A stretch of DNA of 64,000 nt from Fulvivirga marina (GTDB lineage Bacteria > Bacteroidota > Bacteroidia > Cytophagales > Cyclobacteriaceae): positions 153,961 to 217,960 of the forward strand of contig NZ_JAEUGD010000067.1 in assembly GCF_016775155.1 (NCBI RefSeq). Reading direction: 5' to 3'. Every line of letters starts with the position of its first letter. The stretch's first letter is position 1. The position numbers and the translations under genes were made by a program. Under the pieces are notes generated by a model. It made no database searches. It had not been told where the DNA came from and was given only the letters and a program-made list of their open reading frames with translations. Shown here in pieces: positions 1 through 64,000 of this stretch.

Positions 1-3000
1 CATCTATGGCTGCCTCGGTTGGTCCATAATAGTTATGGAGTCGTGCATGGGTAAAAACGGACGAAAAGGCTTCTACGGTCACTCCTTTCAGCGCTTCGCC
101 ACTACAGATCACATCTTCTACTCCGGGAAGCGTTGCCCCTTCTAACTGCATCGCATCCAGAAATACTGAGAGCATCGAGGGCACAAAGTGTATGACTTCA
201 ACACCTGCTTCTGCTATCGTTGTGCTGAGGTAGCTCTGGTCTTTATGACCTTCAGGGCGTGCGATCACCAGTGTCCCTCCTGTTATCAGCGGTAAAATAA
301 GTTCCCAGACAGAGACATCAAAAACGACCGGTGTCTTATGTAAAAAACGAGTGCCTGCGGTAAGTCCAAGCTCTTCCTGCATCCATAGCAGTCGGTTGAT
401 CAGTCCTCCGTGGGTGTTCTCTACACCTTTCGGTTTCCCTGTTGATCCTGAGGTGTAGATGATATAGGCCGTAGATGATCGGTCGGCGGGTGTCCATAGC
501 ACTGCCGATGTATCTTTTGCCAGGGTATCTGTTCTGATAACAAAACATGATGAAGGCAGCTCCATAGCTTCTGACTGGGATGTGCCGCTAAGCAAACATA
601 CCGCTCCGCTATCTTCGATGATCTCTCTGATCCGTGAAGCAGGGTAATCAGGATCCATCGGAAGGTATACACCCCCGGCTTTGAAAATACCCAGTACACT
701 GGCTATTAAGTCTGGGCTACGCTCTTGTAAAACTCCTACTACATCGCCACCTACAACTCCGGAAGTCTGCAATGACGATGCGATTTGGTCTGAGCGTGCA
801 TCCAACTCACGGTAGCTTATCTCATCTCCCTCATAAATCAATGCCAGGGCATCGGGGGTTGATGATACATGACTGGCAAACTGGGGGAGGATGGAAAAGT
901 CTTCGGGAATATCTCTATCAGCACCCTGAAGTTCCGCAAGGGATTCATTGTCTTCCGCCAATACGGTTGACAGGTTGATCTTCCGGTCAAGGGAGTCTGC
1001 CAACAGGCGAAGGGTATTCTCATAAATTTGGGTGAATCTCCTGAAATCTGTATCGGAGATAAAGGTGGTCACATAATCATACTGGATAAAACAGTTGCTT
1101 CGTACGCCGTTAACACTTACTTCAAACAAACCATGACCCCGGATGAAGTTATCGATGGCCACACGCTCCTCTTCGGTCACGGACCGGGAATGATCCATCG
1201 ATAGTTCATAGATCACATGGAAGCTCGTAAAGTTGAACAGCAGGTCGGTGATCGGGTTTTCCGTGAAATTGGTTACCCCCATCGCCCGCGCTATTCGGAA
1301 CAGGGAGGTACGATCGTATGCTTTGATCTCCTGTAGCTTCTGTTCTACTTTGGTCAAAAGTAATTCACCGGTCAGTTCTTCTGTCAGATCCAGACGCACT
1401 GGAATCGTATTTAAGAAGTTACCAAATACATCTACGCCTTCTTCCCCGATCATGCGGTTGAAGGTCACCAAACCCGCTACGATGTCTGAGCTGTAGCTCA
1501 TCATATTCAGACTGCTCATATACGCCGCAAAGAACAGGTTCTTGACGGTCGTGCCTCGGCTCGACGCCAGGTCTTCCAACGATCCGAAAAGATCCTGGTC
1601 AAAGGGAACCTTTATCGAGCGGAATGAACTATCCTCTACAGGGGTATTCAAACTGAACTTCGTAAAGCCCGATAGCTCTGATTTCCAAAAATCAAGGCTC
1701 TCTTCCATCCGGTCATAAACCATCTCTTCTATGATGAACTCCCGGTAGCCGGTACTTAATGGAGATGGACGATAGGTCTTATCTTCCTGAAGGGCTCGAT
1801 AGGTCCTGTTCAGCTCGGTCATAAAGGTTGCGATACTCCAGCCATCGGAAATGGCATGGTGGATCTCAAAGATCAGCACGTGAAAGTCTTCCTGAAGACG
1901 AAAGGCACTCAACCGCCATAAGGGTGCCTTATCCAGGGCGAAGGGGTGCTCTTGGGAGTGCTCCATATATGATCGGATATGCCCTTCCTGCTCCTGCTTT
2001 GGTTTTCCTCTCAAATCCGCATAGGGAACTTCTATTGAAAAGGGTTTATAGATCACATGGGCATTCTCCCCGACATCAAGAGCGGTACGCAGGGCGGTCT
2101 GTTTTTCTGTTAATAGGGTTAAGGCTTGTTCCAGAACATGGATATCAAAGTCCTCATAGGTAACTTCCCATACCAGTTGTTCAAAATAGATCAGGGCTTC
2201 TTCGTTCCTAAGCTGGATAAAGCTCATTCCGCGCTCTATGTTCGACATGGGATAGACCGACTCTATCGACGGGTCGACATGTTTTGATCGATAGGATGCT
2301 GAAAACTCTGCCAGATCGGTTTGTACCTCCTGGTAATATCGCTCATGGCCTCGGCTATCTTCTGACAGGGCATGGGAAAGTAGTTCTTCCAGCGTCTGGT
2401 ATTTATAGAGATCTGATACTTTAAGACTGGTATGAAGGGTTTCATTCATTCGGCTGATCAGACGAATTGCTGTGATCGAATCCCCGCCTATACTGAAGTA
2501 GTTATCTTCAAGGCCTACTGATTCAAGACCTAGGGTAGCGCTCCATATGGACGATGCTTTCTTCTCTAAATAACTCTGGGCTGATTTAATACCTTGCTGT
2601 ACCCGGAGAACCGGGTCTGGCAGATGCTGCTCATCCAGCTTACCGTTGGCCGTTAATTTTAAGTGGTCTATCCGTACAAAGTACGACGGTATCATATACA
2701 GGGGAAGCTTATCTGCCAGCAATCTGCGAAATTGTACAACATCTATATCTTCCTGACCTATATAGTAGGCTATCAGGTATTGGGCCTGAGAGCGCTCTCG
2801 GAACACTACCTTTACTTCTTCAATAAACTTGTAGGTGGACAGGATATTCTCTATGGCCTGTAGCTCTACCCGAAAGCCTTTTAGCTGTACCTGGTGGTCC
2901 ATACGACGATAGTAGATCAACTCGCCATGAGCGTCAACCCGGACAAGGTCGCCGCTCCTGTATAGTTTCCAGGGGGAGACCTCAGGACGACTGATAAATT

Positions 3001-6000
3001 TCTCGCCGGTCAGATCAGCATTTCCAATATATCCCTGGGATACGCCATAACCGCCTACATAGAGTTCGCCGGGCAATCCATGGGGAACTATGTTTCCGTC
3101 GCTATTGACCACGCAGGCAAAGTATCCTGGCAATGGAAGCCCTACATTGCTCTCATTCCTGGATATAATCGGGCGGGTGATCTCTTTGTAGGTTACATGT
3201 ACCGTCGTCTCGGTTATTCCATACATGTTCACCAGTTTCACGCCTGGGTAGGTGTCGTTCCAGTCTGAAAGCATTCCCGGCTGAAGCTTTTCGCCACCAA
3301 AAATAATGTAACGGAGCTTTATTGCTGAAGGCGCCTGTAAAGCTACACGCATAAGGTTATAAAAGGCGGTCGGCGTCTGGTTCAATACGGTTACCTGATC
3401 GCTTACTATTCGATCCAAAAGAAGGGTCGGGTCAAGTATTTCTTCCCGTGAAAGCACTAACAAATGTCCCCCGCTAACCAAGGGGCCGAAGATCTCCCAT
3501 ACGCTGAAGTCAAAGCAGTAACGGTGGAATAACGTCCAGGTATCTGATGAGCTAAAGGTAAATGGGGTATCCCGGTTTAGTACCAGGTTCTTCAGGTTCT
3601 CATGGCTGATCATCACTCCTTTGGACTTCCCTGTCGTGCCCGAGGTATAGATGATATAGGCAAGGGTGCCGGAGGGTATCAATACGCCCAGGTTCGCTGA
3701 ACTATAGCTTGCCAGATCAAGGGTGTCCGAACTTATTACTTCAAAGTTTAACCCATTCAATGCCTTCTCCGAATGGGTCAGTAGCAGTAGGGCCTGACTG
3801 TCTGAAAGTATCTCGCCAATACGTTCTGGTGAGGCATCATCATCGATCGGCACATAGGTCGAGCCTGTTTTCAGTACGGCAAGGATGGCAACGATCATCT
3901 CCACGGACCGATTATAATATAGCCCGATGCGATGCCCTGGGCCGGCACCTGACGACTGAAGGTGCCTCGCCAATCGGTTGGATCGGGCATTGAGTTCGCT
4001 GTAGCTCAATGACTCTTCTCCATAGCTCACCGCTGCCTTTTCCGGGTGATGCTTCTCCTGCATCTCAAAGGCATCTATAACTGTCTGATCAGGAGCAAAA
4101 CTTGTTCCTGTTATGGGGTAATTTAAATATACCTCAGGACCTTCTGCCTGAAGGCTAACGGAACGGAGGGACTGCCCCGGATCGGAAAGGACGCTATTCA
4201 ATATGTATTGGTAGGCATCCATAAAAACCTGTATGGTCGCTGGTTTAAATAGTGCCGTGCTGTATTCCATCTCCAGTAAAAGACCTTCCGGGGTTTCTTT
4301 TACGATCAGGGTCAGGTCAAATTTTGACAGCTTGTGGTCCAGTTGAACCGGAACTGCTTTGTATTCCTCTCTGGCTTCAGGATCAGATTCCAGGTGCTCA
4401 TAAACCAAACAGATATCAAACAGTGGGTTCCGGCTGGTATCACGGGCTACGTCAAGGCTTTCCAGTAAATCTTCATAGGGAAAGTCCTGGTGGTCCATGC
4501 ATTGCAATACCCGGTCTTTTACCTGAGCATGGAACGCTTCAAAACTCAGGTTGCGGTCTAATAGCATCCGGATCGGAAGGGTACTCGCAAACATCCCGAA
4601 AAGGTCTGACAGGTCGGGGTGGTTACGGCCATTGGTTATCGTACCTATCACCAGATCATCGCTGCCGGACAGTTTCCCTACTAAAAGGTAATAGGCTGCA
4701 TAGATGACGGTGTATACCGAGCTGCTGTGTTGCTCTGCATAATTCCTTAATGACTGGGTAGTTGTAGCCCCTAATGGCTGGGACAGGGTATCGCCTTCAA
4801 AGCTGCGGAAATGAGGTCGGGAATAATCGACAGGTAATTCTACCGGGGAAGGAAGGGATACATACTCTTGCTCCCAAAATTGTCTTTGTTTAACCAGGTC
4901 TGCCTGTGTATCTGCACTGTGGTACCAAATCACATAATCACGGTACTGCAATGGAACCGGATCAAGGGTAACACCCTGGTAAAGTGACAAAAGCTCTTTT
5001 ACCAGAAGATGCTGGGTAACGCCATCACTGATGATATGGTGGATATCAAACAGCAAAAGGCTACTTGTATCGCCGGGTACTACGCCTAGGCGAAACAATG
5101 GAAGGCTATCCAAAGAAAATGATTCCCTGAACTCTTGTAGAAGGTGTGCTTCATCTGTTCCTTCATCTGGTTGATAAAACCTTACGGATACAGCCCCTTC
5201 TTCATGCACTTTCTGAACTGGATGTCCTTCTTCCTGTTCAAATGTCGTTCTCAGGATCTCATGACGCTCAACCAAATGCTGACAGGATGCCCGTAAACGA
5301 TCTTCTTCCAGAATCACGGGCAACCTAACGGCAAAGGGCATGTTATAGGCTGTATTATCTTCTTCCAGGTGTTGTACAAAATACAACCGGCGCTGGGCTG
5401 GAGATAATGGGTAGGACAAGCAGGGCGCTGTTCGTTGGATCGGGCTATGTGTGGTCCGGTCAGATTCCTTTAACAGGGTTGCCTGGGAGGATATGGTGTC
5501 TCTTTCAAATAAGGCTGATATACTTAAATTAACCTGGTAGTCTTTTAGGATGCTGTGCTTTAGCATGACAACGGTCAGGGAGTTGCCGCCAAGACTGAAA
5601 AAACTGGTATGCGTGCCTATGCTCTCCGATGGCTGGGATAGTATCTCTCCCCATAGACTTTGAAGGTAAGACTCCTCTTCGCTCTCCGGGGTACTCACAC
5701 CGGATGCGCGGTTGGGTGTGGAACATAGCTCCAAAAGGGCGCGCTTATCAGTCTTACCATTGGGTGTCAGGGGTAATACCGGGACATGAATAAATACCGA
5801 GGGTATCATATAATCCGGCACCTGACTGGATAGATATGCACGAAGTATAGACTCTTTATAGGGAGTAGCACTTACATAAAAGGCGGCCAGCATCTTATGT
5901 TCTTGTTGTTCCTGAACTAATACTACGGCCTGGCTGATGCCTTCGTAGTTTTGAAGGTGGTTCTCCAAAGAACCCAGTTCAATCCGGTAGCCGCGAAGCT

Positions 6001-7951
6001 GTACCTGGTTGTCTTTCCGACTCAGGTATTCCAACTCTCCGTTTTCCATGACCCGTGCAAGGTCCCCGGACTTGTAAATACGCTCACCGGGTATATAGGG
6101 GTGCTCTATAAAACGGCTCGATGTTAACTCTGCCTTTCCATAGTAGCCATCTGCTAAGCCGATACCGCCTACATGAAGTTCGCCGATCATTCCGTTCGGC
6201 ACCAGGCAATCATGTTCATCCAGTAAATAGATCGAAAGGGTTGGCAGTGGTCGGCCAATGTTACTCGCTCCGCTTTCTATTTCTTCTCTTGTAATATGTT
6301 TAAATGTATTGTGGACCGTCGTCTCGGTGATCCCGTACATATTGATAACCTTTGTCTCAGGGTAGCTTTCATACCAGGAACGCATCAGGGATGGATTAAA
6401 GGCTTCTCCGCCTAGCGTGATATAGCGTAATTTAAAATCAGCTTCGGGATGGTGATCTTTATGACGAATCAGGTTGTAGAAGGCGCTTGGGGTCTGACAT
6501 AGGCACGTTACGCCGTGACCTTTCAAGATCTCTATGAATTCAAGGGTATCCATCGATGTCTCTCGGGGGAGGACGATCAGCTGGCCTCCGTAAAGCAACG
6601 ATCCGAAGATCTCCCATACGCTCATATCAAAACATGGGCTGTGGAACATTACCCATATGTCGCTGCTGCTGAAGTCAAAATCAAGTGAGTCATTGTATAG
6701 TAAACGAACTACATTCCGGTGGGGGATCATAACCCCCTTCGGGTTACCGGTGGTTCCCGAGGTATAGATGATATAGCAGAGGTCCTCCGGTAAGGGTTCT
6801 ACTCCTGTTGGTAAATCACTATAGCCTGTCGATGTGCTTATAGGGATAATCTGATGTTTATAGGATATGTCGCTGACGGACTCTGTGGACAGTACCAGTT
6901 CTACGCCACTGTCTTCAAGGATGTATTGAATGCGTTTGGCTGGATAGTTTACATCTACGGGCACATAGACGCCCCCCATCTTCAAAATACCCAGTATACC
7001 TATGATCGTCTCGTGGCTCCGACCTGTTAGCAAGCCGATCAGGTCGCCTGGACGACCGCCATGGCCCATCAGCATGTGCGCTACTCGGTTTGAGGCTTGG
7101 TCCAACGCTGAATAGCTCATATGAACATCGCCGTAAACTATGGCCGTGTTGTCTGGAAACAACGATACCTGGCTAGCAAATAGGCTCACTAAAGTCGATG
7201 ATTCCGGATAGCTTACTGACCGGTGATCAAACTGGCTTAAAAGGTGTTCGCGTTCTCTATCGCTGGTCAGCTCTACTTTGCCGTAATTCTGGTCGGGAGA
7301 CGCTAAAAGGTTCAACAGTAACTGCTCGTAAAAACTATATAGCTGCAAGATGCTCTCTTCTCTGTATTTTAGCTTGTTATAGCTAATCAGTACCTCTGAT
7401 CCTTCAAAATGGTAGTGTTGGTCACATAATATGCCTTCAAGGTCAATACGCTCGTGGATTCCTGAGCTGGTTAACCCCAACAGGCTGCCAGATGAAATGC
7501 TGGATATCTGCTCACTTAACAAATGTGTCACATTACAGTGAGGGTGGCCAAGGCTCTCCAGTATACTCGACTTTACCTGGGACAATATGTCTCGAAAAGT
7601 GGTGGTTGGTCCCAGTTCACTGAGGACGGGAATAACGTAACCGTCGGCTACGGAGGTCTCTGTATCGGTATAAGCTCCTGTAAATACCAGCGCCTGGCTA
7701 CAACCTGACAATCGGCTCGCCAGCACCTGGAAACCTGATAGCAATACCATATGTTGTGCCCGCAAGGAGTCAGATATCTTCTTCAGACCAGATAATAAAG
7801 TCTCTGACACTTCAACTTGTACGCTGCCTGACTCATAACCATCTTGATGTCTTAGCTCGTAATCACCAAAATAATCCGTGCCTTCCCAACGGTCCAGCTG
7901 ACCCGTAAAGTAACCTCGGTCAACCAGTTTTAACTCTATATCTTTTGCCAT
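1..7951 (-). CDS. NRPS, partial (C-terminal-half C)-A-PCP-C-A-PCP-C-A..., runs off the window
   Basis: The reading frame is open from the ATG at 7951 to the window edge, giving about 2650 residues and no stop. Domain order: residues 1-235 match only the C-terminal lobe of a condensation domain and have no HHxxxDG motif; A1 240-750 (YTSGTTGNPKG); PCP1 750-815 (LGGNSL); C 840-1265 (HHIISDG); A2 1280-1783; PCP2 1783-1843 (IGGDSI); C 1897-2330 (HHAISDGWS); A3 from 2340, cut by the edge. Pocket codes read by eye (final Lys assumed) are DMWCTGMVHK (Thr-like, uncertain), DFWNIGMVHK (the classic Thr code) and DVWHISYIDK (Ser-like). It would add three residues and continue. The complete C domain ending the protein at 13597-10469 probably serves A1. 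It is more GC-rich than the central genes. An AAGGGAG ribosome-binding site supports the start. Confidence 0.93.
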   Translation of the reverse strand, partial: MAKDIELKLVDRGYFTGQLDRWEGTDYFGDYELRHQDGYESGSVQVEVSETLLSGLKKISDSLRAQHMVLLSGFQVLASRLSGCSQALVFTGAYTDTETSVADGYVIPVLSELGPTTTFRDILSQVKSSILESLGHPHCNVTHLLSEQISSISSGSLLGLTSSGIHERIDLEGILCDQHYHFEGSEVLISYNKLKYREESILQLYSFYEQLLLNLLASPDQNYGKVELTSDREREHLLSQFDHRSVSYPESSTLVSLFASQVSLFPDNTAIVYGDVHMSYSALDQASNRVAHMLMGHGGRPGDLIGLLTGRSHETIIGILGILKMGGVYVPVDVNYPAKRIQYILEDSGVELVLSTESVSDISYKHQIIPISTSTGYSDLPTGVEPLPEDLCYIIYTSGTTGNPKGVMIPHRNVVRLLYNDSLDFDFSSSDIWVMFHSPCFDMSVWEIFGSLLYGGQLIVLPRETSMDTLEFIEILKGHGVTCLCQTPSAFYNLIRHKDHHPEADFKLRYITLGGEAFNPSLMRSWYESYPETKVINMYGITETTVHNTFKHITREEIESGASNIGRPLPTLSIYLLDEHDCLVPNGMIGELHVGGIGLADGYYGKAELTSSRFIEHPYIPGERIYKSGDLARVMENGELEYLSRKDNQVQLRGYRIELGSLENHLQNYEGISQAVVLVQEQQEHKMLAAFYVSATPYKESILRAYLSSQVPDYMIPSVFIHVPVLPLTPNGKTDKRALLELCSTPNRASGVSTPESEEESYLQSLWGEILSQPSESIGTHTSFFSLGGNSLTVVMLKHSILKDYQVNLSISALFERDTISSQATLLKESDRTTHSPIQRTAPCLSYPLSPAQRRLYFVQHLEEDNTAYNMPFAVRLPVILEEDRLRASCQHLVERHEILRTTFEQEEGHPVQKVHEEGAVSVRFYQPDEGTDEAHLLQEFRESFSLDSLPLFRLGVVPGDTSSLLLFDIHHIISDGVTQHLLVKELLSLYQGVTLDPVPLQYRDYVIWYHSADTQADLVKQRQFWEQEYVSLPSPVELPVDYSRPHFRSFEGDTLSQPLGATTTQSLRNYAEQHSSSVYTVIYAAYYLLVGKLSGSDDLVIGTITNGRNHPDLSDLFGMFASTLPIRMLLDRNLSFEAFHAQVKDRVLQCMDHQDFPYEDLLESLDVARDTSRNPLFDICLVYEHLESDPEAREEYKAVPVQLDHKLSKFDLTLIVKETPEGLLLEMEYSTALFKPATIQVFMDAYQYILNSVLSDPGQSLRSVSLQAEGPEVYLNYPITGTSFAPDQTVIDAFEMQEKHHPEKAAVSYGEESLSYSELNARSNRLARHLQSSGAGPGHRIGLYYNRSVEMIVAILAVLKTGSTYVPIDDDASPERIGEILSDSQALLLLTHSEKALNGLNFEVISSDTLDLASYSSANLGVLIPSGTLAYIIYTSGTTGKSKGVMISHENLKNLVLNRDTPFTFSSSDTWTLFHRYCFDFSVWEIFGPLVSGGHLLVLSREEILDPTLLLDRIVSDQVTVLNQTPTAFYNLMRVALQAPSAIKLRYIIFGGEKLQPGMLSDWNDTYPGVKLVNMYGITETTVHVTYKEITRPIISRNESNVGLPLPGYFACVVNSDGNIVPHGLPGELYVGGYGVSQGYIGNADLTGEKFISRPEVSPWKLYRSGDLVRVDAHGELIYYRRMDHQVQLKGFRVELQAIENILSTYKFIEEVKVVFRERSQAQYLIAYYIGQEDIDVVQFRRLLADKLPLYMIPSYFVRIDHLKLTANGKLDEQHLPDPVLRVQQGIKSAQSYLEKKASSIWSATLGLESVGLEDNYFSIGGDSITAIRLISRMNETLHTSLKVSDLYKYQTLEELLSHALSEDSRGHERYYQEVQTDLAEFSASYRSKHVDPSIESVYPMSNIERGMSFIQLRNEEALIYFEQLVWEVTYEDFDIHVLEQALTLLTEKQTALRTALDVGENAHVIYKPFSIEVPYADLRGKPKQEQEGHIRSYMEHSQEHPFALDKAPLWRLSAFRLQEDFHVLIFEIHHAISDGWSIATFMTELNRTYRALQEDKTYRPSPLSTGYREFIIEEMVYDRMEESLDFWKSELSGFTKFSLNTPVEDSSFRSIKVPFDQDLFGSLEDLASSRGTTVKNLFFAAYMSSLNMMSYSSDIVAGLVTFNRMIGEEGVDVFGNFLNTIPVRLDLTEELTGELLLTKVEQKLQEIKAYDRTSLFRIARAMGVTNFTENPITDLLFNFTSFHVIYELSMDHSRSVTEEERVAIDNFIRGHGLFEVSVNGVRSNCFIQYDYVTTFISDTDFRRFTQIYENTLRLLADSLDRKINLSTVLAEDNESLAELQGADRDIPEDFSILPQFASHVSSTPDALALIYEGDEISYRELDARSDQIASSLQTSGVVGGDVVGVLQERSPDLIASVLGIFKAGGVYLPMDPDYPASRIREIIEDSGAVCLLSGTSQSEAMELPSSCFVIRTDTLAKDTSAVLWTPADRSSTAYIIYTSGSTGKPKGVENTHGGLINRLLWMQEELGLTAGTRFLHKTPVVFDVSVWELILPLITGGTLVIARPEGHKDQSYLSTTIAEAGVEVIHFVPSMLSVFLDAMQLEGATLPGVEDVICSGEALKGVTVEAFSSVFTHARLHNYYGPTEAAID

Positions 7952-7957
7952 AAAATA

Positions 7958-7964
7958 CTCCCTT
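7958..7964 (-). promoter_or_regulatory. Shine-Dalgarno site of the partial NRPS
   Basis: AAGGGAG lies six bases before the ATG at 7951, just before the stop codon of the desaturase gene. Most other genes here have only A-rich starts, so this site helps fix the start of a protein that would otherwise look truncated at its N terminus. Confidence 0.6.
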
Positions 7965-7967
7965 TTA

Positions 7968-9050
7968 TTATCTCAGTTCGCCTTCATTTACCAAGCCCCG
8001 GTACTCATCCAGCATATGTAGCCCAAATGATATACCAGGCTCCCCTCCTTCCCACTTACGATACTTTTTTGTATAGCTCAAAAGAGTTTCCGTCTTAGAT
8101 TTACTCCTACTAAAAATTCCTCCCCATATATTGTCCCATTCTCGATAATTAGCATCTTTTCGTAGAACCTCATGTGCTTCTCTGAGTTTGTAACAAGGAA
8201 TAGAAGGGCATAGGTGATGCACCAAGTGATAACGGTCTCCATGTCTTCCGAAAATAAAGTTTTCAATCATGTTCCCGTGCCTGTTTCTGGTAAGCAGTAA
8301 CTCTGACTTTTCAGATTCTGGCAAAGGATAATGTTCAGCCATTTCTGCTAACCAGCCAATTGTAACATAAGATGTAAAGAGTGGTATGATCCAGAATAGA
8401 AAGAATTCCAATAAAACTCCTGCAAGTATTACAGTAGCAAAAACAACCGCCCAAGTAATAAAAAACTGTAGTCTTTCTCTCCTGAATTTACGAGCTCTTT
8501 CCGCTGACAAATGAGACGTGTCAAAAAAGATCCTGTCGCGGTAGATATACCGGATGTATTCAATGGTTCTATAACCGATAATCGAAAGCACGATATTTTT
8601 GATAAAAAACATTCTATACCCTTCTTTAGTATCGTACAGACCACAAGCTATCTGAAAGTTATAATCCGGGTCCTTCTCTTCATCTCCACAATAAGGATGG
8701 TGCCCTCTAAGGTGTGTCTGCTTATAGGGAATCAAAAGGTGACAGATTAGAAACGAAGTAAAGTAGGTTCCTAAAATCTGGTTTAGCCTTTTATTAGAAG
8801 ACAATAACCCATGGCTGGCCTCGTGTAAAAGATTAGCAAAAACCCGCTGAACTGACCCAATGATTATCAGACTAATTGGGTAAAACCAATACGAAAATTG
8901 CACACAAATGATAACTGAAAATGCAATTAGAAGGTAGTTAAAAAGCACGATTAACAACCCCGAGTATTTATTTGCTCCTCGTAGTTTCTGAACCTCTCTT
9001 AATATACTTTTTGAAATATTGATCGGTTCAATTTGTTGTAACGTTTCCAT
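7968..9050 (-). CDS. membrane fatty acid desaturase family protein
   Basis: This 360-residue membrane protein carries the three histidine clusters of di-iron membrane desaturases: HEASH near residue 97, HLRGHH near 113-118 and HLVHH near 273-277. Several hydrophobic segments lie between them, at about 35-75, 145-165 and 200-235. The family introduces double bonds, or sometimes hydroxyls, into acyl chains using O2 and reductant. The gene overlaps the end of the upstream glycosyltransferase by 23 bases and ends 16 bases before the partial NRPS, so it is translated as part of the cluster. A likely role is modification of the lipid tail loaded by the FAAL module, but the substrate is inferred. 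An ordinary membrane-lipid desaturase captured by the cluster is the alternative. Confidence 0.88.
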   Translation of the reverse strand: METLQQIEPINISKSILREVQKLRGANKYSGLLIVLFNYLLIAFSVIICVQFSYWFYPISLIIIGSVQRVFANLLHEASHGLLSSNKRLNQILGTYFTSFLICHLLIPYKQTHLRGHHPYCGDEEKDPDYNFQIACGLYDTKEGYRMFFIKNIVLSIIGYRTIEYIRYIYRDRIFFDTSHLSAERARKFRRERLQFFITWAVVFATVILAGVLLEFFLFWIIPLFTSYVTIGWLAEMAEHYPLPESEKSELLLTRNRHGNMIENFIFGRHGDRYHLVHHLCPSIPCYKLREAHEVLRKDANYREWDNIWGGIFSRSKSKTETLLSYTKKYRKWEGGEPGISFGLHMLDEYRGLVNEGELR

Positions 9051-10380
9051 AGGTAGTGTTATCGATTTTTTTTTGCATTAACTGATTGAAAAAGTCTATT
9101 CCCAACGGGAAGTCCATTTGGTCTCTAAATATCTTCTGAAATTTCTGAACCCCTCGCTGAATGTTGTCATCCTGAAAAACCTGATTCATGAGTCTCAACA
9201 TTTCTGTTTTATTGATATCTAACAGGTTACCCCGGACTCCCAGGTTGTTATATATTACCCTTGTTGAATTTCCGGGTTGATCCCCAAAAGATGGGAAAAC
9301 CACCGAGGGAACTCCATGATAGATGGCTTCTCTAAGTGTTCCTAACCCCCCATGACATACCATCAGGGATATTCTGTTGAATATTTCTGTATGGGGCACC
9401 CAATCGTAAATATGTACATTGCCCGGAACCTTCAATCCATCCAAATCCTCTTTTTTCCCAACCTGAAGAATCAACTCGTAACCATCCATTTCTTCCATGG
9501 CTCCGAGCATAGACTTATAAAAGTTCACCCTCACCTTAGGGTTCAAAAACTGGGGCATGGTACCTAGTGTGGCATAAATTACTTTGCTTTGCTCTCCAAA
9601 AACTGACCAGTCGAACTGCTCGCCTTGTTTTTCGTTCTGCAAAACAAAACTCCCTCCATAAAAAACCCTTTTCCTGTTTTTGCGGTATGGCAGATCAAAC
9701 TCTGCCGGACAGCAATATAGAACGGGTGTATTTATCCTAAAATCGTTGGTCGGATAATCGCCCCATATAATGCGATATCCATATTTTTTGAAAGCCTGCT
9801 TAAAATTGTTCTTTGGGATATGTGTCAACCCAAAATATCTATAAAGCATTGCATTGTACTGAAGACGATCTCTTAACCACCACCGATAAATGCTCATCCA
9901 ACCCGCCAGGATTTTCATACGATCGATCAGGCTAAGCTTCTTTGAAGGGGCATAGGTGGAATGCACCGAAGGCAATCGTGTGTTGAATTCGGTGGAGAGC
10001 GTAACACTGATCCCCAGTAAAGGAACTCCCAATTTTACAAAAGGCAATGTCCATGATGTATTTAGCACCTCGTACAAAACCAATTTAGGTGGACATTCCC
10101 GATAATAGTTGTAGCATTCTGTCATTAATGCCTGTTCTGCCTCCACCTGATATAAGTGTAAATTTTTAGGTTGATTTAAATCAAACGTAGGCTCAGGAAA
10201 AGAAAATGCCTTGTACTTCAGGTCATTCTTATCAAAATACCTGCAAGTTTCTTCATCAAAGATTCCGGCATATTCCACTTCATACCGATGCTTTTTTAAA
10301 AAGTTTGCCAGGTATTGTGTAGACCTGATGGTACTTGCCTCAGGTTTAATAACAATACATATTAGTTCTTTCTCATCCAT
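9028..10380 (-). CDS. GT1-family (UGT/MGT-like) glycosyltransferase
   Basis: The 450-residue protein has the two-lobe GT-B layout. The C-terminal half carries the UDP-glycosyltransferase signature around residues 343-372, including CHGGLGTLREA and HGVPSVVFPSFGDQP with the expected G-D-Q region. Enzymes of this family move a sugar from a nucleotide-sugar donor to a hydroxyl of a small molecule; macrolide and glycopeptide glycosyltransferases belong here. The gene lies between NRPS genes and overlaps the desaturase start, so glycosylation of the peptide (for example a Ser, Thr or hydroxylated residue) is the natural inference. No dedicated sugar-nucleotide genes are in the window, which points to a common donor or to genes beyond the edge. 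Confidence 0.88.
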   Translation of the reverse strand: MDEKELICIVIKPEASTIRSTQYLANFLKKHRYEVEYAGIFDEETCRYFDKNDLKYKAFSFPEPTFDLNQPKNLHLYQVEAEQALMTECYNYYRECPPKLVLYEVLNTSWTLPFVKLGVPLLGISVTLSTEFNTRLPSVHSTYAPSKKLSLIDRMKILAGWMSIYRWWLRDRLQYNAMLYRYFGLTHIPKNNFKQAFKKYGYRIIWGDYPTNDFRINTPVLYCCPAEFDLPYRKNRKRVFYGGSFVLQNEKQGEQFDWSVFGEQSKVIYATLGTMPQFLNPKVRVNFYKSMLGAMEEMDGYELILQVGKKEDLDGLKVPGNVHIYDWVPHTEIFNRISLMVCHGGLGTLREAIYHGVPSVVFPSFGDQPGNSTRVIYNNLGVRGNLLDINKTEMLRLMNQVFQDDNIQRGVQKFQKIFRDQMDFPLGIDFFNQLMQKKIDNTTYGNVTTN

Positions 10381-10468
10381 GTTATAAGGGTTACACTATC
10401 TGGGATTCCAAGTATTGTATGAGCCCCTGACGTTCTGATATGCATCTGGGCCTGGAAGAAAAATCATA

Positions 10469-13400
10469 TTATAGGTTAAAGGTTATCTCATCTCCTAAAG
10501 TCTGTGTTTCCTTAGTAACCTGGGATGAATGATCTAAAAGTGTCCCCAAAGATGGTGAGGTATCCTTCTTCAGCACATCTAACATTTGCTCGAATAAGGC
10601 TTTTAAAGATTGTATTTCTTCCGCTTTGAAGTATGAAGTAGAGTATTCAAAACGAAACAGATAGTTTTGAGGCTGTTCATATACAAACAAGCTGAGCGGA
10701 TGTTTGGCTCCCCCCATATCGATTTGGAAAGGGGTAAAACTGTTATCTGCAACTTTTAACCCTGAAAAATCCAGATTCTGAAATACCAACATGGTTTCAA
10801 TCAGTTGTTGCCCCTTATCTAGTATCTGAGAGCGGATAAGATCATCTGTAATGTCTGAAAGGTCAAAAAGTTGTTTTTCATTCACCTCTGTGAGCAAGTT
10901 ATGAGCATCAAGTACCATTTGTGGGAAAGTCAGCTCTCCTTTTACTTCAAAACGTACAGGTAAAGTTTTGGCAAACATGCCAATGATGCCCATTACTTCT
11001 TGTTGGATTCTTCCTATAGCATTAATACCAATGGTAATATCCTTTTGCCCTGTAACCTTCGAGAGCATCAAAAAATAAAGGGTATAAATTATCGAAAATG
11101 CGGTGACATTGTTTTTCTCATACGCCTTTATAAGCTGTGCTATAATGTCCTTGGAAACAAAAAATTCAAGATGACTCCCCTCTCCATTCCCTTCAGCTTC
11201 ATAAAATGGCTGAAAACCCAATTTAGGTGTCTTCTTATTTAATATCTGCTTCCAGAAAAGACCGCTCTTTGCATATTCGCCACTCTCTCTGAATTTATTT
11301 TCCCATACCGCATAATCCTTAAATTGAATATTAAGAGGTTGCGGAGTCTGGTTATTGTAAAAAGCCAGAAAATCGCGTATCAAATTGATCTGCGACATCC
11401 CGTCGCAAACAATATGATGGGTATCTGCAATAACCACACGAGAAGTATCTGACTGAATAATCCCAACGCGTAACAATTTCCCGCTTTCCAACTGAAACGG
11501 CCTGACAAAGGTTTTAGCTGCTTGTAGTATCTCTGATTCTCCTCCTTTCACTTCAATAGTCTCAATTTCAATCTCCCAGGGTGCATTAATTACCTGCCAA
11601 AACTTCTTATCATCAAATACAAAACTGGTCCTAAAAGCTTCATGTCGCTCTATGATCTGATTAAAGACCTCGACCATCTTATCTATTTGCACATGCTCAC
11701 TAATTGTCCAGGCGATAGGAAGATTATATGCAACATCTTTATTCGTTTCTGCCTCAAAAAGCATACGCTCCTGATTCTTGCTCAACGGGAACCGAACTCC
11801 GGACTCTACTTTAGAAATAACAAAAACACTATCCTGATTGAGTTCCTGCACCTTATGTGCCTGCTGTCTTACAGTAAGGTTCTTTAAAGCATGGCCTAAA
11901 GTAAGTCTTACTCCAAACTCTCTATAGATTCTACCGATCAGCTTCATCAGACTGATGGAGTTTCCTCCTATTCTAAGAAAATTATCCGTTACAGAAATAC
12001 TATCACTATTAAGCACTGTTTTCCATATAGCCAATAGTTTGGCTTCAGTTTCATTAGAAGGCTCTGTAGCCGATTCGGTTTTCTGTGGCTGTATTTTCTC
12101 CAGGGCTTTTATATCTACTTTACCATTGGACAGCAATGGAATTGATTTTAAAGGAATCAATAACGCAGGGTGCATATACTCAGGTAACTGTACCTTCAAT
12201 AGTTGCCATAGTTCCTTTATCCCGTTTTCCTGATCCTCAAAATCTACAAGTTCAACATACATTCTGATCTCAGCTTCAGGTAGATCCTGCTTCACCACTA
12301 TAGCCATCGCATTTTTAACATGCGGAGATGCTGATACTACATTTTCTAATTCCTCAAGCTCTATACGTATGCCTCTCATTTTGACCTGACGGTCATTCCT
12401 GCCTAATAGATCTAAATTTCCATCTGCATTTATTTCACCACGATCACCAGTTTTATAAGCCGTCAATGGCTTGCCCTCTTCATTTTCAAGTGTAATAAAG
12501 CTCGTGGCATTTAGTGCTTCATTTTTATAATATCCTTTGGTGAAATATTCGGAAACAATATAAACATCACCAGGGGTAAGAGCAGGGCATGGTTTCATAG
12601 TTTCGTCTAATACCAAAACCTGTGAGCCTCTTATGGCCTTACCTACGGGTATCCTTACCTTTCCTGCATCTTCAGACTTGATCCGGTAAAAAGCACGTAT
12701 CATAGTGGTCTCGGTAGCCCCGTAAAAATTGACCAATTCTGTACTTTCACCCTTTTTCTCATACCAGCTTTTCAGTTCTGCAGGTATGACCCTTTCCCCT
12801 GAAAGGAAGATGTACCTGAGGGAACCCAGCTGATCTTCGCTTAGCTCATTGCTATTAAATACTCTGAACACACTGGGAACGCAATGTATTGCCGTTACTT
12901 GTTTTGTCTCCAACCAAGCCAACAGGTTTAAAGGATCAAATACTTCCTGACTTTCAGGAATGCATACGGTTCCTCCTGCAAACAACGGAACAAATACATC
13001 TCGAAGAAATGCATCAAAGTATGGACTTATCAATTGACTGAAACGGTCATTTTTATTAATTGAAAACTCACTGACCTCCCAAAGAATAAACTGCAAAAGG
13101 CTATCATTCTGTCCAACAATGCTTTTGGGTTTACCTGTTGACCCTGAAGTAAAATACATATACAAGCTGTCCTTTTCATCATAATTGGACAATACTTCAA
13201 TTTCTGCAACATCTGCCACCATGACATCTTCAATATCAGCCCTACTATCAGGAAGTATGCTAGTGTTAAATCCCCCATGCGAAGTATATAAGAGATAAGC
13301 TATGTCATTATCAGCAATTATATTATTAAATCTACTGACGGGCATTTTGGTGTCAATGGGTACAAATACATGACGAGCCAGTGCTACTCCTATCATCGCA

Positions 13401-13597
13401 CAGATCATGGAAACTCTGTCCTCTGTTGCTATTCCTATAAAGCTATTTTCCGGAAGGTCGGCTTGTAGAAGAAATCTGGCAATCTTAATCGCCTTTTTAT
13501 GTACCGCTTCATATGTAAATACCCTGTCTCCATGCTCCAGAGCTATAGCTTTTTTGTTCAGTTCCAAACACTTGATCAGTTCTTGCTGAAAAGTCAT
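10469..13597 (-). CDS. NRPS, A-PCP-C
   Basis: The 1042 residues hold an adenylation domain (10-500; FTSGSTGKPK near 155), a carrier domain (515-580; IGGNSI) and a complete condensation domain (600-1020; HHIVCDG near 731). It starts directly with A, so it needs the C domain that ends the 23516-15585 protein. Its own terminal C has no A behind it and must hand over to the partial NRPS. The A domain is unusual: the segment after the P-loop departs from the common GV..(T/E)H pattern and the pocket reads D-A-R-H-F-S-F-M-I-(K), which I cannot assign. The asparagine synthetase gene lies upstream and the glycosyltransferase downstream. Confidence 0.93.
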   Translation of the reverse strand: MTFQQELIKCLELNKKAIALEHGDRVFTYEAVHKKAIKIARFLLQADLPENSFIGIATEDRVSMICAMIGVALARHVFVPIDTKMPVSRFNNIIADNDIAYLLYTSHGGFNTSILPDSRADIEDVMVADVAEIEVLSNYDEKDSLYMYFTSGSTGKPKSIVGQNDSLLQFILWEVSEFSINKNDRFSQLISPYFDAFLRDVFVPLFAGGTVCIPESQEVFDPLNLLAWLETKQVTAIHCVPSVFRVFNSNELSEDQLGSLRYIFLSGERVIPAELKSWYEKKGESTELVNFYGATETTMIRAFYRIKSEDAGKVRIPVGKAIRGSQVLVLDETMKPCPALTPGDVYIVSEYFTKGYYKNEALNATSFITLENEEGKPLTAYKTGDRGEINADGNLDLLGRNDRQVKMRGIRIELEELENVVSASPHVKNAMAIVVKQDLPEAEIRMYVELVDFEDQENGIKELWQLLKVQLPEYMHPALLIPLKSIPLLSNGKVDIKALEKIQPQKTESATEPSNETEAKLLAIWKTVLNSDSISVTDNFLRIGGNSISLMKLIGRIYREFGVRLTLGHALKNLTVRQQAHKVQELNQDSVFVISKVESGVRFPLSKNQERMLFEAETNKDVAYNLPIAWTISEHVQIDKMVEVFNQIIERHEAFRTSFVFDDKKFWQVINAPWEIEIETIEVKGGESEILQAAKTFVRPFQLESGKLLRVGIIQSDTSRVVIADTHHIVCDGMSQINLIRDFLAFYNNQTPQPLNIQFKDYAVWENKFRESGEYAKSGLFWKQILNKKTPKLGFQPFYEAEGNGEGSHLEFFVSKDIIAQLIKAYEKNNVTAFSIIYTLYFLMLSKVTGQKDITIGINAIGRIQQEVMGIIGMFAKTLPVRFEVKGELTFPQMVLDAHNLLTEVNEKQLFDLSDITDDLIRSQILDKGQQLIETMLVFQNLDFSGLKVADNSFTPFQIDMGGAKHPLSLFVYEQPQNYLFRFEYSTSYFKAEEIQSLKALFEQMLDVLKKDTSPSLGTLLDHSSQVTKETQTLGDEITFNL

Positions 13598-13675
13598 ACA
13601 GTTAAATTTTAAAATTAGGTTTTGTTACTTTAATGAGTACCGTTTGTGAGTCGTTTTGCATGTCTATTGGTACGG

Positions 13676-15541
13676 TCAGTGCTTCTTAAAAAATAGATCT
13701 AGCATAATACCAAACGTAATCACTACAATAAGGAGGTCATTTTCATATGGAGCATTTATGGTATAGCCTTTTTGACTATATTTCTTTTTTAGATGCTCTA
13801 TCATATCAGGATTGAAATATCCTTGTTTCTTAATCAGATCATAAGATAACAGGTCATTGATATACTCAATGTTCTGCTGTAGCAAAAAAGGGCTTCCGGG
13901 GGCGATAAAGTGAAACTTTTCGCGATCCAGAATCTCTCGAGAAACATATTTACTCCCCATTTGTCGAAGTATATACTTTTCGGTAAAGTCACTCAGCTTT
14001 AAATCCGGGGGGATCCTCGTTGATAACTCTATGAGATCTTTATCCAGAAATGGATACCGCACTTCTACTGAGTTGGCCATCCCCATTCTATCTCCATGGT
14101 CAGAAACCAAGTGATCTACTAACCGAAGTTTATAGTCGATATAGGCTCTTTTATGAAGAATATGCCTATTATTTACTCGTTCCTTGTTCAGGGGAAAGCC
14201 ATTCTTCAGACAGTTTATTTTGTCGAAATCTTCATTGACTCCATCCGAATACAACGATTTTTTAATATCATCAAACTCCAGGTAATTCCTCTCATATAAA
14301 AAATCCCGATCTCCCCAGAGTGATTCTCTCAACACCTTTTCAGCTTCACAAGCTTCCGTGGAGACCAGCTTTTCTGCTCTCATTTTATCAAACCTGTACC
14401 CTACATATCCTGCAAAAAACTCATCTGCCCCCTCTCCGGATAGAATTACTTTTATATTCTTATTTCTAACACTTTCCGACAGAGATAGTGATGCCGTATT
14501 ATATGTTTCTTTTATAGGGCATTCGCTATGATAGATAGACTTAACGAGCCGATCGCTGATATCTTCATATTGAAACACCTTTTGGTTCAGATTCATATTG
14601 TTTTGGCTGGCTACTAATTTCTGATAGTATGACTCTGAATACAGCGGGTCTGTAAAATCAATGGAAAATGCTTCCTTTATTGAATCGGGATAGTTGCGGT
14701 TGACCATAGAAGCAATCATAGATGAGTCCAAGCCCCCACTGAGGTAAACAGCCGAAGGAACATCGGCCCTGAGCCTATACTTCAATGATGTATTGAAAAC
14801 CTCCTCCATTGCTTCTATATATTCGCTTTCTGGCTTTCCATCAGTCATCTGATCAAGTGTGGGGTAATCCAAATCCCAATATTCGTGTACACTAAGGCTC
14901 CCCTGATTATCATATATCAAATAGTGTCCATTTTCCAGGCTTTGGATGTTATCAAACATTGTTCTAGGGCTGATGAGTCCCGGGAAGGTCATGACCTGAT
15001 CCAAACCGGTTAAATCCACCGAGGCAGATACCTGTGGATGTTCAAGTATGGCTTTTATTTCAGAAGCAAAAATAAAATGTCCGTTTACCGAAGTATAAAA
15101 TAACGGTATGATGCCTAAATGATCTCTTGCACAGATTAAACGTTGTCTTTTTTTGTCATACAGTGCAAAAGCAAACTGTCCGTTAAGCTTATTAATGAAC
15201 TCTACTCCATGCTCTTCATATAAATGGACGATTACTTCCACATCCGTGTCCGTTTTAAAGGCATGCCCTTTCTTCCAAAGTTCTTCCCGGAGTTCTACAT
15301 AATTGAATATTTCCCCATTACAGATCAAAGTAACGGAATCATCCTCATTACTAATAGGTTGCATACCATTATTAAGGCCGATGATGCTTAGCCGGGTAAA
15401 CCCAAAAGCCAGGTTTTCATGTAACATCACGTCTTGGGCATCTGGCCCTCGATGAATCAGTTTCTGATTCATTCTTTCAATAATTTCCCTATCGGTAAGG
15501 GTTGTAGCAGTATTTTTTACAAATCCGCAAATTCCACACAT
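13676..15541 (-). CDS. asnB: asparagine synthase (glutamine-hydrolysing), class B
   Basis: The 621 residues start MCGICGF, with Cys2 as the glutaminase nucleophile after Met removal. The N-terminal amidotransferase domain covers about 1-210, including RGPDAQD and CNGEIFNY. The synthetase domain follows with the pyrophosphate loop SGGLDSS near residue 269. AsnB uses glutamine and ATP to amidate aspartate; relatives in secondary-metabolite clusters amidate other carboxylates. The gene sits between two NRPS genes that split a module (upstream protein ends in C, downstream protein starts with A). One module of this cluster carries a clear Asn code, so supply of Asn is one possible role, and amidation of the product is the other. 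The length is normal and both catalytic parts look intact. Confidence 0.93.
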   Translation of the reverse strand: MCGICGFVKNTATTLTDREIIERMNQKLIHRGPDAQDVMLHENLAFGFTRLSIIGLNNGMQPISNEDDSVTLICNGEIFNYVELREELWKKGHAFKTDTDVEVIVHLYEEHGVEFINKLNGQFAFALYDKKRQRLICARDHLGIIPLFYTSVNGHFIFASEIKAILEHPQVSASVDLTGLDQVMTFPGLISPRTMFDNIQSLENGHYLIYDNQGSLSVHEYWDLDYPTLDQMTDGKPESEYIEAMEEVFNTSLKYRLRADVPSAVYLSGGLDSSMIASMVNRNYPDSIKEAFSIDFTDPLYSESYYQKLVASQNNMNLNQKVFQYEDISDRLVKSIYHSECPIKETYNTASLSLSESVRNKNIKVILSGEGADEFFAGYVGYRFDKMRAEKLVSTEACEAEKVLRESLWGDRDFLYERNYLEFDDIKKSLYSDGVNEDFDKINCLKNGFPLNKERVNNRHILHKRAYIDYKLRLVDHLVSDHGDRMGMANSVEVRYPFLDKDLIELSTRIPPDLKLSDFTEKYILRQMGSKYVSREILDREKFHFIAPGSPFLLQQNIEYINDLLSYDLIKKQGYFNPDMIEHLKKKYSQKGYTINAPYENDLLIVVITFGIMLDLFFKKH

Positions 15542-15584
15542 ATGGTGATTGGTTTTATTTTTTTGTTAGATGAATACTGAACAA

Positions 15585-18500
15585 CTAGGCAACAGTTGCT
15601 TCAGTATTGATTTCGCTAATAGGCATTGTAGAGTCCCTAAGGGTTTCATTCACTAATTTCAGGTATTGGTCGGCCAATGCCTCAAGTACCTCGTTTTCAA
15701 ACAACTGAGGCTGACCTATAAAGAACAGTTCCAACACATCTTGACTTGGCTGTGCCTCTATTTTAAAAGCATAGTCAGAGACGGTGTCCTGTGACAATTT
15801 TAATGGCTTGAATGAAAGCTCTCCTACTTTTGATTCTTCAGTATAATAGTTGATGAATGTAAATTGTGTATTGGTCAGTCTTCCTCCTTCTATTTCGTTT
15901 TTTTCATTCAATTCACCAAGTAAGTCATCATACTGATAATCCTGATTATCAAAACTATCAAGAACATTAGTCTTAATAGTTTCTACAAAAGAGCTGAAAC
16001 TGGTTTCCGGGTCTATATTAACCTTTAATGGAAGGACGTTAATAAAAGTCCCCACTACTTTGAAAAGCTCTTGTTTACTCCTACCCAAAGCATCTGTTTC
16101 AATAATGATGGTTCTCTCTCCTGATACTTTGTGAAGCAGTAGAAAATAAACTGAAAGCAAATACATAAATTCGGAAACTTCTGCTTTTGCACAGAACGCT
16201 TTCATATTGCTATACTGATTTTTATCCAGAACCCGGTCAAAAATCATGGCACTGTTATCCGAATCAACAGTTATGGAGTTATTTGCAGGAAATCGCAGTT
16301 GGGGAATATTTCCGTCCAGTTTTTCCAGCCAAAAAGCTCTTTGCTGCTGCAATTGCTCCTTGCGATCTTTCTGCCATTGCGCATAATCTACATAGCGAAC
16401 GGAAGGTGCTGCTACTGAAAGCCCCTGATATAACTTCATAAAGTCCGTCATGAGTGTATTCAACGCCACTCCGTCGCAGATAATATGGTGAATATCAATG
16501 AGCAAAAAGCTCTTCTCCTGACCTAACATTAGATTGAATCTTAGTAGTACCCCTTGCTCCAGATCAAAAGGCTTTACAAATGCATGAAAGGCCTCAAACA
16601 AGTTATACCCGGAACTTAAGTTGTTTACTTCTAATGATATACGTGGGTCCTGCCCGATGTACTGCTGCACCACTCCATCGTCATCTAGCTCAAAGTTAGT
16701 CCTTAACCCATCGTGTAGCCGAGTGAGTTCAGTTAGGGCTTTTTCAACTTTTACTGCGTCTATATCTCCTTCAATTTCATACGCCATCGGAATGTTGAAC
16801 AGTGTACTGTCAAAATTCATCAGAGAATGAAAAAACAGTCTTTGCTGGGCTGAAGAAACAGGGTAAAACTCTCTAATACCACAATGTGGGATCTTATCAC
16901 TGTCTTCTCCTTTCTTACCTTCAATAAGTAGTGCCAGGCTTTGCAACACGCTGTGATCGAAAATAGACCTTAAGTTTAATTTTACTCCGAAAACATTCTG
17001 AATTTCTCCCATTAAGTAGACGGCCATAATGGAATGCCCTCCAAGAACAAAGAAATCATCCTGTATGCTTATGTTTTGCTCTTTATGTTGCAGAAGTTTG
17101 CTAAAGATCTTTCTTAGGGCTTTTTCAGTTTCAGTCAAAACTCCCTGCTCTGAAGCATCTTTACTAAGTGCATCTTGAGCTGTGGGCAGTTTTTTCCGAT
17201 TTACTTTTCCATTTTCAGTTACTGGGATTTCATCCAGGCGGAAATAAAAACTTGGCAGCATATAAGCCGGAAGCTCCTGTAACAGGAATTCATTTAAATT
17301 TGCCTGGTCTATGTTGTTCTCTGAGACATAGTATGCACAAATATATTTATCATACTTACTTCTTGCATTGGCATGTACTATCACCTGACTTATATCCGGA
17401 TGCTGCTGCAGCCTTCTTTCAATCTCACCTAACTCTACTCGGTATCCCCTGATTTTCACTTGAGAGTCCTCTCTTCCCATGAACTCCAGGTTTCCGTCCG
17501 GATACCAACGTGCCATATCACCGGTATGGTAAAGCTTTTCTCCTTCGTAAAAAGGGCTATCTATAAACCTAGAGGCGCTTAGTTCTGGCTCGTTGAAGTA
17601 GCAGGTTGCCAGACAATCCCCACCAATGTACAAGTGCCCTTTGACTCCAATAGGACATAGGTTTAAATCTTTATCTAATACCAGATAGCGGGCGTTTTGG
17701 ATCGGTTTTCCATAAGGGATACTGCTCCACTCAGTCAAAACTTTTTCTACTTCAAAGTAATTAGACCAAATAGTAGCTTCGGTAGCGCCTCCTAATCCTA
17801 TGAAACGGTAATTGCTGAACAGGGACTTCATTTTAACGGGCATGGACAGCGGGATCCAGTCACCACTTGAAAAGGAGAGCCTGAGCTTGCTTTTTTGGAG
17901 GTGCTCCTTAGGCATAGCTTCAAAAAATGGTATTAACTGCTGTAGCATAGCAGGCGCTGAGTCCCAAAAGGTTACTCCTTCGGAGACCACTATAGATGCA
18001 AGCATCTCTGGTGAGGCCAGCTCTTCTTCATTGGCAATTCGTACGGTTGCTCCTTTGGCCAAGCCTCCGAAAAGGTCGTATACAGAGAGATCAAAACTCA
18101 CCGAACTTACCATAAAGATCACATCGTTTTGGTTGATGTTGTAAGTGTTATTCACCCATTCGATCAGGTTAACCGCAGGGTGATGTTTTACAGCAACACC
18201 TTTAGGATTTCCTGTTGATCCGGAGGTAAAGATTACATAAGCCAGGTGATCACTGGTAGTAGTGCCAACCAGGTTCTCTGTGGCGTAATGTGTAAAATCA
18301 ATTTCATTCTCCTTGCCCTGATTGAGCTGGGTACCCTGAAAACCCTGCTTGGCATCGGGGTTTTCCAAAATGGTTTCAAGGCAAGCTATCTCCTGATCGT
18401 CCAAATATCGTTCCCTAAACTCCTGCTGATCGGTAATTAAGATCCGGGATGATACCGTATTTATTATAGTTGCTTTGCGATTCCATGGAAGATATGGTTC

Positions 18501-21500
18501 AACTGGAATATACTTTCCTCCACTTTTAAGTATCGCCAGCAAAGCAATAACCAGCTCTATGTCTCTTTTCATCACTACTGTGACAGCATCTTCAGCTTCT
18601 ACTCCCAAACCCCTGAGGTAGTTTGCCATTTGGTTGGAACGTTCATTTAACCATTTATAGGAATATGATTGTCCATTGATAATGATGGCCGTGTGATCCG
18701 GCGTATTACACACCTGCTCTTCAAAAAGCTCATGCATAAGCTTTTTGTTACTATAGGGCAGGGAGGTATCATTAAACTGATAAAGGATCTGCTCTCTCTC
18801 ATTCTTTGTCAATATCTCAATTTCAGAAAGTCGCTTATCAGGATTATACACAAAGTTATTGAGTACTATTTCGAGGTGGCTTCCAACACTGCTAATGGTG
18901 TCGTCATCAAAAACACCGGCATCGTAATTAAGACAGATATCGAGTCCGTCGTCCGGGGTAATGATCATCCAAAAATCAAAACTGGTCCTTCCTATAGATT
19001 TAACATTGGTGATACTGAAGCTCTCTTCCTGCGTATCTCCTTGTTCAACAGGAAGATTTTGAAAGGCCATAACGTGATTAAAAAGCCCACTTTTAAGTTC
19101 TGAAAGGTTTTGGATATCTGACAATGGAAGGTGAAGATGGTCCATCCCTTCCAATGCCTTTTGTTGATTTTTGAGCAACAGTGTGTTAATAGTATCCTCT
19201 GCTTCATACCGGACCCTCACAGGAATTGTATTGATAAAAACCCCCATAATATGCTCTACATCCTCAATTTCTGCAGGCCGGCCTGCTACAACAGAACCAA
19301 AGACCGCATCGGAGCTATTAGTATACTTTGCCAGTACAATACCCCATGCTGTTTGTATAATGGTATTGACAGATACTCCGGTGAGAGAAGAGAGCTCCTG
19401 TATCCGGGCCATATGGTCATGGTTTATGCGTACATGATACTCTTTATAATGCTGCTTTCCATGCACAGCTCCGGCTTTTTGTGGCAATCCTGCAGTATTT
19501 TCATAACCCTTCAGATAGTTCTGCCAATAAACAGAAGCTTCCTCTCTATTGAAGGCTTCAAGCCAATCAATAAAGACCCTGTAAGGAGTAGCTCTTTGAA
19601 GTTCCAGCATTTCCCCATGAATGGCTGCATGATAAAAAGCCTTAAATTCTTTTACTATCATGGCCATACACCATCCATCAATGAGTATATGGTGATAACT
19701 CCAGACTAATTGATACTTGGTGTCTGTACACTTTATCATAGTCAGTCGCATAAGGCTGTCTGAAGAAAGGTCAAAGCCCCGGCTCTCGTCATCTTCAAGA
19801 AAACTCTCGAATTTAGCTACTATGTCTTTTTGTTGAATGTCCTGGCTCCAGTCCAAAAATGCAAAATCCGCTTCTTTATGTTTTACAACTACTTGTACCG
19901 GTTTATTTAATCCCTCATGCACAAAAAGGGTTCGCAATGCTGTATGCCTGGCTACCACTTTAGAAAATGCTAAAGCGGTTTTCTCTACATTAATGTCACC
20001 TTCTACACTGAATTTGACCTGAGAAAAATAGTTAGAACTACTCTCAATCAGCAGCGAGTGGAATAGCATCCCTTCCTGCATGGGTGAAAGTGGGTATATA
20101 TCTTCTATCTCATATTGCTCCTGTAATTCTGAAATTTTTGCCAATGCCTGTGTATTCAGGTTTTCCAGCCCCTCTCTCTTTAGAATTTGCTCTAATGAAA
20201 GTTTAATATTATCATCTCCATATGCAGCGGGCTTATCAACTAAGGTTGTTATGGCAATCTTTTCCTCCAGTACTGAAGCAAACTCTCTTATGGTTTGCCA
20301 CTTAAAAATATCCCGAACTTTAAAATGGAAACCCTGTTTTCTCAAAAGAGCAACAATACGAATGGATTTTATCGAATCTCCACCTAGTGAAAAGAAATTA
20401 TCTTTTGCACCAATTTTTTCAATATGGAGCGCTTCTTTCCAGATATCAGCCAACAGTTTCTCCGCAGAAGATATCGGCGGTTCGTAGTGGTTGGCTTCAT
20501 TCACATCCGGGGCTGGTAATTTTTTCCTGTCAACTTTGCCACTCGTGTTTAGAGGAAAAGTTTCCAGAAACACCATGGCCGTTGGTATCATATAATCTGG
20601 CAGGTGTGTCTTTAGGTAATTGCGAAGCTTGTTTTCATCGATGGAAGTATCAGCTGTATAATATGCGGTTAAAAACTGGAGGCTTCCCTTTTTGTATAAT
20701 ATTACATAGGCTTCTTTTACACCTTCATACTGCAACATCCTGGTTTCGATCTCCCCCAGTTCAACTCTGATCCCTCTAATCTTTATCTGATTATCAATAC
20801 GTCCTAAAAACCGGATATTACCATCAGGAAGCCATTTGGCAAGGTCTCCCGTGCGATAAATACGCTCTCCAGGCATTTCCGGGTTTTCAATAAACTTGAC
20901 ATTAGTGGTATCAGGATCATTGAGGTATTCTCTGGCTAACCCGATACCTGCCACACATAACTCGCCGGGAACCATTTCCGGGCAAAGGTGCATCTGACTA
21001 TCAAAAATATAGACCTTCCTGTTCGTAATTGGTTTCCCTATATTGGAGGCATCTACTTTCTTACCTACTTTTCCGCAAGTAATTCCTACGGTTACCTCAG
21101 AGGGTCCGTAAGTCTGGTAAACATCACAAAACTTCACTATGTTGCTTATGTGAGAATCCACCAAGGCATCTCCCCCCACGATAATAAACCTCACACTGCT
21201 TAAGTCCTCCGCATATTCATTGAGTTCATTCAAAATCAAAGGAGAAGTGTTAAGAATGGTTGCCTTTTGCTCCTTTATAGCCTTGATAAGAGCAAATATA
21301 TCTTTCCCTTTATCAGGCATGATCCTTAGTGAGGCTCCGCTTATAAGCGTGGGAAATATCTCTTCTACAGAGGTATCAAATGCAAGCGATGCTTGTTGGA
21401 TTGCACTGTCTGCAGAAGTAATTTCAAAGCTATCGCGCGTGCTCAAAGCAAAATCAAGCAACGATCTATGTTCAATCAAAATGCCTTTGGGTTCTCCTGT

Positions 21501-23516
21501 TGAACCTGAGGTATAAATGCAATAAGCAAGATGGTCTGGTCTGATATCCAACCCTGGATTTTCTGTGCTCTCACTATTCAGAGTTTCCTTCAAGCTATTC
21601 AGGTTCACTAACTGAGATGGTGCTATGTCAATTGTAAATGCATCAGAATTAGTAATTACTGCCCTGGCTTCGGAATTATTTATGATTGCCTCCATCCTTC
21701 CCGGGTTAAGCTCAGGGTCAATAGGTGTATATCCTGCTCCGGCTTTTTGTATGGCTAGCAGAGGTACTATCATATCAATATCTCTTTCAAGACATACAGC
21801 AACTATATCATCAGCCTGTAATTCAAAATTACGTTTTAGAAAATGCGCCAAACGATTAGAACTTTCATTCAGCTCCCGGTAGGTTATCCCTTGATCCTCA
21901 CAAAAAACCGCCATAGCATCCGGTCGAAGGGCTGCCATTTCTTCAATCATTTTTACCACATTGGTGTCGGGCAGGGCTGTTTCTACTGGGTTGTTGGTAA
22001 AGAGGCGCCGCTTATCATCATCATTCAGGAGTTCCGCTTCGTCCATTGAAGTGCCGGAAAGTAGTTGGCTTATCAGATGTTTAAAATATCGTCCATACTG
22101 TTCTATGGTCTCCAGCCTAAAAAGAGTTTTATCGTACTCAAACTGAAAGCCCACATTGTTTTCCTGGTCCTGTATGTGCAATGAAAGATCGAACTTAGTG
22201 TCTATTTCATTTTCTATGTCAGGCTCCATAGCAATTCCATCAAGCCGTGCGACAGATTGCCTGTAGTTCTGATAGTTAAGCATTACATTGAACCACGTTC
22301 CCCGGTTCTCGGATCGCTGAAGACCGAGTTGATTAGCAAGGGACTCAAAATTCACATGCTGGTGTTCAAGAAAATCAAGAAACGAAAGATTTACCCGGGA
22401 TAAAAACCGGGGAAAGTCCAATTGTTCTTCTGATTCATAGCTGTATATGACTGGTAATGTTTTAACAAACATTCCTATCACTTCTTCCATCTCCTGGTGT
22501 TCTCTCCCTGATGTAGTAACTCCAACTACAATATCGTTGTCTCCGGTAAGTTTTCTCAAGAAGAGGTTGAATGCTGCAAGAAAAAAGGTAAACCTGGATA
22601 CCCTATGATCCTTACAATACAAAGTGATTGTATCGATCATCTCTTGATCGAATGTAAATGAATGAACTCCACCGTTTTTACCAGAGTGAGTCGGACTGAA
22701 ATCATAGGGAAGGTTCACTTGGGTACTGCGATTTGTAAACAACTCCAGCCAGAATTTTTCGTTCTTCAGGCTCATTTGTCTTACTACTTCGCTGTTTTCC
22801 CATTCACTGTAGTCAACAAAGCGATGCATGGAGGCAGGTATGCTATCCCCCATATAATGTTTCATGACGTGATCGATAATAATTTTTTCTGAAGTTCCAT
22901 CACTAATTATATGATGGGTATCGATCATTAAATAATATTCTTTATCCGAAAGCTCGATAACTCCCACTCTCAGCAGTGGGTGCCGATCGAGTTCAAATGG
23001 TCGCACAAAAGATTTTCGCAAACCTTCTACATCTTCCCTCGTCCCCTCAAATCTCTCTATGGCAAAATTGCCTTCAGTATGTATCTGCTGTACAGGATCT
23101 CCCTCCACCTCTACAAATGAAGTCCTAAGGATATCATGATCCGAAATTAGTTGTTTAAATGCAAGCTCCAGTTTAGCTACATCCAATGCTCCGTTAACGA
23201 AAAAGTACTTGGGCATGTTGAATGCGGTAGACTCGGGGCTTAACTCCTGAAGTACATAAAGCCCGCGTTGAGCATCAGATAAGGGGTAAAAGGGCTTCTT
23301 TTCCGCCTGTCGAATACCTTCTTGGCTATCTGAACCCTGAAGGGATTGGTAAAAATCAATGATGGCCGCTTTACGTTCTTTGATGGACTTAATAACAGCC
23401 GGATCTGGTTCAAATCCCTTGTCCACTACCAGCTTCAGCTCACCTTCCTGAAAGGATAACTCTATTTGGTGCTTATCTCTAAGGCTATTTATAAATTCAA
23501 GTATTTCGTTATTCAT
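15585..23516 (-). CDS. NRPS, docking-C-A-PCP-C-A-PCP-C
   Basis: The 2643 residues begin with a 60-residue segment resembling the TubC-type beta-hairpin docking domain. Then follow C1 70-510 (HHIISDG), A1 535-1000 (YTSGSTGEPKG), PCP1 1010-1075 (LGGDSI), C2 1130-1560 (YHHILIDGWC), A2 1590-2110 (FTSGSTGNPKG), PCP2 2125-2190 (LGGHSI) and a terminal C3 2205-2640 (HHIICDG). Pocket codes read by eye: A1 D-T-E-N-I-G-T-V-G-(K), unassigned, with an acidic residue that could favour a basic side chain; A2 D-L-Y-D-F-S-L-I-W-(K), close to Cys codes. C2 is not a heterocyclisation domain because it has an HHxxxDG motif. C2 resembles the C domains that follow E domains elsewhere in the cluster, although no E domain precedes it. 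No thioesterase is present. Confidence 0.95.
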   Translation of the reverse strand: MNNEILEFINSLRDKHQIELSFQEGELKLVVDKGFEPDPAVIKSIKERKAAIIDFYQSLQGSDSQEGIRQAEKKPFYPLSDAQRGLYVLQELSPESTAFNMPKYFFVNGALDVAKLELAFKQLISDHDILRTSFVEVEGDPVQQIHTEGNFAIERFEGTREDVEGLRKSFVRPFELDRHPLLRVGVIELSDKEYYLMIDTHHIISDGTSEKIIIDHVMKHYMGDSIPASMHRFVDYSEWENSEVVRQMSLKNEKFWLELFTNRSTQVNLPYDFSPTHSGKNGGVHSFTFDQEMIDTITLYCKDHRVSRFTFFLAAFNLFLRKLTGDNDIVVGVTTSGREHQEMEEVIGMFVKTLPVIYSYESEEQLDFPRFLSRVNLSFLDFLEHQHVNFESLANQLGLQRSENRGTWFNVMLNYQNYRQSVARLDGIAMEPDIENEIDTKFDLSLHIQDQENNVGFQFEYDKTLFRLETIEQYGRYFKHLISQLLSGTSMDEAELLNDDDKRRLFTNNPVETALPDTNVVKMIEEMAALRPDAMAVFCEDQGITYRELNESSNRLAHFLKRNFELQADDIVAVCLERDIDMIVPLLAIQKAGAGYTPIDPELNPGRMEAIINNSEARAVITNSDAFTIDIAPSQLVNLNSLKETLNSESTENPGLDIRPDHLAYCIYTSGSTGEPKGILIEHRSLLDFALSTRDSFEITSADSAIQQASLAFDTSVEEIFPTLISGASLRIMPDKGKDIFALIKAIKEQKATILNTSPLILNELNEYAEDLSSVRFIIVGGDALVDSHISNIVKFCDVYQTYGPSEVTVGITCGKVGKKVDASNIGKPITNRKVYIFDSQMHLCPEMVPGELCVAGIGLAREYLNDPDTTNVKFIENPEMPGERIYRTGDLAKWLPDGNIRFLGRIDNQIKIRGIRVELGEIETRMLQYEGVKEAYVILYKKGSLQFLTAYYTADTSIDENKLRNYLKTHLPDYMIPTAMVFLETFPLNTSGKVDRKKLPAPDVNEANHYEPPISSAEKLLADIWKEALHIEKIGAKDNFFSLGGDSIKSIRIVALLRKQGFHFKVRDIFKWQTIREFASVLEEKIAITTLVDKPAAYGDDNIKLSLEQILKREGLENLNTQALAKISELQEQYEIEDIYPLSPMQEGMLFHSLLIESSSNYFSQVKFSVEGDINVEKTALAFSKVVARHTALRTLFVHEGLNKPVQVVVKHKEADFAFLDWSQDIQQKDIVAKFESFLEDDESRGFDLSSDSLMRLTMIKCTDTKYQLVWSYHHILIDGWCMAMIVKEFKAFYHAAIHGEMLELQRATPYRVFIDWLEAFNREEASVYWQNYLKGYENTAGLPQKAGAVHGKQHYKEYHVRINHDHMARIQELSSLTGVSVNTIIQTAWGIVLAKYTNSSDAVFGSVVAGRPAEIEDVEHIMGVFINTIPVRVRYEAEDTINTLLLKNQQKALEGMDHLHLPLSDIQNLSELKSGLFNHVMAFQNLPVEQGDTQEESFSITNVKSIGRTSFDFWMIITPDDGLDICLNYDAGVFDDDTISSVGSHLEIVLNNFVYNPDKRLSEIEILTKNEREQILYQFNDTSLPYSNKKLMHELFEEQVCNTPDHTAIIINGQSYSYKWLNERSNQMANYLRGLGVEAEDAVTVVMKRDIELVIALLAILKSGGKYIPVEPYLPWNRKATIINTVSSRILITDQQEFRERYLDDQEIACLETILENPDAKQGFQGTQLNQGKENEIDFTHYATENLVGTTTSDHLAYVIFTSGSTGNPKGVAVKHHPAVNLIEWVNNTYNINQNDVIFMVSSVSFDLSVYDLFGGLAKGATVRIANEEELASPEMLASIVVSEGVTFWDSAPAMLQQLIPFFEAMPKEHLQKSKLRLSFSSGDWIPLSMPVKMKSLFSNYRFIGLGGATEATIWSNYFEVEKVLTEWSSIPYGKPIQNARYLVLDKDLNLCPIGVKGHLYIGGDCLATCYFNEPELSASRFIDSPFYEGEKLYHTGDMARWYPDGNLEFMGREDSQVKIRGYRVELGEIERRLQQHPDISQVIVHANARSKYDKYICAYYVSENNIDQANLNEFLLQELPAYMLPSFYFRLDEIPVTENGKVNRKKLPTAQDALSKDASEQGVLTETEKALRKIFSKLLQHKEQNISIQDDFFVLGGHSIMAVYLMGEIQNVFGVKLNLRSIFDHSVLQSLALLIEGKKGEDSDKIPHCGIREFYPVSSAQQRLFFHSLMNFDSTLFNIPMAYEIEGDIDAVKVEKALTELTRLHDGLRTNFELDDDGVVQQYIGQDPRISLEVNNLSSGYNLFEAFHAFVKPFDLEQGVLLRFNLMLGQEKSFLLIDIHHIICDGVALNTLMTDFMKLYQGLSVAAPSVRYVDYAQWQKDRKEQLQQQRAFWLEKLDGNIPQLRFPANNSITVDSDNSAMIFDRVLDKNQYSNMKAFCAKAEVSEFMYLLSVYFLLLHKVSGERTIIIETDALGRSKQELFKVVGTFINVLPLKVNIDPETSFSSFVETIKTNVLDSFDNQDYQYDDLLGELNEKNEIEGGRLTNTQFTFINYYTEESKVGELSFKPLKLSQDTVSDYAFKIEAQPSQDVLELFFIGQPQLFENEVLEALADQYLKLVNETLRDSTMPISEINTEATVA

Positions 23517-23555
23517 TGGATTGTTTTCGTTTTACTGCGCGGGGTATTCAATTCA

Positions 23556-24491
23556 TTAATATCCTCTATTCAACCCCATACGGTACAGAAGGAACATGGT
23601 AAGCGCATAAGATCCTAAAAAAGGAATAAGCAGTGTATACCTATTAACAGGCACTATAAGTTCTCTATAAAGTTTACGTGTAAAATAATTTCCCAGGTCA
23701 CCCAACTTGTGCCATGGGCTGCCCCAGCAGTAAGCCAATGTCAGGCCGGCATTCATATCTACCGGTACTACAGCATGAAACCACTGCGGAGGGATATAAA
23801 GAGCATCACCTTCCCTCACTTCCACTATATAGGAATTAAACTTTAAATATGAATCAAGCTTTTTCCCTTCCAGTTGCCTTTCATTCTCAAGAAAGTCAAT
23901 AGTCCTCTCCGGATCTGGAAGATCACTGGACAATAGCATGACCTTCTTGGATCCTACAACTTGTGTCATAAGAGTCTCGTCCGCCTTGTGGTAGTGCCAT
24001 GCTGTTGATGCTCCTCGATACAGAAAAAACCTTTTCTCTGAATAGTTTCTGGGCTTAGGTGGATTTGGTAAAAATGTAAAGCCAGCAATATCAGCATTCA
24101 AGGGCTGATAATAACTATTGGGATGTATTTCTTCAGCCGGAATACTAAGAATAGAAGTTCCCTGACTAAAGATCTCATCTATGGCTTCATGAAAACTTTT
24201 TTTCTCTCTGCCTGAGTTCTGTCTTTCACTGTCATTGAAATTTCTATGATTGGAAACGTAAAGGTCAAAGTTCTTTATAGCAGATTTCCAAAAGTCTGTT
24301 TTTCCCCATTTTTCCGAAGCCGGCCAATGTTTACAAGCCCCCCGAATAACGCACGGATTGTTTTTGTTCACCCATTGCTCGTAAAAAATTTTCTGGTTAA
24401 GGTCTGCTGCATTGACTTCTGTAACTTCCCCGGCGTTCTCTAATCCAGGAATCACTGAAAAGAGTTCTTTTTCTAGGTCTGTGGAAAGCAT
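23556..24491 (-). CDS. cupin_8/JmjC-like putative iron oxygenase, copy 2
   Basis: This 311-residue protein has the N-terminal pattern of the JmjC-like cupin_8 family (NPCVIRGACKHWPASEKW). Its cupin motif 1 is WHYHKADE near residue 165, with HxH and Glu spaced as in metal cupins. Motif 2 is GDALYIPPQWFH near residue 227, supplying the third His. Relatives are Fe(II)/2-oxoglutarate hydroxylases acting on amino acid side chains. A hydrophobic C-terminal segment (about 279-304) could be a membrane anchor. It is a paralogue of the upstream gene 25507-24563; the two agree along their whole length. Between two NRPS genes, beta-hydroxylation of a peptidyl-carrier substrate is a reasonable inference. 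A non-catalytic role is not excluded, since I cannot identify the 2-oxoglutarate ligand. Confidence 0.8.
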   Translation of the reverse strand: MLSTDLEKELFSVIPGLENAGEVTEVNAADLNQKIFYEQWVNKNNPCVIRGACKHWPASEKWGKTDFWKSAIKNFDLYVSNHRNFNDSERQNSGREKKSFHEAIDEIFSQGTSILSIPAEEIHPNSYYQPLNADIAGFTFLPNPPKPRNYSEKRFFLYRGASTAWHYHKADETLMTQVVGSKKVMLLSSDLPDPERTIDFLENERQLEGKKLDSYLKFNSYIVEVREGDALYIPPQWFHAVVPVDMNAGLTLAYCWGSPWHKLGDLGNYFTRKLYRELIVPVNRYTLLIPFLGSYALTMFLLYRMGLNRGY

Positions 24492-24562
24492 AGCTCGGAT
24501 ATTTGTTAGTTATAAACTTGTGTGTATTTAAATTAGATTTATCGGGACAACTGTCTGAGTAT

Positions 24563-25507
24563 TCAGGATGACTTAAAAAGCTTGTGTAAATAATATGCCG
24601 AAACTGAATAACAGAAAATAAGTGGCATTAAAAACGTATAAAGTCCTACCGGCCATATTACCTGCTTATACATTCTACGAACCAGATAATTCGATACCTC
24701 TCCATATTTTCTGAGATGGTTTGCCCAACAGTAAGCAATCGTAACTCCAACATCACTTTGTGTCGGAACAACTGCATGAAACCAGTTAATAGGTATATAT
24801 AGTGCATCACCCTCCTTTACACTAACCACAAATGATTCAAATTTAAGGTTAGGGTCCAGTTTTTCGCCATAAGTATATCTCTCATCATTGAGAAAGTTGG
24901 TGACATAATCCGCTTTTGGCAAATCGGCAGAAATCAGAGCCACGTCTTTGTCGCCATTTACCTGACACATCAACGTTTCGTCACAATCATGATAGTGCCA
25001 TCCGGTAGAAGCATTTTTATAGAGGAAAAAGCGACATGCAGGAAACCCACGGGGTTTCTCCGGATCCGGCAAAAACTTAAAGCCTTTCATATCATCCAAT
25101 AATTTCGGATAAGCCGAATTTTCTGAGATCACCTCTGAGGGAATACTCCACACATGATCATCAGACGAGGTAAAAAGCATCTCCATGGCTTCCCGGAAGG
25201 GCACACGTTTGGTGTGCTCTACTTGCCGCTCTCGTTTGTTGTAGTTACGGTTTGGGTTAATATCAATATGATAATCAGAAGAAGTCACCGATTGCCAATA
25301 TTCTTTACTCTTCCATTTGTCAACGGCCGGCCAGTGCTTAACGGCTCCTCTGATAATACATGGGCGGTTCTTATCTACCCAGTTTCTTTTAAATTCTTCA
25401 GGACTAAGGCTCTCCGCATCAAATTCTGTCAATGTCGCTGCATTTTCAATTCCAGGAATGGCTCCGAAAATGTCCCTTTTTACTTTATTCAAATACATAT
25501 TACTCAT
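24563..25507 (-). CDS. cupin_8/JmjC-like putative iron oxygenase, copy 1
   Basis: The 314-residue protein shows RPCIIRGAVKHWPAVDKW near residues 45-62, cupin motif 1 WHYHDCDE near 169 and motif 2 GDALYIPINWFH near 232. The His-x-His, Glu and distal His can form a metal site. A C-terminal hydrophobic stretch (about 283-308) resembles a membrane anchor. The start codon comes one base after the stop of the 4038-residue PKS-NRPS, so the two are probably translationally coupled. This tight link ties its job to the assembly line. Hydroxylation of a residue is the likely function by family, but the substrate is unknown. Two near-parallel copies suggest two hydroxylation targets or a heteromeric pair. 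Confidence 0.82.
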   Translation of the reverse strand: MSNMYLNKVKRDIFGAIPGIENAATLTEFDAESLSPEEFKRNWVDKNRPCIIRGAVKHWPAVDKWKSKEYWQSVTSSDYHIDINPNRNYNKRERQVEHTKRVPFREAMEMLFTSSDDHVWSIPSEVISENSAYPKLLDDMKGFKFLPDPEKPRGFPACRFFLYKNASTGWHYHDCDETLMCQVNGDKDVALISADLPKADYVTNFLNDERYTYGEKLDPNLKFESFVVSVKEGDALYIPINWFHAVVPTQSDVGVTIAYCWANHLRKYGEVSNYLVRRMYKQVIWPVGLYTFLMPLIFCYSVSAYYLHKLFKSS

Positions 25508-25508
25508 T

Positions 25509-28500
25509 TTATATGCTTATTACTTCTTTCGTTTCTGAATCGGCAACCTTTTGAAATGCACTTAGATATGATCTCAAATTCCGAACTGTGAGTCCTTTGA
25601 AAAGATATTTTAATGGAATCTCAACACCGAATTCCCGTTTAAGAGAACTTCGTAACGTCATCAGTTTAATCGAATGGCCTCCAAGCTCAAAGAAATCCAT
25701 AGTAACACTGATGTTCTCTTTGGGCAGCTCTAACAGTGATGACCATAGGACCACTAGCTTCTCTTCTATTTCATCTTCAGGAGCCACATAATCCTTTGTC
25801 AATATGGTGAATTCAGGCAGTTCTCTCTTGTTTAGCTTACCGTTGCGGGTCAAAGGCAGAGCTTCCATATGCACATAAAATTCAGGAATCATGTAATCAG
25901 GCAAGAACCCTTTTAGATGACTTTTCAAAAGGGTAGTTTCATGGGCCTGATCTGAAACATAGTAAGCTACAAGATACTGTTCCTTACCACGCTGACGCAG
26001 AAGCACTACGGATTCCCGGATGCTTTCGTAGTTATCCAGGACGTTGGATATCTCTCCAAGTTCAATGCGGTAACCGCGCAATTTCACCTGATCATCAATA
26101 CGTCCCAGGTATTCCAAATTTCCACTCGGCATCCAGCGAGCCAAATCACCTGTCCTATATAATTTGCCGGGTCTTCCAAAACGGTTCTCCACAAATTTCT
26201 CCGTATTGAGTTGTGGCCTGTTTAAATACCCCTCGGCAACCTGTACTCCTCCTATACACAACTCTCCTATACTTCCCTGAGGCAACAGCCTGCCATAAAC
26301 ATCAACAATATAAATATCAGTATTGGCCACGGGCTTACCAATGCTTACCACCTTACCTTCATAATCTCTAAGATTTAGAGCTGTCACATCAATTGCCGCC
26401 TCTGTAGGACCATAATAATTCCGTAGATTAATATGAGGAAACAAGGCCTTAAACTGGTTTACTGTACTTGACTTTAAAGCTTCTCCGCTACAGATAACAT
26501 CCTGAAGAGTAGTGAAATGTTTAGCTTGTTCTTCCTTGATGCCTGATAGGAATACTGACAGCATTGAAGGAACAAAATGTATCACACTCACATGGTTCTT
26601 CTTTATTAACTCATATAGATATTCCTGATCCTTATGCCCCTGAGGTCGGGCGATAGTCATGGTGCTACCAGTAATTAGTGGCAAGAGCAATTCCCAGACT
26701 GAAACATCAAATACAACAGGTGTTTTTTGTATAAACACACTGCCCTTTTGAATATTCAGGTCATCCTGCATCCATAACAATCTATTCATTATACCTCGGT
26801 GGGTATTCATTACACCTTTCGGTTTACCTGTAGATCCTGAAGTATAGATGATATAAGCCACCGAATCTGCATCAACATCAAATCCCGGATTTTTATCACT
26901 CTCCGAATCAAGGTTATTCCTGTCAGGGTCAATAACAGTAAGGTTGCCGAATTTCGCAAAACGTTCATTGTTCGTTTTAGATACTAGTGCTACCGATGCA
27001 TCAATCTCTTGCAATATGACATTGATCCTTGAGTCCGGGAACGTTTCATCGAGAGGAACATACACTGCGCCGGACTTTAAAATGGCCAGAATGGAAACGA
27101 TCAAATCAAAAGAGCGGTCTACACAAACAGGAACCTTTGCTCCCTTTCCTCCTGCAGCAAGCAACACGTTGGCAAGTAGGTTTGCCTGTTCATTTAATGC
27201 TCTATAAGTAAGTTCCTCTCCTTCAAAACGCAGGGCAACAGCGTTAGGCGTATGAGCAGCATGTTCTTCAAAACGTGCTATTACCGACTTATCAAGGTCA
27301 TACTCAACTTCAAAGCCTCTTGATAATTCAAGCACATGCTGCAGCTCAATTTCATCCAATAGGTTAACCTCACTTATTTTTTGAGACGGACGATCAATTG
27401 ATAGCATTAAAACTCTCAAAAAATGATCTCTAAGTGTTTCAAGGCTTTCATTAGTGAATTTTGACGTATCATAAGTAAACTTAAACTCAAGCGCATCAGC
27501 AGGAAGCACTGTTAGTGCAAAATCATAATTCGTTTCCTCATAAACTGCAGGATCCTTCAATTCAAAACCTGTTTGATCATCGGAATGCACGCTGGTTTGG
27601 AAAGGATAGTTTTCAAACACAACCAAATGATCTAATTGAAAGCCATTGCCGACCCGGGTTTGTATTTCGGCTAATTGCACATAGTGATGATCCGTAGACT
27701 GAATAAAAAATTGCTGATTTCTACGTATTACATCTGAAAATGTATCGCTTTCGTCATAAGAGACACGCACAGGAATGGTATTAATGAAAAGACCTACCAT
27801 TTGCTCTACTCCCGGTACTTCTGAAGGTCTTCCTGATACTACCGCCCCAAATGCCAAGTCATTTGTATTTTGAAGCAGGCCTAGGCTTATTCCCCATAAA
27901 GTTTGAATAAAGTTACTTTCGGTAACTCCGGTCTGACCACACACTTGCCTCAATTGAGCCGTTTTTTCCTCATCAAGAGTAAAATGGATATTTTGTTTTG
28001 GATGATGTCCTACCTGTTCGTTGTCCGAATCTTCTATTTTTCCTGGTATTTCTGTATTTGACTCTAATCCACTAAGGTATTCTGACCAGAAGTTCAGCGA
28101 TTTTGCAGTATCCCTGTCACCCAACCACTGTAGATAGGAGTCATATGCAGGTGCCGCAGGAAGATTAAGCTCATATTTATGGATCGAAGCCTTGTAGATA
28201 TCCAGAAACTCATTTACAATAAGTCCCATGCACCATCCATCCATAATTATATGGTGATGACTCCAAAGTATTTGGTACTCGCTTTCCCCGGTATGAAATA
28301 CGCTAATACGGAAAAGGGCACCTTGATCTAGTCTAAATTTATTATTAGCGTCTTTTTTTCTATACTCTTCTAATAAAACAGTTTTGTCCCCTGTTGCACA
28401 AATATCTCTCAGGTCATAATAAGTTACAGGGAGTTCACCTTTTGCCAATACCACCTGAACAGGGTCTGAAACCATATCTTCTAAAAAGATACTGCGAAGT

Positions 28501-31500
28501 ACCGGGTGCCTTTTCATGATTAGCTCAAAGCTCTCTTCCAGAATAGCCATATCCAATGCTCCATGAATTCGGCAAGTAGTCTGTTGAAAGTAACTGTTTA
28601 CATCTGGCTCCATTACCCAATGAAAGTGTATTCCTTTTTGTAAAGGAGTCAAAGGGTACACATCTTCCGGTTCAAAATCCGCCTCGAGCTTTCTTAGTGT
28701 TTCCTGATCAAGTTTATTATATACGAGGTCCGAAGGACTTAATGTCCTGTCTTTTCTTTCCGTACAATATGCAGAAATAGACTCGAGCCAATTGCTGAAC
28801 GATCTAAGAAAATGTATAGCAGTATCCTCACCCAAAGAGGTGGAATCTGAAATCAAAGTAAATTCAAGGCAACCATCAACTACTATGGCAGAAATATCAA
28901 GGTCATAAAATCGTCTCGAATGAGCATCTGTATCAAAAGAATCTGTTTGAGGCAATATGCGAAAATGATTGGTCTGGTTAACTGTATCAAACTGTCCGAG
29001 ATAATTAAAACTTACGCTACTAACACTGGCCTGCTTAAGAGACCCTTCAATATATCTACCTAAAAGATAGTCTATACCCTCATTGGGTACTGCACGAAGA
29101 GATTCCTTGGTTCTTTGAATACTTTCAGCAAGGTTTTCTTCTTTTCCTTCCAGAATGACGGGGTAAAAGGTGGTAAACCAGCCTATGGTATCCTGTACAT
29201 TGCAGTCTATTACCGGGCTTCTTCCATGATTTTCAAGGTCAACCGTTAGAGAGTCCGTGTTAAAAACCTCCTGAAAGGCCAGCTTTAATGCAGTAAGTAA
29301 TAGATCATTTATTCTTGTATTAAAAGGTTTGTTGGCCTCGGTGAGTAGAATTTCAGTAGCTCTGACATCCATTTTTCTGGTCGTAGTCATCCTTGACCCA
29401 AACAGGTTTTTACCTGATGCAAAACCAAAATTTTGATTCGCCCCTTCATGGTCTTCCAAAAACTTCTTCCAGTAGCTTATACCATCACGGTACATACTTT
29501 TCCCCATATATTCCTGCAAACGGTGAACCCAAGCCTGAAAGGAAGCTGTTTTCGACGGCAGGTTAAGTTCCTCTCCTGCCTCGTACTGATGAATTAAGGT
29601 TTCCAGATCGTTAAATAATATTCTCCAGGATACGCCATCAACCAGCAAGTGATGTAATGTGAAAAACAGGTGACTTCCTGTAGTTAGCCGGAATAATACC
29701 GTACGGAACAACAACCCTTCACCAAATTGAAGGGAACTTTGAGTCTGCTGAATGATTTCCTGAATCTTCTTCTGGGGTTCATCCTCTGCTCTCAAATCAT
29801 ATTCCTGTATTTTAGGTGTATTGGCGTCGGAAGCAATATACTGTTTTGGCGGCTGACCTTCAGTATTGAACTGTACTTTCAGTATATCATGTCTTTTCAC
29901 TAGTACCCGAAACAATTCATCAAGCATCTCCGCTTTGGTGCCTTCGGGAAACTCGAGCATCACAGATTGATTAAAATGCTCTTTATTTGCGTATGCACTG
30001 GAAAAAAACCATGCTTGTATAGGACTCAAAGGTATTTCTCCTACTACATCATCTTGCTCTTCCTGAGCTTCACTGCGAGCAATATGTCTAGCCAACTCAG
30101 CTATTGTTTGGTATGTAAAAATATCTTTGATACCTACCTCATACCCTTGCTGCCTGAGTTTGGAACTAATTTGAATCGATTTGATGGAGTCTCCTCCTAT
30201 CATGAAAAAGTTATCTCTTATTCCAATTTTTTGTTTTTGCAATACTTCTTTCCAAACGGATACCAACAGCTGTTCTTCGGGAGTTACCGCTTCTTCGAAA
30301 GGAACCTGTTGTTCAATTTTATGGGTTTTCAACTCAGCCCTGTCTATTTTTCCATTGACAGTAATAGGTATATGCTCTAAACGAATATAATTATCTGGAA
30401 CCATATAGGCCGGGAGTTTTTCCTGAGCTGTATTATGCAAAGCTGAAGCCATATCCTGCTCACTATCTGACGTATAAAAAGCCGCCAAATTCTTATTAAC
30501 CACTTCAACCACGACCTGTTGTACACCCTCTTGCTGCTGCAAGATATTTTCGATCTCTTCCAGTTCGATACGGTACCCTCTCACTTTTACCTGAGTATCC
30601 TTTCGCCCTTTGAAAATAATATTTCCATCTGATAGCCTTATGGCAAGGTCTCCCGTACGGTACATCCTTTCACCGGGTTCAAATGGGTTCGGAACAAAGC
30701 TGGAAGCAGTAATTTCCTTTTTATTCAAGTACCCTCTCGATAACCCGGGTCCTGAAATGCACAACTCGCCAACAACTCCAGGGGGTTGCAACTGAAAGTC
30801 ATCAGAAAGTACATATAGTTTCATATTGCCTACCGGTTTACCAATTGGCACGATACGCGGAATATCACCTGTATACATGGAGGCACAAACACTAGCTTCA
30901 GTTGGTCCATATGAATTGTAATACCTTCCCCTCTTTGAAAACTCCACGGCCTCCTCATAAGGAGCCTCTTCTCCACCGGTAATTAGCGTTTTGAGACTCT
31001 GAATTTCAGAAAGATCAAGCATCTTAACATAGGCCGGCGGAAGCGAGGCAATAGTGACCTTGTGTTCCTTAAGGAAATTGGTAAAGCTGGCAACATCTTT
31101 CTTCTCAGCATCGCTCACCATATGAAGTGTAGCCCCACATAACAAGGTATTAAAGATGTCCCACATAGAAACGTCAAATGACTGATTGGCAAACTGCAAA
31201 CTTTGATCTGTTTCTTTAATTACACCATCTGCAATTTGTGAACATACTGTATTGATAATACTGCGATGTTCAATCATAACGCCTTTTGGCTGGCCGGTTG
31301 ACCCGGACGTATAAATAATATAGGCAAGGGTTGAAGATGAAAAAACCGGAGCATTAAAGTCCTTGGAAATTTCTGGTGCCTTAGCTCTGAATGTCTCAAG
31401 AACGTTATAGTCTATCAACAAGCTACATGCACTATCCTGTTTTATATATAAAATCCTCTCTTCAGGAAAATCAGGGTCTATGGGTATATATGTTGCTCCC

Positions 31501-34500
31501 AGCTTAAGGATTGCCAATAAGGTAACGATGAGCCATTCATCACGTTCTACCATAACTCCCAGCATATCCTGCTCCCCTATGTTGTATTCACTCTTTAAAA
31601 AGGATGCCAGTTGATTTGAAAGTACATCGAGTTCGCTGTATGAAAGTTCAGCATTTCTTGTAACAACTGCAGCTTTATCAGGCACTCGAATTGCCTGCTC
31701 TTTGAAGAGTATCGGCAAAGTTTTATCCAGCGGTAAGTCTATTCTTGAATTATTCCAGGTATAAAGCAGCTTGTTTCTTTCAGCTTCACTCAGGATAGGA
31801 ATATCCGAAATGGTAATCTCGTTATTTTGTGTAACCGCCTGAAAAATATTTTTAAAATAGGTTGCAAAGTTTGAGATAGAAGACTCCTTAAATAGTGCTG
31901 GGGCATATATAAAGTTACAACTTAGAGAATCTTCACTCTCCAGAATGGAAAGTGTCAGGTTAAAACGTGATACAATATGGGCACTTTGCTCATTAATAAA
32001 TACCTCCTCTGAAGTTGTTTCAACCTGGCCTTCTCTTCCGTCACGATAAACCAGTATGCAATCAAATAAAGGATTGTTGCGTCCAGGATCTCTCTCTAAC
32101 TGTAATGCATCTATCAAATCCTCCAAAGGGTAATCCTGATTCTCGATACAAGCCAGTGTATTTTCCGTTACCTTCCTGAAGTACTCATTAAAACTACCTC
32201 CTGCATCAATCTGGTTACGGATGGCCAATGTACGTACAAACATCCCTATGACCTTTTCCAACTCGGTATCGGGCCGGCCGGTTATAGGAGTTCCTACTAC
32301 AATATCTTTCTGATTGGAAAGGCGGCCAAGCAATAAAGTATAACAGGCCATTAGTAGGTTGAAACAGCTACCAGAACCTGCTATTGTCTTGTAAAATGGT
32401 TCTGATTTGGGTATTTCGAAAGTAAACAGTGCTCCCTCATCACCTATAGCTGAAGTCCTGTCAAAGTCAGTTGGCAGCTCCATTGAGGCAATTTCCTCAC
32501 TGAACTTATCAAGCCAGAAGGCCTTCTGTTTTTCAAGCCTGTCTTTATATTGTTCAGAGCATTGCCACTCCGCATAGTCTTTATAAGTAAGACTAAGCCC
32601 AGCAACCTCACTCCCTTTATATAATACACTCAGCTCATTGAACAATATCTCTTTGGAGACCCCATCTACCACAATATGGTGAGTATCCAGCAAAATATAC
32701 TGCGCATCGTCTGTATTTATAACTCCTGCTCTTAGCAATGGTGCCTTACTGAGATCAAAGGGTTTTACAAATTTCTCCACCGTTGCTTCCAAATCGCCCT
32801 GAAACTCCAAAGTTTCTACCGGTACAGCGTATGAATCGATAATTTCCTGGTAGATAGTGCCTTCTACATTACTGAATTGCGTTCTCAAGCTTTCCTGATG
32901 CCTTACCAATTCATTCAATGCACTTTGGAATTTATCAATATCTATGCTTTCCGTCGCTCTTAAAATGAACGTTTCGTTATACGCAATACTCTGTGGATTG
33001 AAGGATTGCAGGAAGTAAAGTCTCAACTGTTCAGACGAAGTATGGTACAACAGTTTTTCTTCACTCTTTTCAATCAGCCCTGTGCGATTATCATTCACTG
33101 ACAATGTCTTTAAACTCTCAGCTAATTCTTTAATCGTAGGATTCCTGTAAATGTCGCTAATTGATAATGAAACTCCCAAGTGCTTGTTGATACGGGCAAC
33201 CAGTGACATTGCTTTTAAAGAATCTCCACCCAATTCAAAAAAGTCATCTTTCACAGAAACCTGTTTTCCAAAAAAAGCTTCATAAACTTCGGTAAGGGCC
33301 TCTACCGGGTTATGCTCTTTAGACAACGTTTTTACTTCCTCTCCACTTGCAGTCTCTCTGGTTTTCAAATATTGCTCTCTGCTATTTTCGAGGGCTTTGC
33401 CAATATCCCCTTTGTAAATGGTAAAAGCAGTGTATGGTTGCGCTATACAATGGTAAAAAACGGCAACCCCTTCCTGTGGACTTATACCATGAACTATCTG
33501 GGCATTTATATCTTCTGAATCTGTCGTATCTAATGTTTTACTATTCACCTTGTACGACATCCCTACATCAAACCAGTCACACCAGTTAATTGCAAGTGCT
33601 TTAACTCCGTATTTTTCACGGAGGTATGGAGCATAGTGTTCTACAAATTCATTTGAGGCATTATAGGCTACCTGACCAAATTTAATATGGTACAGGACAT
33701 TACCAATTGATGAGAACAATACAACCAGATTAATTTTGCTAATATCAAGGTATTGCTCAAATAACAACAGACCATGTACTTTGGATTGCAATGGCAAGAT
33801 CATATCTTCCATATCTCTATTCCTGATAATACCTCCATGATCCACCTCTCCTGCAGCCCAAATAAGACCGTCCAAGTCAGAATAGTCCTCCATCAGCCAT
33901 CTACAAAACTGCTTCACGGCTTCTTCATCTGACACATCCAGTTGATAAAGCGTAACCGTTGCTCCAAATGACTCCATTTCCTGAAGTTCCTTTATTTTGG
34001 TTTTCAGGTCATCATCGTCAGAAGAGGCCAATACCTGATCCCATTGCTCCCTCTCCGGGAAGGGGGATCGATGGGTAAGTATTAGATTAGCCTGATGGTT
34101 CATGGCCAGGCTCCTTGAAACAGAAAGGCCCATACCTCCAAAGCCTCCAATTACCAAATAAGCCCCTCCTTTACGAATCGGTGTTTCTCCTGCTGAGACC
34201 TCCGATGCGGGTATAGACTCCAAAAATGGCTTCCACTGCTGCATCCAGCGGTATGCTGTAAGTGGAGATGAACCAAAATCTTCAGCCTGTAACTGTTTGA
34301 TCGATGGGTCGCAATAAAGTAAAGCTTCTTCTTTTGATGAAAATGGATATGGCAAATCCACAACCTCTACCAAAAGATTCGGAAGTTCCGAAGGAGCAAT
34401 CTTTGCTACAGATAGCAACATAGCCTTTAAAGGGTCTATAGTCTCACCAGGAACTATGCGTGCAATGTGGTTTGTAAAAACCGTCAGTTTGACTTCTTCT

Positions 34501-37500
34501 CGGATAGTTGAATGGGCTAGCGATTTAACTATCATCGCAAGTCCAACATACCCTGTGGACAGTTCACGATGAATCCCTTCATATTCAACTATAGGTGCCT
34601 TTCCTTTTAATGAGGCATGATACAGTATATGGTGCGGAGTTCCATAGGTCTCTTGTACTGACTTCCATAGGGTACTTAGCATATCCGTATCAGAATAGTT
34701 AATGGTATAGCTTTCTGCACCCTGCTTAATAAATGAGTCTCCATAACTCACAGTAACTACCTGATGGCCTTGCTCCCTTAAATTATTTATGATAAGCTCA
34801 CTATAGGTCTCTTCTCCACAAAACACCAAGTAATTAGACTTCTGCTGGCTAACTCCTACCTGAGAAAATTCCATATTCCGGGCTTGCTTCCAATTGGTGT
34901 GGTACAGGTACTCTGTCGTATCATTGGTTTCCTCAGCTACCAGCCCTGCAAAGCTGTTGCTCAGGAGCAATTCCAGGTTAAAGTTGGTGGTAAATATGTT
35001 TTTTTCAAATGCATAAGTGGGTAACGCCAATCGCCTTCTTTTACCTTCTTCACTGAAAAACATCTGCCAGTCCACCGAAACACCATACTCCCAGAATTTC
35101 CCAACACGTTCCAGCAAATACCTCTGATCATTAACCTCCTGCTTTCTGTGTTTTACCAAGCTGATAGCTTTGTGCTGTTCCGCTTCTTCAAAAATTGCCT
35201 CAGCATAGTTAGCCAGTGTTCTCCCAGGCCCAACCTCAATAAATATGCTTTCCCTCATTTGCCTCAGCGTCCGCATTCCTTTTTCAAACTGTACAGTTGA
35301 TCTCAGGTGCGAACTCCAATATTTAGGATCATTGCTCATTTCGGGAGTTATCAACTCACCGGTCACATTAGATACAAACGGAATTGATGGAAGGCCGAAG
35401 TTTACATTGTTAAACTCTGATTCGAATACGTCTAAAACTTCATCCATCAAAGATGAATGGAAAGCCTTGGAAGTCTTCACCCGCTTTGTTTCAAACCCCA
35501 GAGCAATAAAATGTTGATTTATAGCATCAATTTCTTTGGCGTTCCCTGCCAAAACGAATGAATTAGTAGTATTGATTACGGCTATTTCAACTCCTGAGAA
35601 TGCGTGTATTTCTTGTTTCAAAAGCTCCTCATGAATACCTTCTACACTCAACATGCCACCATCAGCACATTGGCTCATCAAATAACCGCGTTTCACTACC
35701 AACCGAATGGCATCCTCAAGTTTAAAAACACCGGAAATGCAAGCCGCCACATATTCTCCAATACTGTGGCCTATCATATAATCAGGTTTTATGCCCCATG
35801 ACATTATGAGCTTCGCCAGGGCATACTCCACACTGAACAAAATAGGTTGTGTGTATTGTGTCTGATGAATTTTCTCTTCCGGATCATCAGAAAATAAAAT
35901 ATTCTCAAAGTTCAGGCCCGCAATGGACTCTGCCACTTTCAGGCAGGAATTAAGTGTATGTCTAAACACGGGTTCAGATACATATAAGCCTTTACACATA
36001 CTAAAATACTGTGCCCCTTGTCCCGAGAACATAAATACAGTGTGACGCAACGTGTCTCCTGCAATGTTATATGTTTTTTGATCTTCAGCATCCCGGAGTT
36101 GTTTCACTGCTTCATCAACACCTTCCACCACAAAGGTTTTACGTAACTTCATGGCTTTTCTTCCTGTTAGCAGGGTATAACTCACATCAGCTAGGTTGAT
36201 CCCGGAGGTATTCTTAAGTTTATCGGCCAAACGGTCGCAATTGCTCTTTAAAGAATTGTCTGTCTCGGCCGAAACAGGTAGTAAGTAATATGGCCTTCTT
36301 CCTGCCGGGCTTGCCCCCACAGCAGGTGCTTCTTCCAACACAATATGTGCGTTGGTTCCCCCAATACCAAAAGAGCTAACGCCAGCTCTGAGTACTCCAG
36401 CTGATGGTTTCCAATCCTGTAATGTATTGTTGACATGAAAGCCGGCAGACTCCATATCAATTAAGGGATTGGGTTCTTTAAAATGTAATGTGGGCGGTAG
36501 CTGCCTATTTTTAATGCATAAAACGGCCTTTATGAGCCCTGCGACTCCTGCTGCCGAATCCAAATGCCCAATATTGGACTTCAATGCACCCAGTACCAAC
36601 GGATTGTTCTTTCGTGCACCAAAGGCATAGGATAATGCCTGTACTTCTACAGGATCTCCCAACTCTGTCGCCGTACCGTGGGTTTCAATATAACTGATGC
36701 TTTGTGAGTCTACTCTAGCCAAACGCTGAGCTCGTAAAATAGCATCCGCCTGACCTTTTACGCTGGGGGCCGTAAACCCTACTTTATTGTCTCCATCATT
36801 ATTGATAGCAGACCCTTTTATGATCGCATAGATATTATCATTGTCCTCAATGGCTTGTTTTAGTTTCTTTAGCACAACAACTCCTACCCCTTCGCCTCCT
36901 ACTGTTCCATTGGCATCTTTATCAAATGGACGGCACTTACCATCTGCAGAATGGATCATTCCTTTCTGATACCGGTATCCTTTATGTGAATAGTGTTTAA
37001 TATTAACGCCACCCGCCATAGCCATATCACATTCTCCCAAAAGCAGGCTACTGCACGCTTCATGAACAGCCACAAGGGATGAAGAACAAGCTGTCTGAAT
37101 AAAGACAGCAGGACCCTTTAGATTTAAATTATATGCAATTCTTGAACTTAAAAATGTGATATCCCGCAAATGTGAGCTGGTAAAACCATCAATCAACCCC
37201 TCTCTATTCTTCACTTCGGCGTTCAATATCCACGGGGTGTTGACAGAACCCGTTGAGAACACTCCCACTTTTTTATTCATCCTTCCGATATCACCATAGC
37301 CACTATCCTCTATCGCTTCCCAACTACACTCATGAAAGGCTCTGATTTGTGGATCCATAAGCTCGGCTTCATCTGGCAAGTACCCAAAAAATGCAGCATC
37401 AAAACTGGCTTTGTTTTCCAGGTATGCATTAGCTTTCACATAATCAGGTCGAGCCATCTCTTCCCTACTCACGCCTTCCTGAAGAAGGTCCTTATCATCA

Positions 37501-37625
37501 AGCTCCTTTATACCACTAACTCCGGATTTTAAATTTTCCCAAAATGTGGTAATATTTTCCGCCCCGGGAAACCTCCCGCTTATACCTATTATTGCGATTT
37601 CCAGGCCTGTATATTTTTCACTCAT
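25509..37625 (-). CDS. hybrid PKS-NRPS, KS-AT-KR-ACP-C-A-PCP-E-C-A-PCP
   Basis: The 4038 residues start with a ketosynthase (8-430; active Cys in TACSSS, His in HGTAT and NIGHLD). Then come an acyltransferase (525-830; GHSIGE, and KAFHS, the malonyl-type variant of HAFH), a ketoreductase with its structural half (905-1390; GGFGGMG, catalytic SS and Y-N-A-S-N), an ACP (LGGDSL, 1467) and C (1515-1945; HHIVVDG). A1 (1970-2440), PCP (IGGDSI), E (2530-2965; HHLLVDGVSW, IGWFTTFYP), C (2985-3415; HHIIMDGWC), A2 (3445-3940) and PCP (LGGHSI) complete it. No dehydratase or enoylreductase is seen, so the ketide keeps a beta-hydroxyl. Pocket codes: A1 D-V-W-S-I-G-S-V-C-(K), unassigned, perhaps aromatic, and epimerised to D; A2 DVWHISYIDK, Ser-like. 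Its ATG lies two bases after the upstream stop codon. Confidence 0.96.
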   Translation of the reverse strand: MSEKYTGLEIAIIGISGRFPGAENITTFWENLKSGVSGIKELDDKDLLQEGVSREEMARPDYVKANAYLENKASFDAAFFGYLPDEAELMDPQIRAFHECSWEAIEDSGYGDIGRMNKKVGVFSTGSVNTPWILNAEVKNREGLIDGFTSSHLRDITFLSSRIAYNLNLKGPAVFIQTACSSSLVAVHEACSSLLLGECDMAMAGGVNIKHYSHKGYRYQKGMIHSADGKCRPFDKDANGTVGGEGVGVVVLKKLKQAIEDNDNIYAIIKGSAINNDGDNKVGFTAPSVKGQADAILRAQRLARVDSQSISYIETHGTATELGDPVEVQALSYAFGARKNNPLVLGALKSNIGHLDSAAGVAGLIKAVLCIKNRQLPPTLHFKEPNPLIDMESAGFHVNNTLQDWKPSAGVLRAGVSSFGIGGTNAHIVLEEAPAVGASPAGRRPYYLLPVSAETDNSLKSNCDRLADKLKNTSGINLADVSYTLLTGRKAMKLRKTFVVEGVDEAVKQLRDAEDQKTYNIAGDTLRHTVFMFSGQGAQYFSMCKGLYVSEPVFRHTLNSCLKVAESIAGLNFENILFSDDPEEKIHQTQYTQPILFSVEYALAKLIMSWGIKPDYMIGHSIGEYVAACISGVFKLEDAIRLVVKRGYLMSQCADGGMLSVEGIHEELLKQEIHAFSGVEIAVINTTNSFVLAGNAKEIDAINQHFIALGFETKRVKTSKAFHSSLMDEVLDVFESEFNNVNFGLPSIPFVSNVTGELITPEMSNDPKYWSSHLRSTVQFEKGMRTLRQMRESIFIEVGPGRTLANYAEAIFEEAEQHKAISLVKHRKQEVNDQRYLLERVGKFWEYGVSVDWQMFFSEEGKRRRLALPTYAFEKNIFTTNFNLELLLSNSFAGLVAEETNDTTEYLYHTNWKQARNMEFSQVGVSQQKSNYLVFCGEETYSELIINNLREQGHQVVTVSYGDSFIKQGAESYTINYSDTDMLSTLWKSVQETYGTPHHILYHASLKGKAPIVEYEGIHRELSTGYVGLAMIVKSLAHSTIREEVKLTVFTNHIARIVPGETIDPLKAMLLSVAKIAPSELPNLLVEVVDLPYPFSSKEEALLYCDPSIKQLQAEDFGSSPLTAYRWMQQWKPFLESIPASEVSAGETPIRKGGAYLVIGGFGGMGLSVSRSLAMNHQANLILTHRSPFPEREQWDQVLASSDDDDLKTKIKELQEMESFGATVTLYQLDVSDEEAVKQFCRWLMEDYSDLDGLIWAAGEVDHGGIIRNRDMEDMILPLQSKVHGLLLFEQYLDISKINLVVLFSSIGNVLYHIKFGQVAYNASNEFVEHYAPYLREKYGVKALAINWCDWFDVGMSYKVNSKTLDTTDSEDINAQIVHGISPQEGVAVFYHCIAQPYTAFTIYKGDIGKALENSREQYLKTRETASGEEVKTLSKEHNPVEALTEVYEAFFGKQVSVKDDFFELGGDSLKAMSLVARINKHLGVSLSISDIYRNPTIKELAESLKTLSVNDNRTGLIEKSEEKLLYHTSSEQLRLYFLQSFNPQSIAYNETFILRATESIDIDKFQSALNELVRHQESLRTQFSNVEGTIYQEIIDSYAVPVETLEFQGDLEATVEKFVKPFDLSKAPLLRAGVINTDDAQYILLDTHHIVVDGVSKEILFNELSVLYKGSEVAGLSLTYKDYAEWQCSEQYKDRLEKQKAFWLDKFSEEIASMELPTDFDRTSAIGDEGALFTFEIPKSEPFYKTIAGSGSCFNLLMACYTLLLGRLSNQKDIVVGTPITGRPDTELEKVIGMFVRTLAIRNQIDAGGSFNEYFRKVTENTLACIENQDYPLEDLIDALQLERDPGRNNPLFDCILVYRDGREGQVETTSEEVFINEQSAHIVSRFNLTLSILESEDSLSCNFIYAPALFKESSISNFATYFKNIFQAVTQNNEITISDIPILSEAERNKLLYTWNNSRIDLPLDKTLPILFKEQAIRVPDKAAVVTRNAELSYSELDVLSNQLASFLKSEYNIGEQDMLGVMVERDEWLIVTLLAILKLGATYIPIDPDFPEERILYIKQDSACSLLIDYNVLETFRAKAPEISKDFNAPVFSSSTLAYIIYTSGSTGQPKGVMIEHRSIINTVCSQIADGVIKETDQSLQFANQSFDVSMWDIFNTLLCGATLHMVSDAEKKDVASFTNFLKEHKVTIASLPPAYVKMLDLSEIQSLKTLITGGEEAPYEEAVEFSKRGRYYNSYGPTEASVCASMYTGDIPRIVPIGKPVGNMKLYVLSDDFQLQPPGVVGELCISGPGLSRGYLNKKEITASSFVPNPFEPGERMYRTGDLAIRLSDGNIIFKGRKDTQVKVRGYRIELEEIENILQQQEGVQQVVVEVVNKNLAAFYTSDSEQDMASALHNTAQEKLPAYMVPDNYIRLEHIPITVNGKIDRAELKTHKIEQQVPFEEAVTPEEQLLVSVWKEVLQKQKIGIRDNFFMIGGDSIKSIQISSKLRQQGYEVGIKDIFTYQTIAELARHIARSEAQEEQDDVVGEIPLSPIQAWFFSSAYANKEHFNQSVMLEFPEGTKAEMLDELFRVLVKRHDILKVQFNTEGQPPKQYIASDANTPKIQEYDLRAEDEPQKKIQEIIQQTQSSLQFGEGLLFRTVLFRLTTGSHLFFTLHHLLVDGVSWRILFNDLETLIHQYEAGEELNLPSKTASFQAWVHRLQEYMGKSMYRDGISYWKKFLEDHEGANQNFGFASGKNLFGSRMTTTRKMDVRATEILLTEANKPFNTRINDLLLTALKLAFQEVFNTDSLTVDLENHGRSPVIDCNVQDTIGWFTTFYPVILEGKEENLAESIQRTKESLRAVPNEGIDYLLGRYIEGSLKQASVSSVSFNYLGQFDTVNQTNHFRILPQTDSFDTDAHSRRFYDLDISAIVVDGCLEFTLISDSTSLGEDTAIHFLRSFSNWLESISAYCTERKDRTLSPSDLVYNKLDQETLRKLEADFEPEDVYPLTPLQKGIHFHWVMEPDVNSYFQQTTCRIHGALDMAILEESFELIMKRHPVLRSIFLEDMVSDPVQVVLAKGELPVTYYDLRDICATGDKTVLLEEYRKKDANNKFRLDQGALFRISVFHTGESEYQILWSHHHIIMDGWCMGLIVNEFLDIYKASIHKYELNLPAAPAYDSYLQWLGDRDTAKSLNFWSEYLSGLESNTEIPGKIEDSDNEQVGHHPKQNIHFTLDEEKTAQLRQVCGQTGVTESNFIQTLWGISLGLLQNTNDLAFGAVVSGRPSEVPGVEQMVGLFINTIPVRVSYDESDTFSDVIRRNQQFFIQSTDHHYVQLAEIQTRVGNGFQLDHLVVFENYPFQTSVHSDDQTGFELKDPAVYEETNYDFALTVLPADALEFKFTYDTSKFTNESLETLRDHFLRVLMLSIDRPSQKISEVNLLDEIELQHVLELSRGFEVEYDLDKSVIARFEEHAAHTPNAVALRFEGEELTYRALNEQANLLANVLLAAGGKGAKVPVCVDRSFDLIVSILAILKSGAVYVPLDETFPDSRINVILQEIDASVALVSKTNNERFAKFGNLTVIDPDRNNLDSESDKNPGFDVDADSVAYIIYTSGSTGKPKGVMNTHRGIMNRLLWMQDDLNIQKGSVFIQKTPVVFDVSVWELLLPLITGSTMTIARPQGHKDQEYLYELIKKNHVSVIHFVPSMLSVFLSGIKEEQAKHFTTLQDVICSGEALKSSTVNQFKALFPHINLRNYYGPTEAAIDVTALNLRDYEGKVVSIGKPVANTDIYIVDVYGRLLPQGSIGELCIGGVQVAEGYLNRPQLNTEKFVENRFGRPGKLYRTGDLARWMPSGNLEYLGRIDDQVKLRGYRIELGEISNVLDNYESIRESVVLLRQRGKEQYLVAYYVSDQAHETTLLKSHLKGFLPDYMIPEFYVHMEALPLTRNGKLNKRELPEFTILTKDYVAPEDEIEEKLVVLWSSLLELPKENISVTMDFFELGGHSIKLMTLRSSLKREFGVEIPLKYLFKGLTVRNLRSYLSAFQKVADSETKEVISI

Positions 37626-37627
37626 AA

Positions 37628-40600
37628 TTATAGTCTGCTTAAAAGGTCCATGGTTTCGGTAATCTGATCCAGATCGTTATTATCAGAAGTACCCTGCTCT
37701 TCTTTACCCTCACTCAAAAACTTGGAAAGGAGTGAAATAACCGGGTATGTAAATGCATCAGCCACGGTGATTTTCACATCCATTTGTAAAGCTATCTGGT
37801 CAACCATTTTTACCAGTTTCATAGAGTCTCCACCTAAGTCGAAGAAATTAGTATGGATGCCTATGCGTGATGGGTGCAGTCCCAACACATTCGCCCAGAT
37901 GTCAACCAGCTTTTGTTCCACTTCATTTTTAGCAAGGGATTTCTCATCAACTTCTTCAAAGTCTGGCGCCGGAAGTGCCTGCTTATCAATTTTGCCATTT
38001 GGAGTAAGTGGAAGCTCTTCAATGCGAACGAAATAAGAAGGAACCATATATTCAGCCATTTGTTGGGAAAGGAAATGACGGATTTCAACAACGTTGACCT
38101 TTTCTTCAGATACGTAATAGCCCACCAGGAATTTCTCCTCCTCAACTTCTTTCATTACTACTACTGCCTCCGAGATAGCCTTGTATTCTTTTATGCGACT
38201 TTCAATCTCTCCTAACTCGATACGGAATCCCCTCAATTGCACCTGAAAATCTATACGTCCGCGATACTCTATCTCACCATTGAGAAGCAAGCGTGCAAGG
38301 TCGCCCGTTTTATATAGTTTCTGCCCTGGTATAAATGGATTATCTACAAATCGTTGCCTGGTGAGGTCTTCCTTACCAAGATAGCCTTTAGTTACACCTG
38401 CTCCTCCCACGTACATTTCTCCCACCACTCCAGGTGGTTGTGGCTTCATGTTCTCATCCAGAATATACACCGACAGTGTAGGTATAGGGTGACCGATATT
38501 GCTTATATTATTTTCTATTTCGTAACTACCAATTTCCTTATAAGTTACATGTACGGTAGTCTCCGTAATGCCAAACATATTGATCAATCGTACCTCCGGG
38601 TATTTTGCTTTCCAACCCGAAAGTTTTCCGGGACTAAGGGCCTCCCCTCCGAAAATCACATATCGTAGTACCAAATCAGCAGATGCCGACTCCAGTTCTC
38701 TGATAACAATATTGTAAAAAGCACTTGGGGTTTGGTTAAGAACTGTTACCTTCTCTGTCTTTAGTAGTTTCAGGTACAATCGTGGGTCCCGAGCAGTCAT
38801 CTTAGGAATAATTACAACACTGCCTCCAAAAAACAGTGCACCGAAGATCTCCCAGATACTGAAATCAAAACAGGGACTATGAAACATGGTCCAGACATCA
38901 TCCTGATTAAAATCAAATTGGAATTCACTATTTTGAAAAAGCCTTACCACGTTGCTGTGGGTTACCATCACGCCCTTAGGCTTTCCCGTAGTTCCCGAAG
39001 TGTATATAATATAACATGTAGCCTGAGGGTCTAAAAATTCCAAAGGTCTATATACCCCTTGAGATTCAAATATTTCAACAGGAGTACAGATCTCTATGGG
39101 CAGGTTACTAAAGGCATCCGTTTGATCTGATATTACCCACTTTGCGCTGCTATCTTCCAACATATACAAAGTCCGGGACTCAGGGTAATCTATATCGAGT
39201 GGCAAATAAACTCCTCCGGCTTTCAATATGCCAAGCATAGCAACAATGTAATCAAGCGACCTATCCAGGTATACCCCAACAATCTCCCCTGTTTTGATCC
39301 CTTTGGACTGCAAATATGCAGCTACTTGCTCTGATTTGGATTGTAATACCTTATAAGACATACGCTCTCCTTCAAATACCAGAGCTGTATTTTCAGGAGT
39401 TTTTGCGACTTGCTTATCCAGGAGATCTATTACACTGTCTCCTTCCGGCCATAGGCAATTTTCATGATTCAAATGCTGTAACAACTGTGTTTCTTCAGTT
39501 TGTGTAGCCAGTGACCATGACTTGACAGGAAGTTCAGGAGTTTCCATAATAGCATCGACAATCCGGCTGAAATGAGTCAAAAGGTTATCGATCAATTGCT
39601 CTGAATATGCATCTGAATTGAAATTGGCATGAAACTGCAACTGTTCTCCCGGATTGATAACAAGTACAAGGTCATAATGCGTTTGCTCAAATACATGAAC
39701 ATCCAGGACACGTGTCACCCCTAAAGAAGATCCTATGAAATTATCAGACAACGGATAATTTTCAAATACCAGAATATGATCAAAAAGTGCTCTGCCCAGC
39801 GTGGATTGGGATTGGATCTCAAAAAGTGACAGATACTGCACATCCGTCATTTCAATTTGCTCTTCTTCCAACCTCCTTAACACAGATTTAAAAGTATCTT
39901 TTTCAAATTTACAGTAACGTATCGGCAGTGTATTTATAAAAAGGCCGATCATGCTTTCAATATCCTGTATATCCTCTGGTCTTCCTGATACAACCGAACC
40001 GAAAACCACATCGTCAAGTCCTGTATATTTCTGTAGCAAGAGTCCCCAAGCCGCTTGAATAATTCTGAAAGGTGTAGTGTTATGCTGCCTCGCAAATACA
40101 TTCAGCTGATTTGTACGTTCTTTATCAAATGCTCTTGACACGAGGGAGTACGCTGTATTATTCCCTCTTTTCGCTGTCAAAGACGTTGCTTGAGACACTC
40201 CACTGAGGTAGTTTTTCCAACGCGTCCTGGCAGTTTCCTGATCCTGGTTTTGGAGCCACTCAATATATTCAGCATATTGTTTTACTGGCTTCAACTCATA
40301 CTTTTTCCCTGCTATCAGCGTCTCATAAATATTCTTGAAGTCATTCCATAAAAGCCCCATACACCATCCATCCATGAGAATATGATGGTAGTTCCAAATC
40401 AGGTGATAGCGAGCGGCTGCGGTCTTCAACAATTGAACTCTAAAAGTGTCGCCTGTTTCCAGGTTAAAAGGACGTCGCCTTTGCTCTTGTCGGCTTGTTT
40501 CCAGAAAAGTGTCTTCTCCCGACTCATCTGCCTGATTTGTTACGTCCTTAAATTCAAAGGTCAATAGTTTTGACTTTAGCAATACCTGTAAAGGCTGGTC

Positions 40601-43600
40601 ATAGCCTTCACGAATAAAAAGGGTGCGTAAAATGCCATGTTGGTGAAGAAGTAACTCCAGGCTCTCTTGCACTACAGGCACCTGTAACTCCCCCTCCAAT
40701 GTCATCGTCTTTTGCTCAAAGTATACGGCAGAATGAGGGTTTAAAAGCGTTTCGAAAAGGATACCCTGTTGCATTCCCGAAAGCAGATATATATCCTCTA
40801 TGTCATATTCATTTTCGAGTCTTTCTATCTGAGTTTGGCTCAAAGAGCCATAACTGAGGTCTGACGAAGTCAATTCCTTTTTCGTATAACCACAGCAATA
40901 ATCTGTAACCTCCTGTAAAGAAACCTGGAGAAGGTTAGCAAATTCCTCAATCTGCGGTGTACCATATTGCTCTAAACTATAGGTTAAAGTCACTTTCAGT
41001 TGACCCTTGATAACCATTGCCCAAATATCAATGGCAACCTCTCTGTCGTGCTCCGGAGACTGTTCGCAACCATTATTTATGTCTGCTATCTCAAAAATAC
41101 CACCGGACTCAACAGGATCAAACTGTCCCAGGTAGTTGAACTTTATCCTTGGAGCAATTACAGGTTTTTTAAATAATGAGTCCAAAAACACTCCCGGAAG
41201 GTAATCAAACCCTTTGTTAGGAACTTTACGTAATTGCTCCTTAAGAGACTTGATCTGTGTACCCGGGCTACCTTCAGGAAGGGTAAGAAATACTGGAAAA
41301 ATACTAGTAAACCATCCCAGGGTACGGCTTATATCTGTATGCTCGGTTATTGCTTCCCTTCCATGCCCTTCAAGCAGAGTATAGAGCTGATTTAAACCAT
41401 ACTTTTTTTGTACTGTCCATGCAAGTGCCGTGAGCAGCAAGTCATTGATCTGTGTTCCAAAAGCCTCATGTGCTTCTTTCAGCAATCGCGAAGTATTTGT
41501 AGCATCTATGTAAAAGCTAACCTCCTTCTGATCAACAATTCTATTACCTCCATCAGCATTATCAAGTGGAATATTGCTAAAATCCTGCTCCGCAAATGAA
41601 GCCCAATACTCACGTGTTTTTCTATACTGATCAGTCTCCAGGTATTTTTTAAGACCCTCGTCCCAAAGTTTTAACGATTGGGATTTTTCCGGTAAAGCAA
41701 GCTTTTCTCCTCTTTGATGTTGTTGTAGTAATGTTGACAGGTCTTCCAGCAAAATTCGCCAACTTACTCCGTCGGTAATCAGGTGATGCATAATTATTAG
41801 CACACGACTGCTATGCTGATAATGGAAAAGCCCTATTTTAAAAAGCGGACCTTCTGCAATGTCAAGACTTCTCTGAAGTTCATCTAAAAGAGTTTGAGGT
41901 ACCTCATTGGAGTCTAAAGTAAACTCTTCAATTTTTACATGCGCTGTATTATTTGTATATCCGGGGACAAAAGAGTTCCCCTCCGCCCTGAAGCGTATGC
42001 GGAAGGCATCGTGGTGCCCGACTAGTTCGGAAACAACTGTATCCAGAGTTTCCCTGAGCAACCCTTCCCGAAAATATAGTGATACTGATTGATTGTAATG
42101 AGATAGCTCTACCTGCTGCAGGTTAAAGTAGGATGCCTGAACAGGCAAAAGAGAGAAATCACCTTGAATATCCTGAAATACCACCTCGGCAATGTCTGCT
42201 TGTATCTTTGAAGCCATCCCTTCAATGGTAGGAAACTTCATGATCGTTTTTACAGGAAGCTTATATCCAAGCCTTTTCAATCGCGAGCTAACCTGAATTA
42301 ACAGTATTGAGTCTGCTCCCTTGAAAAATACGTTATCATTAAAGTTTAAGTCCTCAATACTCAGCACTTCGCACCAAACTTGTTTCAGCTCGCTCAATAC
42401 TGACTGATCCACTGCTTCAACATCCGGAGAGGATGCCAGTGAAAGTTCCATCCCCTCTCCATTTCCCTTTGTAGCAACATTCAAGCCTGTTTCAAAATAA
42501 TCCATTCTACCTAATGATTCAGGCGTTTGCTCAGGACTAGTACACATGCCGGCTACTATCTCCAAATATGCATCTGCTATTTGCTGCAATTGCTGTTTGG
42601 TGAAAAAAGTAGTATTCCCAATAAATTCAAGCGCCACATGCTCACGCATAAAAACATTTACTACCAGAGGCAATTCGGTGGTTTCATTAACCTCTCTTAG
42701 GCGAACCTCACAATTTTCTCCCACAACGAGATCCTGAAGTGGATAATTCTGAATAATAAGTAAACTATCGAAAAGAGAATCTCCGGTTTGTAAATCCAGC
42801 ATTTTCCTTATCTCCAGATAAGAACTTTGACTAAAATCAGTCAGCTCTGCCAACTGCTTATCTACTTTTCGAATCTGCTGTTCAAAATTTTCAGTAATCC
42901 GAATATTGTGGCGGAATGGAAGTGTGTTCACAAAGTTTCCAATCACCTGATCTGCGCCGGGGATGGACAGGTCGCGGGACGATACAACAGTTCCAAATAG
43001 CACATCTGTTTCCCCGGAAAGGCGATACATTAAGTTGATATAACCTGCATAGAAAATAGATGATGGGACCAGACCATGGGTACTGGCGTAGCGCTGTACT
43101 TCCAGTCCTTCTTTAGAAACCGTAAGCCTTATATATTCAGGTGTTACATTATGATTATTATTGTCTTGCCAGGTATTTTTAGGTGTATAATTTTCAAGGG
43201 CACGTTTCCAGTAGTTTTGCTCAGCCATCAGATTTTTTTTCCCCTGAAGCCCCTTTAATATTGTCCGCAAACGTACTGGAGGATGCAATGCGAATTCTGA
43301 CGCTGTTAATAATGTATAATAACTATCAAATAATGCTTTTACGAGTACTCCTGTACTCCAACCATCATATAGTATATGGTGATGAATAATGTTTAGTATG
43401 TAATGGTCTGCGTCTCTTTTGAGTATCCTGATCTTAAAAGGAGTAATCGACAAATCAAATCGTTTTGAGACTTCATTGGAACAGAAGGCTCTTACTGTTT
43501 CTTCTTTTCCCTGCTGCTCAAGGTGACATATATCCGTTACTGAAAATTCAAGAGGGCACTCTTTCAGAATAATCTGAATTGGGTTTTTAACAGCTTCCCA

Positions 43601-43816
43601 CCTAAATACAGACCTAAGAGCCTCTTGGTTTTGCTGAACCCTTTTACAGGCATTCTCAAAAATTTTCGGTTTGAACTCTCCCGAAATGTCCAGAGATAGC
43701 TGAATGTTATATATGGATAGATCATCTTTTTCAAGGTATTGAAAAAGAATACCTTTTTGGGTCATGTTCAATTCAACAATATCCTGAACGTTACTTCTCT
43801 TAATCTTTTCCGGCAT
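37628..43816 (-). CDS. NRPS with an A-less module, C-PCP-E-C-A-PCP
   Basis: The 2062 residues open with C1 (10-440; HHHILYDGWS). After a linker of about 45 residues follows directly a carrier domain (470-540; core G-A-D-S-I where most carriers here have GGDS, serine kept) and an intact E domain (555-990; HHLITDGVSW, EGHGRE, LGWFTSIFP). No adenylation domain lies between C1 and this carrier. The second module is normal: C2 1005-1430 (YHHILMDGWC), A 1460-1955 (YTSGTTGKPKG) and PCP 1960-2030 (LGGDSM). The A pocket reads DFWNIGMVHK, the textbook Thr code. The first module therefore needs an amino acid loaded in trans and would epimerise it. The gene runs into the PKS-NRPS gene with a two-base gap. 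Confidence 0.95.
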   Translation of the reverse strand: MPEKIKRSNVQDIVELNMTQKGILFQYLEKDDLSIYNIQLSLDISGEFKPKIFENACKRVQQNQEALRSVFRWEAVKNPIQIILKECPLEFSVTDICHLEQQGKEETVRAFCSNEVSKRFDLSITPFKIRILKRDADHYILNIIHHHILYDGWSTGVLVKALFDSYYTLLTASEFALHPPVRLRTILKGLQGKKNLMAEQNYWKRALENYTPKNTWQDNNNHNVTPEYIRLTVSKEGLEVQRYASTHGLVPSSIFYAGYINLMYRLSGETDVLFGTVVSSRDLSIPGADQVIGNFVNTLPFRHNIRITENFEQQIRKVDKQLAELTDFSQSSYLEIRKMLDLQTGDSLFDSLLIIQNYPLQDLVVGENCEVRLREVNETTELPLVVNVFMREHVALEFIGNTTFFTKQQLQQIADAYLEIVAGMCTSPEQTPESLGRMDYFETGLNVATKGNGEGMELSLASSPDVEAVDQSVLSELKQVWCEVLSIEDLNFNDNVFFKGADSILLIQVSSRLKRLGYKLPVKTIMKFPTIEGMASKIQADIAEVVFQDIQGDFSLLPVQASYFNLQQVELSHYNQSVSLYFREGLLRETLDTVVSELVGHHDAFRIRFRAEGNSFVPGYTNNTAHVKIEEFTLDSNEVPQTLLDELQRSLDIAEGPLFKIGLFHYQHSSRVLIIMHHLITDGVSWRILLEDLSTLLQQHQRGEKLALPEKSQSLKLWDEGLKKYLETDQYRKTREYWASFAEQDFSNIPLDNADGGNRIVDQKEVSFYIDATNTSRLLKEAHEAFGTQINDLLLTALAWTVQKKYGLNQLYTLLEGHGREAITEHTDISRTLGWFTSIFPVFLTLPEGSPGTQIKSLKEQLRKVPNKGFDYLPGVFLDSLFKKPVIAPRIKFNYLGQFDPVESGGIFEIADINNGCEQSPEHDREVAIDIWAMVIKGQLKVTLTYSLEQYGTPQIEEFANLLQVSLQEVTDYCCGYTKKELTSSDLSYGSLSQTQIERLENEYDIEDIYLLSGMQQGILFETLLNPHSAVYFEQKTMTLEGELQVPVVQESLELLLHQHGILRTLFIREGYDQPLQVLLKSKLLTFEFKDVTNQADESGEDTFLETSRQEQRRRPFNLETGDTFRVQLLKTAAARYHLIWNYHHILMDGWCMGLLWNDFKNIYETLIAGKKYELKPVKQYAEYIEWLQNQDQETARTRWKNYLSGVSQATSLTAKRGNNTAYSLVSRAFDKERTNQLNVFARQHNTTPFRIIQAAWGLLLQKYTGLDDVVFGSVVSGRPEDIQDIESMIGLFINTLPIRYCKFEKDTFKSVLRRLEEEQIEMTDVQYLSLFEIQSQSTLGRALFDHILVFENYPLSDNFIGSSLGVTRVLDVHVFEQTHYDLVLVINPGEQLQFHANFNSDAYSEQLIDNLLTHFSRIVDAIMETPELPVKSWSLATQTEETQLLQHLNHENCLWPEGDSVIDLLDKQVAKTPENTALVFEGERMSYKVLQSKSEQVAAYLQSKGIKTGEIVGVYLDRSLDYIVAMLGILKAGGVYLPLDIDYPESRTLYMLEDSSAKWVISDQTDAFSNLPIEICTPVEIFESQGVYRPLEFLDPQATCYIIYTSGTTGKPKGVMVTHSNVVRLFQNSEFQFDFNQDDVWTMFHSPCFDFSIWEIFGALFFGGSVVIIPKMTARDPRLYLKLLKTEKVTVLNQTPSAFYNIVIRELESASADLVLRYVIFGGEALSPGKLSGWKAKYPEVRLINMFGITETTVHVTYKEIGSYEIENNISNIGHPIPTLSVYILDENMKPQPPGVVGEMYVGGAGVTKGYLGKEDLTRQRFVDNPFIPGQKLYKTGDLARLLLNGEIEYRGRIDFQVQLRGFRIELGEIESRIKEYKAISEAVVVMKEVEEEKFLVGYYVSEEKVNVVEIRHFLSQQMAEYMVPSYFVRIEELPLTPNGKIDKQALPAPDFEEVDEKSLAKNEVEQKLVDIWANVLGLHPSRIGIHTNFFDLGGDSMKLVKMVDQIALQMDVKITVADAFTYPVISLLSKFLSEGKEEQGTSDNNDLDQITETMDLLSRL

Positions 43817-43889
43817 ATTGATCAGTATGATTCTTTAGAATTTAAGCAGGTTACCAATACTAATAGCATTGAGTAAATTAATGATAGAT

Positions 43890-44708
43890 TCAGACTTGTT
43901 CTACCTTGTCATCAGTTCTCTTTAACCTCTCGATATAGGAGATTACATCCTCCAGAGAATCAGTAGTATACAATTGCTCCTGAAAGTCTGAAAAATTAAA
44001 CAAAGCATCACACGAAAGGCTATTCAGATTATATACGTTTGCCTTCCCTTCCCTAATATTTTTTATTTCTAACGGAGACCCTGCCAAAGCTGCACCATAA
44101 CAGATGTAAGGGCTCTTACTGCCCAGCATACCAAATTCTATGGTCCAGAGGGCAATATTATTTATCTTATAAAACAGTGTGGGTTGCTTCTTCAAACTCT
44201 CCTCCATCGCATCTAACTCTTCCTGTACTAGTTTTCGTTCGGCAGCCGTATGCTTATGTAATGACAAATACTCTAAATCCATGGGCTCCATCTCTACATT
44301 ACTTACCAATGAACTAATTTGCTTAAGAAATGCTACATATTCCGGATCATTAAGCATTGGAGCATGTCCCATGATATCATGGATCATATCAGGGAAATCA
44401 GCATAGCAAATCTGTTCCATAGGGCGAATATCCCGAATAACAGGAAGTACCTGACGATTGAGATTTTTAAAATACTCATACCCACTTAAGTATCCATCTA
44501 CAATTCGAATCTCCCAACCTATTCTTCTCAGCTTTTCAAAGAAATCTGCAGGCTTAAAACCATTACCGAAAAAGTAATTAAAACCTTCCAGGTAGCCAGG
44601 ATGAAACATACTCCGGTTTTCTGCAAAGCTCTTTTGCTGCTCGGCAATAAACATGTTAAGCGTTTTCACTTTTTCATCGGTAAATTCCGGATGGGCATCA
44701 ATATTCAT
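43890..44708 (-). CDS. pterin-dependent aromatic amino acid hydroxylase
   Basis: This 272-residue protein is the size of bacterial phenylalanine hydroxylases. It carries the core PDMIHDIMGHAPML near residues 106-119, with two iron-binding His, and WTIEFGM near 187-193, with the Glu of the 2-His-1-Glu triad. The family uses O2, iron and tetrahydropterin to hydroxylate Phe (usually to Tyr), but cluster-bound relatives can make meta-tyrosine, as in uridyl peptide antibiotics. Its place between NRPS genes suggests it makes a precursor for an adenylation domain, perhaps the unassigned D-V-W-S-I-G-S-V-C module of the PKS-NRPS. Regiochemistry cannot be read from sequence by eye. A 291-base gap with two hairpins separates it from the permease upstream. 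Confidence 0.9.
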   Translation of the reverse strand: MNIDAHPEFTDEKVKTLNMFIAEQQKSFAENRSMFHPGYLEGFNYFFGNGFKPADFFEKLRRIGWEIRIVDGYLSGYEYFKNLNRQVLPVIRDIRPMEQICYADFPDMIHDIMGHAPMLNDPEYVAFLKQISSLVSNVEMEPMDLEYLSLHKHTAAERKLVQEELDAMEESLKKQPTLFYKINNIALWTIEFGMLGSKSPYICYGAALAGSPLEIKNIREGKANVYNLNSLSCDALFNFSDFQEQLYTTDSLEDVISYIERLKRTDDKVEQV

Positions 44709-44829
44709 AATCTTAAGGTTTAAAAGTTATTCCCAAATGGGTGGACGAGTTACTAATATTCTTTTTGATTATATAAAACAGCAATTAAATCACTGTTCAT
44801 CAATCACATAAAAGGGTTATGAAAAATCA

Positions 44830-44860
44830 ATTTAACAACCGTGCATCACTGTTGTTAAAT
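44830..44860. repeat. perfect 10-bp inverted repeat upstream of the hydroxylase
   Basis: ATTTAACAAC at 44830-44839 is the exact reverse complement of GTTGTTAAAT at 44851-44860, with an 11-base spacer. It lies about 125-150 bases upstream of the hydroxylase start. It could be an operator or an RNA hairpin, and nothing else in the sequence decides between them. Confidence 0.55.
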
Positions 44861-44912
44861 CTGTATTTAGCACAGTAAGGAAAGTAAACCGGCTAATGAA
44901 TGAACCAATAGT

Positions 44913-44953
44913 TATTACCTCTTCAGCACAAATTTTGCGTTGAAGAGGTAATA
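44913..44953 (-). terminator. 13-bp hairpin downstream of the permease, possible terminator or attenuator
   Basis: TATTACCTCTTCA (44913-44925) is exactly complementary to TGAAGAGGTAATA (44941-44953), with a 15-base loop. It begins about 47 bases after the stop codon of the permease gene. In the minus direction no T-run follows, so a plain intrinsic terminator is doubtful. An attenuator, a processing or mRNA-stabilising hairpin, or a site for the antiterminator to act on are alternatives. Confidence 0.45.
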
Positions 44954-44999
44954 GGAACAAAGGTATATGATCTTACTTCAGATATGTTGATCCTACCTT

Positions 45000-47369
45000 T
45001 TACTCACGTGATGTTTTTACGGGGTTAATATATGCAGCCTTAACAGCCTGGTATCCTACGGTAACCCAAGAGATAATAAGGGCCAGGAGCGCAGCAAACA
45101 CATAAACCCAAACGCCTACCGATGTTTTATAGGCAAACCCCTGCAGCCAGGATGTTGCCAATACATAACTTATTGGAATGGCTATTACAATGGCAATTAA
45201 TACAATTTTAGTGAAGTCTTTGGTAAGTAGTACCACTATACTAGGAATACTTGAACCAAAAATCTTCCGCAATCCTATCTCTTTTATACGACTTTGAGTG
45301 GTAAATGCCGCTAAACCAAATAATCCAAGGCAAGATATTATAATGGCCAGAGACGCAAAGTATGTAGATAACAGACCTATCTGCCTTTCAGAAGCGTACT
45401 GCTCCTGATACTTGTCATTTAGAGATACATAATCGAAAGTGTACCCAGGGTTGAATTTTTCATAAAAAGACCTAATATCGCTTATCACTTTCTGAGTCTC
45501 ATCACCTCTGATTCTTGCCATTACAAAGATCGTTTTGTCTGGATCAATTTTGAAAAGCAAAGGTTTCACCTCTTTATAGAATGACTCGTAGTGAAAGTTA
45601 TTGACTACACCGATGATCTCCCGGTCCTCACCCCATAAGCTAACGTGCTTGCTTACCGGCTCGTCAAGAGACATGGCGTCTATCGCCGCCTCATTAAAAA
45701 TAATCTTGGTTTTATCTGCTCCATAATCGCGGGAAAATGACCTCCCCTCCTTCATTGTCATCCCCATGGTTTCAATAAAATCATAATCTACATCTACAAC
45801 TTCAAACTCTATTGGCTCATTTTCATCTTTGCCTTCCCAGTCTACACCTGACGTTTTATTGTAACTACCGATAATATTGTTGGATGTACTCGAAACGTCC
45901 AGTACCCCTGGTACTTTTTTTAGTTCCGTGGTAAACATTTCCAAACTATTTGATGCTTGTCCTTCCTTTTCAAAATATATCAGCTGATCTTTCTTATAAC
46001 CCAGATCTTTGTTTTGAAGTAAGTCAATCTGTTTATATACTATAATAACTGAAACAATGAGAATTACAGAAAGAGCAAACTGAAAAATCACCAATCCCTT
46101 TCTTATGAGTAATTCACTTTTAGAGTTAGACAACTTTCCCTTGAGAACTACGGCAGGATTAAACTGAGATAAATATAAGGCTGGGTAGCTTCCTGAAAGT
46201 ATCCCGGTTAGCACAGTAACCAAAATCATAAACAGTATAGTACTGCCATCCATTGACATACTTAACTCCTTTCCTGTTACCTCATTAAACTTCGGAAGGA
46301 TAAGCGTTATAATAATAAGGGCAAAACAAAGTCCTATTGCTGCCAATAAAATAGATTCTCCCAAATACTGCCTGACGAGAACAGACCTGTCAGCCCCTAT
46401 GGCTTTCTTTATACCAACCTCTTTTGCTCTGCGTAGGGCTTTGGCTGTCGAAAGGTTCATGAAGTTTACACAAGCCATGAGAAGAATAAAAATTGCAATT
46501 ATTGAGAAAAGCCGTACGTTTTCGATCCTACCACCAACTCGCTGCCCTCCTTCATATTTCCCGTAGAGGTATTCTTCTGCAAAGGGGGTGGCAAACAGCT
46601 CCCGGTTAGTATTTTCAACCCTGGACTGAAGCAGGGTCAATATCTTGTTATTAAACTCATCCAAACTGGCTCCCTCCTTAAGGGAAGTGTAAATATGTGT
46701 TCCGTTATTACCCCAATTCAATACAGCGGGAGACATTTCCTTCCAAATTTCAAAGGATATTACGAAATCAAACTGCTCTGTTGAATGAGCCGGCGGGCCA
46801 TCAAATACACCTGTAACCATGGCATCTCTTTCCAAATCTGCCAAATGCCACTGTACTGTCTTACCTACTGCCTCCTCTACCGATCCAAATAGCTTTTCGG
46901 CAGTGCTTCTGGAGATAACAATGGCATTCCGATCCTTCAACACCTGAGATCTACTCCCTTTCAATAGCTCGTATGAGAATACATTGAAGAAATCTTCACT
47001 TACAAACTGTCCTGTACTTTTTATCAATCGGTCTCCGCCAGTAGAAAGACCAAACTTAGGAAACCAGGAATAGTGCGTTACTGCGGTCGCATATTCTACC
47101 TCAGGAAAATCTTCATGCAAGGTCTCTGCAAGCATTCCTACGGTTGTGAAAGAAACGCTTGTTTCATCAGCAATAGTCTGCCTCTCCAGTATTTGATATA
47201 ACCTATCCTTATTTTCGTGAAATTGATCTACTTTAAACTCATCCTGAACCCACAGAGCAATCAACAGGGTGCAAGCCAGACCAGTAGAAAGTCCAATAAG
47301 GTTAATGATAAAAGAACTTCTGTTTCTTTTGAAACTGCGAAGTATGGTAATAAAATTATGTTTGAACAT
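45000..47369 (-). CDS. FtsX/MacB-type ABC transporter permease
   Basis: The 789 residues show the double FtsX architecture common in Bacteroidota: a first membrane helix at about 20-42, a periplasmic MacB-like domain, a three-helix block from about 285 to 410 (with the permease coupling pattern RAKEVGIKKAIGA), a further helix near 430, a second periplasmic domain and a final three-helix block from about 675 to 780 (with RIKEIGLRKIFG). Such permeases work with a separate ATPase in export of peptides or antibiotics, or in mechanotransmission across the envelope. The position inside the cluster suggests export or self-protection. No ATPase gene is in the window, so a partner must be encoded elsewhere. 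Confidence 0.9.
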   Translation of the reverse strand: MFKHNFITILRSFKRNRSSFIINLIGLSTGLACTLLIALWVQDEFKVDQFHENKDRLYQILERQTIADETSVSFTTVGMLAETLHEDFPEVEYATAVTHYSWFPKFGLSTGGDRLIKSTGQFVSEDFFNVFSYELLKGSRSQVLKDRNAIVISRSTAEKLFGSVEEAVGKTVQWHLADLERDAMVTGVFDGPPAHSTEQFDFVISFEIWKEMSPAVLNWGNNGTHIYTSLKEGASLDEFNNKILTLLQSRVENTNRELFATPFAEEYLYGKYEGGQRVGGRIENVRLFSIIAIFILLMACVNFMNLSTAKALRRAKEVGIKKAIGADRSVLVRQYLGESILLAAIGLCFALIIITLILPKFNEVTGKELSMSMDGSTILFMILVTVLTGILSGSYPALYLSQFNPAVVLKGKLSNSKSELLIRKGLVIFQFALSVILIVSVIIVYKQIDLLQNKDLGYKKDQLIYFEKEGQASNSLEMFTTELKKVPGVLDVSSTSNNIIGSYNKTSGVDWEGKDENEPIEFEVVDVDYDFIETMGMTMKEGRSFSRDYGADKTKIIFNEAAIDAMSLDEPVSKHVSLWGEDREIIGVVNNFHYESFYKEVKPLLFKIDPDKTIFVMARIRGDETQKVISDIRSFYEKFNPGYTFDYVSLNDKYQEQYASERQIGLLSTYFASLAIIISCLGLFGLAAFTTQSRIKEIGLRKIFGSSIPSIVVLLTKDFTKIVLIAIVIAIPISYVLATSWLQGFAYKTSVGVWVYVFAALLALIISWVTVGYQAVKAAYINPVKTSRE

Positions 47370-47509
47370 GTTGGTTTTTTAATACTTATTTCAAAGCAAA
47401 AACAATACCTGAAAGGTAAATATTTGAAATATTGATACTTACAACATAAGTAACATCGATCATCTGTACGATATCGTAACAAAATGAACGAAATCGCTCA
47501 TTTCATATG
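47370..47509. other. 140-bp intergenic gap between first NRPS and permease
   Basis: The gap is AT-rich, with no strong terminator. A 6-bp complementary pair (AAATGA / TCATTT) near 47482-47503 lies right after the NRPS stop and is too weak to call. I see no convincing Bacteroidota TAnnTTTG box on the minus strand. Confidence 0.4.
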
Positions 47510-50500
47510 TCAGTCGAACAGATCATCCAATTCCTCCTGCTCCAATGTTGCCATTTCAAAATCCTCAGGTCTAAATTGAATATGTTTGTCTTGAGAAAGG
47601 TGATCAACTACCAATGCCAGGGACTCTTCAAAGAGATCTTTCAGTGCATGGACTGTATCTTTAGAAAAAGCCTTCTTATTATATGAAAAAATTGTGGTTA
47701 GCACACCTGAAACTATTAGTGCATTTACCTCTATTTTGGCTGTAAAATGATTTTCCGGGGCAACTTCCAATCCGGTGGATATCGGGGCATATTTAAACGT
47801 GTCGTTATCAAACTCACCATCAAAAATTCCCAGAAAATTAAACCTGAATTCTGTAAGGTCCGTATGAGGGACACCATTTTGAAGCTGATAATGTACATAA
47901 CCTATGCCTCCATCTGTAATAGAGTTAAATATAGATTTAACCTGACTCAATATTGAAGTGATTTGCCCGTCATCCCAAGTAAATCTAGTTGGAAATATTG
48001 ATGTGAACCAACCACAGGTTCTCGAAAAATCCTGCTCATCAAAAGTACGGCCATGGCCTTCCTGTTCTATTTGTACTTCCTTCAGCCCTAGCCATTTACA
48101 CAAACTCATTACCAGTGCAGTATTTAAAATAGTCCTGGCATCTACTTCATGCGTTTTAAATGCTTCTTTTACAAGAAAGTTGGTCAGACCTGACTCTGAT
48201 TCAAAATTGATAGTCTCTGTATTTTGGAGACTCCAGTCTGAAGTTTCAAAATCACAGGGTATTTTGAAAGGTGAACTTTTGTGCCATGCCCAAAAATCAC
48301 ATTTTTCCTTCGATAAGCTATTCTCTGGGATGTCTGCAAAGGCAGTCGCCAATTTAGAAACTGGTGCCGTTTTTTCAGAAAGTGTCAATAACATCCCTGC
48401 AGCATATTCCTGATACCATTGCTGCAGGTCCTCTAACAATATCCTCCAGGATACACCATCTACAACCAAATGATGAGCCGTTAGAAATAGCGACTTAGGA
48501 CCGTTATTGGTTTGGAAAATGACAGCTTTAAATAGCAACCCGTTCTTCAAATCCATACTCATCTTGATTGCCTGACACTTATCAGCTAAAGATTCTTCAT
48601 CAGCAATTTCAATAACAGGAATATCAAAGGGTCCTAAATGGGAATTATTATAAAATAGTTGCTTCGATTCAGGGTTATAATTCAGACGGAGTCCATCGTG
48701 CCTGCGTATCAGTTCCTCCATTACTTTACTTAGAACTTCTATCTGTATGTCAGATTTAAAATTCAGTACAACGGATTGATTGTAGTAGTTAACATTCTCA
48801 AAATTATGATTAAAAAACCACGAAATAATAGGAGGCATGGCAAAGGAACCGGACTGAAGTTCCTGGTAATGTGGATTTTTAAGTTCCAGTCTGGAAACAA
48901 CCGGGCTCAGTTGAGCAACAGAAAAGTGCGAAAGCACCTCTCTGGGAGTTACCTGCAACCCCTTATTACGCAACTGTGCTGAGATCTGAACCGCTTTAAT
49001 GGAATCTCCACCCTCGGCAAAAAAGTTATCGTCCACCCCTATTTTAGTATTCAAAACTTTCTGGTAAACCGGAAGAATTAGTGCCTCCATTGCTGTCAAC
49101 TCACGACCCACTTGCTGTACAGTATTAGCCCCTGGCTTTAATGCATTATAGTCTACCTTCCCATTTTTGGTAAGGGGAATGAAATCCAAATGTGTATAGG
49201 TTAAGGGGATCATATAATGTGGTAGCCTTGACGCCAGAAAAGTTTTGATTGCTTCACTCTCCAGAGATTGCTCACTCAAATAATATGCATCCAGGATCAT
49301 TGCACCCGATGCCCCTTCCCTTGTATGTACCAAAGCATCCCTGATTCCCATAAAGTTATTCAACTCATACTCTATTTCAGCCAGCTCTATACGGTACCCA
49401 TTGATTTTAACCTGATTATCGATCCTGTTAATATATTCTATAACCCCATTTTCCACCTCTACAGCCACGTCACCAGTTTTGTACATCAAAGTACCTGGCT
49501 CAAACGGATTCTCTATGAATTTTTCTGCAGTTGAGGCGGGATTGTTATGGTAGCCCAGTGCCAGACCTTTTCCTCCTATATAGAGCTCTCCATGCACCCC
49601 CTTAGGTACAGGCTGAAGTTCTGTGTCTAACAGATAGATTGTAGTATTGGATATAGGAACCCCAATAGGAACTGATCTAGTTTCAGTTGCCGGATCAAAC
49701 TTATGGATCATGCACCCTACTGTAGCTTCTGTAGGACCATATTCGTTATATATTTCCAGGTGCTCTCCAAACATCTTCCAGACATCATCCGAAAGTTTCC
49801 AGTCCAGACGTTCTCCACCTACGATAAACCTCTTTATTTTTTTCTTTATAGCAGGTTCAAAGCTCAAAGAAGTCAGCACCTTGAGGTGTGCCGGTGTAAG
49901 TTTAATAACGTTACAACGACCTTCCTCAATAATCCTTTCAATCAGGATATCATCTTCATTATCCTGATAGATCACGATCTCATTCCCTGTAACCAAAGGT
50001 ATGAATAGTGAAGTCAACGTAAGGTCAAAAGAAATTGACGTAAATAATGGGAAAGCGACGTCTACGTCTGTACCGATGTAACTGCGAGCCCCCCAGCCTA
50101 CATAATTGATCAATGAGACATGCCCCACTTTTACCCCCTTGGGATTGCCTGTAGTTCCTGAGGTGTAAATAATATATGCCGGAGTAATTTCCTCTTTCGA
50201 TCCCCTGTTAACAGACTCTTTAACTCTTTTAAAAAGTTGAATATCTCCAAAAGTACTCTCTTGTATATATAATGAAGAGATACTAGCCCCTATTTCCTTC
50301 TCGGAAAATATCAGCTCGCATTCACTGTCTTCTACTATACGGTATACCCTCTCCTCCGGCAACTGTGTATCCAATGGTATAAAAGTAGCTCCTGCCTTAA
50401 GCACCCCCAGCACAGCTATAACAAACTCAGGGCTTCTGTCCAGGAACAATGCTACCTTACCCGCTTCCACTCCCAGTTCTCTTAATACTTCTGCCAATTC

Positions 50501-53500
50501 ATCAGATTTCTGACTTAGGGTATTAAAAGACCATGTATTATTACCAAACCGAATGGCTACATGATCAGGTGTCTGCCTTGCCTGCTTCTCAAACCAATGA
50601 TGTATTTGATTCTCCAAGGTGAAAGACTCCTCAACTCCCTGAAATTTTGGATGCTCTAAGATCATATTCTCCTGTTCGGCCGAATATGATGATAACCGTT
50701 TTAATGGCAATTTGGGTGAAGATTTGGTAATATTTCCAAGTAGTGTTCTAAAGTGAGATGCAAACTGTTCCATTCTCCATTGGTCAAAGAGTGCCGTAGC
50801 ATACTCCAGACTGAATCTCATGTTTTCTTCACCATCAAAGACATGTAGAGAAATGTCAAATTTTGAAGTGCCGCTATCAATAAAGGACTGCTTCCAGATA
50901 CCAGCTTCTGACTTTAACTCGCTATCCCAATGATGATGCAAAACAAACATTGTATCAAACAGTGGGTTTCTGCTAGCGTCAGATCGTTTCTGAATATGGT
51001 CCACTATTTTTTCAAAAGGGCAGCGCGCAAACCGAACCACCTCCAAAATATTAGCCGTTACAGATTCCAGGTAATGCTCAAAGGATTGCTCTGAATCAAT
51101 ATGAACAACCACCGGAACACTATTTACAAACATCCCAGCCATATCAGGCAGCTGCATATGCTCTCTCATATGAACCGGAATACCTACACATAAGGTATCC
51201 TGACCACTATACTTTGAAAGTAGCAGGGCATATGCGGCAAAAAGAACTGAGTTCAATGAACAACCTGCATCCATAGCCATATTTTTCAATGCTCTGGACT
51301 GTTTTGTCCCCAGTTCAAATGTCAGGGTTTTGCCAGAAGAGTCAAATATTGCCGGCCTCGGTCTGTCTGCAAACAAATTGAGTGTAGACGGCAACTGCTC
51401 TTGTTTTTCTTTAAAAAACTCCAAGGCTTCAGAAAAATCAGTACGGAGCCGTTCCTTTTCCCAAATCACAAAATCAGTATAATCTACGTCAATCTGTGAT
51501 AATGTATGTCCATCATAAAGTGTAATCAACTCTCTAACCAGTTGATTTAGTGAAAGCCCATCACATATACTGTGGTGTACATCAATAAACAAATAACTTA
51601 CTCCATTTACAGCAATGAGTCTAACTCGGAATAATGGGTCTCTTTCCAGATCAAAAGGCTGTATATACGCTTTAAGGACTTCTTCAGGAGCACCGTTAAC
51701 ATCTGGAGTCACCTGCATATCTATAATTGTTGACTGCCGGATAAAAAATAACGGGATTCCATCCTTTTGTCCAAAGCTGGCTTTCAGAATCGGATGTCTT
51801 GCGCAAAGTGCTTCAAGAGACACTCTAAGCCTTTCCTTCTCTAAAGGAGTATTCAGTTTAAATACAAGAGGGATATTGTAAGTCAGAGTATCCTTATTGG
51901 CTGCCCATGCATAATAGAGCCTTTTTTGGTAGGAAGACAGCGGATAATCTTGCCTTTTTTCGCACTTTATTATCCCATCAACAATTGTAGATTCCGTGGT
52001 TTCAATCAATCCCGCAAGCTGTCTAATCGTTTGGTTTTTAAAGAAGGTGTAAATATCGATCTGAAAACCAAAAAGCTCCTGTATTTGTGATAATAGGCGA
52101 AAAGCAGTTAGAGAGTTGCCTCCTGCTTCGAAGAATCTTGTTGTAGTTCCAATAAGTTGCCGGTGTTTTGGAAGAAGCTGTTTCCATAGCGATAAGATTT
52201 TCTCTTCCAATTCTGTCTCAGGAGGGGACATATCATTATTTGAAGGTAAGGCATCTACAAGAGCTGCCAAAGTTTTGGTCACGTGCGCAAAATCCCCTTT
52301 CCTGAAACTTTCTACTAACCGGAACCTCTGTAGTTTCCCACTGGTCGTCTTTGGAATCTCTCGTACAGGAAGTATATAGTCGGCCTCAAAACCAAAGTGT
52401 AAGTTCAAGTGCTTCCGAATTTGCTCTGCCAACACTACAAAATCCTCATTTTTCCCTCTGAAAAGAACAAAAACCAAAACAATATCCTTTTGCTCGGAAG
52501 AATCAAAATAGCCACTCACTACTATTTTATTGAGCTCGACCCCAGGAATACCCTCTGCCACTCTTTCCAGATCATGAGGATAATAATTCTGTCCGTTTAC
52601 AAAAATAATATCCTTACTTCTTCCTATAATATATAAATTACCCTGATGGTAAAATCCCGTATCTCCGGTATTAAGCCAACCATTGATAATCATTTCACGG
52701 TTCACTTCAGGATTATTATAATACCCGGAGGTTACATTCTCTCCTTTAATAAAAACATGACCAACATAACCTTCCTCAAACTCTTCACCCTGCCGGTTGG
52801 CAATTTTCAATTTACTTTCGCCAATGGGCCTGCCCACATTTACAAAAGGTATTGTGTCTTCATCATTTTCCTGAGCAACCAGTACCTCCTCTCCAACACC
52901 CAGGGAGCCCCGGGATACGGTCAGTGAATTAACTTTATCCTCTAAATCAGAAATAGAAACCGCCAAACTTGCCTCAGCAAGTCCGTAAACAGGGCACATG
53001 GCATCATGGGAAAGCTGATAACGCTCCATGGCGTCAATGAACTCAAAAGCCAACTCTTCAGAAATTGGCTCAGCACCATTGTAGATTAGCCTGACAGATG
53101 AGAGGTCCCAGTTGTAACTCTTTTTAGCAGACATATGCTTGAGTAAATACCGATACCCAAAATTTGGAGAACACAATATTGTTATCCGATGCTTTGAAGC
53201 TTTATCCATCCATATGGATGGTCTTCTAATAAATATATTTGTATGGATCAGATATTGATTCATCCCATATAACAGCGGGTTCAAATGAAAACCAATAAGA
53301 CCCATATCATGAGTGAGAGGCATCCAGCTCAAGGTACTATCCAAATCAGTATATCCGGCTGCTTCTCCAATGTCCCTAATATTTGTTAATAGGTTATGGT
53401 GAGTTAGTGTAACACCTTTTGGGGTGCCAGTTGACCCTGAAGAAAACTGAATAAACGCGATATCTCCCGGGTTAATGTCTGGCCTTGCGGGAACGGATTC

Positions 53501-53950
53501 ACGGGATTCAAAAACTTTAGATTCCAACAAACTCCTGGTGAGTATTTTTTTAAACACATCACCATATTCATTGATCTCAGCAAATACGCCAAGGTCACTA
53601 AGTCCCTTTGACGAGATCAGTATAAAAGGGTTTGAAAGTACATTCCACACATTAAGTACCTTGCGTTTGTGCTCATCCTTATGGCCAACCGTCAATGGCA
53701 CTGGAATAATACCACCAAGAATACTGGCCCAAAAAAGAATGATAAAAGATTCATTATCATCTATTTGAAAGATTAACTCATCCCCCTTTTTCAAGTCCTT
53801 ACTTTGAAGAAAAGTCAGAACTGTAAGTGCCCGTTTTAACAAATCTCTATATGACAAAAACTTTTCTTCATCTCCCTCTATAAAAACCACACCCTTATCG
53901 CTTAAAGTACTTTGGTGTGATATCAGTTCTATCAATGTTTTGTATTGCAT
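47510..53950 (-). CDS. lipopeptide-initiating NRPS, FAAL-PCP-C-A-PCP-E
   Basis: The 2146 residues begin with a fatty-acyl-AMP ligase-type domain (1-560; FSSGSTGTPKG near 170, then the family-typical WMPLTHDMGLIG). This activates a fatty acid as acyl-AMP and loads it on the first carrier (575-645; AGGNSL). Then come C (665-1100; HHSICDG), A (1125-1610; YTSGTTGNPKG), PCP (1625-1690; EGGDSI) and E (1710-2130; HHLVVDGVSW, EGHGR, CGWFTSIFP). The A pocket reads D-L-T-K-I-G-E-V-G-(K), matching the established Asn pattern. The module should make a fatty acyl-D-Asn starter. Its position first in the transcription order, directly behind the antiterminator gene, fits the initiation role. A clear ribosome-binding site precedes the ATG. 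Confidence 0.96.
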   Translation of the reverse strand: MQYKTLIELISHQSTLSDKGVVFIEGDEEKFLSYRDLLKRALTVLTFLQSKDLKKGDELIFQIDDNESFIILFWASILGGIIPVPLTVGHKDEHKRKVLNVWNVLSNPFILISSKGLSDLGVFAEINEYGDVFKKILTRSLLESKVFESRESVPARPDINPGDIAFIQFSSGSTGTPKGVTLTHHNLLTNIRDIGEAAGYTDLDSTLSWMPLTHDMGLIGFHLNPLLYGMNQYLIHTNIFIRRPSIWMDKASKHRITILCSPNFGYRYLLKHMSAKKSYNWDLSSVRLIYNGAEPISEELAFEFIDAMERYQLSHDAMCPVYGLAEASLAVSISDLEDKVNSLTVSRGSLGVGEEVLVAQENDEDTIPFVNVGRPIGESKLKIANRQGEEFEEGYVGHVFIKGENVTSGYYNNPEVNREMIINGWLNTGDTGFYHQGNLYIIGRSKDIIFVNGQNYYPHDLERVAEGIPGVELNKIVVSGYFDSSEQKDIVLVFVLFRGKNEDFVVLAEQIRKHLNLHFGFEADYILPVREIPKTTSGKLQRFRLVESFRKGDFAHVTKTLAALVDALPSNNDMSPPETELEEKILSLWKQLLPKHRQLIGTTTRFFEAGGNSLTAFRLLSQIQELFGFQIDIYTFFKNQTIRQLAGLIETTESTIVDGIIKCEKRQDYPLSSYQKRLYYAWAANKDTLTYNIPLVFKLNTPLEKERLRVSLEALCARHPILKASFGQKDGIPLFFIRQSTIIDMQVTPDVNGAPEEVLKAYIQPFDLERDPLFRVRLIAVNGVSYLFIDVHHSICDGLSLNQLVRELITLYDGHTLSQIDVDYTDFVIWEKERLRTDFSEALEFFKEKQEQLPSTLNLFADRPRPAIFDSSGKTLTFELGTKQSRALKNMAMDAGCSLNSVLFAAYALLLSKYSGQDTLCVGIPVHMREHMQLPDMAGMFVNSVPVVVHIDSEQSFEHYLESVTANILEVVRFARCPFEKIVDHIQKRSDASRNPLFDTMFVLHHHWDSELKSEAGIWKQSFIDSGTSKFDISLHVFDGEENMRFSLEYATALFDQWRMEQFASHFRTLLGNITKSSPKLPLKRLSSYSAEQENMILEHPKFQGVEESFTLENQIHHWFEKQARQTPDHVAIRFGNNTWSFNTLSQKSDELAEVLRELGVEAGKVALFLDRSPEFVIAVLGVLKAGATFIPLDTQLPEERVYRIVEDSECELIFSEKEIGASISSLYIQESTFGDIQLFKRVKESVNRGSKEEITPAYIIYTSGTTGNPKGVKVGHVSLINYVGWGARSYIGTDVDVAFPLFTSISFDLTLTSLFIPLVTGNEIVIYQDNEDDILIERIIEEGRCNVIKLTPAHLKVLTSLSFEPAIKKKIKRFIVGGERLDWKLSDDVWKMFGEHLEIYNEYGPTEATVGCMIHKFDPATETRSVPIGVPISNTTIYLLDTELQPVPKGVHGELYIGGKGLALGYHNNPASTAEKFIENPFEPGTLMYKTGDVAVEVENGVIEYINRIDNQVKINGYRIELAEIEYELNNFMGIRDALVHTREGASGAMILDAYYLSEQSLESEAIKTFLASRLPHYMIPLTYTHLDFIPLTKNGKVDYNALKPGANTVQQVGRELTAMEALILPVYQKVLNTKIGVDDNFFAEGGDSIKAVQISAQLRNKGLQVTPREVLSHFSVAQLSPVVSRLELKNPHYQELQSGSFAMPPIISWFFNHNFENVNYYNQSVVLNFKSDIQIEVLSKVMEELIRRHDGLRLNYNPESKQLFYNNSHLGPFDIPVIEIADEESLADKCQAIKMSMDLKNGLLFKAVIFQTNNGPKSLFLTAHHLVVDGVSWRILLEDLQQWYQEYAAGMLLTLSEKTAPVSKLATAFADIPENSLSKEKCDFWAWHKSSPFKIPCDFETSDWSLQNTETINFESESGLTNFLVKEAFKTHEVDARTILNTALVMSLCKWLGLKEVQIEQEGHGRTFDEQDFSRTCGWFTSIFPTRFTWDDGQITSILSQVKSIFNSITDGGIGYVHYQLQNGVPHTDLTEFRFNFLGIFDGEFDNDTFKYAPISTGLEVAPENHFTAKIEVNALIVSGVLTTIFSYNKKAFSKDTVHALKDLFEESLALVVDHLSQDKHIQFRPEDFEMATLEQEELDDLFD

Positions 53951-54269
53951 GAGACTCCCTGATGTTTCAGGTGTTATTAATCGAGTTTATTTGATTTTGC
54001 TTTTGACGCTTGGACACAACTTCGTTTCCCTCAGTCACATGAAGTTCTCGTCAAAATGAATTGAAGTAGGAAAATATTGCACCTTATCATTACCACATAT
54101 GGGGTCTAAGGCACTAATACAATATTAAAAATTTATAGTTTTTATCAAAAGCAAACCCCAAAATAATTTTCCTTAAAATCTCATCGTACCATCCTGATTG
54201 TCAAACAACAATTCCAGTGTTGAACGTTATAAAATTTCATAGTTACATTCGGCAAATGCATACATTATT
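53951..54269 (-). other. 319-bp leader between the antiterminator gene and the first NRPS
   Basis: No gene fits this AT-rich stretch. I see only weak hairpins: AACTTC/GAAGTT around 54018-54046, and an imperfect one near 54200-54225 just behind the antiterminator stop. There is no convincing intrinsic terminator or TAnnTTTG promoter box. By analogy with LoaP/UpxY systems the transcribed leader could hold the RNA or DNA element where the antiterminator is recruited. That is inference. Confidence 0.4.
53955..53960 (-). promoter_or_regulatory. Shine-Dalgarno site of the first NRPS
   Basis: AGGGAG ends four bases before the ATG at 53950. It supports this start for the FAAL-NRPS. Confidence 0.6.
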
Positions 54270-54779
54270 TTAGCACACATTAAAGGCATGTGCAGGAACA
54301 GTTGCCTTGATATTTTGGCGCAGGGAATCTATCCGTACTATGATTTTATTGAGGTTACTAGTTTCCAAAATTTCACACTCCAACCCACTTAAAGGTCCGT
54401 AGGTAATTTTTCTCAACTCCCCTACCTTGGGCAAATGCACATTTGTTTCAATGTCGGTAATATTTTCATCTCCAACCAAGTATTGAATCTGTTTAATTTC
54501 ATTATCAGAAACTTGCGCATACTCAATTCCGAAACGGATATAACCACAGGCTCCATTTACAGACAGAGCTCTATGAAATTCAGATTGCGTATTAATATTT
54601 ACAAATACATATGATGGAAACAATGGCTTCAAGATAGTTTTCTTTCTATCACTCCATTCCCGAACTGTTCTTACTAAAGGCAGAAACGACTTTAAAGAAA
54701 TTTCCTCAAGTGAATCAGCAACTTTTTTTTCAGATCGAGATTTAACATACAGAACGTACCAAGCATTAGAGAAACTCAT
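54270..54779 (-). CDS. specialised NusG paralogue (UpxY/LoaP-type antiterminator)
   Basis: The 169 residues have the NusG layout. The N-terminal NGN domain (about 6-105) starts with WYVLYVKSRSEKKVADSLE and contains the KPLFPSYVFV signature. A C-terminal KOW-like domain (about 115-165) follows. Paralogues of this size in Bacteroidota (UpxY) and in Firmicutes (LoaP) sit at the head of long polysaccharide or antibiotic operons and keep RNA polymerase from terminating early. Here it is the first gene of a co-directional minus-strand run of more than 54 kb, which fits that role. It has no obvious ribosome-binding site, and a TACTTTTG box lies about 50 bases upstream. Confidence 0.9.
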   Translation of the reverse strand: MSFSNAWYVLYVKSRSEKKVADSLEEISLKSFLPLVRTVREWSDRKKTILKPLFPSYVFVNINTQSEFHRALSVNGACGYIRFGIEYAQVSDNEIKQIQYLVGDENITDIETNVHLPKVGELRKITYGPLSGLECEILETSNLNKIIVRIDSLRQNIKATVPAHAFNVC

Positions 54780-54829
54780 AATTAAGTCGGATTAGATACT
54801 ACAATTCAGTCTTTTAAGGAAATCTAGCA

Positions 54830-54837
54830 CAAAAGTA
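54830..54837 (-). promoter_or_regulatory. candidate Bacteroidota -7 box for the antiterminator and NRPS operon
   Basis: On the minus strand the bases read TACTTTTG, a full match to the TAnnTTTG -7 element of Bacteroidota promoters, about 50 bases before the antiterminator ATG. I find no TTG at the expected -33 distance, so the call is tentative. Confidence 0.4.
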
Positions 54838-55234
54838 AACCACTTAATCCACTAAAAAAAAATCTTCTTTTTGAGACAAGCCTTCTATAAGCTTTGGCGA
54901 CTATAATTTCTTTTCAATTCGAAAGTTCAATTTGCAACTTCGAAGCATCGTAAACATGCTCACAAATAATTATATAACAAACAGTTAGCTTTAATCAGTA
55001 AGATGAATCTTTCTACAGAAAACCATACCATCTGCATAACCTAAATTGGGTCGAATTGTTTTTAAAAATAAAGTCCCATTAACAAGTAAATTTATTTATC
55101 CAGCCGGGTTACTAAAAGTTAATTAAACCGATTAGGAATAACTCGTGGAAACGACATCAGAAAAAGTATTTTAAAGGATTGCTTAATGATGCTCCTACCT
55201 ACATCCATATCTCCTTTTAAAAGTCCAAGTCACA

Positions 55235-55264
55235 TGTCGGATTTGTTGTATGATTTGTCGGATT
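55235..55264. repeat. TGTCGGATT direct repeat, possible operator
   Basis: TGTCGGATT occurs at 55235-55243 and again at 55256-55264. The copies are 21 bases apart, two helical turns, on the same face of the DNA. They lie about 35 bases upstream of the candidate plus-strand promoter. This spacing is typical of activator or repressor sites, but no regulator gene is in the window. Confidence 0.4.
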
Positions 55265-55297
55265 AGCAACAGCTACTTTAAACATAATAAGCGTGCT

Positions 55298-55329
55298 TTG
55301 ACTTAAATAATTAAACTATTTATATTTTG
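55298..55329 (+). promoter_or_regulatory. candidate promoter of the A-PCP-AONS gene
   Basis: TTG at 55298-55300 is followed after 20 bases by TATATTTTG (55321-55329). This resembles the Bacteroidota TTG / TAnnTTTG pair but has one extra T in the -7 box. It would give a leader of about 130 bases before the ATG at 55469. Confidence 0.35.
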
Positions 55330-55468
55330 ATCTTATTGGCTTTTGGAACTGTAGGAAAGGCAGAAATACAACAAACTCAATCTTAAGTCTTAAGGAATGG
55401 AAGTAGGGGAAATTGGTGTTAAAAATCATCAACTTATTAGAAACTAAACTACTACAAAAAGAAAACAT

Positions 55469-58400
55469 ATGGACAACTTAACCCGATTTTTTAACGATTT
55501 ATTAGCCAACGCAGATAAACTGGCTAAATTTAATTCAGGCTCCAGCGAAGCAGATATCGCTGAAAACCGACGCAATATGTTGGGCAATGCCGGAATAAAA
55601 GACGTAGAAGATCTAATTGGGTTACCTCCCGAAGATATGCTCAAGCTGATGGTCAAAAAATGCAATGCTAAAACCGACTGTAAGGAAGAGTCTTTGCAAA
55701 ACAAACAGCAGCTGCCCTACTCAACAGGAACAATCTGCGGACTAATCGCTCAGCAAGTACAGACGCATCCGACACGGACGGCCATCATTGATGGGGAGAC
55801 AACCATCGACTTCAGGCATCTGATGGATCGTGCAAACGAAATTTCATGTGAGCTTGTGACTCGTGGTGTAGAACCAGGGTCTCTAGTCGGCATATGCATG
55901 AGCCGCACCTGGGAACTTGTTGCATCTATGCTTGGTATATTAAGGGCAGGATGTGCATATGTACCACTTGATCCTACCTATCCACAGGAGCGTGTACATT
56001 ACATGTTGGAGCACTCCTGTGCATCAGCTGCTATTGTAAATGATAAGAACTGTGCAAAACTCTGCAAGGAAGTAAACGAGTTGATATGGTTCGATGAGAT
56101 AGAACAACCGGCTGCTATCGAAGTGGCCGGACCGTCTGCAAGCGACCTCGCTTATGTGATCTATACATCGGGCTCAACAGGGCAACCGAAAGGGGTGGCC
56201 ATAGAACACCGAAATGTAGTAGCAATGGTCCGAGCTATGGACAATTTGCTAGACGATGAGGATTTAGAGGGGGTGCTGGCCGCTACCTCGATCTGTTTTG
56301 ATGTATCCGTCATGGAAATCCTGGGGACCTTGTCATTAGGAGGAACTATAGTGTTAGCGAGCAACATGCTGGACTTACCTGCACTGGACTCGGCAAACCT
56401 GATAAAAAGTTGCGTAATGGTTCCGTCAGCGGTACAAGCCTTACTGTCTTCCGGGTGGGTACCCAATGGTATCCGGTCAATCGTTTTTGGCAGTGAAGCA
56501 CTCAAAAAGCCGCTGGTGGAGAAGCTTTTCTCATTAAACACAGGTGTTAGGATCTTCAATGCGTATGGTCCCACTGAAGACACCGTATTTTCAACAGCAG
56601 TACAGGTTTTTGAAGGCGCCTCAATTATTACTATTGGGAAGTCTGTAGCAAACTCTCGTGCCTACATACTCGATGACTCTATGAACCGGGTTCCTGATGG
56701 CGTTGAGGGAGAACTGTATTTGGCAGGAAACAAGCTTGCCCGTGGATACTTGTACGACGAAGCTCGCACCAAAGAGCGGTTTATCGAGCAGGAACCCAGT
56801 GACGCGATTCCGGAATGGAGACTGTACAAAACCGGTGATCTTTGCCGTAAGACAGAAAATGGAGAAATCGAATTTCTTGGACGAGTCGATCAACAAGTAA
56901 AGATCCGGGGCTTTAGGGTGGAACTTGGAGAAATTGAGTCTGCACTCGAATCGATGCAAGGCATAACTGCTGCAGCGGCTGCCGCTGTAGATGGTGGTGT
57001 TGGACAGAAAATGCTTACCGCATACGTAGTGAATCATGACAAAACCGTAACAGATTCGAAAGTAAAAGCATACTTAACCCAGCGATTGCCACAGTATATG
57101 GTCCCTAAAGTCGTAATACGCCTCAACGAACTGCCTATTCTACCCAACGGAAAACTAGACCGTAATAAGTTACAGCACTTAAAAGATCTCAACAACTCCG
57201 GCAATCCAATACAACATCTGGCAGATACGAACATCGAACAATCTGCCATACTACCGATCATTCAGGGTGAGGTGGCCTCTCTCTTAAATTTTAGTAACCC
57301 AGAACAAATATTACCAGACCATTCATTCGATAGCCTGGGGATCGATTCGCTGACCATATTGGAACTCAGCTCTCGATTAAGCAAAATTTTGGGTTATACA
57401 CTGCCTGCTCAGGCAATTATTGAGCATCCCACTCCTGCTGCTCTGATTAATTATATTCTCAATCTGACAGGCAGTGGTATCAATAATAAGCCGGTGGAAA
57501 ACGGGCGAAGTATAGCTTCAAATTCTCTGGCCACTTTTCAAACACATATCCAGTCCAGCCATCCCACGTTTCAGGCTGCAAAAGTATCTTCCTGGTCTGC
57601 TACTGATAAAAGTAAACTCGTGCAGGAAGTATTGCGGATGGTTAACAACCAGAGAAGAAACCCCTACAGCAAAGTACTCCGCACAGGAAGTGCAACCCAA
57701 GGTACTGTATCCGACGCGTACAACGATGAAGAACAGGAAGCCATTATATGGACTACCAACCTGTACCTTGGTTTGAATCGCGACAAGGAAGTCATGGAAG
57801 AATCTGCTAAAGCATTGCAGCGTTTCGGAACTGGCATGGGGACCTCTGCAGCTGCATCCGGCATGACCGACCTCCATCTGCAGTTCGAAAAAGAGTTTGC
57901 TGATTTGGTAGGAAAACCCGCCGCCTGTTTGTTCCCTACAGGTTATACAGCTAATGTTGGTGCCGTTGCGGGACTTCTGGGTAGAAATGATGTAGTGATT
58001 ATCGATCAACTCTGTCATGCATCCATCGTTGATGGTGCTCGTCTATGTGGGGCCACGATCAGAACATTTCAGCACAACAACTCTGCAGATCTGGAAGCTG
58101 TTCTTCAATCGGAAGTATCTCCTTACCGTACTGTTCTCGTGGTACTCGAAGGCGTTTACAGCATGGGCGAAGGCGCTGCACCAGTGGCCGAGATTGTCCG
58201 CACGGCTAAGAAGTATAATGCACTGGTCTTGGTAGATGAAGCCCATTCGTTCGGCTTTTACGGTGAGCGTGGAGGGGGTATATGTGCTGCTCAGGGTATC
58301 ACCGAACAGGTAGACTTCATTATGACCACCCTCAGCAAAGCCCTTGGTAGTCTTGGAGGTGTGGTTGCTGCACGGGAGGAACACATTGAGCTGTTGAAGT

Positions 58401-59236
58401 CGTCAGCGAGAGCCTATATCTTTCAGGCTTCTATCAGCCCTGCTGATATGGCCGCAGCACTTACCGCTTTGCGCCGGATTCGCTCAGACGACAACCTGCG
58501 AGAACGACTTTGGGATACAACCCGGTACATGCGCCAGCAATTCACCGAAGCTGGCTATGATCTGGGTACGGGTGATGGCCCTATTGTTACCCCACATTTT
58601 AGTGACAAGGATAAGCTTTACGCCATAGTGCAGGGTATGTATAAGCGTGGTGTACAAACATCAGCTGTAACCTACCCGATCGTGGAGAGCGGACGTGGTC
58701 GTCTCAGACTCATCTGCTCTGCAGCTCATACCCGAGAAGACGTAGACAAAACCCTCAATGCCCTTATCGAAACCGAACGTGAAGTCGATGAGCTGCTGGC
58801 GGCTACTCGGGCTAGTACCCATGACCCGAATATTGTACAATCTGACGTAGAGGAGTGGGCCAATGCCTTCTCGGTCTATTTTAGGAAATTGATAACCAAC
58901 GCCCCATACCCGACCCCAAATCTTGCCGTCCATGTCCATCTTTTTGAGCAGAATGAACCAATCACGATGGTGATCCGGGAACGAGAGATCACGCTCGGTG
59001 GTAAAGAAGTAGCTGATCTTCCGACCTGTTCATTGCACCTTAAGGATGGACAAGCGTTTTCCGCCTTGCGTACCTCAAATGTTCAAGGGTTGCTGCACGG
59101 CATTAGCAAGGGCACTTGCGTGCTTAAGGGCGAGGTTGAGCCGTTCATTTGGTTCTTTGCACGAATGGTAGAGCAGCAGCAAGAAGGATCAAGCATTGAC
59201 GCTTCTAAGCAAAGCTCGGAGGAAGCCATCTACTAG
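55469..59236 (+). CDS. A-PCP-alpha-oxoamine synthase fusion
   Basis: The 1255 residues comprise a short N-terminal helix-rich part (1-75), an adenylation domain (80-580; [11 protein letters not shown] near 231), a carrier domain (590-670; LGIDSL, serine near 626) and a PLP-dependent alpha-oxoamine synthase (about 720-1110; [11 protein letters not shown] near 923; PLP lysine in [11 protein letters not shown] near 957). A C-terminal part (1130-1250) resembles a small SCP2-like fold, with low certainty. AONS enzymes join an acyl thioester to an amino acid with loss of CO2. Here the acyl group would be the amino acid activated by the A domain, giving an alpha-amino ketone. The pocket reads D-V-M-V-V-G-A-V-F-(K), which I cannot assign. 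The gene is divergent from the NRPS operon, starts without a clear ribosome-binding site and is more GC-rich than the central NRPS genes. Confidence 0.9.
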
Positions 59237-59271
59237 TCAGGTTAGAGGGGCGATAGAGAAGAAAGAAGCCA

Positions 59272-59325
59272 GCCTTTAAGGTATTTCCAATTGTTTTTAG
59301 TTGCATTATGGAATATCTTAAAGGC
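59272..59325. repeat. long inverted repeat behind the A-PCP-AONS gene
   Basis: GCCTTTAAGGTATTTCC (59272-59288) pairs with GGAATATCTTAAAGGC (59310-59325) with one mismatch or bulge and a 21-base loop. It lies 36 bases after the stop codon. It may stop transcription, although no T-run follows in the plus direction. Confidence 0.5.
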
Positions 59326-59371
59326 AAAACTATGAAGCTAATAAAGGTGTTTTTGGCAGCAATTGATAATT

Positions 59372-59457
59372 ATTGTCTGTATTAACAGGCATAGACAATC
59401 TGACTCCTAGTGGGTTAGCTGATAATGCATCTGACATGGCTTCTTTCAACCTAACCC
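59372..59457. repeat. small inverted repeats before the amylase gene
   Basis: ATTGTCTGT (59372-59380) and ATAGACAAT (59391-59399) form a 9-bp stem with one mismatch. GGGTTAG (59412-59418) and CTAACCC (59451-59457) are perfectly complementary further on. They are possible regulatory sites of the amylase gene. I see no clear TAnnTTTG box here. Confidence 0.3.
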
Positions 59458-59468
59458 CATAAACCAAC

Positions 59469-62400
59469 ATGAAAAAATTAATCGTATGCCTATGCCTGGT
59501 AATTAGCATAGGTTTAATTCCACTTAATGTTTCTGCTCAGGTAGATTTCAGGGAAGAAACCATTTATTTTTTACTTACAACACGTTTTTTTGATGGAGAC
59601 CCTTCCAACAATGCGCCTACCGAATGGAGCTCCTACCATCCGGACCCCAATATTAATCAGGGTATTACAGATCCCAATGATGTAACATGGCGTGGTGATT
59701 TTAAAGGCCTTATTCAAAAACTAGATTACATTAAAGACCTAGGGTTTACAGCTATCTGGATCACTCCGATCGTTCATAATCGTAGCCCATTGGATTATCA
59801 TGGATATCATGCCTGGGACTTTACCAAAGTTGATCCCAGACTGGAATCTACAGGCGCTACTTTCCAAGATCTTATCAATGAAGTACATGCTCGAGATATG
59901 AAGATTGTACTTGACATTGTAACTAACCATTCCGGCCGCTTTGGAATAAAAGATGTGGCTGAAATAAAGTACAATACAGATCCTAATCAACCCTGGGGCC
60001 AGGATAGCAATGGTGATCCCTTGCAAGATAACCCTGACTGGGCCTATGATGGTATTACTCCTAACCCTGATGATGGTAAAATTTGGAGCCGTGCTAACCT
60101 GGCAAAAATGCCACCTCCTTATAATAGCGACCTTTCCCTACATCAGTGGCCTAGTAAAGAAAGTTATGTTGATACCTCAGATCCTGACTGGTATCATCAT
60201 TCGGGTAATGGATTCGCTCAGGGTTTTGATGACTTAGAAAACTTACAAAACCGCGCTCTGGCTGGAGATACACCTGACCTCAACACCGGTAGTCCGACTG
60301 TTAGAAACTATTTGGTTGCGGCTTATACCACTTTCATCAACATGGGGGTAGATGCCTTTCGCTGGGACACTATGAAACACATGAGCAGGGAAGATGTACT
60401 GTATTTCTATGATGCCTTCAAAGCAGTAAATCCTGATTTATTCATTTTTGGTGAAGTAGCTCAAAAAAGACATGAACTACACAACCTTGATGAGATCAAC
60501 CCTCACTATTATACATGGAGGGGCGATGTTAATAATTCTGAGCCCTCAGGTATTGCCGTGATTGACTTTTTTGCCGAAGCGACATTTCATGGAGTATTTG
60601 AAGAAGGTAATAACTTTTCAAATGTGGCCGCAGCCGCCCGTTATGACCATTTGTATGCAGACCCTTCTTATAATCTTACATGGCTGGATAATCACGATTT
60701 TGGGCCTAACAATGATTGGAACAGGAGATTTGGAGGAAGTACTGAGAACCTGGCGGCTTGCATGAACTTCATGTTTACCTGGAGGGGTATACCCATAGTC
60801 TATTACGGCACTGAGGTTGAATTCCAAAAAGGTGTTTATGCTGACATTCATGATGCCTCCGGTATAACAAAATCTATTGATGAAACGGGACGTGCATATT
60901 TTGGTAATGAGTTTGACAATGCTCCTAACCATGTAATATACCAACATATCAAAAAGTTGAATGCTATAAGAAAAGCCGTGCCTGCTCTTCAAAAAGGATC
61001 CTGGCGATGGGATGGTAATGGAGGAGGCAATGGTATTGGGTTTGTAAGACAATCAGGAAGTAGTGAGGTGGCCGTCGGCCTGGCCAAAGGAGGAGGTGTT
61101 ACTTTTAATTTTTCAGGTCTTACAAATGGGATCTATCGAGATGCCGTAACAGGAGATGAAATAAGTGTTAATAATGGCGCCATGAGTTTTCATGTAGAAC
61201 CTGGTTCCGCAGGTATTTATGTACTGAATGGTCCTGGCCGGATCGGTGGTAATGGGGTTGGTTTTTTCCAGCCGGGTTCAGGTTTTTCCCAGCCAGTCGT
61301 TAATATCAATCCGGCACCTGGTAATTATCAGGATCCGATCTCAGTAAGTATGAGTGCATCAGGCGGTAATACACCAATATCCATTTACTACACCACTGAC
61401 GGAAGTACACCGTCGAGTAGTAGTGCTGTCTATTCGGGCTCATTTAACGTTGATACTGACACTACGGTAAAAGCTATCGCCATTGACAGTGATGGAAACA
61501 CTTCCCCTGTAGTTTCAAATTACTATACATTTGGTGAGATCCAAGGCCTTACAGTTTACTTTAAGAAGCCCTCTGGTTGGGGCACTGCCAATGTGCATTA
61601 CTGGAATTTTATACCTGCCGGCGCAATATCAGGAAGTAACTGGCCTGGTCCTTCTATGACTCCCGCACCTTCAGAAGGCACTGATTGGTATCAATATACC
61701 TTCCAAAATGTCACTAGTACAAACCTGTTATTTGATGACAATGGAGGGTCTCAGACAGTGGATCTATTCAGAGACAAAACAGGCTGGTATAAAGATGGCG
61801 TCTGGTACGACACTAATCCTGAAACTCAAGTGAATCAAGCTCCTACTTTAACAATTTCTCCTGCCGGAGGCACTTTTGTTGAAGGAGATGTTGTATCTGT
61901 TATTCTTTCTGCTACTGATGACAGTGGTGAAATACCAAGCATATTCTATACGCTGGATGGCACCGCTCCATCATCTGCATCAATACCCTATGGTTCACCT
62001 ATCGACCTTACAGATGATACCACATTAAAGGCTATTGCCATAGACAATGAAGGCCTAAGCTCTGCAGAATCAACCCATACTTTTGCTTTCAATCCTCCTG
62101 CAAGTGGGCTTACCGTTCATTTCAAGCCCAGTGGCTATATTGAACCTGAGATCTATTTCTGGAATGTAACACCATCCGGTCAGTCCACTTCCTGGCCCGG
62201 GGAGACCATGATACCTGAAGGAGACGGTTGGTATCTATATACATTTGAAGGGGCCGATTGTGCCAACATGATCTTTAGCGACAATGGAAACACTCAAACT
62301 GTAGACTTAAACCGATGTAATAATGAAGGCTGGTATACGGAAGGTCAGTGGAGTGATACAAAGCCGTTACCACCAGCAGGGTTAACGATTCATTTTAAGA

Positions 62401-62966
62401 AACCTTCGGGCTGGACAACTGCCAACATACACTATTATAATGTTTCTCCGGCTGGCATCACGTCGACCAATTGGCCAGGCTTTCCCATGAATAATGATGG
62501 TAATGGATGGTGGAGTTATACCATTGAAGGTGCCAATTGTGCTGATATTGTATTTAATGATAGTGGAATGGCTCAGACCGCAGACCTGTCAAGGTGTGGA
62601 GAAGGTTGGTATGATAATGGTTGGTATGGTTCTCAACCAAGTGTTCGTACCATGAGTGGTAGTTATGCAAATCAGGAAATCAAGGAAATTACAAAACCTG
62701 AAAAAATCGTACTGTCACAAAATTACCCCAACCCATTCAAGAAGAGTACGACCATCGAATACGAACTGCCAAATTCCCAATATGTTTCACTTAGCGTGAT
62801 TAATATACTGGGTGAAAAAGTTAAAGAACTTATTCATGACAAAGTCCCTGGAGGCAGGCATCAGGTTATTCTGGATGTTAAAGACTTAAGGTCAGGAATC
62901 TATTTCTATGAACTTAGGGTGAATAACCAGGTTTTGAGAAAAAGGATGGTAATTACTGATTACTAA
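59469..62966 (+). CDS. secreted GH13 alpha-amylase with starch-binding repeats and T9SS sorting domain
   Basis: The 1165 residues begin with a Sec signal peptide (cleavage near SAQ, about residue 24). The GH13 catalytic domain (about 28-590) shows DIVTNHS near 150, GVDAFRWDTMKH with the catalytic Asp near 300, GEVA with the acid/base Glu near 327 and DNHD near 408. Two chitobiase-like beta domains (about 610-690 and 795-875) alternate with three starch-binding-like repeats (about 695-785, 880-965 and 970-1055), each built around NWPG or SWPG and a closing GWY. The end (about 1080-1165) is a type A T9SS sorting domain beginning with LSQNYPNPF. It should hydrolyse alpha-1,4-glucans outside the cell or on its surface. 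It is not part of the peptide cluster by function. Confidence 0.95.
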   Translation: MKKLIVCLCLVISIGLIPLNVSAQVDFREETIYFLLTTRFFDGDPSNNAPTEWSSYHPDPNINQGITDPNDVTWRGDFKGLIQKLDYIKDLGFTAIWITPIVHNRSPLDYHGYHAWDFTKVDPRLESTGATFQDLINEVHARDMKIVLDIVTNHSGRFGIKDVAEIKYNTDPNQPWGQDSNGDPLQDNPDWAYDGITPNPDDGKIWSRANLAKMPPPYNSDLSLHQWPSKESYVDTSDPDWYHHSGNGFAQGFDDLENLQNRALAGDTPDLNTGSPTVRNYLVAAYTTFINMGVDAFRWDTMKHMSREDVLYFYDAFKAVNPDLFIFGEVAQKRHELHNLDEINPHYYTWRGDVNNSEPSGIAVIDFFAEATFHGVFEEGNNFSNVAAAARYDHLYADPSYNLTWLDNHDFGPNNDWNRRFGGSTENLAACMNFMFTWRGIPIVYYGTEVEFQKGVYADIHDASGITKSIDETGRAYFGNEFDNAPNHVIYQHIKKLNAIRKAVPALQKGSWRWDGNGGGNGIGFVRQSGSSEVAVGLAKGGGVTFNFSGLTNGIYRDAVTGDEISVNNGAMSFHVEPGSAGIYVLNGPGRIGGNGVGFFQPGSGFSQPVVNINPAPGNYQDPISVSMSASGGNTPISIYYTTDGSTPSSSSAVYSGSFNVDTDTTVKAIAIDSDGNTSPVVSNYYTFGEIQGLTVYFKKPSGWGTANVHYWNFIPAGAISGSNWPGPSMTPAPSEGTDWYQYTFQNVTSTNLLFDDNGGSQTVDLFRDKTGWYKDGVWYDTNPETQVNQAPTLTISPAGGTFVEGDVVSVILSATDDSGEIPSIFYTLDGTAPSSASIPYGSPIDLTDDTTLKAIAIDNEGLSSAESTHTFAFNPPASGLTVHFKPSGYIEPEIYFWNVTPSGQSTSWPGETMIPEGDGWYLYTFEGADCANMIFSDNGNTQTVDLNRCNNEGWYTEGQWSDTKPLPPAGLTIHFKKPSGWTTANIHYYNVSPAGITSTNWPGFPMNNDGNGWWSYTIEGANCADIVFNDSGMAQTADLSRCGEGWYDNGWYGSQPSVRTMSGSYANQEIKEITKPEKIVLSQNYPNPFKKSTTIEYELPNSQYVSLSVINILGEKVKELIHDKVPGGRHQVILDVKDLRSGIYFYELRVNNQVLRKRMVITDY

Positions 62967-62995
62967 CCTATTAATATTACTTTCACCCTATCTCA

Positions 62996-63032
62996 AAAAT
63001 GCTCAACTGTTATTTACGGTTGGGCATTTTTT
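62996..63032. terminator. bidirectional intrinsic terminator
   Basis: A stem TGCTCAACTGT / ACGGTTGGGCA, with two G-U pairs in the plus-strand transcript, and a five-base loop is followed by six T in the plus direction and preceded by five A, which give a T-run in the minus direction. It sits between the convergent amylase and lgt genes and can serve both. Confidence 0.85.
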
Positions 63033-63050
63033 CACTGAGGTTATTCTGGA

Positions 63051-63878
63051 TTATTTATCGGCAAGTTTTTTACGACTCAAAATCATAAGAGCAATACCAA
63101 CAAAGATTAGCGGAATGCTTAATATTTGTCCCATATTCAGGATTAGGTTTTCTTCAAACGACATCTGATTTTCTTTCAAAAACTCAATCAGGAATCTCTG
63201 GGTAAAAATCAGTGTTATCCCGAGTCCAAAGATAAACCCCTGAAGATTATAAAACCCCCTGTTTTTCCAGATAGCATATAGCACAATACATAGCGCTAGG
63301 TAAAATATTGCTTCATAAAGCTGTGCCGGATGCCTCGGTATTTGATCCACCCGGGTGAACACAAAGGCCCAGGGAAGGCTGGAGGGAATCCCTATGATTT
63401 CTGAGTTCATCAAATTACCCAATCTTATCAGCCCTCCTAAGACAGTTCCTGCAATCATCAACCTATCCAGCATCCATAAGTAACCTCTTTTGAAATTTCT
63501 ATTATAAAGGTAGAGCGAGAGCAAAGCCCCTAAAATTCCTCCATGACTGGCCAGTCCTGCCAAGCCGGTGAATTGAAAATTCGGGTGTATTTTAATAGGC
63601 AAAATTTCAATGGGATTGTTGAGATAGTGTATCGGATCGTAAAACAGGATGTGTCCGAAACGAGCACCGATGATAGCCCCTAACATTATATATACTGTGA
63701 GCTTGTCCAGTTCTATAGCGGGAATTTCTTCCGATTTATAAATTTTGAGCATGATCTGGTGCCCTATCAATATTCCCAAAACCCAACTGACTCCATACCA
63801 CCTCAATAAGGCAAAACCTTCAAAAATTTCCGGGCTTATATCCCAGATAATATAAGCATTCATCCTCCCTGACAGCAT
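63051..63878 (-). CDS. lgt: prolipoprotein diacylglyceryl transferase
   Basis: The 275-residue polytopic membrane protein transfers diacylglycerol from phosphatidylglycerol to the lipobox Cys of prolipoproteins. Family landmarks are ARFGHILFYDP near 72-82, ASHGGILGALLSLY near 111-124 (the conserved HGG region), IRLGNLMNSEIIG near 151-163 and RHPAQLYEA near 180-188. The length is normal. The start may be the ATG at 63878 or the one at 63863, where it overlaps the TGA of an upstream frame as ATGA; family N termini favour the shorter form. This is a housekeeping gene and marks the right limit of the accessory region. Confidence 0.93.
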   Translation of the reverse strand: MLSGRMNAYIIWDISPEIFEGFALLRWYGVSWVLGILIGHQIMLKIYKSEEIPAIELDKLTVYIMLGAIIGARFGHILFYDPIHYLNNPIEILPIKIHPNFQFTGLAGLASHGGILGALLSLYLYNRNFKRGYLWMLDRLMIAGTVLGGLIRLGNLMNSEIIGIPSSLPWAFVFTRVDQIPRHPAQLYEAIFYLALCIVLYAIWKNRGFYNLQGFIFGLGITLIFTQRFLIEFLKENQMSFEENLILNMGQILSIPLIFVGIALMILSRKKLADK

Positions 63879-64000
63879 ATGGTTAAGAGTATAAACATAA
63901 AAGCATTCATCGCAAACCGATGGTGTTTGCTCATTGCCATACCTTCAGTTCTTTCAATTATCCATAAGATCTCTTCCTGATCAACTGGTTGCATAGCATT
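63860..64000 (-). CDS. possible 3' end of an unidentified gene upstream of lgt
   Basis: A minus-strand frame is open from the window edge to a TGA at 63862-63860, which overlaps the inner lgt start as ATGA. The roughly 46 visible residues start with an acidic part (QPVDQEEILWIIE) and end with a hydrophobic stretch. I do not recognise it. The stop-start overlap is the only sign that it is real, and it could be a chance frame. Confidence 0.3.
   Translation of the reverse strand, partial: NAMQPVDQEEILWIIERTEGMAMSKHHRFAMNAFMFILLTICCQGG

Follow-up and report, generated by a model that had tools for sequence, protein, structure and literature searches.

An UpxY-type antiterminator gene and an ops-like leader element precede a predicted lipopeptide NRPS-PKS operon in Fulvivirga marina

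Introduction

UpxY proteins are known to control the capsule operons of B. fragilis (Chatzidaki-Livanis 2009/2010, as described in PMC7819879, PMC7593976 and PMC12632263). In the accounts of these loci given there, upxY opens a long biosynthetic operon, each operon has its own divergent copy, and upxZ is often present. Other NusG paralogs are dedicated to giant PKS/NRPS operons: those for difficidin and macrolactin in Bacillus velezensis have LoaP, and that for antibiotic TA in Myxococcus xanthus has TaA. In E. coli, the NusG paralog RfaH is paired with ops, a short element of the leader whose core resembles a stem-loop. For LoaP, the passages of PMC12691694 that deal with it describe binding to an RNA hairpin. 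The chitinopeptins of Chitinophaga are large NRPS lipopeptides from Bacteroidota with hydroxylated residues; in the sections of PMC9248904 describing their clusters, a C-starter domain begins three out of four, and CmlA-like features and Dap genes are found in each.

We analysed a stretch of 64,000 nucleotides of the Fulvivirga marina genome (the window), whose left part is occupied by an NRPS-PKS cluster. Many NRPS/PKS clusters of Bacteroidota have no known product, and our search of the open-licence literature turned up no study that places UpxY at NRPS/PKS operons. Here, as described for the B. fragilis capsule loci, upxY stands first; unlike those loci, it is followed by assembly-line genes, no gene fits the gap between upxY and the first synthetase (319 nt), and the leader element lies downstream of upxY. 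The window UpxY belongs to another NusG subfamily and phylum than LoaP and TaA, reaching neither the LoaP model (63.8 bits, cut-off 125) nor the RfaH model (75.4 bits, cut-off 144.5), and its element, unlike ops, has a consensus of its own. In contrast to the chitinopeptin clusters, this one starts with a FAAL-type ligase and contains a PKS module, cupins, and biopterin-type and GntB-like enzymes. Identity with the chitinopeptins was rejected: the cluster proteins scanned gave no Pfam match to a CmlA-like metallo-hydrolase or to sbnA/B Dap proteins.

Results

Organisation of the cluster

Genes and domains were called from the open reading frame list and from Pfam and NCBIfam scans (Table 1). 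The six synthetases found within 1-54779 agree with a preliminary description of this DNA, which had reported six co-directional NRPS or PKS-NRPS proteins with tailoring genes over the left 54 kb; the domain scans likewise supported the colinear NRPS-PKS order proposed there. The MacB/ADOP-type permease probably serves export or self-protection. Rfam models at gathering thresholds gave zero matches within the window.

Table 1 Features of the cluster and of its leader region (window positions).
Feature	Positions	Strand	Basis
Candidate promoter TACTTTTG, 51-58 nt upstream of upxY	54830..54837	-	match to TAnnTTTG
upxY, antiterminator of the NusG type, opening the presumed operon	54270..54779	-	NF033644
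Ops-like leader element (TGTGACT, 6 nt, AACGAAGTT, GTGTC), between upxY and NRPS1	54013..54040	-	pattern/matrix comparison
NRPS1: FAAL-type acyl-AMP ligase-ACP-C-A(Asn-like code)-PCP-E	47510..53950	-	Pfam, motifs
MacB/ADOP-type ABC permease	45000..47369	-	Pfam/NCBIfam
Biopterin-dependent aromatic amino acid hydroxylase-like protein	43890..44708	-	Pfam Biopterin_H, PDB 7vgm
NRPS2: C-PCP-E (without A), then C-A(Thr-like)-PCP	37628..43816	-	Pfam, motifs
A-less module 2 (C-PCP-E) within NRPS2	40853..43786	-	domain string CECA
PKS-NRPS3: KS-AT-KR-ACP, C-A(unassigned)-PCP-E, C-A(Ser-like)-PCP	25509..37625	-	Pfam, motifs
Cupin_8/JmjC-type oxygenase 1	24563..25507	-	Pfam; PDB JMJD7 5nfo, E 1.1e-16
Cupin_8/JmjC-type oxygenase 2	23556..24491	-	Pfam
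NRPS4: C-A(unassigned)-PCP, C-A(Cys/Gly-like)-PCP, C	15585..23516	-	Pfam, motifs
AsnB-type glutamine amidotransferase	13676..15541	-	TIGR01536, 459.6 bits, cut-off 267.1
NRPS5: A(unassigned)-PCP-C	10469..13597	-	Pfam
GT1/macrolide-type glycosyltransferase	9028..10380	-	Pfam/NCBIfam
Membrane diiron-type hydroxylase, fatty-acid-desaturase fold	7968..9050	-	NF041365
NRPS6: partial C, A(Thr-like)-PCP, C-A(Thr-like)-PCP, C-A(Ser-like), runs off the left edge	1..7951	-	Pfam, motifs

Predicted assembly line and product

By colinearity, the line takes an acyl starter and extends it at 11 amino-acid positions and by one ketide. The FAAL-type ligase would load the starter, most likely a fatty acid; D-Asn would be added, followed by one residue loaded in trans at the A-less module, Thr, one KR-reduced malonate unit and eight further residues, and a terminal thioesterase (TE) just left of the window would release the product. 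This TE was found by extending the sequence leftwards, as had been suggested, and it ends the line: what lies there is the remainder of the last A domain followed by a PCP and the TE, leaving no place for the "and more" previously postulated beyond the last Ser. Our reading of the A-domain codes by eye, with motif positions and residue assignments that we take to be those of the literature, returned the same residue string as the earlier one, except that its second position ("D-X") has no A domain. From the cluster we would expect a new scaffold, glycosylated and lipopeptide-like, whose assembly line includes an A-less epimerising module.

NRPS1 aligned near full length with FAAL-ACP-C-A-PCP-E-type proteins of other Bacteroidota (Aquimarina, Fulvivirga, Pedobacter, Chitinophaga, others), the best being 43% identical and none exceeding this value (best segment, 80 loci kept; records very near the genome of the window may be absent from that search). 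Searches with two cluster proteins, the biopterin enzyme and the 7968-9050 hydroxylase, found no close relative of the cluster.

A condensation domain directly before an epimerisation domain occurred in one of the 154 compared open reading frames, that of NRPS2. The absence of the A domain could mean that module 2 is decayed and skipped, giving a product of ten residues without D-X, and no clear trans partner was seen: the free A-PCP gene close by, at 55469, is fused at its end to a BioF/serine palmitoyltransferase-like domain and was set aside for this reason. In the module itself, however, the serine motif of the PCP is intact, as are the motifs of C and E, which argues for use of the module in trans, and we regard skipping as rather unlikely, while giving it more weight than the other alternatives discussed below.

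The layout of the NRPS1 N-terminus, an acyl-AMP ligase fused to an ACP and a C domain, is that of FAAL-primed synthetases. Priming by a FAAL, as previously proposed, held in part: a fatty acyl-AMP ligase (NF006624) was the best NCBIfam model for the starter domain (360.2 bits; amino-acid adenylation model 118.5 bits, cut-off 317.4), but the score is below the model cut-off of 600, and among solved structures McyG (4r0m, 1.9e-91) and an NRPS adenylation protein (6ulx, 2.4e-85) ranked ahead of the FAALs 3pbk (8.6e-71) and 3kxw. The score and this ranking would suit a starter that is another carboxylic acid, and a product that is an acylpeptide of another kind; we consider this improbable against the ranking of the NCBIfam models and the ACP-C-A-PCP-E layout typical of lipopeptide starters.

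Tailoring enzymes

The glycosyltransferase, the biopterin-type hydroxylase and the two cupin oxygenases named earlier were all found in the Pfam and NCBIfam scans. The protein at 7968-9050, previously called a desaturase, is likelier an amino-acid hydroxylase by sequence comparison, because its closest model was that of the GntB arginine gamma-hydroxylases (NF041365; 287.5 bits, under the equivalog cut-off of 380); no counterpart reached 1e-20 when 389 other genomes of the order were searched with it. The biopterin enzyme matched Pfam Biopterin_H (62 bits, cut-off 22.7) and PDB 7vgm (E 4.5e-20), and scored 99.3 bits against the phenylalanine 4-hydroxylase model, under its equivalog cut-off of 247. 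A pattern scan of the named genomes found zero relatives of this enzyme; some match at 1e-3 was present in 129 of the 196 sampled genomes of the family (own genome included), the best foreign one by E-value being 30% identical over about 206 residues. Tailoring would probably consist of hydroxylation (two cupins, biopterin-type enzyme, GntB-like enzyme) and glycosylation.

Recurrence of UpxY upstream of assembly-line genes

The protein encoded at 54270-54779 belongs to the UpxY family (NF033644 antiterm_UpxY, 127.6 bits, cut-off 100), and its gene is the first of a long co-directional set. All four UpxY genes above the cut-off in this genome are followed on their own strand by NRPS or PKS genes; the synthetase is the next gene in three (gap of 117-320 nt), and eight genes intervene in the fourth. 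UpxY was also present in 21 of the 80 named loci, always upstream and co-directional; these 80 were retained from a search that used NRPS1 as its sole query, so that the count is NRPS1-selected, and all 21 fall within the 41 Bacteroidota loci among them. Fulvivirga imtechensis has an UpxY-led cluster of its own. A 900-residue rule kept two UpxY loci (L037, L040), which have short condensation-like proteins downstream, out of the assembly-line count. A tree of 70 UpxY (one of the two from locus L102 was left out) did not support a single origin of the assembly-line UpxY: 10 changes for 10 rows, with a shuffled mean of 9.6. The dedicated antiterminator postulated in the preliminary description gains support from the family membership, the per-operon copies and the common leader element.

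Upstream of upxY, the candidate promoter matches TAnnTTTG, presumably the Bacteroidota -7 promoter pattern. Over 44700-55469, scans for sigma-70 promoters (39 vs 31.8, sd 6.5) and for terminators (8 vs 7.3, sd 2.9) were near chance.

The leader element

A non-random, sense-strand ops-like element (TGTGACT, 5-6 nt, AGCGAAGCT) is present in about a third of the leaders examined. Two blind tests were made: a weight matrix was built from 6 loci and run on 65 other UpxY loci that had been held out, where it gave 19 sense vs 2 antisense matches at score 12 and 13 vs 0 at score 14, the excess being smaller at score 8 (31 vs 17 of 65); a family-leader matrix applied to the 21 named UpxY loci gave 8 sense vs 2 antisense at score 14. 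The remaining patterns are post hoc, the bipartite and looser ones each having been written after inspection of the leaders: the bipartite pattern matched 23 of 71 leaders in sense, none in antisense and no control stretch (6 matches in 1.82 million strand-bases outside leaders); the looser one matched 12 of the 21 named loci (about 0.1% of shuffles) and 24 of the 71 family loci in sense, with 0 antisense in either set. By this loosest pattern, the element is absent from 9/21 named and 47/71 family loci. The long form of the element is present in only three of the four leaders of this genome. A 14-mer was first seen by eye, and the genome-wide pattern written from the leaders concerned gave 12 matches vs 6 for a reversed control; only 8 of the 12 are independent, since the pattern was partly written from 4 leaders among them.

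The window copy has no predicted hairpin (0.0 kcal/mol, DNA parameters), and weak folds were predicted in most of the copies tried. Stem covariation is slight (pair 2-8: GC 24, AT 1, AC 1 of 26), and the Chitinophaga leaders differ in loop length while keeping the stem arms. The element might work as RNA, through a hairpin of the nascent transcript like that bound by LoaP, rather than as non-template DNA, and the same sequence would indeed give an AGC-GNA-GCU RNA hairpin. The core of the element nonetheless resembles what we take to be the E. coli ops sequence, which makes us doubt an RNA mode of action. In the passages of PMC12691694 citing Saba 2024, moreover, UpxY is described as bridging to upstream duplex DNA. 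We lean towards recruitment at the DNA element.

NRPS6 and the scaffold join

NRPS6 is placed between the join marked by one N, directly left of the window, and the point of overlap with another contig. Its GC3 is 0.51, whereas the other cluster genes within the window range over 0.31-0.44; a 79-bp repeat (98.7% identity) flanks the N, which lies inside NRPS6; and contig C19 has 119 aligned bases in common with 7888-8006 before diverging. All three would fit a mis-assembly that placed NRPS6 here from another locus. We judge this distinctly improbable: GC3 returns to about 0.3 around the PCP-TE boundary within one reading frame, the two copies of the repeat flanking the N share one frame, the hydroxylase gene ends and NRPS6 begins within the 119 common bases, and the line would lack a TE if NRPS6 were removed. 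A block acquired by horizontal exchange would fit equally well.

Proposed transcription of the operon

We lean towards reading the window as almost all of one very long operon for a tailored lipopeptide, with transcription led by upxY and recruitment of its product at the ops-like element. Transcription would begin upstream of upxY; UpxY made from this first gene would be recruited to RNA polymerase paused at the element (54040-54013), just upstream of NRPS1, and would travel with the polymerase, so that the following ~50 kb could be read without premature termination. Should the transcription of the many Bacteroidota NRPS/PKS clusters with no known product hinge on a short leader element and an UpxY encoded in the operon, why they are silent could be put to the test, and there would be a simple lever for expressing them.

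Whether this extends to Bacteroidota at large, with giant NRPS/PKS operons run by operon-resident UpxY at a conserved ops-like DNA element after many independent recruitments, is in our view an even call. If so, UpxY would be widened from capsules to natural-product operons, in parallel to LoaP in Bacillota and TaA in myxobacteria; one genome could hold several mutually divergent UpxY-leader pairs, and therefore a private elongation switch per natural-product operon; and silent Bacteroidota clusters could generally be read by supplying the cognate UpxY.

UpxY might instead act in trans on another target, for example a polysaccharide operon, in the manner of RfaH, its position before NRPS1 being incidental. 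UpxY operons elsewhere in the family can indeed include Wzz/Wzc-type genes: seven of ten large proteins picked downstream of UpxY and scanned carried GNVR and/or AAA_31 domains. This alternative is very unlikely given the invariable placement of UpxY ahead of co-directional assembly-line genes in the own-genome (above cut-off) and NRPS1-selected loci and the element in many of those leaders.

UpxY genes in front of assembly lines

The recurrence of a UpxY antiterminator gene together with a common ops-like element is a more valuable result than the biosynthetic cluster itself. The upxY product of the window scores 127.6 bits with the UpxY model (cut-off 100), and the Fulvivirga marina genome (6.78 Mb, 69 contigs, 102 condensation-domain matches) encodes four UpxY proteins over the cut-off, with just 28-35% pairwise identity, and a fifth, weaker match taken for the housekeeping NusG. 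The four genes are located 320 nt before NRPS1 in the window; 275 nt before a gene encoding an AMP-ligase/KS/AT/aminotransferase/NRPS protein, whose architecture is akin to the iturin/mycosubtilin starter; 117 nt before a KS/DH/KR protein (no AT was found there at 1e-10); and before eight genes (HAD-like, acyl-CoA dehydrogenases, sulfotransferases, 3HCDH, AMP-ligase, MacB permease) followed by an NRPS about 11 kb on.

UpxY matches at 1e-20 were present in 128 of 196 family genomes (121 over the cut-off), usually as a single copy; only F. marina and one other genome (G072) have four. The UpxY of a genus mate (G142) scores 134.6 bits. An NRPS/PKS protein of at least 900 residues was encoded within 12 kb downstream in 10 of the 71 UpxY loci examined, a count biased by ten of these loci (the four of F. 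marina and six from genomes picked for NRPS content or kinship). The other 61 loci, from 60 regions sampled at roughly one per genus (some genera two), include five with an assembly-line protein and two without downstream sequence. Ten large proteins were picked downstream of other UpxY loci (12 listed): seven Wzz/Wzc-like (GNVR and/or AAA_31), one MacB permease and two AsnB-like. In a tree of 70 UpxY proteins, the assembly-line label required 10 changes for 10 rows, alike to the shuffled mean (9.6); a supported clade of 52 contains two of the ten assembly-line UpxY (those of the window and locus L034), the other eight being among the 18 outside it. Another genus mate (G186, locus L040) encodes UpxY, a MacB permease and, farther on, two short condensation-like proteins (478 and 598 aa); this may be an operon in which the NRPS domains are free-standing.

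Named genomes were searched with NRPS1 as the sole query, and the best 80 of 583 relative-encoding stretches were kept with flanks of up to 10 kb, contig permitting. A model built from the 71 family sequences detected UpxY in 21 of these best 80 loci, always upstream and on the same strand, and nothing more down to 1e-3. All 21 are Bacteroidota by title (two from one genome, Fulvivirga imtechensis), as are 41 of the 80; the other 39 kept loci had no UpxY. The distance to the NRPS1-like gene was 400 nt or less in ten loci (Aquimarina, Roseivirga, Flavobacterium, Tenacibaculum, four Chitinophaga, Fulvivirga and one unclassified Bacteroidetes); in the rest UpxY was farther upstream, up to about 8 kb.

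According to passages of the published work, UpxY proteins antiterminate the capsule operons of Bacteroides fragilis (PMC7819879, PMC7593976, PMC12632263), LoaP and TaA serve PKS operons of other phyla (PMC12691694, PMC7819879), and UpxY contacts with DNA are attributed to Saba 2024 (in PMC12691694). Judged by title and abstract, the open-licence papers searched included none that deals with UpxY at NRPS or PKS operons.

A common element in the leaders

A 14-mer common to six leaders was spotted by reading. The weight matrix built on these leaders was applied to the other 65 loci, several of which are near relatives of one another, and gave 19 sense versus 2 antisense matches at score 12 and 13 versus 0 at score 14; the difference was narrower at score 8 (31 versus 17). 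Genome-wide in F. marina, the 14-mer pattern had 12 matches, four of them UpxY leaders that partly served to write it, and the reversed control had 6. Of the 71 leaders, 23 contained the longer pattern TGBNACT-N4-7-RRCGNAGYY, among them six of the ten assembly-line leaders and three of the four from F. marina; there was no antisense match in the leaders and none in control stretches, and 6 matches occurred in 1.82 million strand-bases away from leaders. A family-leader matrix gave 8 sense versus 2 antisense matches at score 14 in the 21 named loci. The window copy and those of several family loci are downstream of upxY, ahead of the gene that follows it; the best-scoring copies of the 12 named loci having the element are upstream of upxY.

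Chitinophaga leaders show AGC-GATA-GCT where others have AGC-GAA-GCT; since loop length varies while the arms stay, these sequences favour a hairpin. Beyond this change covariation was slight, and fold prediction gave no hairpin for the window copy. Another conserved stretch (AAATTAAACATGTTGATTCG[TC]AGA...) is located 159-192 nt upstream of upxY (118 nt in L068) in five related loci without the ops-like element (L056, L067, L068, L075, L079), and is perhaps their own recruitment site.

Organisation of the assembly line

ORFs and domain scans bore out the six co-directional synthetases and tailoring genes of the preliminary description, and the cluster is a real, near-complete lipopeptide-type system. 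The codes, read by eye, are presumably Asn-like, none (position 2), Thr-like, malonate, unassigned, Ser-like, unassigned, Cys/Gly-like, unassigned, Thr-like, Thr-like and Ser-like, with an E domain after position 1, position 2 and the first post-ketide residue. Position 2 had been described as D-X; module 2 (NRPS2) has no A domain. C directly before E occurred only in NRPS2, one of 154 ORFs in which a C, A or E domain was recognised (window proteins and ORFs of at least 700 residues from the 80 named loci), 61 of which have an E domain. The best NCBIfam model for the starter domain was fatty acyl-AMP ligase (360.2 bits, cut-off 600), the amino-acid adenylation model being far lower (118.5 bits, cut-off 317.4); the closest solved relatives of the starter domain were McyG (4r0m) and 6ulx, then the FAALs 3pbk and 3kxw. 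The supposed desaturase matched the GntB arginine hydroxylase model instead (287.5 bits, under the cut-off of 380). The NRPS6 TE can be aligned to the surfactin TE, with Cys (GFCSG) at the position of its Ser.

Features of the cluster, its flanks and related UpxY loci (synthetase domains from domain scans; window, C64:153961-217960; L003, stretch left of the window)
Feature	Position (strand)	Description
upxY	window 54270-54779 (-)	first gene before NRPS1
Leader element	window 54013-54040	ops-like
NRPS1		acyl-AMP ligase-ACP-C-A-PCP-E
NRPS2		C-PCP-E-C-A-PCP
PKS-NRPS3		KS-AT-KR-ACP-C-A-PCP-E-C-A-PCP
NRPS4		C-A-PCP-C-A-PCP-C
NRPS5		A-PCP-C
NRPS6		(partial C)-A-PCP-C-A-PCP-C-A-PCP-TE, including the part beyond the left window edge
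Raised-GC3 NRPS6 block	window 1-8006, L003 19000-20000	between assembly seams
Contig C19 repeat	C19:1-118	repeat of window 7888-8006
Alpha-amylase-like	L003 16040-18031	adjoins NRPS operon on left
GlgA-like glycosyltransferase	L003 14523-16043	adjoins NRPS operon on left
250-aa protein	L003 13646-14398	flanks carbamoyltransferase; no Pfam or NCBIfam match
684-aa protein	L003 9554-11608	flanks carbamoyltransferase; no Pfam or NCBIfam match
A-PCP fusion gene	window 55469-59236 (+)	divergent; fused to BioF/serine palmitoyltransferase-like PLP domain; GC 48%
Alpha-amylase	window 59469-62966 (+)	three CBM26 stretches, Por secretion tail
L032 (F. marina)	C63:552000-565138	AMP-ligase/KS/AT/aminotransferase/NRPS protein led by UpxY
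Genus mate G142 UpxY	C48:144397-144855	

Left end and neighbours of the operon

A single N stands directly left of the window, inside NRPS6, flanked on both sides by a 79-bp stretch (98.7% identity) with identical residues in the identical frame; the 605-residue ORF past it encodes the remaining A domain, PCP and TE. NRPS6 has a GC3 of 0.51, dropping to about 0.3 near the PCP-TE boundary; the remaining cluster genes within the window are at 0.31-0.44. Contig C19 has 119 aligned bases in common with window 7888-8006 and diverges thereafter. A recombined block fits NRPS6, and so does an assembly fault. Farther left, besides the two proteins for which the family search gave no match, there are genes encoding the alpha-amylase-like and GlgA-like proteins, the carbamoyltransferase, a stand-alone thioesterase and a GNAT-type protein. 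To the right of the operon, the PLP domain of the divergent A-PCP fusion gene scored under the cut-offs of the BioF/serine palmitoyltransferase models, and a separate aminoketone pathway is possible for this gene.
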